IMG/VR virus record: IMGVR_UViG_3300042516_004440
Span: 1-24,337 of that record
Direction: 5' to 3' (one strand)
Length of the DNA: 24,337 nt
Source of the DNA: a virus
Shown in pieces: positions 1-24,337 of the stretch; position 1 is the first letter of the stretch; each line of letters begins with the position of its first letter. A program made the position numbers and the translations under genes. The notes below the pieces were generated by a model. That model worked only from the letters and a program-made list of their open reading frames with translations. It was not told where the DNA came from and made no database searches.

Positions 1-3000
1 TATTCTTTCTAAATGCAATGTCTCCGACCTTTACTTCGGATGCTGGTACGTTTTCTACATAGATAGTATTTGTAGGGGTAATTGGAGAACTGTAGGTGTC
101 ATCATTTTTCTTTGAAATTTCAGGTGCTTGCCAGAGAGCTTTTCGACGAAGACGTTCTGCATCATAAACGGCGTAGTCTTCTAAGAATTTATCTGCAAGT
201 TCTTTATTTTTAGGTGCGTAAAGTGTTCTTTCTCCAAACTTAACTTTTGTTTGGTTAGGGAATGCATACTCTACTCCATAATCTTCTGCCTTTGGCTGAT
301 TTAACTCTGGAGAATCTCCCTTTGATGGAGGAGTTGCCCCACGATAAATGTCTGGGGCATAATCTTCTGACCAAAGCTTGCTTGATTGCTCTACAGAACC
401 TGGGAAATACCCTGAAATTCTATATGCAGGAACATCTTGAGTTACACCACCAACATTTACTTTCTTCGTGCCTTCTCTTTTAATATCTGTAATTGTGAAA
501 TGGTCATTTACTAAAATATCGCCTGGCTTAAGATTGTTTGTTGTAACTCCCTTTAATAGCTGTGCAGAAGAAGCTGGCTCTTCTGAAACTGAAGATGCTT
601 CTGGTGTTGTAGGAGTCTCGGGAGTTGCAGGAGCCTCTGCTGGTTTTGCTCCGAGAACAATGTCATCAATTATCTTTGTAACTGCATCTAGCTCATCTTT
701 GAGAGCCTTCTTTTGTGCTGCAGTTGTTTCTTCAGAAAGATCTGCTTTATCAATCTTTCTTTGAATTTTACGGCGCTTGTCAACAAGAGCCTTAAGAATT
801 TCTTTATCTCTCTCAGTAAGAGGAGTTGGCTTTTCTTCTGCAGCTGGCTTCTCTTCTTCTGCTGTCGGAGTTACTTCTGGAGATGGCTTTTCTTCAGGTG
901 GGAAAACATAAGTTTCTGCGCCTGGATCTTCTTGAGGTTTACTAGTATCTTGCTCTGATCCTTCTGGCTTATCTGGAAGGTTCTTAATGAACTCCCAACC
1001 AAGCTCAGCATTAACTAAACGACTGATATCTTCCATTTCTTCTGTAGTCAAAGAATCTAACTGGAAAAGCATCTGCTTTACTGCTGAACGTCGAGGGAAA
1101 TCTAAAGTAAATGCGTCTTGACCAAACTCTGAATCAACAATCTTAATCATCATTTGTTGACGATGACGCTTTTCTTTCTTAAGAGCTTTTCTTTCTGCTC
1201 TTGTCAGTTTTTTGCGTTGCTGTACTTGCTTGATTAAAGCATCAAGATTAGGATTCTCATCTTCTTTAACACTATCAATTAAAACTTCATCAACTAAATC
1301 TGAGTCATCATCATCTGCTACTTCTTCTTCTCCGCCAAGATTTTCAGGGGCAGTAAATTTGTAATCATCCCACCACTCTCCTCCATAAAGCTTTCTAGGA
1401 ATAGGAAGCTCATCTACAATCTCACCAGTGTTAATATTTACCCATGAGCCATCTTCTTGTTTAAGCCAAGTAGATGATCTACCGTCAAGTGCTTTACTGG
1501 TAGCTCTAGTTCCAGCAGGTAGTTCATCAAACTCTTTTGGAGACTTCTGTCCTCTTTTTATAGCTTCTGCTTCTTCTAGAAGACGAGTATTTTCTTCTAT
1601 CTCTTTCATTAAATCTTCTGGCTCTGCCCCAGGTAATTCTTTCTGTATCTTTGCAAGTACGTCACCTAGCTCGGCACGCTCTTGAAGAAGAATTTTAATT
1701 TTATCGTCTATATTTCCTTCAGATACAGAAGTTAGGAATTCCTCTGGAGGATCAGTTTGAATTACTGTTTGTTGACCTGTAGCGGTTTCGTCACTAGGTA
1801 TGCCTAGAGGATCACGAGTAAATAATTCTTGGTCAACTTCAGTACCGTCTTCTTTTTTCCATCCCTTCATGGTTTTCCATGTACCAGTCTGTGGATAATA
1901 TGGACTACCGTCTGTATAGTCAACTATCCAGATAGATGGTTTATTAGGAGTATCAAATTTTCTCTCTGATACACGAGTTACTATTCTCCAGCCAACGCCT
2001 GGAATATAAACTTCGTCTCCCGGTTTGAGATCTTGTGGACGCTTTTTAGTGTACTTAAGTTTTTCTTCTACAACTACTGCTTCCTCTTCTTTTGGAGTTT
2101 CTTCTACTGCTGGTGTTTCAGGGGATCCCTTAAGCTCTTCAAGAGCTCTTTTAATTCTTTCAATTCTTCTTGCCATCTTATCTTTTACATCAGGCTCTAC
2201 ATCTTCACGCTTGATTAGTCTTTCAACCATATCAAGCTCATCTTCTAATTCTGCAATATCTCTTTCTTCTTTAGTCAGAGCTGGCACTTCTGGAGTTGCT
2301 TCAGGTGTTGGAGCTTCTGGAGCTTCTGGAGCAGGAGTTGGGGCTGGGGCATCAATATCAATTGGATCTTGAGCAGGGGACTTTGCAGTTGCAGCACGAG
2401 GTTGTAGATCGATACCGAAACGATCACGAAGTTCACGAGCAAACGCTTTAAACTCTTCATCAGTTTGTAAAGCAGATTCTGAATTAACTGGAAGAGTTTT
2501 TCCATCTCTTTCAATGTCGCCAGTCCATTCAAAACCATTCTTGTCTAAGAAGTCAGCAATTTCTTTATCATTAAATGCTCCACCCTTGCCAGCACGAAGG
2601 AGAGTGCGATTACCTACGCGCTTATAGGTAACCCCCCTCTTAGGCTTAGGCTTTTCTTCTGTTGTATCTGGCTCTGCTTCTGGTTCTTCGGAGACAGGGG
2701 GCTTTATTCTTGCCTTTGCTTTTCCAGCCTTCTTATTAATCTTTTCAATAATTGCATCTGTATCTTTACCCTTAAGCTGGAGAGCATCTCTAAGAGCTTC
2801 TGCAGGAACGGGAGAGTTTATAAGTTCTCCGTTAGGGTCTTCGGTTAGCATCTCTCCAAAACCAGCGCCGTGTTCACCAGTGCCATTAATAGCGTTGCTT
2901 AGTTCGTCAGTTAAGTCTTTAACTTTATTTGCAGACAAATCTAAAGCTGTAGTTGGAGGTACATCTCCTTGAAGATCTTTTGGAGTAAAGTTTTCTTTAG

Positions 3001-5023
3001 GGTCAACAGGGTTTGGATCTAACTTGTAAAGACCTTCTGGAGTATCTATATCTGCATTCTTTGGCAAGAATGGTCGGTAGTCACCATCTTCTTTAAAGGA
3101 TGCTAACTCTTCTTCTGAAAGACCTTCAAGTAGAGGAGGGACATATGTATCTTCAGATACATCTTCAACATCTTCTAATCCATCAGTAGGTTCTGGAGTA
3201 GTAGCCTTTGGTTCTGGCTTTTCAATTTCATCTTCAATAATTTTGTCAGAAGGTGAAGGCTCTATCTCGCCATCTTCAACTGGAGCTTCTTCTACAACAG
3301 GCTCTTTTTCTCCTCTAGACTCTAGAAGAGCTTTTTCGTTCTTGTTGTCTCCAGCAATCTTGTCATAAGCCTGTGCAAGAGCCATTTCAGCATCTCCACC
3401 TTGCTCACGAATTGCTGCAGCGATAGCTTCTGCTGGAACATCTCGTTCACGGCCATCTGTAAAGTTAATTGGGGCGTAGCCAGTTGCTTTTTCAGTATCA
3501 CTAACAGGTTCTACTGCTGTAAGAAGAGCATCTTCTAGCTCTTCTGGTACCTGATCGTTTGCAATTGCTACAGGATCATCAAACTCAAACTCTGGAGTGT
3601 ATTCTTCGTTTGGATTAAATTCATATGCTCTATCTGGAACTTCATATGGGAATGAAGAAACTTCTTTTTTCTTTTTATCCGACTTTTTCTTTGTTGGCTT
3701 AAAGATATCGTCTGCTTGATCGAGCAACGGAACATTGTCATCTGCAGTCTGTTGCTCTGGGCGTGTGTATTCACGACCCTCATCTTCATCAAGGAAAGGT
3801 TCGTCACGGAGGATTTCATTGTTTACATCTTTCCAAGACTGAGCAAATGCAAGAGGTGTATTTTTGCCACGACGATAAACCGCAAGAACTGGCTCATCAG
3901 GGTTCCAGAACTGCTTACCTGAGTCTGGATCAATTTCGCCCTTCTTAAGAAGCTTTGGTTCTGGCTTATCTAACTCTGCAGCTCTCTTCTGACCTTCACC
4001 GATTGCTGTCTGTGCATCTTTAGGGTTATTAAATTTAACGATGTCATACTTGTCATCTGTATATCGAACAGCGCCACTTTTTGTTTCTTCATCTTTGCGA
4101 TAAATACTTGGTGCATCTGAGATAACAATGCTGCTTTCTGGAAGTACCTGTGCTCCATTAGGAACTTCTGCTTCTACTGGAGAGTAGCCATCCTCTGAGT
4201 CCTTGCTTTTAATAAAAGCTTCAAGACCTTCACCAAGCTTTGTAGGTACTGTTGCAACTTTTCCCTTACCCATTTCAATATCTACAAGGTTTGGATCAAA
4301 CATATTCTGGTTAAGTAATTCTCCAGAAAGACTTTTTGTAGAACCATCGTTTCTAGCAACATAAACACGGAAACCATCGGTAGCTCTTTTAGCTAAAGAT
4401 GCTCCCATATTAATCCAGCGCTCAAAACGATCTGAAAGCTGAACAGCTTCACGAGCACGACGGGCTGCGGCAGAGTTCTTACCAGCGTAAGGATTTGCAG
4501 CGGCTAATAAAACTTCAAGTGGTACCTGTCCTTGAGGCATGTTTTCTAGGCGAATCATTGAATACTTATGCTCTGGTGAATCAATAGGAGAGAACATTGC
4601 AGATGCCAAGAGGCCCTTTACTGTCTCATCCTTAATGCGTGGATCATCAAGCACCCAACGCATCTGAGCTTCTGCAAGTGCAGATGCTGTCATTGTGTTA
4701 AAGCGAGTTGATCTTGGGTGAGATACTGGAAGTAGATCCGTGTTAAATGCTTCTAGACCAACAATCTTGTTGTACTTGGCTAGAGAAATGTAGTTAGAGA
4801 GCTCTGTAAGTGCTTGGTGCTTACGAATTGAAAAAGGTAGTCCTCTGGTCTTTTGTAGAGAGCGAGCAAGAACCTTATATGCAGATCGACGATTTACTCT
4901 ACGACTTGTTGTAGAAAATTCGTTGGCTTTTTCAAGTAAAACATTTGCTTCTTGACGAATAAAACGTGCCTGTTCACGGCTGCTATATGCTCTGTAAGAG
5001 CTTACAACAATTTTATTCTCCAT
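1..5023 (-). CDS. Giant head-associated protein, C-terminus off the window
   Basis: One uninterrupted minus-strand frame runs from an ATG at 5023 to the window edge (1,674 codons seen, no stop). The start overlaps the stop of the upstream gene (GATGGAGAATAA) and has a GGGAG ribosome site. The N-terminal ~250 residues are basic and helical. DLLPVSHPRST at about residues 96-106 repeats a motif of the preceding protein. From about residue 350 on, long acidic Pro/Glu/Ala/Thr-rich linkers (for example PAPTPAPEAPEAPTPEA near 890) separate short folded modules. Three modules begin with an L-K-x-GD motif: LKPGDEVYIPGVGW near 996, LKPGDILVNDHF near 1500, and VKVGDIAFRK near 1661. Lys/Glu coiled-coil stretches lie around 930-970 and 1120-1170. 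Its place just after the portal and an assembly protein suggests a virion or head-assembly role. I cannot assign a family. The frame itself is certain. Confidence 0.85.
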   Translation of the reverse strand, partial: MENKIVVSSYRAYSSREQARFIRQEANVLLEKANEFSTTSRRVNRRSAYKVLARSLQKTRGLPFSIRKHQALTELSNYISLAKYNKIVGLEAFNTDLLPVSHPRSTRFNTMTASALAEAQMRWVLDDPRIKDETVKGLLASAMFSPIDSPEHKYSMIRLENMPQGQVPLEVLLAAANPYAGKNSAAARRAREAVQLSDRFERWINMGASLAKRATDGFRVYVARNDGSTKSLSGELLNQNMFDPNLVDIEMGKGKVATVPTKLGEGLEAFIKSKDSEDGYSPVEAEVPNGAQVLPESSIVISDAPSIYRKDEETKSGAVRYTDDKYDIVKFNNPKDAQTAIGEGQKRAAELDKPEPKLLKKGEIDPDSGKQFWNPDEPVLAVYRRGKNTPLAFAQSWKDVNNEILRDEPFLDEDEGREYTRPEQQTADDNVPLLDQADDIFKPTKKKSDKKKKEVSSFPYEVPDRAYEFNPNEEYTPEFEFDDPVAIANDQVPEELEDALLTAVEPVSDTEKATGYAPINFTDGRERDVPAEAIAAAIREQGGDAEMALAQAYDKIAGDNKNEKALLESRGEKEPVVEEAPVEDGEIEPSPSDKIIEDEIEKPEPKATTPEPTDGLEDVEDVSEDTYVPPLLEGLSEEELASFKEDGDYRPFLPKNADIDTPEGLYKLDPNPVDPKENFTPKDLQGDVPPTTALDLSANKVKDLTDELSNAINGTGEHGAGFGEMLTEDPNGELINSPVPAEALRDALQLKGKDTDAIIEKINKKAGKAKARIKPPVSEEPEAEPDTTEEKPKPKRGVTYKRVGNRTLLRAGKGGAFNDKEIADFLDKNGFEWTGDIERDGKTLPVNSESALQTDEEFKAFARELRDRFGIDLQPRAATAKSPAQDPIDIDAPAPTPAPEAPEAPTPEATPEVPALTKEERDIAELEDELDMVERLIKREDVEPDVKDKMARRIERIKRALEELKGSPETPAVEETPKEEEAVVVEEKLKYTKKRPQDLKPGDEVYIPGVGWRIVTRVSERKFDTPNKPSIWIVDYTDGSPYYPQTGTWKTMKGWKKEDGTEVDQELFTRDPLGIPSDETATGQQTVIQTDPPEEFLTSVSEGNIDDKIKILLQERAELGDVLAKIQKELPGAEPEDLMKEIEENTRLLEEAEAIKRGQKSPKEFDELPAGTRATSKALDGRSSTWLKQEDGSWVNINTGEIVDELPIPRKLYGGEWWDDYKFTAPENLGGEEEVADDDDSDLVDEVLIDSVKEDENPNLDALIKQVQQRKKLTRAERKALKKEKRHRQQMMIKIVDSEFGQDAFTLDFPRRSAVKQMLFQLDSLTTEEMEDISRLVNAELGWEFIKNLPDKPEGSEQDTSKPQEDPGAETYVFPPEEKPSPEVTPTAEEEKPAAEEKPTPLTERDKEILKALVDKRRKIQRKIDKADLSEETTAAQKKALKDELDAVTKIIDDIVLGAKPAEAPATPETPTTPEASSVSEEPASSAQLLKGVTTNNLKPGDILVNDHFTITDIKREGTKKVNVGGVTQDVPAYRISGYFPGSVEQSSKLWSEDYAPDIYRGATPPSKGDSPELNQPKAEDYGVEYAFPNQTKVKFGERTLYAPKNKELADKFLEDYAVYDAERLRRKALWQAPEISKKNDDTYSSPITPTNTIYVENVPASEVKVGDIAFRKN

Positions 5024-6170
5024 CTTCTTCTCCCTTTATTGGAAGAAGGTCTCCATCTAAGCTTTCATAACCAAGAGATGCTAGAAGAGATGCTCGCTTG
5101 AATGGATTTTCTCCATTACGAACTCCACGAAGCCAAGATGCACGAACTGCATGCTCTGCTTCATATCCAAAGCCTGAATACTCTGCCATAGCAAGTATTG
5201 CTTCTTCTGGAGATGAGTAATCTTCTTCAGCTAGAAGGTCAATATTTAATTCTTGTTCGTAACGCCACTCGTTAGCAAGTTTTGCTAGCTCTTGTGGTGA
5301 TTGGATTTCGTTTCCGAGCTTCTCACCTTCGAGAACTCCAACATCAACGACGCCATCTGGGATAACCGCAAAACGACACTTACCTTCGTCCTCGACTTCG
5401 AGTTCGATGATTCTGCACGAGCCATTACCCATGTATAAAACACAGTTAGAGCATTTGACTCCGATACCTCTGACATCATTTTCGGCTGGAGGTGTGTATC
5501 CTGCCCAGATTCCTGTGGCATCTTCGTTGAATCTTCCATATTTGTCTGCAATCTCGACTAGCGCTTCTGCTAGATCGCTCTCTTCAGGAACCAAACCTGC
5601 TGAAGCTGCAATGGAGTTTGATTTCTTAGTTGAACGTGGATGTCCAGAAGGAAGTAAGTCATTATCTGTCTTGTATGCAGAGTTTGATGGCTTTCCAGAC
5701 TTCAACAATTTAAGAAATGCATTTACTCGACCCATTGCCCATTGGTTGCGAGTCATTCCTGGACGATGTGAGACGCTATAAGCACCTGCACCTCTGCGAT
5801 AGACAGCTTTTAACATTCCGACAGTTGCACGACGACCTTTACCAGCTTTTTCGTTGTGCTGTTCGACTTTATTCTTTAAAGACTTCTCTACTGCTGCAGA
5901 AAACTTAACTTTACGAGTTCCTGACGCAGATCCCTTTTTATTTTTGCTAGAACCTTTAATTTGATCTTTCTTTGGAGCAGGAGTTTGCGAAATTGTTCGC
6001 TTTTTCTTTGCTGCAAACTCTGAATCATCTGAAGCGTCGACAGGAACACAGTTGGGAACCATTTTTCCGTCTTTGTCTTTTTTCATACCTACTTGCTTGT
6101 ATCCATCCCAGCAAGGATCGCCAGCTGCAACGAGTGAAGTAGTTACAACGTCGATTGATTCATCAGACAT
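5013..6170 (-). CDS. Head-assembly protein with Cys motifs (385 aa)
   Basis: This gene follows the portal with a TAATG stop-start overlap and precedes the giant gene. Residues 18-43 (DPCWDGYKQVGMKK ... VPNCVP) form the short CW-GYK-VG...C motif seen in actinophage head proteins. Residues 52-115 are Lys/Ser-rich and probably flexible. Residues 115-180 (YRRGAGAYSVSHRPGMTRNQ, then WAMGRVNAFL and DNDLLPSGHPRS) look like a DUF58xx-type domain, typically found fused to portal or protease genes in actinophages. Residues 236-272 hold C-S-N-C ... C ... C followed by RFAVIPDG, a four-Cys arrangement that could bind metal. No Ser-His protease triad is obvious, so maturation protease is only one possibility; scaffold or minor head protein are others. 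The position after the portal is the strongest clue. Confidence 0.7.
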   Translation of the reverse strand: MSDESIDVVTTSLVAAGDPCWDGYKQVGMKKDKDGKMVPNCVPVDASDDSEFAAKKKRTISQTPAPKKDQIKGSSKNKKGSASGTRKVKFSAAVEKSLKNKVEQHNEKAGKGRRATVGMLKAVYRRGAGAYSVSHRPGMTRNQWAMGRVNAFLKLLKSGKPSNSAYKTDNDLLPSGHPRSTKKSNSIAASAGLVPEESDLAEALVEIADKYGRFNEDATGIWAGYTPPAENDVRGIGVKCSNCVLYMGNGSCRIIELEVEDEGKCRFAVIPDGVVDVGVLEGEKLGNEIQSPQELAKLANEWRYEQELNIDLLAEEDYSSPEEAILAMAEYSGFGYEAEHAVRASWLRGVRNGENPFKRASLLASLGYESLDGDLLPIKGEEDGE

Positions 6171-7855
6171 TACTGCTCTTGCCCTTCTGTTGGGGCTTCA
6201 GATGTAATTCCTGCTTCTTCTGCACCTTCGCTTGCGGCATCAAGTGCTTGCTGAAGCTCTGGTGGGATAGGGGCAACTGATGATTGCTGTTGCTGTGATC
6301 TAACTGTGTTAATAACCTCTGGAGCAAGTGCTGAAAGCATTGCTTCTGTAAATTCTGGAGTAAATACGCCTCGCTCTTGTAGAAGACGGATTGAAAGTTC
6401 TTTTGGAGTAGGTGCATCTGCATCTGAGAAGCCATGAGCACGACGCCATGTGTTTGCAGAGACTGCCATGCGATCAAATCCTGCGTCTGCATCTGTTGCA
6501 CGGTCATTACGAGTTGCAATTGCTGATGGGTCATACCAAACAACAATCTTGTTAACTTGTGTTTCTTCAAAACCATTTGCAATAAGGTATGGACGAAGGT
6601 AAACAACTGTTAGAGCATCTGCAATGAGCAACATAAGTGGCTCAATGTGTGCCTTATATAGTGATTCATCAATCTGCATTGCATTTGAGTACTTAACATT
6701 TGCTAAACCTGTAACAACATCCTTTGGAACATCTAATCCTTGAAGGATGCGCTCTAGTACACGATCAGAACGCTCAGCTAGTGCTGGGTCGAATGAACGC
6801 TCAAACTTAAACTGCTTAATCTTGTCGCCAAGTTCTGCAGGACCACGAATGATAAGAGGAACAACTGCTGATGCGGACTCTTCGTCACGAATCGGAGTTG
6901 TCATCGCATCCATTAACTGCTCTTCGAATTCATCTTCCGCTTCTTCGGCAGTAAACCCTGCGCCGATACCATCCTCAGAATCGTAGGGGAAGTCGCCGTC
7001 ACCTTGCGACGCGACGGAAAGACCATCTGGTAAATAAAGCGCACCAGCATTGAGACGAGAACGAGCAGTCGCACGGAATGTCCTATTCAGTAGAAGGAGT
7101 TCTGCACAAAGATCAAGCAAACCACGAAGTGATGAATCTGCTTCATCTGAAAAACGAGGATGTGAACGCCACATGCGTCCAACAAATGCATTCTTACCTA
7201 GCTTTGAATTCTTATCAATTCCACCTTGTGTTGTAGTGGATTGTTCACGACGACCAATAACATTGAAACCGCCACGAGGATCTGTTGTTACTTCATCAAC
7301 GGAACGAATGTCCCAAGACTCTGGCAAGTTATATGCTGGTCGTGCTGGCATCTGTACTAGATAGCACTCACCAGCAACTGAAAGATTTAGAGCAGCATCT
7401 CTTAGTAAACCTGCTTGTCCACCGTATGCAGAATTTAATCGTGCAAGTGCACGCTCTGCTGCTGCACCAAGACGATCATCAACGAGCTCTGATTGACGAA
7501 CAGAGATTGGAGTCTCTGATGGATCATCAACAACAGCTGCATAAATTCTGATACGAGATACAACTGACGCAACTAAATTGAATGCGTATTTGATTTCACC
7601 AATAGCGTCGTAGTATTCCCAAGCTTCGGCTTGCCATGCGCTAGATCCAGCAGAGCGACGAATTCTAAATTGCTCAAACTCACCCTTGTCATTAACTTTA
7701 ATTTGAGCTGCTGCAGCTGTAAGAGTTCTAGGAGTTGAGTATGTTGCTGCCTGAGCTGTATTTGTAAAAACATTAGTAAATGTTGAATTCTGAGGCTTTT
7801 TATTTTTTGACTGTGGAGACGGAGGTGTTACTTCGTCATTGGTAAATATACCCAC
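6170..7855 (-). CDS. Phage portal protein
   Basis: This 561-aa protein would form the dodecameric ring at the capsid vertex through which DNA enters and leaves. The start is GTG at 7855 with AAGGAG six bases upstream. After a polar ~45-residue N-terminus comes the portal-type wing/crown region (around residues 88-108, YAFNLVASVVSRIRIYAAVV). Further on are LLLLNRTFRATARSRLNAG and the characteristic LDVPKDVVTGLANVKYSNA with a helix ending in VVYLRPYL. The last ~100 residues are Gln/Glu/Ala-rich. Length and layout fit HK97/SPP1-type portals of actinophages. It is followed directly by the assembly gene. No large terminase lies next to it in this window, which is unusual for this gene order. Confidence 0.85.
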   Translation of the reverse strand: MGIFTNDEVTPPSPQSKNKKPQNSTFTNVFTNTAQAATYSTPRTLTAAAAQIKVNDKGEFEQFRIRRSAGSSAWQAEAWEYYDAIGEIKYAFNLVASVVSRIRIYAAVVDDPSETPISVRQSELVDDRLGAAAERALARLNSAYGGQAGLLRDAALNLSVAGECYLVQMPARPAYNLPESWDIRSVDEVTTDPRGGFNVIGRREQSTTTQGGIDKNSKLGKNAFVGRMWRSHPRFSDEADSSLRGLLDLCAELLLLNRTFRATARSRLNAGALYLPDGLSVASQGDGDFPYDSEDGIGAGFTAEEAEDEFEEQLMDAMTTPIRDEESASAVVPLIIRGPAELGDKIKQFKFERSFDPALAERSDRVLERILQGLDVPKDVVTGLANVKYSNAMQIDESLYKAHIEPLMLLIADALTVVYLRPYLIANGFEETQVNKIVVWYDPSAIATRNDRATDADAGFDRMAVSANTWRRAHGFSDADAPTPKELSIRLLQERGVFTPEFTEAMLSALAPEVINTVRSQQQQSSVAPIPPELQQALDAASEGAEEAGITSEAPTEGQEQ

Positions 7856-7893
7856 GAAAACTCCTTGTCATCTCAGTTGCGGAATACGAAGGC

Positions 7894-8190
7894 TTACTTA
7901 TCTTCATATGCAGTCAACAAACCAGCGATAGCCGATACAGCGTATATTGTAGCGATTATGTAGGTTACTGTTGGAATAATGATAGCCGAGATTACGAACC
8001 CTGATCCTATCCAAAAACTAAAGCACCACTCACAGGTGGATAGGTAGCCAAGATAGGAAGACTCTGGCGGAAACTTTTTCCAAAAGGCATTACGCAAAGG
8101 GGCTGTAACCATGTCACGAGTTATTAATCGAGTCACACGATATGTAGCTAGCCCTAGAAGGATAAATTGTAGGAGGGTTAGATCATTCAT
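7894..8190 (-). CDS. DUF1360 family membrane protein
   Basis: This 98-aa protein has a first hydrophobic helix (residues 6-19), then ATYRVTRLITRDMVTAPLR, then C-E-W-C-F-S-F-W-I-G at about residues 54-63, and two more hydrophobic stretches to the C-terminus. The TYR.TRL..D and C.WC.S.W signatures are those of DUF1360, a small membrane family frequent in actinophages and also in Bacillus; its function is unknown. The start overlaps the previous stop (ATGA), so it is translationally coupled to the gene at 8187-8555. It lies immediately upstream of the portal gene. Confidence 0.8.
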   Translation of the reverse strand: MNDLTLLQFILLGLATYRVTRLITRDMVTAPLRNAFWKKFPPESSYLGYLSTCEWCFSFWIGSGFVISAIIIPTVTYIIATIYAVSAIAGLLTAYEDK

Positions 8191-8555
8191 TCTGTTGGAT
8201 CCTCACTTGAATAGACCGAATTGTTTTGCCCGTAAGGGTTCCAGCCTCTAAGACGAGACCCACAACCGCAGGAAGCGTCTTTTATAAAAGCTATAACCTT
8301 TTCGGACTCAGTTAAAACTGCTTGAAGTTTGCCTTCAACGTGCCTATGGATGAATTTCTCTCTGAATACAAGTGTAGGTCCAGTAGGAGAGTCTTGCGCT
8401 ATCAAAATGGTATCTCCCAATAGAACAACTCGAACTCTATCTACCTTGCGAGTTCCTTCTGGAGACGGTCCAGGTATGGTGAACTCATCTAACCCAATGG
8501 AATTGGGTGGAGCGATCCAAACTAATGCTGGGAAGACATCTGAAATCGCTCTCAA
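8187..8555 (-). CDS. Conserved hypothetical protein with C-terminal CGC motif
   Basis: A 122-aa protein starting at TTG three bases after the previous stop. The first 90 residues are predicted beta-rich (VRVVLLGDTILIAQDSPTGP, TLVFREKFIHRHVEG). The C-terminus has a helix (LQAVLTESEKVIAFIKDA) followed by SCGCGSRLRGWNPYG, a short Cys-Gly element that recurs at the ends of small actinophage proteins. Function unknown. It is part of a tightly coupled run of four genes ending with the DUF1360 protein. The TTG start is chosen because no ATG or GTG exists in frame near the upstream stop; its ribosome site is weak (GGA). Confidence 0.65.
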   Translation of the reverse strand: MRAISDVFPALVWIAPPNSIGLDEFTIPGPSPEGTRKVDRVRVVLLGDTILIAQDSPTGPTLVFREKFIHRHVEGKLQAVLTESEKVIAFIKDASCGCGSRLRGWNPYGQNNSVYSSEDPTE

Positions 8556-8558
8556 GGA

Positions 8559-8897
8559 TTATCCAAACTCTATATATTCATCGGGGACATAGAAATCATT
8601 CCATCCTAAGGTGCAAGTTGCTAGTTCTAAGTCAAGGATGACTGGAGCCTCTCTAGAACTACCTTCAATATTTAAATCAAAGTCTTCTAAGGTCTTCACA
8701 TGCTTTGCTTCCTTCCACGCATAGTGTCCTTTAAGGGCTACTAAGGGGAAAGCCATAGGGTAACTAGAGTTAGGGGCAGACATAGTCTCAAGGAAGCGAG
8801 ATTGAGGTCTTTTGGTCTTCTTAGGGTTCTTCCACACAACCACAACCAGCTCTGTGTCCTTGTATGTGCCTGTCTTTGTCTTATAAAGGCGGCTCAT
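8559..8897 (-). CDS. Hypothetical protein (112 aa)
   Basis: ATG start overlapping the previous stop as ATGA. The sequence begins MSRLYKTKTGTYKDTELVVV and continues with a basic segment NPKKTKRPQSRF. No motif, membrane segment or signal peptide is recognised. It is probably cotranscribed with the HTH gene upstream and the DUF1360 and portal genes downstream. Confidence 0.6.
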   Translation of the reverse strand: MSRLYKTKTGTYKDTELVVVVWKNPKKTKRPQSRFLETMSAPNSSYPMAFPLVALKGHYAWKEAKHVKTLEDFDLNIEGSSREAPVILDLELATCTLGWNDFYVPDEYIEFG

Positions 8898-9391
8898 TGG
8901 CTCAAACGCCTTGCCATAGCCCTATAAGTGACTCCAGCGGCTTCTGCAATGCTTGCTGTGGGGACGCCACGGTTCCTAAGTTGCCTTGCAATCTGAGTTA
9001 GCTCGTTATTAGCTTGAGCTAAAGGGCTAGTTGGAGGTGTCTTGGCTCTGTAGCGCTTTGAGAGGGCTGAAAGCTCACGAAGTCTGATTCTTAGCTCTGG
9101 AGGGACACCCGGAGAGATGGACTTGAGACGAGGGGCGTGCTTTGTAGGCACAGAGGTCGTCAAAGACTTTGGGGGTGGCAGTGGAACTGCTTTTAACTGC
9201 TTAACGTCAGGGGCTCTACGGACCCAGAAGTGAATTGTGGTCTTAGGAACAGCGGGGCTGAGAGAACCACCTATAACTCCTAGTGACCAGCCTGACTTCC
9301 ACAACGCACGAAGGCGTGACTCCATCTCTGAGCGTGTCAGAGTTGAAAGATAGATAACCTCCTCAATGGGAAGTTTCGGTGGGTTCAGCAT
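8894..9391 (-). CDS. Double helix-turn-helix DNA-binding protein
   Basis: A 165-aa protein beginning MLNPPKLPIEEVIYL. Residues 15-50 (SEMESRLRALWKSGWSLGVI then a TTIHFWVRR recognition-like helix) look like one HTH. The C-terminal 25 residues (RNRGVPTASIAEAAGVTYRA, MARRLSQ) look like a second. A Pro/Lys/Arg-rich linker joins them. It is the first gene of the leftward structural operon, next to the repeat-bearing intergenic region, so it could be a small terminase subunit or a regulator acting on those repeats. The frame stays open to 9532, but ATG 9391 is preferred because a -10-like TACAAT ends six bases upstream, the spacing of the leaderless starts seen elsewhere here. Confidence 0.65.
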   Translation of the reverse strand: MLNPPKLPIEEVIYLSTLTRSEMESRLRALWKSGWSLGVIGGSLSPAVPKTTIHFWVRRAPDVKQLKAVPLPPPKSLTTSVPTKHAPRLKSISPGVPPELRIRLRELSALSKRYRAKTPPTSPLAQANNELTQIARQLRNRGVPTASIAEAAGVTYRAMARRLSQ

Positions 9392-9777
9392 AGTCCTATT
9401 GTACAGAGTTTTAGAAGGGGTGTACGAGAAGAAAGGGGATCTAATCTTGTACGACAGCTTTAAATATATGAACCTTTCCATATTTTGCTTTTGGCCCCGG
9501 AGAAGGCAGAGCTTATTTTTGGGACTTTTCAAAATCGTTCCGGGCTTTTTTCTAAAAAAATCTCTTTATTTTTTCCCCCCTTAAAATTTATTTTTTAAGA
9601 CTTCAAAACTAAAACTAGACAAGGAATAGCCTTTTATTTTTTATTTTTTGTCTGTTTTTGGCAGGATTTAAGGTCATATAGTGATACCTCTATTTTTCTT
9701 TTTCTTTTTCTTTTATATCTCTTTATTATTTTTATAAAGGTCTTACTAATAGAACTACTAACTAATAACTACTACTC

Positions 9778-9864
9778 ACTAGTAACTTACTCACTAGTAA
9801 CTTACTGACTAGTAACTTAATACCCTCTAGCCTACTGACTAGTAACTTAATGACTATTAGGCTT
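9778..9864. repeat. 15-bp-phased ACTAGTAACTTA direct repeats (iteron-like)
   Basis: Exact ACTAGTAACTTA copies begin at 9778, 9793, 9808 and 9838. The spacings are 15, 15 and 30, that is 2 x 15 with the copy expected at 9823 lost. A degenerate ACTATTAGGCTTA begins at 9853, again in phase. Each unit contains the palindrome ACTAGT, which also forms the core of ATGACTAGTCAT at 9873-9884. Confidence 0.85.
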
Positions 9865-9909
9865 AAAAAACTATGACTAGTCATATACACGAAATGACCA
9901 CTTATAGAC

Positions 9910-9938
9910 TTGCAAAGTGCAGGAAGGTAGTTTATATT
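9910..9938 (+). promoter_or_regulatory. Sigma70-type promoter with conserved spacer
   Basis: TTGCAA, 17 bp, TATATT. The spacer AGTGCAGGAAGGTAG resembles that of the promoter at 10324 and those of the leftward genes (AAGTCAGGAAAGTA). Confidence 0.7.
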
Positions 9939-9942
9939 TATC

Positions 9943-9967
9943 TTATTGAAGCAAGGGGCTTCAATAA
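9943..9967 (+). promoter_or_regulatory. Leader hairpin with AAGGG loop
   Basis: TTATTGAAGC / GCTTCAATAA forms a perfect 10-bp stem with a five-base loop, AAGGG. It lies in the 5' leader of the gene at 9985, just before the true ribosome site AAAGGGAG. Confidence 0.8.
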
Positions 9968-9984
9968 CACAAAGGGAGAAACAA

Positions 9985-10245
9985 ATGTCATACGGAGTTC
10001 AAATTACAGTTAAGTACACAGAAACAACTTCAAATGGAACTATCACTACAGAAAGAGATTATTCTTTCCACGTTGATACCGCAACCAATGCTTGCGATTT
10101 AATTACTGAAACCGCAAAGAATGCAAAGGAAATGGGAGCAACCGTATTAAAAGTTAAGGTAACTGAAGAGAATCCAAACTCTTATGAGAACCCTTACCGC
10201 AACCTTTCAGATAGCGAAATCTTGGAACTACTCCTAACCAAGTAA
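9985..10245 (+). CDS. Hypothetical protein (86 aa), early-type rightward gene
   Basis: Start ATG 9985 (MSYGVQITVKYTET) is chosen over a TTG at 9946 because AAAGGGAG sits 6-7 bases upstream and the TTG falls inside the leader hairpin. The first ~45 residues look like beta strands (VQITVKYTE, TITTERDYSFHVD). A helix follows (TNACDLITETAKNAKEMGA), then another strand (TVLKVKVTEEN). No family is recognised. It has its own promoter (9910) and terminator (10257), a monocistronic unit built like that of the next gene. Confidence 0.8.
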   Translation: MSYGVQITVKYTETTSNGTITTERDYSFHVDTATNACDLITETAKNAKEMGATVLKVKVTEENPNSYENPYRNLSDSEILELLLTK

Positions 10246-10256
10246 CCGCAAGAATT

Positions 10257-10285
10257 AGCCCCCCTATCCAAGGGGGGCTTTTTCT
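10257..10285 (+). terminator. Rho-independent terminator
   Basis: AGCCCCCC / GGGGGGCT stem, seven-base loop, then TTTTTCTTTTTC. Confidence 0.9.
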
Positions 10286-10323
10286 TTTTCTAAGACACAC
10301 CGCACAAAAGCTTCCCTCTAATC

Positions 10324-10352
10324 TTGCAAAGTGCAGGAAAGTAATCTATTCT
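10324..10352 (+). promoter_or_regulatory. Sigma70-type promoter with conserved spacer
   Basis: TTGCAA, 17 bp (AGTGCAGGAAAGTAATC), TATTCT. It is almost identical to the promoter at 9910 from the -35 through the spacer. Confidence 0.7.
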
Positions 10353-10393
10353 TTCGGTAGTGGGAAACCAAGTACCACAATAGGGAGAAACAA

Positions 10394-10735
10394 ATGAAAC
10401 TAGCAATTAAACTAACCGCAGAAGGAAACGCTTCTATCATTGACCTAACGGCAGATAGTAACGAACTACTAACACTTCAAATGGCGGTAGGGGGTCTTAT
10501 TGAAGCAAAGACTCTTGAAAGTGGTTACACCCTTATTATGAATGAAGAAGGAAAGTTGCAGGGTCTTCCAATAAATGAAAGAGCAACTGAAATTTGGTTG
10601 GCTAACTTCCCAAACTTTCCTGATGTAATTCTCGGTGATGTAGTTATTGCAGGGGGTTATGATGATGAAGGTGAGCAACTGGGTCTTGATAAAGATTATG
10701 CAGACCGCTTGTTGAAAGTCTTTGCACAAGCATAA
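10394..10735 (+). CDS. DUF3846-like protein
   Basis: A 113-aa protein. The pattern TLQMAVGGLIEA, then LIMNEEGKLQGLPINERAT, then LGDVVIAGGYDDEGEQLGL matches the DUF3846 layout: helix GG-IE, NEEGKL-G-P-N, DV-GD-V--G-D-DG. This small acidic family is common in phages and plasmids of Actinobacteria and Firmicutes, and its function is unknown. The start has AGGGAGAAACAA upstream, the same ribosome site as the neighbouring rightward gene. It is a single-gene unit with its own promoter and terminator. Confidence 0.85.
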   Translation: MKLAIKLTAEGNASIIDLTADSNELLTLQMAVGGLIEAKTLESGYTLIMNEEGKLQGLPINERATEIWLANFPNFPDVILGDVVIAGGYDDEGEQLGLDKDYADRLLKVFAQA

Positions 10736-10751
10736 GAACTAAAGCAAAGAA

Positions 10752-10779
10752 CCCCCTACCAAAAGATAGGGGGTTTTTT
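10752..10779 (+). terminator. Rho-independent terminator
   Basis: CCCCCTA / TAGGGGG stem with an eight-base loop, followed by TTTTTTG. Confidence 0.9.
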
Positions 10780-10790
10780 GTTGTCTCTAT

Positions 10791-11195
10791 TTAGGGAAGA
10801 ACTCCAACGCTCTCACCTTGAAAGAGATAAGCCAAAACTTCTTCATCAAAGCAACCGCACTCATTAAGTCCTTTAGACTTTCTGAAAGCGTTAATCGCTT
10901 CAACTGCTCCTTCACCAAGACGACCAAACTTGTCATTCATTACTGAACTAAAGCCTAAATCATTCAACCGCAGTTGAACTGTCTTGACTGACTCAGAGTT
11001 TCCTTCATAAGCATTTACTTTCAAAGCTGAAAGATAAACATACTTTTCAGGGTTGGCTTGAAAAGTTGGGGCTTTCTTTTCTTTCTTTGGTTCTTCTTTA
11101 ATCGCTACTGGCTCAGACTCAACGGCGAGCGCTTGCTCATTAGTTGAAGGTGCTACAGAACCAAGCAACGGCATAAGGTTTTCCTGCTCGCTCAT
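10791..11195 (-). CDS. Peptidoglycan-binding protein of the lysis module
   Basis: A 134-aa protein starting at ATG 11195 (MSEQENLMPLLG), five bases after the stop of the enzyme gene. The longer frame back to 11261 would overlap that gene. Residues 1-65 are an acidic/Lys-rich linker. Residues 70-134 match a PG_binding_1 fold: SVKTVQLRLNDLGF, then DKFGRLGEGAVEAINAFRKS, KGL and EEVLAYLF. There is no catalytic domain and no signal peptide. With the adjacent lysozyme-like protein it resembles an endolysin split into a catalytic and a wall-binding polypeptide. This role is inferred from domain and context. Confidence 0.75.
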   Translation of the reverse strand: MSEQENLMPLLGSVAPSTNEQALAVESEPVAIKEEPKKEKKAPTFQANPEKYVYLSALKVNAYEGNSESVKTVQLRLNDLGFSSVMNDKFGRLGEGAVEAINAFRKSKGLNECGCFDEEVLAYLFQGESVGVLP

Positions 11196-11199
11196 AGTC

Positions 11200-11799
11200 T
11201 CACTTCTTTTCTGTGGGGAATTTGCTAAGCCACTCTTTGAACTTAGCGTAGTGCTTTCCACTAGTACTAGTATAAGCGTCTTTGCCTATGTGCCAAGAAG
11301 TCCAGTCGCTTCCACCATTACTCATATGCATAGCAATTTGAGCGTTCTTGACTGGGTTAAACAAGTCCGCATTATGATCCAAATTGAATTTGGTTCGTCT
11401 GTCTTCTCCAAGAGTGTTTATCATATTGATTTGGAATATGCCGTAAGAGTTATCTCCTGTGAGTGTGTTGCCATTGAAGGCTAGGGGACGACCATTACTT
11501 TCTTTCTTGGAGATAGCCCAAGCTTCTTTTAGGTCTTGACCTTCAAAGCCAACTGCTTCCAAAAGCCACACCAACTCAATGTCGGTAAGGCTTGTCTTGT
11601 TCTCAAAGTAGGAAAGAGGCTTAGTCTTCTTGACTGGCTCTACTTCAACTACTGCTTTTAATCCTGTTGCCACTTGCTCTGTTGCGACAACCTCTTGGAC
11701 TTTGTTCTCTACTGCTACGGCTGCTGCTGTTGAGGTGATTACCACGAACAGCGACAGTATCGCCAACACCTTTTCGGGTGAGTTTAGAGTTGGGTTCAT
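11200..11799 (-). CDS. Lysozyme/transglycosylase-like endolysin with signal sequence
   Basis: A 199-aa protein. Residues 9-30 are hydrophobic (VLAILSLFVVITSTAAAVAV), giving either a signal peptide with an A-x-A-like cut site or a signal-arrest-release anchor. A linker to residue 65 follows. Residues 70-180 carry the lysozyme-like SLT signature: LKEAWAISKKESNGRPLAFN with the catalytic-type Glu in KKES, then GDNSYGIFQINM. This pattern is typical of enzymes that cut the glycan strands of peptidoglycan. The start has AAAGGA nine bases upstream. It is next to a peptidoglycan-binding gene and downstream of a holin candidate. It lies behind its own promoter (11939-11968). Confidence 0.85.
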   Translation of the reverse strand: MNPTLNSPEKVLAILSLFVVITSTAAAVAVENKVQEVVATEQVATGLKAVVEVEPVKKTKPLSYFENKTSLTDIELVWLLEAVGFEGQDLKEAWAISKKESNGRPLAFNGNTLTGDNSYGIFQINMINTLGEDRRTKFNLDHNADLFNPVKNAQIAMHMSNGGSDWTSWHIGKDAYTSTSGKHYAKFKEWLSKFPTEKK

Positions 11800-12117
11800 T
11801 TGGTTTTTCCTTTGTTAGGTTACGGGGACAGGGTTAGAGACTTCACTAACCCGACCATCGCCTCTTAGGGGATAGCCTTACTTCAAGTGTCTAATTCGTA
11901 AATCTCCTTGTGTCGTTAATTAGTACTGAATAAACCTTAGCATATGTGCAGGGAAGTCCCGCAGTCAAGTTGAGCGTGAGCGTGTTTTGATTTTAATTTT
12001 TTACTCTAAAAGCCCTGCTCACCCCTGCATAGACCTAAAATACCTAAAATGCCCCAAAAAAAGTGCAGGAAGGACTGTTTTTAGCCCTTCCCGACACTTT
12101 AGAAGACTTGCGAGCGC
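11800..12117 (-). promoter_or_regulatory. Non-coding leader and control region of the endolysin gene
   Basis: No gene is supported here. A promoter TTGACT, 18 bp, TATGCT lies at 11939-11968. Its spacer contains ACTTCCCTGCAC, the CAGGGAAGT operator-like box in the opposite orientation. A leader hairpin GGGTTAG / CTAACCC lies at 11831-11852. A further box, GTGCAGGAAGG (12062-12072), faces an imperfect inverted copy (12085-12099) downstream of the holin gene and could act as operator or weak terminator. Confidence 0.6.
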
Positions 12118-12282
12118 CTAGCGCTTGTCCCTTGCTGAAAGGGTAGCAAGAGCGATAGAACTAAGTCCAAGAGATAAAGCAAGGCTATCTCCCCCTGAAC
12201 TGTTCTGAAGTCCAGCAATAATTGAACCAACTGCCAGCACCATAGAGATAACCGCAGTCCAAACCACTCTCTTTAAGTCCAT
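12118..12282 (-). CDS. Small two-helix membrane protein, holin candidate
   Basis: A 54-aa protein starting MDLKRVVWTAVISMVLAVGS. Two hydrophobic helices (about residues 7-25 and 33-49) are joined by a short Asn/Ser/Gly turn (QNSSGGDS), and the tail is charged (ARDKR). This is the shape of a small class II-type holin. It begins one base after the stop of the HTH gene (TAAATG) with AGGAAAAAG as ribosome site, and lies just upstream of the endolysin. Holin is inferred from topology and position only. Confidence 0.65.
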   Translation of the reverse strand: MDLKRVVWTAVISMVLAVGSIIAGLQNSSGGDSLALSLGLSSIALATLSARDKR

Positions 12283-12516
12283 TTACTTTTTCCTTTTCTT
12301 CTTAGTAGTAGGGCTTGTCTTGCCCTGTGCTTTCTTTCCAGTAGGGCTAGTTCTACCTACCAACCTTGCTGAAGGGTCTCTAGCCTCTACCCCATTTGAG
12401 TAGATAGCCTTTCTAGCAGTTCGGTAAGCGACCCCCAACTCCTTAGCGACTGCCTCAATAGCCAGTCCCCCTTCATAGAGTTTTACTGCTTCTTCTTGGA
12501 TACTAGCGACTTTCAT
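12283..12516 (-). CDS. Small HTH DNA-binding protein with basic tail
   Basis: A 77-aa protein. Residues 1-45 form an HTH: EEAVKLYEGGLAIEAVAKEL, then GVAYRTARKAIYSNGV. The tail (residues 46-77) has Thr-Ser-Pro-x-Lys-Lys repeats and ends KKKRKK, suited to non-specific DNA contact. It overlaps the end of the membrane-protein gene upstream by 14 bp and abuts the holin candidate downstream, so it sits inside the lysis block. A regulator of the block or of the shared operator boxes is possible. Confidence 0.75.
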   Translation of the reverse strand: MKVASIQEEAVKLYEGGLAIEAVAKELGVAYRTARKAIYSNGVEARDPSARLVGRTSPTGKKAQGKTSPTTKKKRKK

Positions 12517-12694
12517 TTGTTAATTGTTTCCTTTTCTGTCTAGAGATTTCCGCTTCAAGAAATCTTATCTTTTCATTTTTTTGGTTGATGACTCGGTGCA
12601 ACTGACCCTGCGCTCTGATACCAACCACCATAACAAAGCACGAACCTGCGAGCGCAATAATTATTGCGAGCATTGTTCCTGTATCTAAAACCAT
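12503..12694 (-). CDS. Small membrane protein with coiled-coil tail
   Basis: A 63-aa protein. The start is ATG 12694, because a strong AAGGAGG lies seven bases upstream; the frame upstream to 12760 belongs to the preceding gene's region. Residues 6-27 (GTMLAIIIALAGSCFVMVVG) form one membrane helix. Residues 28-63 are a charged heptad-like helix (INQKNEKIRFLEAEISRQKR). One anchor plus a coiled coil resembles i-spanin-like or holin-accessory proteins, but nothing specific is seen. Confidence 0.65.
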   Translation of the reverse strand: MVLDTGTMLAIIIALAGSCFVMVVGIRAQGQLHRVINQKNEKIRFLEAEISRQKRKQLTNESR

Positions 12695-12696
12695 AT

Positions 12697-12885
12697 TTAT
12701 CCCTCCTTCCTTGTATAGGCAAAAGTAAAGACGGAGAAACAACCAACCCAGTCCCCCCACCTTTTTCCAAAGTGAAAGGTTCTCCAGTTAGTAGCCACGA
12801 TATTTAGCCAAAGGGTATAGCGACCAACCCCAATGGTTATATGAGCTAAGTAAGTCGGTAGCCCAAATCCAATATCAAACATCAT
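12697..12885 (-). CDS. Hypothetical Trp-rich protein (62 aa)
   Basis: Begins MMFDIGFGLPTYLAHITIGV and continues with GRYTLWLNIVATNWRTFHFG and KRWGDWVGCF. It is aromatic-rich, moderately hydrophobic and probably membrane-associated. The start codon directly follows a copy of the conserved GGGGGGAAAAA element (12886-12906), which fills the whole gap to the previous stop. Its stop lies two bases before the next start. Not recognised. Confidence 0.55.
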   Translation of the reverse strand: MMFDIGFGLPTYLAHITIGVGRYTLWLNIVATNWRTFHFGKRWGDWVGCFSVFTFAYTRKEG

Positions 12886-12906
12886 TTTTTCCCCCCTTAT
12901 ATATAG

Positions 12907-13074
12907 TCATCTTGCATAACTTCTTGGGTCTATCTGCTTAGTTCCTAAACAGAAACCGCACTCGCTTGCGTGAGCATAGCCCAAAGCCCCAGCCAAATTA
13001 GCAACTCCGCAAGACCTCATCAACAGACAAGCAAACTCTTGGTCGGTAAGTCCTGCTTGTAAATCATCAGCCAT
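12907..13074 (-). CDS. Hypothetical Cys-containing protein (55 aa)
   Basis: Starts MADDLQAGLTDQEFACLLMR at ATG 13074, which overlaps the previous gene's stop (ATGGCTGA) and has AGAGG upstream; an upstream TTG in frame would run deep into that gene. It has Cys in SCGV and in ECGFCLGTKQ, and Pro/Arg-rich last residues. Not recognised; possibly a small metal-binding protein. Confidence 0.6.
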   Translation of the reverse strand: MADDLQAGLTDQEFACLLMRSCGVANLAGALGYAHASECGFCLGTKQIDPRSYAR

Positions 13075-13237
13075 TTTTAGCCTCTTCTTTTTCAAATTGA
13101 ATTGCTTTATCTAAATCTATGTCGCAATAAGGGATACCCTTGTAAATTGTTATAGGTATCTCACTTGTATCTGCCCAGCAAACTTCGCAAGACTCCAACC
13201 CCGTGTATGGACTTGGGTGATTAACTTTTCTACTCAT
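13067..13237 (-). CDS. Small CxxC protein (56 aa)
   Basis: MSRKVNHPSPYTGLESCEVC, then WADTSEIPITIYKGIPYC, then a charged C-terminal helix DLDKAIQFEKEEAKNG. C-x2-C plus a later Cys looks like a partial zinc ribbon. The start overlaps the previous stop (ATGA), and its own stop overlaps the next start. Coupling on both sides supports a real gene. Function unknown. Confidence 0.65.
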   Translation of the reverse strand: MSRKVNHPSPYTGLESCEVCWADTSEIPITIYKGIPYCDIDLDKAIQFEKEEAKNG

Positions 13238-13428
13238 ACTAAAATCCCTTCTAATCCTTCGTCATTTCCAAAGTCGGTAGGGCTTACCAAGTCCAACCAC
13301 TCTCTGAATAAATAAATCAAACCTTCTTGTTCTTGTTGCTTTTGTTCATATAGTTCTTCATAAAAAGAATACGCTTCTCTTTCCCAGTTATCGGCAAGAG
13401 ATAATTCTTCTAATATATAGATAGGCAT
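13234..13428 (-). CDS. Small acidic helical protein (64 aa)
   Basis: MPIYILEELSLADNWEREAY, then a Glu/Gln-rich helix (EELYEQKQQEQEGLIYLFRE) and an acidic C-terminus. The ATG directly abuts the element at 13429-13448, whose AAAGGGG serves as ribosome site. First gene of a three-gene coupled run ending at 12907. Not recognised. Confidence 0.6.
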   Translation of the reverse strand: MPIYILEELSLADNWEREAYSFYEELYEQKQQEQEGLIYLFREWLDLVSPTDFGNDEGLEGILV

Positions 13429-13463
13429 TTTTTCCCCTTTATATGTAGAAACCTGCCCTACCC

Positions 13464-13652
13464 TTACGGGTAGAGCAAGTCCTTACAAAAACTATTCATC
13501 TGCTCAACTGGAACTTTACACATTTCGGGAGTTGTAGCGTCAAACGCCCAAGCAATAAGAGCGAGCGCAATAAGCCCAACCGCAATTCTGCGACGAATAA
13601 ACTTTGCTTCTGTTTTCACTTTGTCCCTGCTTTCTGTGGCTCCCTTAGCCAC
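13464..13652 (-). CDS. Small single-span membrane protein (62 aa), leaderless GTG start
   Basis: Residues 1-22 are charged (KGATESRDKVKTEAKFIRRR). Residues 23-37 (IAVGLIALALIAWAF) form a membrane helix. The outer part has two Cys (MCKVP, SFCKDLLYP). There is no ribosome site before GTG 13652. Instead TAGAAA, 17 bp, TAAAGT ends seven bases upstream, so the transcript would start at or next to the GTG. The stop codon lies inside a small hairpin (CTACCC-GTAA-GGGTAG) that may help terminate. Confidence 0.6.
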   Translation of the reverse strand: MAKGATESRDKVKTEAKFIRRRIAVGLIALALIAWAFDATTPEMCKVPVEQMNSFCKDLLYP

Positions 13653-13685
13653 TAGTAGAACTTTACCAAACTTTCCTGACTTTTT

Positions 13686-13880
13686 CTACTTTCCTGCTTT
13701 CTTTCCACTTTGGGCGTGTCCTGCTAGTTCTAGCAACTCGGCAACTGTCCTTTGTGGGAAGTAGGGAGAGTGTCTATCTTTGAGCATTACTGAAACAACT
13801 AGGTGGCTTCTTTTCTTTTTTGAGGCGTGCTTGATGTGTCCTAGTGTTCCTAGTATCGCACTATCGGGTAAGAATTTCAT
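13686..13880 (-). CDS. Small basic protein (64 aa) from a leaderless message
   Basis: MKFLPDSAILGTLGHIKHAS, then KKKRSHLVVSVML, RHSPYFPQRTVAELLELAGH and a Lys-rich end. Strongly basic; nucleic-acid binding is possible but no family is recognised. A canonical promoter, TTGAAA, 17 bp, TAGAAT, ends exactly six bases before the ATG and there is no ribosome site, so the mRNA is expected to be leaderless. Confidence 0.65.
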   Translation of the reverse strand: MKFLPDSAILGTLGHIKHASKKKRSHLVVSVMLKDRHSPYFPQRTVAELLELAGHAQSGKKAGK

Positions 13881-13886
13881 AGCTTT

Positions 13887-13915
13887 ATTCTAGCAACTTT
13901 CCTGACTTTTTTCAA
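13887..13915 (-). promoter_or_regulatory. Canonical promoter with leaderless start
   Basis: TTGAAA (13910-13915), 17-bp spacer AAAGTCAGGAAAGTTGC, TAGAAT (13887-13892), then AAAGCT and ATG. It is the clearest of the shared-spacer promoters. Confidence 0.85.
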
Positions 13916-13959
13916 ATACATTTTTTCCCCTTTATATATAGACGGAGAAAAATATCCCC

Positions 13960-14601
13960 CTACTTAGCAAGCAAATTGACCCTCATCAACGAGTCGCCTT
14001 TTCGCAAATTACATACTCCGTGAGTGGGGCGAATGTTGCCTAACTTATCGTGTCCACCTTTTATTAAAGGTATTAGGTGGTCTAAGTGTAAGCCCATTGT
14101 TTTATGCCCTGTGCGTGGAAGTGATAGGTCAATGTCTGTATGGCATACCCAACACTCCAAGCCGTAACGCTCAACTACTTGTGAGAGGTTGTAAGCGTGG
14201 TGATTTACTCCATACTTTCTTGCTCGCCTTGCTCTGTCGTGGTTAGCGTATTTCTCTTTGTTGTGAATGTAATTAAAGTGGTTGCTACGCTTTGCCTTGC
14301 GTGGGTTTTTCTCTTTCCATTTCGCACTTCTTTTACGAGCCTTCTCTTGTAAGTCGGGTCGCTTGGCGTATGTTTCTGCTCTTTCTTTAGATGTTGGTAT
14401 TTTTCCTTCTAAAGTTCTTTTGCGATTACTCTCTCTACCAATACGGCGAAACCATTCAATGTTTTCTGAGCGATACTCTGCTACTTTCTTGCGAGTGTAT
14501 TCTCTCATTGCTTCAACGCATAACTCGCAAGGAGTTTCTCCTTTTGCTTTCTGTCGTCTATAAGACGCGATAGTTCCACAAGGTTGAAGTGTTCTTGGCA
14601 T
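13960..14601 (-). CDS. HNH endonuclease with N-terminal Cys domain
   Basis: A 213-aa protein. Residues 7-40 (PCGTIASYRRQKAKGETPCE, LCVEAMREYTRKK) are the PCGT..AYRR..GE.PC..C motif common in actinobacterial and actinophage proteins. A Lys/Arg-rich middle follows. Residues 140-205 carry the HNH fold: YGLECWVCHTDIDL, MGLHLDHLIPLIKGGHDKLG, then NIRPTHGVCNLRKG, with C-x2-C zinc ligands, the LDH catalytic His and a C-N-x-x-K end. It may cut DNA as a homing nuclease or take part in packaging or replication. The leader has a perfect hairpin with an AAGGGA loop. Confidence 0.88.
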   Translation of the reverse strand: MPRTLQPCGTIASYRRQKAKGETPCELCVEAMREYTRKKVAEYRSENIEWFRRIGRESNRKRTLEGKIPTSKERAETYAKRPDLQEKARKRSAKWKEKNPRKAKRSNHFNYIHNKEKYANHDRARRARKYGVNHHAYNLSQVVERYGLECWVCHTDIDLSLPRTGHKTMGLHLDHLIPLIKGGHDKLGNIRPTHGVCNLRKGDSLMRVNLLAK

Positions 14602-14618
14602 TTTACTTACTCCCTAAT

Positions 14619-14640
14619 CACTCGCTTCCCTTAGCGAGTG
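14619..14640 (-). promoter_or_regulatory. Leader hairpin with AAGGGA loop
   Basis: CACTCGCT-AAGGGA-AGCGAGTG, a perfect 8-bp stem, 17 bases before the start codon of the HNH gene at 14601. The same loop and the inner part of the stem recur before the second HNH gene (15564-15579). Confidence 0.85.
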
Positions 14641-14649
14641 TGTAAGTTA

Positions 14650-14678
14650 ATTGTAATCTACTTTCCTGACTTTATCAA
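14650..14678 (-). promoter_or_regulatory. Promoter of the HNH gene at 13960-14601
   Basis: TTGATA (14673-14678), spacer AAGTCAGGAAAGTAGAT (17), TACAAT (14650-14655). Confidence 0.75.
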
Positions 14679-14723
14679 CGCTATTCATAGCGAGTCGTTT
14701 TTTCCCCTTTATATATAGAGGAG

Positions 14724-14753
14724 AAAAAATAACCCCCACCTTTCGGTGGGGGC
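14724..14753 (-). terminator. Rho-independent terminator
   Basis: On the minus strand GCCCCCACC-GAAA-GGTGGGGG, then TTATTTTTT. It ends the unit of the second HNH gene plus the 40-aa gene. Confidence 0.9.
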
Positions 14754-14760
14754 TTACTTT

Positions 14761-14883
14761 TTAGAGCGCACCTTCTTGCGCTAGACCTATCTCTAAGTCT
14801 AAGAGTTCGGCAGGTGTGGCTTCCTCTAGATTTACCCAGCCAGCACCTTCCTCATCTATGCGAAAGATTTCTACATATCCCAT
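14761..14883 (-). CDS. Small acidic protein (40 aa)
   Basis: MGYVEIFRIDEEGAGWVNLE, then EATPAELLDLEIGLAQEGAL. The ATG lies six bases after the HNH stop, with GGTGGGG overlapping that stop as ribosome site. It is followed immediately by a strong terminator. Not recognised; the coupling and terminator make it a likely real gene. Confidence 0.65.
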   Translation of the reverse strand: MGYVEIFRIDEEGAGWVNLEEATPAELLDLEIGLAQEGAL

Positions 14884-14889
14884 TTGTAA

Positions 14890-15561
14890 TCACCCCACCT
14901 TCATTAGTGCTTTGTATTGCTTTGTTCTCTTTATCTTAGTGCTTGTTGCCTTGTCTTGTAAAGCAAACTGAAAACGCCAAGAATTAACTTCTAGGTGTGT
15001 CTTTATTCTATGGCAAGTAGAGCAACGGACAACACATTTTTTCATTTCTTTTTGTAGTAAATCAAGAGATGTATTACTTAGTAACGCTGTTCCTATATCA
15101 AACTTTTTACTGTGAGTGTGGTCAAACTCTAGTGCCAATATATTATTCTCACCGCAGTCAATACAAGGGTGCTTCTTTAGATAATTAAATACATAAGTTC
15201 TTGCGTCAAGCCTTCTAGCATCGTGATTTTTCTTTTGTCTTTTAGAAACACAAGGCTTACATTTACCTTCCCAGCCAGCCTTACCATTTGCCTGTATCTT
15301 AGGCTGAAAGTTAGATAGTGCCTTTGCTTTGCCACAACCATTACAAGGTCGCTTACCTTGCTTTAATAAGGCTCTGCGCTTCTCTGAACGCTTCTCTGAA
15401 CCTTTACGCAAGATGGCTTGGCACTTCTTACATCTTGCTCTTTTTCCGTATTGACCTTGTTCGTGCTTATTAAACTTTGATAGCGGTAGAGGATAGAAAC
15501 ACCCGATACATACTTTTGTTTTTTCCTTTGGCAATTTGATTACCCCTTTATCCCTATTCAC
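14890..15561 (-). CDS. HNH endonuclease with tandem zinc-ribbon modules
   Basis: A 223-aa protein if started at GTG 15561. Three C-x2-C modules occur: CIGCFYPLPLSKF and CKKC; CNGCGKAKALSNF and CKPC; CIDCGENNILALEFDHTHSK with CSTCHRIKTH. The last has the F-D-H of the HNH active site and zinc-coordinating Cys pairs. This is the phage-type HNH with N-terminal zinc ribbons. An alternative start is TTG 15534, which has a better ribosome site (AAAGGGG, eight bases upstream) than the GTG. Function as a DNA nuclease is likely; target unknown. Confidence 0.82.
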   Translation of the reverse strand: MNRDKGVIKLPKEKTKVCIGCFYPLPLSKFNKHEQGQYGKRARCKKCQAILRKGSEKRSEKRRALLKQGKRPCNGCGKAKALSNFQPKIQANGKAGWEGKCKPCVSKRQKKNHDARRLDARTYVFNYLKKHPCIDCGENNILALEFDHTHSKKFDIGTALLSNTSLDLLQKEMKKCVVRCSTCHRIKTHLEVNSWRFQFALQDKATSTKIKRTKQYKALMKVG

Positions 15562-15593
15562 CTTCGCTTCCCTTAGCGAGTGTGTATGGCTTT

Positions 15594-15623
15594 ATTCTAC
15601 ACGACTTTCCTGACTTTTCACAA
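15594..15623 (-). promoter_or_regulatory. Promoter of the HNH gene at 14890-15561
   Basis: TTGTGA, 18 bp (AAAGTCAGGAAAGTCGTG), TAGAAT (15594-15599). Confidence 0.65.
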
Positions 15624-15677
15624 TATGGAACTAAATCGGTGTTTCGTGCGTCTAACAATATAGAAACGAAAAGGGTA

Positions 15678-15699
15678 TTTATATATAAGAGGGGGAAAA
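15678..15699 (+). promoter_or_regulatory. Conserved element on the plus strand, abutting a start codon
   Basis: TTTATATATAAGAGGGGGAAAA, ending one base before ATG 15701. It has the same layout as the minus-strand copies, so the element goes with gene direction. Confidence 0.7.
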
Positions 15700-15700
15700 T

Positions 15701-15811
15701 ATGAACTATCAAGACGCTTGGGAAATTAAACGACCTACAACTAACTGTCTTATTTGCGGAGATGAAACTATAAATAATTATCTCTGTGAGGAATGCGCTG
15801 AACACTACTGA
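15701..15811 (+). CDS. Micro zinc-ribbon protein (36 aa)
   Basis: MNYQDAWEIKRPTTNCLICG, then DETINNYLCEECAEHY. Two C-x2-C pairs separated by nine residues form a minimal treble-clef or zinc ribbon. The start directly follows the plus-strand copy of the conserved element, which supplies AGGGGG as ribosome site. It lies on the opposite strand to its surroundings. A reading frame on the other strand (15554-15856) is a shadow of this region. Confidence 0.72.
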   Translation: MNYQDAWEIKRPTTNCLICGDETINNYLCEECAEHY

Positions 15812-15833
15812 TAAGCGACACGCCAATAACAAG

Positions 15834-15861
15834 TTCCCACACTTACAACGGCACATAGAAT
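15834..15861 (+). promoter_or_regulatory. Probable promoter of the second micro-protein
   Basis: TTCCCA, 16 bp, TAGAAT (15856-15861), then AAATTAAG. It lacks the AAGTCAGGAAAG spacer. Confidence 0.5.
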
Positions 15862-15897
15862 AAAATTAAGATACAAGCCAAGAGAAAGGGAACTCAA

Positions 15898-16014
15898 GTG
15901 GCAAGAGTAAAAGCAAGAGAGGTAATGATTTGGATAAATTGTTATCGGTGCGGAGAGGTATTTGAGATTAGGCAGATAGATTACTACCGCAACATAATCT
16001 GCGAAAAGTGCTAA
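15898..16014 (+). CDS. Micro zinc-ribbon protein (38 aa)
   Basis: Starts at GTG 15898 with AAAGGGA upstream: ARVKAREVMIWINCYRCGEV, then FEIRQIDYYRNIICEKC and stop. Two C-x2-C pairs (CYRC, CEKC) 16 residues apart suggest one zinc site. A start at the internal ATG of MIWINCYRC is possible but has a poorer ribosome site. It ends just before a strong terminator. With its neighbour it forms a plus-strand island inside leftward genes. Confidence 0.68.
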   Translation: MARVKAREVMIWINCYRCGEVFEIRQIDYYRNIICEKC

Positions 16015-16020
16015 AGGTAG

Positions 16021-16047
16021 CCCCCGAGAAATCGGGGGTTATTTTTT
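16021..16047 (+). terminator. Rho-independent terminator of the plus-strand island
   Basis: CCCCCGA-GAAA-TCGGGGG followed by TTATTTTTTG. Confidence 0.9.
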
Positions 16048-16049
16048 GT

Positions 16050-16069
16050 CTATATATAGGGGGGAAAAA
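16050..16069 (+). promoter_or_regulatory. Conserved element facing antisense to the Ntn-hydrolase gene
   Basis: CTATATATAGGGGGGAAAAA on the plus strand, directly after the island's terminator, pointing into the 3' end of the leftward gene at 16070. No plus-strand gene follows it. Confidence 0.65.
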
Positions 16070-16639
16070 CTAAACTCGGTATTGAGTCAAAAGATAAAAA
16101 GGCTCGGCAGTTTTATTATCAAACTTTGAGGATACGGCGAGCGCAGTTTTAATAGCTGACCTTGCGTTAGTGAGAGTTCTTTTCTTTCCTTCTGATAGGG
16201 CATTGAGAACCCCTAAAGCATAGGCTGAACCTGAACCAACGGCATACGCCCCAACTGTATCGTGGCACCAAGAAAAGTCCTCACCTATTTCATAGATAGT
16301 TCCATTGACCAAGATAACTAACTGACTTTCGTGTTCCCCGTCTTTTGAGTATGAGGCTTCCTCAAAACACTTTTTTAGTTCCGGGATAAATACGGCAGTA
16401 ATAAACTTATCTAATTTCAAACCTAAAGTTGTTGTGGTACATACTGGTGGCTTAAAAACGTGGGCTAATATATTTATTGCTCTTACATCCCCAGCCACGG
16501 CAATTATGTAATTACCATTCTTAAAAACTTTTCCATTATCTTTCGGCAGAATATAAGTCCTGCCATCTTCCTCTGAAACCCTAGAGTCATAGCCAATAAC
16601 CGCCCAGCCTTCACCCTGAACCGCAGCTATTGTTGTCAA
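16070..16639 (-). CDS. Proteasome beta/HslV-like Ntn hydrolase
   Basis: A 189-aa protein, start TTG 16639 with AAGGA upstream. The mature N-terminus would be T-T-I-A-A-V after Met removal, giving the catalytic Thr1. GYDSR supplies the Asp17 equivalent (residue 18), and NGKVFKNGNYIIAVAGD supplies the Lys33 equivalent (residue 37) and the AGD strand. YAVGSGSAYALGVLNAL is the conserved GSGS of 20S beta subunits and HslV. Length fits a single beta-type subunit; no ATPase partner is seen here. It is the second gene of a unit with the 81-aa gene upstream. It could process phage or host proteins; the substrate is unknown. Confidence 0.82.
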   Translation of the reverse strand: MTTIAAVQGEGWAVIGYDSRVSEEDGRTYILPKDNGKVFKNGNYIIAVAGDVRAINILAHVFKPPVCTTTTLGLKLDKFITAVFIPELKKCFEEASYSKDGEHESQLVILVNGTIYEIGEDFSWCHDTVGAYAVGSGSAYALGVLNALSEGKKRTLTNARSAIKTALAVSSKFDNKTAEPFYLLTQYRV

Positions 16640-16653
16640 GATTTTTTCCTTAC

Positions 16654-16899
16654 TTAGTAGTTAAAGTCATTCCACAATTCATCACGCAAGGCATACTCAT
16701 ATTTATCGGCAAGGTGAGAGTTTTTCTCTCCTATATCCTCACTTTCAATAAGTCTGTCTAACGAAAGAACGGCGGTGTATTCGTTGTCCTCAAACATTAT
16801 TACTATCTTTGTATCTCCTTCGGCAGGGTCATCAACGATAGCCACAACGAAGGGGGCATTATTTCCATTAGGGTGATAAACCTTTTGAACTATTTCCAT
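16654..16899 (-). CDS. Hypothetical protein upstream of the Ntn hydrolase (81 aa)
   Basis: MEIVQKVYHPNGNNAPFVVA, then IVDDPAEGDTKIVIMFEDNE, then a helical acidic end. Predicted beta-rich with a C-terminal helix. There is no clear ribosome site; the start context TTAGAGTATGG nearly matches that of the leaderless-type gene at 17736. Fourteen bases separate its stop from the Ntn-hydrolase start, so the two are probably cotranscribed. Not recognised. Confidence 0.65.
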   Translation of the reverse strand: MEIVQKVYHPNGNNAPFVVAIVDDPAEGDTKIVIMFEDNEYTAVLSLDRLIESEDIGEKNSHLADKYEYALRDELWNDFNY

Positions 16900-16952
16900 A
16901 CTCTAAAGAATAACCTCACCCGGCCTTCCTGATTTTTCCCCTTCTTATATAG

Positions 16953-16979
16953 AAAAACCCCCCACCTTTCGGTGAGGGG
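16953..16979 (-). terminator. Rho-independent terminator
   Basis: Minus strand CCCCTCACC-GAAA-GGTGGGGGG then TTTTTC. Confidence 0.9.
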
Positions 16980-16987
16980 CTTAGAGA

Positions 16988-17224
16988 CTATTCGCCCCAT
17001 AACTCTTCTAAGGTATCGGGCTCATAGGGGTTGCCTATCTCCTCTTGTTCCTTTTCAAAAGTCCAAGCGTTACCGCACTCGCATTTTACTTCTGAGGATA
17101 CATTCCCCCAGTCGTCGGTCATAAAGTCTTCTTCCCAAGCCTTACCGCAACTACCGCACTCAACTTCAAGTGTTACATCTTCGGAGTAGATACCCGAACC
17201 TTTCATACTTCCTTCATAACTCAT
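16988..17224 (-). CDS. Zinc-ribbon protein (78 aa)
   Basis: MSYEGSMKGSGIYSEDVTLE, then VECGSCGKAWEEDF, then VKCECGNAWTFEKE. C-x2-C and C-x-C about 22 residues apart form a zinc ribbon like those in transcription-associated proteins. The C-terminus is acidic. The ribosome site AAGGGAG lies within a TAACT/AGTTA-bracketed leader. A single-gene unit with promoter (17254-17282) and terminator. Function unknown. Confidence 0.72.
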   Translation of the reverse strand: MSYEGSMKGSGIYSEDVTLEVECGSCGKAWEEDFMTDDWGNVSSEVKCECGNAWTFEKEQEEIGNPYEPDTLEELWGE

Positions 17225-17253
17225 AACTTTCTCCCTTCTGAGTTAGTGTCTCT

Positions 17254-17282
17254 ATTCTACATTACCTATCTGACATTCTCAA
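17254..17282 (-). promoter_or_regulatory. Promoter of the zinc-ribbon gene
   Basis: TTGAGA, 17 bp (ATGTCAGATAGGTAATG), TAGAAT. Confidence 0.8.
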
Positions 17283-17288
17283 TAGGGA

Positions 17289-17381
17289 CACTTCACCCCC
17301 GCTAGGGAGGCAGGGGTGAGGTGCGATAGGCAGGGAAGCCTATCTCAACGGGGAGCGATAGGAAGGGAATCCTCGCTACTA
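17289..17381 (-). ncRNA. Cluster of three hairpins with UUCCCU-type loops, candidate regulatory RNA
   Basis: Three stems in 90 bases (plus-strand positions). AGCG-AGGA / TCCT-CGCT with a two-base bulge spans 17354-17377. GATAGGC / GCCTATC spans 17325-17344. CACCCC / GGGGTG spans 17294-17318. On the transcribed minus strand the first two loops are both UUCCCU and the third contains CCUCCCUAGC. No reading frame and no U-tract is present. A TAGAAT (17393-17398) with a poor -35 lies just upstream. It could equally be the 3' region of the gene at 17431. Confidence 0.6.
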
Positions 17382-17430
17382 CCCGGACTACCATTCTAGC
17401 ATTATTGTTTTACTTCAAAAACTTTTTCCC

Positions 17431-17736
17431 CTACCCGTTGAAGCAGTCGGGACACTCCAGCTGTCTCATCTGACCGCTTACCTCACTTCTTATTTTCCCC
17501 TCTCCGTAGCAAGTCTCGCAGTTTGGGTCTCCCTCATCAAGAACGCCAATATGATTTGAAACGGCGACTACATCCCAACCGTATTGCTCTTTCAAAATAT
17601 TACCCGCAGCCCTAAGGCAAGCGTCCTCATATATCTCGCCGTCTTGTAAGTCATCTTCTGATACGGCAACGCTGACTATCATTGAAAAGTAATCACCGAT
17701 AAACATTACATTTTTTATATTCATTATCTTATCCAT
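17431..17736 (-). CDS. Protein with DnaJ-like zinc-ribbon end (101 aa)
   Basis: MDKIMNIKNVMFIGDYFSMI, a beta/helix domain (SVAVSEDDLQDG, EDACLRAAGNILKEQYGWDV), then C-E-T-C-Y-G-E-G-K ... C-P-D-C at residues 73-98, like one CxxCxGxG repeat of DnaJ. A -10-like TAGGAT ends six bases before ATG with no ribosome site, suggesting a leaderless message. Its 3' end runs into the hairpin cluster without a terminator. Function unknown. Confidence 0.7.
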   Translation of the reverse strand: MDKIMNIKNVMFIGDYFSMIVSVAVSEDDLQDGEIYEDACLRAAGNILKEQYGWDVVAVSNHIGVLDEGDPNCETCYGEGKIRSEVSGQMRQLECPDCFNG

Positions 17737-17742
17737 ACTCTT

Positions 17743-17771
17743 ATCCTACCCTTTCCTGGATCCTTTTTCTT
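17743..17771 (-). promoter_or_regulatory. Leaderless-type promoter
   Basis: AAGAAA, 17 bp (AAGGATCCAGGAAAGGG), TAGGAT, six bases, ATG. The -35 overlaps the end of a conserved GGGGAAAAAA element (17770-17790). Confidence 0.6.
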
Positions 17772-17790
17772 TTTTCCCCTTTATATGTAG

Positions 17791-17819
17791 AAAGAGCCCC
17801 AACCTTTCGGCGGGGCTCC
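17791..17819 (-). terminator. Rho-independent terminator
   Basis: Minus strand GGAGCCCCGCC-GAAA-GGTTGGGGCTC then TTTCT. Confidence 0.88.
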
Positions 17820-17833
17820 CTTTCTTTTCTACT

Positions 17834-18142
17834 CTAGGCGTATTCCTTGAGTTCTGATAGTCGGCGGGGTGTCCAGTTGATATCTCTTTCAACGGCAGGA
17901 ATATCTATCCCGCCCATTGTTAGTTTCAGGCTTTGTAACTCTTTCAGGCTGAAGTAGCCTAACTCCTTCTCGAAGCCGTGAACGATACCGAAGAACATAT
18001 CTTCTCCATCAAACTCCATCGCATACCAAGTCCAGTTGCTTGCTAGTGCGAAGAATTTACATACTAGGACGGGGTCGCCCTCATTCTCATTAGCGTAAAG
18101 CGGTGGTAACTTCTTGCGAAGTTCTTTCGTTAGTAGTTCCAT
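17834..18142 (-). CDS. DUF2958 family protein
   Basis: A 102-aa protein: MELLTKELRKKLPPLYANEN, DPVLVCKFFALASNWTWYAM, FGIVHGFEKELGYFSLKELQ, then VERDINWTPRRLSEL. These are the diagnostic blocks of DUF2958, a small family widespread in phages and conjugative elements whose function is unknown. ATG 18142 is the start (AGGGAAA upstream). The frame stays open to a TTG at 18211, but that stretch is a structured leader. Confidence 0.88.
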   Translation of the reverse strand: MELLTKELRKKLPPLYANENEGDPVLVCKFFALASNWTWYAMEFDGEDMFFGIVHGFEKELGYFSLKELQSLKLTMGGIDIPAVERDINWTPRRLSELKEYA

Positions 18143-18170
18143 TTTCCCTATTCTTTCCCTAGTTGTTAGC

Positions 18171-18245
18171 CTCGGTAGGTGCCGTATTGTTTCCGACCCT
18201 CTAGAGTTCAAGTCGTTCAGGTGACCAACGGCTACCCCTACCGAG
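18171..18245 (-). promoter_or_regulatory. 75-nt structured leader of the DUF2958 gene
   Basis: A 9-bp outer stem CTCGGTAGG / CCTACCGAG encloses GCCGT / ACGGC and CGAC / GTCG helices. It lies between the promoter (18253-18281) and the start codon, just before a CTAGGGAAAG box. It is compatible with a cis-regulatory RNA or a folded leader. It is tRNA-sized but lacks a T-arm and D-arm. Confidence 0.6.
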
Positions 18246-18252
18246 TATCTTT

Positions 18253-18281
18253 ATTCTACTTTACTTCTCTGACTTTTTCAA
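18253..18281 (-). promoter_or_regulatory. Canonical promoter of the DUF2958 gene
   Basis: TTGAAA, spacer AAGTCAGAGAAGTAAAG (17), TAGAAT. Confidence 0.85.
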
Positions 18282-18325
18282 CACTTACCGCACTCATTCT
18301 TTTTTCCCCTTTATATATAGAAAGG

Positions 18326-18350
18326 GAAAAACCCCCGCAGGGGCGGGGGC
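18326..18350. terminator. Bidirectional-looking terminator
   Basis: CCCCCGC-AGGG-GCGGGGG, with GAAAAA on one side and CTTTTC on the other. It ends the leftward unit at 18412. Confidence 0.85.
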
Positions 18351-18411
18351 TTTTCATTAGTTAGTGAGTAGGCACTCGAGTTAGTTTGAAACCCACTCCC
18401 TCACTTATTAG

Positions 18412-18636
18412 TTATTCAGTTGCTACCCATTTGATAGCGGTGCGAAGTAGATTATCGTAATCTCCCGACATACTTTCATCAAGATACTGATTTATCTCTT
18501 CTTGTGGCACTCCTGACTTACGCATAGCGTTTGCCACTCGTCCCATAATTGCGACTGCGTTGCCGTCTTCTCCTACCAACGGCACGACTATCGCTGGATA
18601 CTTTGGCGCATCCACGCCGATAAATTCTTTTGGAAT
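18412..18636 (-). CDS. Conserved small phage protein with possible ATT start
   Basis: The first usual start is GTG 18615 (67 aa: DAPKYPAIVVPLVGEDGNAV, AIMGRVANAMRKSGVPQEEI, then SGDYDNLLRTAIKWV). The YP.I.V.L.GEDGNA....RV..A.R..GV...EI...SGDYD.LL pattern is a small family familiar from actinophages. No ribosome site precedes the GTG. Seven codons upstream in frame, an ATT at 18636 lies exactly seven bases after AAAGGGGG, so translation may start there (IPKEFIGVDAPKYP). Promoter TTGGAA, 17 bp, TAAAAT lies at 18674-18702. Function unknown. Confidence 0.7.
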   Translation of the reverse strand: MPKEFIGVDAPKYPAIVVPLVGEDGNAVAIMGRVANAMRKSGVPQEEINQYLDESMSGDYDNLLRTAIKWVATE

Positions 18637-18743
18637 TTTGGTTCCCCCTTTCTGTTTCCCTAGTGGTGTATTAATTTTATCCTACTTCACTGACTTTTCC
18701 AACGACATCCGTTAGATTTCTTTTTTCCCCTTCATATATAGAT

Positions 18744-18887
18744 TTAGATAAACTCAGTCAAGTCCCTATCACTTATCTCGCTTACATCAACGCCGTGTGA
18801 CTCCGCTATTGCTTCCCACAAGTCATCTTCCGAAAAACTTCCATCGGGATGCCACTCCATAAGAATACTCAAGTAATCTCTTTCCAC
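18744..18887 (-). CDS. Small acidic protein (47 aa)
   Basis: GTG start two bases after the previous gene's stop, with GAGGAGG as ribosome site: ERDYLSILMEWHPDGSFSED, then DLWEAIAESHGVDVSEISDR and DLTEFI. All helical and acidic. Its last codons touch a conserved GGGGAAAAAA element (18721-18741). Not recognised. Confidence 0.7.
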   Translation of the reverse strand: MERDYLSILMEWHPDGSFSEDDLWEAIAESHGVDVSEISDRDLTEFI

Positions 18888-18888
18888 T

Positions 18889-19350
18889 TTAGTCCTCCTC
18901 TCTCATTAGTGTGAAAGTGAATCGTGCCCCACCCGTTGGTTCATCGTGGCTCGCCCGGCTTGCGGTAAAGGTAGTGGCGCCGTCCCAAGTAGCGGTAATA
19001 CGGAAGTCGCCTCTGATAGTTAGTGCTTCCAATACTTCTTTGAATTTCTTTACGGCGTATCCGCTATCTTTGTTCCAACCCAAGCCAACGCCGTCGATAC
19101 GGACCAAGTCCCAAGTAACGCCGACTTTACCTCGCCACGCTTCAAGCGCATCATAGAAACTACTTTTACTATCGTCCCAGCAAGCGAAGCAAGAATCTGA
19201 AGGTGTTAGTTCTTTGTCGCACTCTTCACACTTTTGGTCATCTTCATAACGGACATACCCCACGCCACAATCATTACAATCGAAGCAACGGCAATCGCTA
19301 CTTAGTTCAATCTCCCAGTAAGCCTCTTTTTCTTTTACTGCTGAAGTCAT
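18889..19350 (-). CDS. Hypothetical protein with N-terminal zinc motifs (153 aa)
   Basis: Residues 19-56 hold C-R-C-F-D-C-N-D-C, C-E-E-C and C-F-A-C, enough for one or two zinc sites. The rest is an alpha/beta domain (SSFYDALEAWRGKVGVTWDL, VRIDGVGLGWNKDSGYAVKK, then RITATWDGATTFTASRASHD). The N-terminal ribbon could bind RNA or DNA. The leader has CTAGGGAAAGG. First of two coupled genes. Not recognised. Confidence 0.7.
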   Translation of the reverse strand: MTSAVKEKEAYWEIELSSDCRCFDCNDCGVGYVRYEDDQKCEECDKELTPSDSCFACWDDSKSSFYDALEAWRGKVGVTWDLVRIDGVGLGWNKDSGYAVKKFKEVLEALTIRGDFRITATWDGATTFTASRASHDEPTGGARFTFTLMREED

Positions 19351-19460
19351 TCTTTTTCCTTTCCCTAGTTGTTGAACGACAATCCAATTTTATCATAGAT
19401 ACTTATTTCCCGGCCAGTATCTCTTCCCGTTTTCTTTTTTCCCCTTCATACATAGTAGGG

Positions 19461-19500
19461 AGAAAAAAAGAAACCCCTCGCCATTTAGCAAGGGGCTTCT
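19461..19500 (-). terminator. Rho-independent terminator
   Basis: Minus strand CCCCTTGC-TAAATG-GCGAGGGG then TTTCTTTTTTT. Confidence 0.88.
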
Positions 19501-19511
19501 CTTTACTTTTG

Positions 19512-19898
19512 TTATCCGTAGATTAGTTCTCCGAATACCGCATACTGAATTACGATGTCGCCGAAGCAAGCGTCGTTATCTTCAAGGTCAAGTGTGTGAC
19601 CGCCACAATGAGTTGCGTTTTCAATCATAGCCTTCTCGAATCCTTCACGAAGCTTCTCAAGAGATACATCGTGCCACTTCTCTTCTTCATCTTCATAGAC
19701 TCGGAAGTTCTGTGGATTTGTAACTGACTCACCGTTAGCATCGTCAATCCATAAGTCAATGTCCTCGCCGTTTTCATTTCTGATTTCGGTAGACCAGTGA
19801 ACCATTCCTGCGCCGTCTGAACCAAAGACGGCTTCCCACAACTCGCCTACTGTGAAAGTTACCGTTTTGGTAACCGTCATTTTGTCTGAGTTATTCAT
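19512..19898 (-). CDS. Acidic hypothetical protein (128 aa)
   Basis: MNNSDKMTVTKTVTFTVGEL, WEAVFGSDGAGMVHWSTEIR, a long acidic middle (DEEEKWHDVSLEKLREGFEK), then DNDACFGDIVIQYAVFGELI. The DAC..DI..QYAVFGE..YG ending is shared by a family of small phage proteins of unknown function. Start ATG 19898 sits at the foot of a 7-bp hairpin whose loop is the ribosome site AGGG (19899-19916). Confidence 0.72.
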   Translation of the reverse strand: MNNSDKMTVTKTVTFTVGELWEAVFGSDGAGMVHWSTEIRNENGEDIDLWIDDANGESVTNPQNFRVYEDEEEKWHDVSLEKLREGFEKAMIENATHCGGHTLDLEDNDACFGDIVIQYAVFGELIYG

Positions 19899-19916
19899 TT
19901 GTTCTCCCTAGAACAA
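19899..19916 (-). promoter_or_regulatory. Hairpin with the ribosome site as its loop, touching the start codon
   Basis: TTGTTCT-AGGG-AGAACAA followed at once by ATG. When folded, the only good ribosome site is a tetraloop. Confidence 0.8.
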
Positions 19917-19949
19917 TCGGCTTATCCCTAATGATTTGCCGTTGAGATA

Positions 19950-19978
19950 ATAATACTCCACTTCCCTGCCTTTTTCAA
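19950..19978 (-). promoter_or_regulatory. Canonical promoter
   Basis: TTGAAA, spacer AAGGCAGGGAAGTGGAG (17), TATTAT. Confidence 0.82.
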
Positions 19979-20004
19979 GTATTTCTTTTTTCCCCTTTAT
20001 ACAT

Positions 20005-20031
20005 AGAAAAACCCCCGCCGTAGCGGGGGCT
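20005..20031 (-). terminator. Rho-independent terminator
   Basis: Minus strand GCCCCCGC-TAC-GGCGGGGG then TTTTTC. Confidence 0.88.
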
Positions 20032-20038
20032 TCTCAAT

Positions 20039-20182
20039 CTAGTCCTCGTCATAGTATGAGTCGTATTTATCACTTCTCATCTTTGCTATGACTCTTGCTT
20101 TTATTGCTTCGTCCGAACCGTATAGGTGTCCTTCGCAATCACCCATTTCGTGTCCGCAACAAGGAAAGTCCTCACAAGCCAT
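20039..20182 (-). CDS. Small CEDFPCCG protein (47 aa)
   Basis: MACEDFPCCGHEMGDCEGHL, then YGSDEAIKARVIAKMRSDKY and an acidic end. The M-[AS]-C-E-D-x-P-C-C-G-H-E pattern with a further Cys and His looks like a compact metal site; similar very short proteins occur in many actinophages, function unknown. Own promoter (20214-20242), AGGGAGATAAAA ribosome site and terminator. Confidence 0.75.
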   Translation of the reverse strand: MACEDFPCCGHEMGDCEGHLYGSDEAIKARVIAKMRSDKYDSYYDED

Positions 20183-20213
20183 TTTTATCTCCCTAGTGCT
20201 AGCCGTTATCTCT

Positions 20214-20242
20214 ATTCTACTTTACTTACCTGCCTTTTTCAA
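20214..20242 (-). promoter_or_regulatory. Canonical promoter
   Basis: TTGAAA, spacer AAGGCAGGTAAGTAAAG (17), TAGAAT. Confidence 0.85.
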
Positions 20243-20278
20243 TACTTTCATTTTTTCCCCTTCATACATAGATAGGGG

Positions 20279-20317
20279 AAAACCCCGCAAACGAAAATAG
20301 TTTTACATCTGCGGGGC
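20279..20317 (-). terminator. Two-tier hairpin terminator
   Basis: CCCCGCA / TGCGGGG with an inner AAAA-CTA-TTTT helix, then TTTTCC on the minus strand. Confidence 0.8.
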
Positions 20318-20331
20318 CCGGAAATAACAAT

Positions 20332-20655
20332 CTAATCTCCGTAGTATCCGTAGTCCTCGTCCGTTCCGTGTCCTGCGCTCGCAAGCGTATCGGCGTCCGC
20401 TTCTACATCACTCATCTCGTAGTAATTTGGAACTCCCTCGTTCGTTACTTCGTAACCCGTTCCTTCTGCGTTCATAGTGTTTTCCTGAATAGTCCAATCC
20501 GCTTCGTCCCAACGAACCTCGTCCGTCATCACCTTGCCGATTTCATCTATGAACCTTTGTATGACCGCTTCGGCTTCTTCCATACTGCTCGCCTTGATTT
20601 CTGTTATTGAGATAGTTAGGTCTTGCCCCGTTGAGTAATACTTTTCTGCTCTCAT
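20332..20655 (-). CDS. Acidic hypothetical protein (107 aa)
   Basis: MRAEKYYSTGQDLTISITEI, a helix SSMEEAEAVIQRFIDEIGKV, then a strongly acidic, Tyr-rich C-terminus (SDVEADADTLASAGHG, DEDYGYYGD). The ribosome site GAGGGG lies in the last codons of the previous gene, four bases away. Second gene of a pair. Not recognised; the acidic tail may suggest a DNA-mimic, but that is a guess. Confidence 0.68.
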   Translation of the reverse strand: MRAEKYYSTGQDLTISITEIKASSMEEAEAVIQRFIDEIGKVMTDEVRWDEADWTIQENTMNAEGTGYEVTNEGVPNYYEMSDVEADADTLASAGHGTDEDYGYYGD

Positions 20656-20659
20656 TTAT

Positions 20660-20794
20660 TTACCCCTCTATTCCGTAGTCTTGGCAAACTAGCATTACCG
20701 CATCATCTAAATCAGCGATAAGCATTTCTATCTCATCACCCGTCATTCCCTTAGTCATCTCTGCGCTTACTGCTGAAGTCCATACATCTTTCAT
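20660..20794 (-). CDS. Small helical protein (44 aa)
   Basis: MKDVWTSAVSAEMTKGMTGD, then EIEMLIADLDDAVMLVCQDY, GIEG. Acidic, helical. It has promoter TAGAAA, 17 bp, TAGAAT (20839-20867), a leader hairpin with AAGGG loop (20816-20832) and AAAAGGAAA as ribosome site. Not recognised. Confidence 0.68.
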   Translation of the reverse strand: MKDVWTSAVSAEMTKGMTGDEIEMLIADLDDAVMLVCQDYGIEG

Positions 20795-20815
20795 TTGATT
20801 TCCTTTTCCCTAGCC

Positions 20816-20832
20816 GTTAGCCCCTTGCTAAC
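20816..20832 (-). promoter_or_regulatory. Leader hairpin with AAGGG loop
   Basis: GTTAGC-AAGGG-GCTAAC, perfect 6-bp stem, upstream of CTAGGGAAAAGG and the start of the 44-aa gene. Confidence 0.8.
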
Positions 20833-20916
20833 AACTCTATTCTACCAAGCCTTACTGACTTTTTCTACAACCTCGTGCCGTTTTATTTTTTCCCCTTTAT
20901 ACATAGATAGGGGAAA

Positions 20917-20946
20917 AAGCAAAAACCCCCTGCTTTCGCAAGGGGT
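20917..20946 (-). terminator. Rho-independent terminator
   Basis: Minus strand AACCCCTTGC-GAAA-GCAGGGGG then TTTTTGCTTTTT. Confidence 0.88.
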
Positions 20947-20966
20947 TCGTGCCGACTAGGGATTGT

Positions 20967-21401
20967 CTATTTAGTAGATACTACTGTGTAAGTAGTTTCC
21001 ACTTTAGTCTTGGCAAAGACTTCAGGGAAATCTGCTTCTAGTAGTTTCTTATTTACATCTGTGCGTGAGCGTTGTCCGATTGTAATTCGTGTTCCGCCAT
21101 TTATTGTTCCCTTTGTAGCAACGCCGACCCATTTTTCGGTATCGCCAATCAAGACTTTTTCCCAACCCATAAGCGCATAAATCGCTTCTGTGGCTTCTGT
21201 CTTTTCCTTTTCCAAATCGGTAATTGCTTCACGCAATCTAACCAATTCAGCAATCAAGGCTTCTGCCTTTTTCTTGCTCTTATCAAGTGAAAGAACTTCA
21301 CTTGTTGCGCTAACTGTTGTTTCATCAACAACTGTTTTGATTGTCTTACCAGCAACCTTTTTGGTTGTGGCTGTGGTGCTTGTTTTGATAGTGCTAGCCA
21401 T
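20967..21401 (-). CDS. Coiled-coil protein (144 aa), possibly recombination-associated
   Basis: Residues 1-40 are Thr/Val/Lys-rich. Residues 43-76 form a coiled coil (KKKAEALIAELVRLREAITD, LEKEKTEATEAIYALMG). Residues 85-144 are a beta-rich end finishing with SRTDVNKKLLEADFPEVFAK, TKVETTYTVVSTK. The coil followed by a RxxVDxKxLxxxxPE...R end resembles the C-terminal part found in phage YqaJ/RecE-like exonucleases and their small relatives. That likeness is weak and from memory. Promoter TTGCGA, 17 bp, TATTAT (21459-21487). Confidence 0.68.
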   Translation of the reverse strand: MASTIKTSTTATTKKVAGKTIKTVVDETTVSATSEVLSLDKSKKKAEALIAELVRLREAITDLEKEKTEATEAIYALMGWEKVLIGDTEKWVGVATKGTINGGTRITIGQRSRTDVNKKLLEADFPEVFAKTKVETTYTVVSTK

Positions 21402-21458
21402 TGGCTACTTCCTACCTTTCGTTTCGTCATTTACTAAGCGTGATTGCCTAGTAAGAAA

Positions 21459-21487
21459 ATAATAGCCTACTTTCCTGCCTTTCGCAA
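21459..21487 (-). promoter_or_regulatory. Promoter of the coiled-coil gene
   Basis: TTGCGA, spacer AAGGCAGGAAAGTAGGC (17), TATTAT. Confidence 0.78.
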
Positions 21488-21509
21488 ATCCAAACCTTTT
21501 CGTGTCGCT

Positions 21510-21530
21510 CTATGTATAAGGGGGAAAAAA
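21510..21530 (+). promoter_or_regulatory. Conserved element on the plus strand, antisense to flanking genes
   Basis: CTATGTATAAGGGGGAAAAA lies seven bases before the 3' end of the leftward gene 21537-21740 and points into it. No plus-strand gene follows. Confidence 0.65.
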
Positions 21531-21536
21531 CAAGGG

Positions 21537-21740
21537 TCAATAGCCTTCTGCGTAAATCTCCTGCTCATCATCATAAAGACCTGTGTAAATAACAATCTGT
21601 CCTTCGTTGTCGTATTCGTATCCAACTCTGGCAGACAATCTCTCAACTAGGTATTGAGTGTCTATGAATAGTCGGGAAAGTCCGAAACCAATCGCACCAC
21701 CAACAATCATCATTAGTAAAGTAAATCCGTTGAAAAACAT
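21537..21740 (-). CDS. Small N-terminally anchored membrane protein (67 aa)
   Basis: MFFNGFTLLMMIVGGAIGFG is a membrane helix (residues 4-22). The rest is soluble and acidic (LSRLFIDTQYLVERLSARVG, YEYDNEGQIVIYTGLYDDEQ). The start overlaps the previous stop by one base (TAATG). Last of a four-gene leftward run starting near 22672. Not recognised. Confidence 0.65.
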   Translation of the reverse strand: MFFNGFTLLMMIVGGAIGFGLSRLFIDTQYLVERLSARVGYEYDNEGQIVIYTGLYDDEQEIYAEGY

Positions 21741-21901
21741 TATTTATCCTCGCAATCGTGGTATCCAGCATAATAAATACTCTCTAGCCGTTCGGCTAAC
21801 ATCTTTGTTGCCTTGTCTATGTCGGGCATACTCGCCTCAAAATACATAATCTGTTCGGCTTGTTCTCTTACATCTCTGCGGACTTCCTTTTTAGTTCTCA
21901 C
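21740..21901 (-). CDS. Small helical protein (53 aa)
   Basis: GTG start overlapping the previous stop (GTGA): RTKKEVRRDVREQAEQIMYF, then EASMPDIDKATKMLAERLES and IYYAGYHDCEDK. Amphipathic helical, basic N-terminus. Stop overlaps the next ATG. Coupling on both sides supports it. Not recognised. Confidence 0.68.
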   Translation of the reverse strand: MRTKKEVRRDVREQAEQIMYFEASMPDIDKATKMLAERLESIYYAGYHDCEDK

Positions 21902-22137
21902 GCCGTTTCACACTTTCCGTATGTCTTTTCCCAGCAAGCAGGGTGCGTGCCTGAAATCATTTGCTCACGCAAGCCTAAATCTAAATCGGGATAAGCCTCT
22001 TGGATAAGACCGCCTAATTGTCTAACTAGGAAACCTTCCATAGGAACTTCTACTTGCCCGTAATCTCCACACACAAAACATTTTGGAGTTTCCACAATGT
22101 AAGTTGTGTTCTTTACCATTTCACCGAAAGCCGTCAT
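21898..22137 (-). CDS. Zinc-binding hypothetical protein (79 aa)
   Basis: Residues 20-30 C-F-V-C-G-D-Y-G-Q-V-E, then later H-P-A-C-W-E-K at residues 65-71. C-x2-C ... H-x2-C gives a four-ligand zinc site, and CFVCG followed by a V-E-V-P strand is a pattern seen in small actinophage proteins. Ribosome site AAAGGGA. Promoter TTGATT, 17 bp, TAGAAT (22166-22194) overlaps the end of the upstream gene. Confidence 0.72.
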   Translation of the reverse strand: MTAFGEMVKNTTYIVETPKCFVCGDYGQVEVPMEGFLVRQLGGLIQEAYPDLDLGLREQMISGTHPACWEKTYGKCETA

Positions 22138-22165
22138 TTATTTTCCCTTTCTGTTCGGTATCTTT

Positions 22166-22194
22166 ATTCTACTCTTTTTAGTGGTGGAAATCAA
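22166..22194 (-). promoter_or_regulatory. Internal promoter within a gene run
   Basis: TTGATT, 17 bp, TAGAAT. Its -35 lies in the last codons of the gene at 22178, and it lacks the shared AAGTCAGGAAAG spacer. Confidence 0.65.
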
Positions 22195-22672
22195 CAATAA
22201 CCGCAAATTGTTTTTTGGGTTCTTTTTCTATTCTCTCCATAAGATAAGCAAGACTTCCTGTTCCTGCCTCTAAATCCCAAATCGCACTATCGTTATTCCA
22301 ATAGTCAGCAAGTAAAGTTCCAACCTTCCTTATGTAGTAGCCGACCATACCTAAATCAAAGTTATTTATTCTTGGGTCATAAGTATCTATAACTTCTCCT
22401 AAAGTTTTTCCCTCTTTCTCAAAAGCAGTAAGAGCTTCTTTCATATGAGTATGGCGATACTCGGAAAAAGTATTTACCCACTTCATAAATACTTCAGGGT
22501 CGTTCGCATAGTTCAGCGCATTAGTAGGTTCATCATCTCCGAACATACCTTCCCAACGCCCACCAACAGTAGACCAATCAGACCAATCTGCTTCCTCTAG
22601 TCTGCTCTCAACATTACTTATTGCTTCTTGGTGGGTATCTGCCTCAACCAAGAGTAATTGGACACAATGAAT
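22178..22672 (-). CDS. Hypothetical protein (164 aa) with probable ATT start
   Basis: The first usual start is TTG 22651 (VEADTHQEAISNVESRLEEA), with no ribosome site. Seven codons upstream, in frame and without a stop, an ATT at 22672 sits six bases after the GGGG of a conserved element. That is essentially the spacing used for ATG at 12885, 13428 and 23185. Reading from there gives IHCVQLLLVEADTHQEAISN, a normal first beta strand. The protein continues with W-S-D-W-S, GRWEGMFGD and long helices. Not recognised; it resembles phage proteins that start M-H-x-V. Confidence 0.65.
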   Translation of the reverse strand: MHCVQLLLVEADTHQEAISNVESRLEEADWSDWSTVGGRWEGMFGDDEPTNALNYANDPEVFMKWVNTFSEYRHTHMKEALTAFEKEGKTLGEVIDTYDPRINNFDLGMVGYYIRKVGTLLADYWNNDSAIWDLEAGTGSLAYLMERIEKEPKKQFAVIVDFHH

Positions 22673-22693
22673 TTTTTTCCCCTTCCTATGTAG
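22672..22693 (-). promoter_or_regulatory. Conserved element abutting an ATT codon
   Basis: CTACATAGGAAGGGGAAAAA, then A and ATT on the minus strand. Confidence 0.7.
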
Positions 22694-22717
22694 TATGGGG
22701 TAAATTCTATCATAGAA

Positions 22718-23185
22718 CTATTCTAAATCAAGAACCACGACTTGTCTGCCCTCAACCTGTGGAACTTGATTATTCTCAATCATACAAACATTTACAAACT
22801 GCTCAATCAAATACTCACACGCTTGGTCAAAGGCTTCATCTGCTTCGTGATTTACCATATCCAAATGCTCTCCGTCATTTGTGTAAATATCAAACCACGA
22901 ATTGTTTTGCCACTCTAGTCTTGGATAGTTTTCTTGACTAGCTTCGGAAAGGTCTTTATCCGTTCTTAGTTCCGGGGGAAACTCACTACTGCTGGTGTAA
23001 GTCGAACCCGTTTCTCTATCCTCAATCTTGGTGTCGCCGTCTACATAAATCGTAACCTCGAAATCCCCCAAGCCGACTTTACAAACCGCACCCTTCTCCC
23101 ACCACACGCTTTCTTGGTGGTCGCCGTCAGGTTCGCTTCCGTCAAGCCAAAAGAACTCAATCTCGTATTCCCCTGCCGTTGGCAT
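22718..23185 (-). CDS. Acidic hypothetical protein (155 aa)
   Basis: MPTAGEYEIEFFWLDGSEPD, WWEKGAVCKVGLGDFEVTIY, then a helical end (ADEAFDQACEYLIEQFVNVC) and QVEGRQVVVLDLE. No family recognised. The ATG directly follows the element at 23186-23205, which supplies AAAGGGG. Second gene after the 50-aa gene upstream. Confidence 0.7.
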   Translation of the reverse strand: MPTAGEYEIEFFWLDGSEPDGDHQESVWWEKGAVCKVGLGDFEVTIYVDGDTKIEDRETGSTYTSSSEFPPELRTDKDLSEASQENYPRLEWQNNSWFDIYTNDGEHLDMVNHEADEAFDQACEYLIEQFVNVCMIENNQVPQVEGRQVVVLDLE

Positions 23186-23205
23186 TTTTTCCCCTTTATA
23201 TATAG
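23186..23205 (-). promoter_or_regulatory. Conserved element abutting an ATG
   Basis: CTATATATAAAGGGGAAAAA directly followed by ATG; matches the family consensus exactly. Confidence 0.85.
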
Positions 23206-23209
23206 AAGG

Positions 23210-23362
23210 CTATGAAAGTTCTCTTACATCAAGATTGGCTTTGTGTATCAGGTCGCCGTATTCCTGTCGCACCCAATCCTCTGCTTGCCGTAGAGCCTCT
23301 TGCTCGTTATCGGCTTGCCATACAGTTCTGATATTTGCTGAAACTACTACTTCGTATTTCAT
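23210..23362 (-). CDS. Small protein (50 aa)
   Basis: MKYEVVVSANIRTVWQADNE, then QEALRQAEDWVRQEYGDLIH and KANLDVRELS: two strands and a helix. ATG 23362 is chosen because GAAAGGAAAAAG lies just upstream; the frame is open back to 23395 without a better start. Similar V-x-A-x-N-E-x-E-A-x-x-x-A-x-x patterns occur in short phage proteins of unknown function. Confidence 0.68.
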   Translation of the reverse strand: MKYEVVVSANIRTVWQADNEQEALRQAEDWVRQEYGDLIHKANLDVRELS

Positions 23363-23441
23363 CTTTTTCCTTTCGTCATTTGGTCTTACTCCCAAATCGT
23401 ATCATAGAACTTCCTTGACCCGTCAATAGCAACTAAAGTTT

Positions 23442-23732
23442 TCAGTTCATTTCTTTCATCAGTTGTTTTTGAGCGTAGATTTCAGGAGCATCAAAAACAT
23501 TATTCGGAAATGAAAATCTAAGTTCAGGATATTTTTACTCTTTCTGAAACCCGGAAAATAAGTTATTCACTTCCGTAATGCTGAAGGGCTTTTTACGCTC
23601 AACGATTTTTAATTCACGCTCGCTTTTCTGCTGCGTGAGTGGTGGAAGTGAAAACTTTACTTCCGTTAGAAAAGCTCTCCCTTCTTTTTTCCCCTTCTTA
23701 TATAGAACTCTTTTCCCCTTCATACATAGCAA
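23442..23732 (-). pseudogene. Open frame interrupted by a single TAA
   Basis: In one frame, codons down to 23538 encode EVKFSLPPLTQQKSERELKI, VERKKPFSITEVNNLFSGFQ, KE. A TAA at 23535-23537 follows, and the same frame then continues KYPELRFSFPNNVFDAPEIY, AQKQLMKEMN to TGA at 23442. Both halves have protein-like composition and no frame change. No convincing start codon or ribosome site is visible: the 5' part overlaps two tandem conserved elements. Options are a nonsense-inactivated gene fragment, stop readthrough, or a sequencing error. Not recognised. Confidence 0.5.
23685..23729 (-). repeat. Tandem pair of conserved elements
   Basis: CTATGTATGAAGGGGAAAAG (23710-23729) is followed after five bases by CTATATAAGAAGGGGAAAAA (23685-23705). 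This is the only place with two adjacent copies. Confidence 0.8.
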
Positions 23733-23740
23733 GGGGAAAA

Positions 23741-23773
23741 GAAAATCCCCCTCGCATACACGAAGGGGATTTC
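23741..23773 (-). terminator. Rho-independent terminator after the VWA gene
   Basis: Minus strand AAATCCCCTTCG / CGAGGGGGATTT stem, then TCTTTTCCCC. Confidence 0.85.
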
Positions 23774-23844
23774 TCTATCCGTAATCGGGGGGACACACGC
23801 ACCAATAAGGACGATACCCGACCACGAAATCTCTTGCCGTTATC

Positions 23845-24337
23845 TCACGCCACGAACTTTTGCCCTGCCGTTGATAAAACCTTCTCGGCGTTCTTGCCGA
23901 TAATTTGAGCAGACAAACTTGGGTCGGTTATGTTCTCAACGACCTGTGCGTTAGCACCAGCGCAAATATGTTTAGCAGTTGCGCCGTTGTCGCCAATCGG
24001 TAGCCATAGAACTGCTACGCCGTTCTTTGAGCAACGAGCAACCCACGCCTTTGCGCTTTCCATTTCCTCATTTGTGTAATGTCCGTCAGATACAACGACC
24101 AGTAATCTTGCGCCTTCACCATTGAGTAAGTTGAGTGCGCCGTCCAAAGCACGGAACGCTCTATCAAACTTTTCAGTTCCGTCAGGGGCAGAATAGACAT
24201 TTACTTCCTTTAGTCGTTGCCCTGCCTTTAGTGTTGGAAAAACATCTGAACCATAATAAACCATAGCGCAACGACCCTGAACTCGGCGAACTGCCTCACT
24301 CATAATCCAAGCAGTAGAAGCCATTGGGTTCATAGCA
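23845..24337 (-). CDS. VWA-domain protein, N-terminus off the window
   Basis: At least 164 codons are visible; the frame is still open at 24337. The visible part begins in NPMASTAWIMSEAVRR, which corresponds to the second metal-site (MIDAS) Thr helix of a von Willebrand A domain (typically T-P-M). It continues with the beta strand MVYYGSDVFP, ARLLVVVSDGHYTNEEMESA (the third metal-site Asp in VSDG) and GVAVLWLPIGDN. The DxSxS strand would lie upstream. In actinophages such proteins are often paired with a MoxR-like ATPase. An ATG at 24333 is unlikely to be the true start, because half the domain would be missing. Confidence 0.8.
   Translation of the reverse strand, partial: AMNPMASTAWIMSEAVRRVQGRCAMVYYGSDVFPTLKAGQRLKEVNVYSAPDGTEKFDRAFRALDGALNLLNGEGARLLVVVSDGHYTNEEMESAKAWVARCSKNGVAVLWLPIGDNGATAKHICAGANAQVVENITDPSLSAQIIGKNAEKVLSTAGQKFVA

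Follow-up and report, generated by a model that had tools for sequence, protein, structure and literature searches.

Introduction

In T4-type phages, promoter-early-stem-loop cassettes composed of a hairpin and an early promoter occupy gaps between genes and are linked to gene shuffling. The consensus of L5-type stoperators is GATGACTGTCAAG. According to the available excerpts of the published accounts, cluster A genomes carry 20–30 stoperators each; the sites are short (13–14 bp) and asymmetric, and are read by a two-domain repressor of about 183 aa (L5 Rep) in temperate phages (PMC9283540, PMC6550527). For cluster K, the excerpted accounts describe 13-bp start-associated sequences (SAS, GGGATAGGAGCCC) located 3–9 bp from start codons, and companion inverted repeats (ESAS) with SigA-like promoters and a subcluster-specific consensus, the ESAS promoter lying upstream of the SAS (PMC3203893, PMC11373665, PMC12699233).

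We analysed a stretch of viral DNA (24,337 nucleotides, as a whole referred to as the window) in which a 20-bp element with the consensus CTAYRTAWRAAGGGGAAAAA recurs. Like the T4-type cassettes, the window has hairpins and promoters in gaps and an association with gene shuffling; we know of no counterpart in those cassettes of a 20-bp element between hairpin and promoter. With cluster A stoperators, as far as the excerpts describe them, the element shares short sites that are mostly oriented with transcription and lie at promoters and in short intergenic gaps, as well as a lineage-dependent consensus; the window does contain many short oriented sites in short gaps, with exceptions at 16050 and 21510. 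It differs from them in its consensus, which does not match the L5-type one, in having strong dyads at 13 of 65 sites, in a promoter spacing that looks preferred, and in that its reader is only a candidate. The likeness to the SAS of the cluster K excerpts is one of placement, in a mostly non-structural region and at gene starts, sometimes with the upstream stop codon inside the repeat. The first-pass annotation had proposed this analogy with the proviso of another sequence, and both parts hold, since GGGATAGGAGCCC is not matched. Here, in contrast to SAS, many copies lie upstream of a promoter, only five of 19 adjoin a start, and relatives differ far more in the sequence. Finally, DSL-LC01 (OQ999401) has a related gene region whose gaps hold a repeated promoter and a repeated start-proximal sequence, but a AAAGATGTTATAAT-type promoter and CGACGAAAGGACAA before starts replace the element.

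Occurrence of the element in the window

The 20-mer CTATATATAAAGGGGAAAAA was searched on both strands with at most three mismatches. In total, 19 matches were found (16 on the minus strand and three on the plus strand), all within 12887–23729 (12.9–23.7 kb). No match occurred in 100 dinucleotide shuffles, which bears out the earlier claim of about 20 copies of a 20-bp element in about 11 kb; the reversed-pattern control likewise gave none. One of the matches, 14709 (+), belongs to the palindromic site 14699, of which it forms the half on the opposite strand. For gene placement it was replaced with the copy at 15679 (+, five mismatches), giving n = 19 again. The gene list was drawn by hand (coding fraction 0.766), with the start of gene 22178 set to ATT after the related genome G006. 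Against this list, all 19 placed copies lie in gaps between genes, compared with a mean of 4.17 and a maximum of 12 under random placement (20,000 trials), and 18 of the 22 gaps of at least 20 bp hold a copy. The copies and the candidate regulator gene are as follows.

12283–12516, minus: 77-aa helix-turn-helix (HTH) protein, candidate regulator only
12887–12906, minus: element copy filling the 21-bp gap between a stop codon and ATG
13429–13448, minus: element copy adjoining the ATG of 13234–13428
13922–13941, minus: element copy upstream of promoter 13915–13887
14699–14718, minus: element copy upstream of promoter 14678–14650; opposite-strand half at 14709–14728; edge of an HNH cassette that G005 lacks
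15679–15698, plus: diverged element copy, 5 mismatches; plus-strand ATG 3 bp downstream
16050–16069, plus: element copy where two genes converge, preceded by a hairpin; counterparts sharing its flank occur in G003, G005 and G013
16933–16952, minus: element copy before gene 16654–16899; CAG motif 6 bases away, TATTCT only, no full promoter; core-to-start distance 42–44 in 7/7 GGGGA/G5/GGGGT representatives, copy absent in 9/9 others
17771–17790, minus: element copy upstream of a weak promoter (weak −35); the orthologue adjoins ATG in G010 and G012
18301–18320, minus: element copy upstream of promoter 18281–18253
18722–18741, minus: element copy upstream of promoter 18702–18674
19436–19455, minus: element copy after a terminator-like hairpin; no clear promoter
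19987–20006, minus: element copy upstream of promoter 19978–19950
20252–20271, minus: element copy upstream of promoter 20242–20214; carries left arm TTTTCCCC
20887–20906, minus: element copy upstream of promoter 20867–20839; near-perfect dyad, left arm TTTTTCCCCTATC
21510–21529, plus: reversed element copy, upstream of minus-strand promoter 21487–21459
22674–22693, minus: element copy just downstream of promoter 22731–22704; adjoins ATT (ATG in G006)
23186–23205, minus: element copy adjoining the ATG of 22718–23185
23686–23705, minus: element copy in a 482-bp gap, in tandem with 23710; no clear promoter
23710–23729, minus: tandem element copy; left arm CTTTTCCCC; no clear promoter

Five of the placed copies abut a start codon and eight are upstream of a sigma70-like promoter; four stand before a gene on their own strand with no clear promoter, one has the reverse orientation (21510) and one is at the convergent junction (16050). 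The first-pass annotation had assigned all copies to the first two settings, to which those at 16933, 19436, 23686 and 23710, lacking a full promoter, do not belong. Its statement that orientation nearly always follows the downstream gene applies to 17 of the 19 copies and fails for 21510 (+) and 16050 (+). Many copies are located after hairpins.

Promoter spacing and dyad symmetry

The CAG motif was not used in finding promoters for the spacing test. The distance from the G-run to the −10 box in 11 distinct gaps equals 29, 34, 36.5, 37, 45.5, 46, 47, 47, 47, 48 and 49 bases. Spacing at least as concentrated was obtained in 77 of 20,000 uniform draws with two doubly listed gaps merged; before this merging (13 rows) the figure was 8 of 20,000, and the weaker one was adopted. 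These counts are not fully independent, as the gap families share ancestry, and the families are imperfect, one row mixing 33, 34 and 47. Element-promoter spacing shows some moderate clustering, the G-run standing about 47 bp, less often 34–37 bp, before the −10 box. On a looser promoter set, periodicity was tested without a significant result (p 0.34–0.61), and helical phasing of the element relative to the promoter is only a suggestion. A CAG-type promoter accompanies 21 of 125 sites in the A lineage, 6 of 144 in T and 4 of 193 in A5GTA; the CAG-distance tables comprise only such sites, with near-identical neighbours collapsed, and contain outlying distances of 5–7, 17, 37, 45, 51 and 64. 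The patterns used for spacing, periodicity, CAG distances and looser junctions also match three Gs. By eye, the bases between the element and the −35 box show no apparent kinship between gaps.

Of the 65 collected sites, 13 form strong dyads whose centre is the YR of TAYRTA; among the 17 from the window, 5 do so. Left arms bearing the lineage's own change were seen in single copies of G013 (39003) and G012 (25315). A reading of the element as an RNA hairpin was rejected, strong left arms being present in just these 13 sites, and Rfam at gathering cut-offs gave no match in the window.

Conservation of sites in related phages

In 40 of 47 related phage loci, the four most over-represented 10-mers include a lineage-specific version of the element (GGGGAAAAA, GGGGTAAAAA, AGGTAAAAAAT and TAGCAAAAAGTAAAAA are examples). 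Several of the loci are near-identical to each other, and many are near-identical copies of one phage. The seven exceptions are L009, L013, L158, L166, L178, L198 and L199, several of them short.

Orthologous junctions were compared using starts extrapolated from tblastn; the comparison leaves out 17834, 18412 and 18744 and covers 17431 and 18889 partly. Near the start of the gene at 22718–23185, most other lineages have their own element version: the site is kept and its spelling differs in the A, G5, T, GT3 (G008), AGGT, A5GTA and TAGGGG representatives. The site before the HslV-like gene is kept in G009, G010, G014, L188, L190, L181, L174, L183 and G015, and is absent from G000, G005, G013, G012, G008 and L192. 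G006 and G010 have lost the TATA part and the AAAAAGTAAAAA lineages have lost the G-run, yet the sites persist. Sites tracking a trans factor that itself changes would be expected to stay at orthologous junctions with an altered spelling.

The element marks one genome region, the non-structural one. All 13 matches in G005 fall within 0.4–7.2 kb of 72.9 kb, and 16 of 16 in G006 (near-identical neighbours collapsed) within 10.7–33.3 kb of 106 kb; in the structural and replication genes of both genomes the element was not found. In six relative records, 12 of 118 cores were located well inside conserved ORFs, some of which run antisense across a gap. Hence the first-pass statement that the element is always intergenic is true of the window copies and too strong for the relatives. 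Pumpernickel has no strong intergenic repeat, and the intergenic repeat present in Arthrobacter phage Mimi differs from the element. A host signal was rejected: 84,980 species genomes yielded 23 single scattered matches, none of them multi-copy. In the open literature, within the collection and terms searched, no paper was recognised as describing the element.

Candidate regulator

The 77-aa HTH protein was found in 54 of the 58 sequences searched, and in 7 of 16 non-DSL representatives the element of the respective lineage lies at or within the start of its gene. The recognition helix of this candidate barely changes while the site does. The protein model is a three-helix HTH with a mean pLDDT of 68; Foldseek gave nothing at E ≤ 0.001, and the sequence profile matches the IS5376 transposase (4e-4).

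Discussion

With a probability of about 0.5, we regard the element as operator-like, the binding site of a sequence-specific DNA-binding protein that the phage encodes and that would control the region of small genes separating the structural operon from the CobT/AAA-ATPase genes. In favour of this are the restriction of all 19 window copies to gaps, the clustered spacing to promoters, and the lineage-wide change of spelling at orthologous junctions. At copies lying upstream of sigma70-type promoters at preferred distances, the bound protein could touch RNA polymerase, and at copies over a gene start transcription would run into it. Protein binding and the phage origin of the protein are what we infer, and the sign of control may be activation, repression or roadblock. 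The same sites with changed spelling suggest that a rapidly evolving control protein of the phage docks on them, rather than that they serve as promoters or ribosome sites. Speaking against an operator are the minority share of dyads, the near-constant recognition helix of the HTH candidate, the outlying CAG distances, the lack of the HslV site in six relatives and the cores located in ORFs of relatives. A more elaborate version, which we put forward tentatively, is that within one phage group the specificity of regulator and sites shifted jointly on several occasions, with many sites per genome keeping their places, giving about nine site alphabets (GGGGAAAAA to TAGCAAAAAGTAAAAA), that the reader would be a stand-alone resolvase-type HTH protein of 60–77 aa, and that the sites would double as cassette crossover points.

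It is doubtful that the element is a stoperator proper, where a bound repressor would form an orientation-dependent roadblock halting elongation at gene boundaries and so insulate or silence each gene. The 17 copies facing the downstream gene fit this, as do sites after hairpins, sites between stop and start, and the one kept at a convergent junction, where blocking would make sense; count, length and lineage-specific consensus also resemble L5-type sites as excerpted (PMC9283540, PMC6550527). However, a stoperator does not predict a preferred spacing to the downstream promoter, copy 21510 is reversed, and no tyrosine integrase was found in 11 relatives, possibly incomplete.

A middle or late promoter with a −10-like TATATA, transcribed from GGGG by a modified polymerase, is improbable. 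In the A, G5 and G012 lineages a TATA-like stretch lies 2–5 bp before the G-run, and the hairpins preceding many copies would suit a promoter, but TANNNT is present in the first 14 bases of none of 18 copies (19436 forms TACTAT only together with its flank), and none of 31 promoter-like matches places its −10 box in a copy. Moreover, sites persist in other lineages that have lost TATA or the G-run, in G005 and G006 no element was found among the structural and replication genes, and 11 relatives, all possibly incomplete, gave no sigma70 region-2 match. The RNA_pol search gave no match, its controls being likewise silent. The transcript start at GGGG proposed in the first pass was therefore given up; a modified polymerase of other specificity might still read the element.

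An SAS-like translation signal, a module that unites a stop codon, a ribosome site and a start, has equally little to recommend it. Besides the five copies adjoining a start, it would explain why the TAA of GGGGTAAAAATG versions can serve as stop codon of the preceding gene (as at G006 24816), and weak pairing with 16S rRNA is conceivable for the GGGG and AGGGG versions. Yet 14 of the 19 window copies are away from a start, and the HslV-like gene of L181 has an AG-rich stretch between element and start. The AAAAAGTAAAAA versions offer no Shine-Dalgarno pairing, and for this reason a ribosome site was rejected. Together with the copies upstream of promoters, these observations agree with the initial view of a DNA-level signal. 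The TTTTTTAGGGG version, of uncertain kinship with the element, could act as a ribosome site and hence was left out of this argument.

It is very unlikely that the repeats are kept as cassette-exchange boundaries, recombination between copies adding or removing small genes: with the strict core, the element is at the empty site in 26 and at both insert edges in 11 of 71 distinct clean insertion/deletion junctions (28 and 18 with a looser core pattern, at least two being ribosome-like GGGAAAA), sequence within 25 bp of a core amounts to just 5–8%, and 7 of 11 relatives have a small serine recombinase domain (one partial), but with 18 of 22 window gaps holding the element, breakpoints in gaps will often be close to a copy in any case, one event can turn up in several genome pairs, and promoter spacing and lineage-wide sequence change stay unexplained.

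Cultured mycobacteriophages are known to carry dispersed operators, and the putative operator-like sites described here have a similar layout in uncultured relatives of large actinobacteriophages. What is new is the wholesale replacement of site sequences between relatives at conserved positions. With its ready-made alternative site sets, this group would allow tests of how the specificity of one regulator and that of many sites change jointly. The element also provides a hallmark by which the regulatory region of these phages can be annotated.

Distribution of the element in the window

The 20-mer CTATATATAAAGGGGAAAAA, searched with up to three mismatches, occurs 19 times in the window, a virus record of 24,337 bases, always within 12887–23729; no match was obtained in 100 shuffled sequences. 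The first-pass annotation had placed about 20 copies between genes of the right half, and this is confirmed: by a hand-curated gene list (15679 stands in for the overlapping 14709), all 19 copies are intergenic, compared with a mean of 4.17 and a maximum of 12 under random placement (20,000 trials). The copies were sorted by setting.

Copies of the element (first base of each)
Adjoining a start codon (5): 12887, 13429, 15679 (3 bp off), 22674 (if the start is ATT), 23186
Upstream of a same-strand promoter (8): 13922, 14699, 17771, 18301, 18722, 19987, 20252, 20887
Before a gene on their strand, with no clear promoter (4): 16933, 19436, 23686, 23710
Reversed (1): 21510
At a convergent gene junction (1): 16050

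Orientation with the downstream gene, as earlier stated, thus applies to most copies, excluding 21510 and 16050. The claim that copies either abut a start or precede a complete promoter describes the first two classes and not the other three. The apparent start of gene 22178 is ATT (window 22672); its counterpart in the related record G006 is ATG. In five A-type (GGGGA) records a GC hairpin is found in the 55 bases upstream of 43 of 57 copies, duplicates included; with a control distance the figure is 16 of 57.

Genome context

Among annotated relatives, the lake-water Actinomycetia phage DSL-LC01 is the nearest by portal protein (73% identity), followed by Microbacterium, Arthrobacter and Gordonia phages of 103–195 kb.

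Other features of the window
6170–7855: portal gene, matching phrog_776
About 9360–9545, minus strand: non-coding block upstream of the portal operon, GCCCGGAACGATTT ... AAGGTTCAT ... CGTACAA
12283–12516: gene of a 77-aa protein
13887–20867: promoters with a conserved 17-bp spacer, AAGTCAGGAAAG (GTGCAGGAAGG in relatives)
16070–16639, minus strand: HslV/proteasome-like peptidase gene (phrog_1040), starting TTG-Thr-Thr, present across the phage group

An exact 14-mer of the non-coding block is shared by 12 of 17 records, some of them distant, and Rfam gave no match in the window; the block may be a packaging site, an operator or an RNA. The element region of relatives has CobT/AAA-ATPase genes on one side and peptidoglycan-binding and portal genes on the other; additional cores occur close to where the leftward RNR side begins. 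All 13 element matches of G005 are confined to the first 7.2 kb of its 72.9 kb, and all 16 copies of the G006 version fall within 10.7–33.3 of 106 kb, none of them among the structural, tail and replication genes of G006.

Lineage-specific versions and orthologous junctions

Related lineages have overrepresented versions of their own, and such a version ranks among the top four overrepresented 10-mers in 40 of 47 loci. The exceptions have few copies (L009, L013, L158, L166) or none (L178, L198, L199).

Versions of the element in related phage records and loci
GGGGAAAAA: the window, G003, G005, L156, L157, L159
GGGGGAAAA: G013, L164, L165
GGGGTAAAAA: G006, G009, G010, G012, L160–L163, L167–L173
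GGGTAAAAATT: G008, G014
AGTAAAAAGTAAAAA: G015
TAGCAAAAAGTAAAAA-like: L174–L176, L179–L187, L197
AGGTAAAAAAT: L188, L190, L191, L196
GGATAAAAAT: L189 (6 copies)
TTTTTTAGGGG: L192–L195 (kinship with the element uncertain)

Orthologous junctions retain a site although its spelling differs between lineages. Near the 22718 gene it is found in representatives of the A, G5, T, GT3 (G008), AGGT, A5GTA and TAGGGG lineages, labeled by site spelling. Before the HslV-like gene it is present in G009, G010, G014, L188, L190, L181, L174, L183 and G015, and none was found in G000, G005, G013, G012, G008 and L192; the G006 core 89 bases before this gene lies within the preceding gene. The distance to the 16654 gene is 42–44 in all seven A/G5/T representatives, the other nine having no site. 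The 17431-gene site is not bound to one position, since it precedes a weak promoter in G000 and abuts the ATG in both G010 and G012. The proposed absence from gene interiors, valid in the window, is incomplete in relatives: of 118 cores from six records, 12 sit far within ORFs that at least three further records also conserve, some ORFs with internal cores being antisense ORFs that span a gap.

The corresponding region of DSL-LC01 (L151) contains unrelated repeats. At 24000–43400 of this genome, a promoter GATTCTAAAGATGTTATAATNGAATC with palindromic ends is repeated, as is CGACGAAAGGACAA before starts. Arthrobacter phage Mimi (L155) has at 7100–17900 a repeated element AGTTACAAAA(C/A)TTGAATA followed by a hairpin; its 10-mer has 15 matches in the first 50 kb. 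The palindrome AGCTGCAGCT is overrepresented in G002, G003 and G012 (6, 6 and 8 counts over both strands, or 3–4 sites each).

Relation to promoters and ribosome sites

A ribosome site is rejected, in agreement with the first-pass annotation: copies stand upstream of promoters, and the G-run is absent in AAAAAGTAAAAA lineages, yet sites persist. The suggested transcript start at GGGG is not supported, and the element does not have the features of a sigma70 promoter. TANNNT occurs in the first 14 bases of none of 18 copies (the 19436 copy forms TACTAT together with its flank), all 31 promoter-like hits in 12,500–24,337 have their −10 box outside the copies, and sites persist without the G-run or, in G006 and G010, without the TATA part. 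Sigma70 region 2 had no match in 11 relatives, all of which may be incomplete, with 10 of 14 controls positive; the search for a single-subunit polymerase, also without a match in relatives, carries no evidential weight because its controls gave none either.

A promoter scan disregarding the CAG spacer motif yielded 13 rows, or 11 distinct gaps, with 29, 34, 36.5, 37, 45.5, 46, 47, 47, 47, 48 and 49 bases from the G-run to the first −10 base. When distances were drawn uniformly 20,000 times, 77 draws were as concentrated. About 11 bp, close to a helical turn, separate the two groups; periodicity in a looser promoter set was not significant (p 0.34–0.61). Distances to the CAG motif also include 5–7, 17, 37, 45, 51 and 64. 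By arithmetic, with the first −10 base at −12, the last G falls at about −60, or at about −47 to −50. The bases from element to −35 box show no evident likeness between gaps by eye. The conserved promoter spacer suggests, from its sequence, a second signal between the −35 and −10 boxes. A promoter-like site (22731–22704) lies just upstream of 22674, so that a protein bound at this copy would cover the first transcribed bases.

Of the 65 sites collected, 13 are strong dyads centered on YR of TAYRTA; for the window the figure is 5 of 17. Mean outer pairing is highest at offset 0 (4.75 of 10; 2.3–4.4 at other offsets). In G013 (39003) and G012 (25315), one copy each has a left arm that carries the change particular to its lineage.

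Candidate reader, cassette boundaries and known systems

The 77-aa protein, present in 54 of 58 sequences searched, is a lead as reader of the element. It matches HTH_7 weakly (E 5e-4, below the cut-off), and its model has three helices (mean pLDDT 68). Among 16 non-DSL representatives, 7 carry the lineage's element at or in the start of this protein's gene; all 7 belong to lineages other than that of the window. Its recognition helix is nearly invariant although the site changes, which counts against this role.

At clean insertion/deletion junctions between relatives, a strict core is found at the empty site in 26 of 71 distinct junctions and at both insert edges in 11. In the clearest case, G005 lacks an HNH endonuclease cassette that G000, G003 and G004 carry, and the G005 junction connects the sequence upstream of one copy with that downstream of the following copy. 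This coincidence with module boundaries is suggestive only, because an element is present in most gaps and the same events reappear in different pairs.

Judged by sequence, the element belongs to neither the cluster A stoperators nor the cluster K SAS/ESAS repeats. Its layout works like that of the cluster A operator/stoperator set (PMC9283540, PMC6550527) and resembles that of SAS/ESAS (PMC3203893, PMC11373665, PMC12699233), so the earlier analogy with SAS of a different sequence is upheld.
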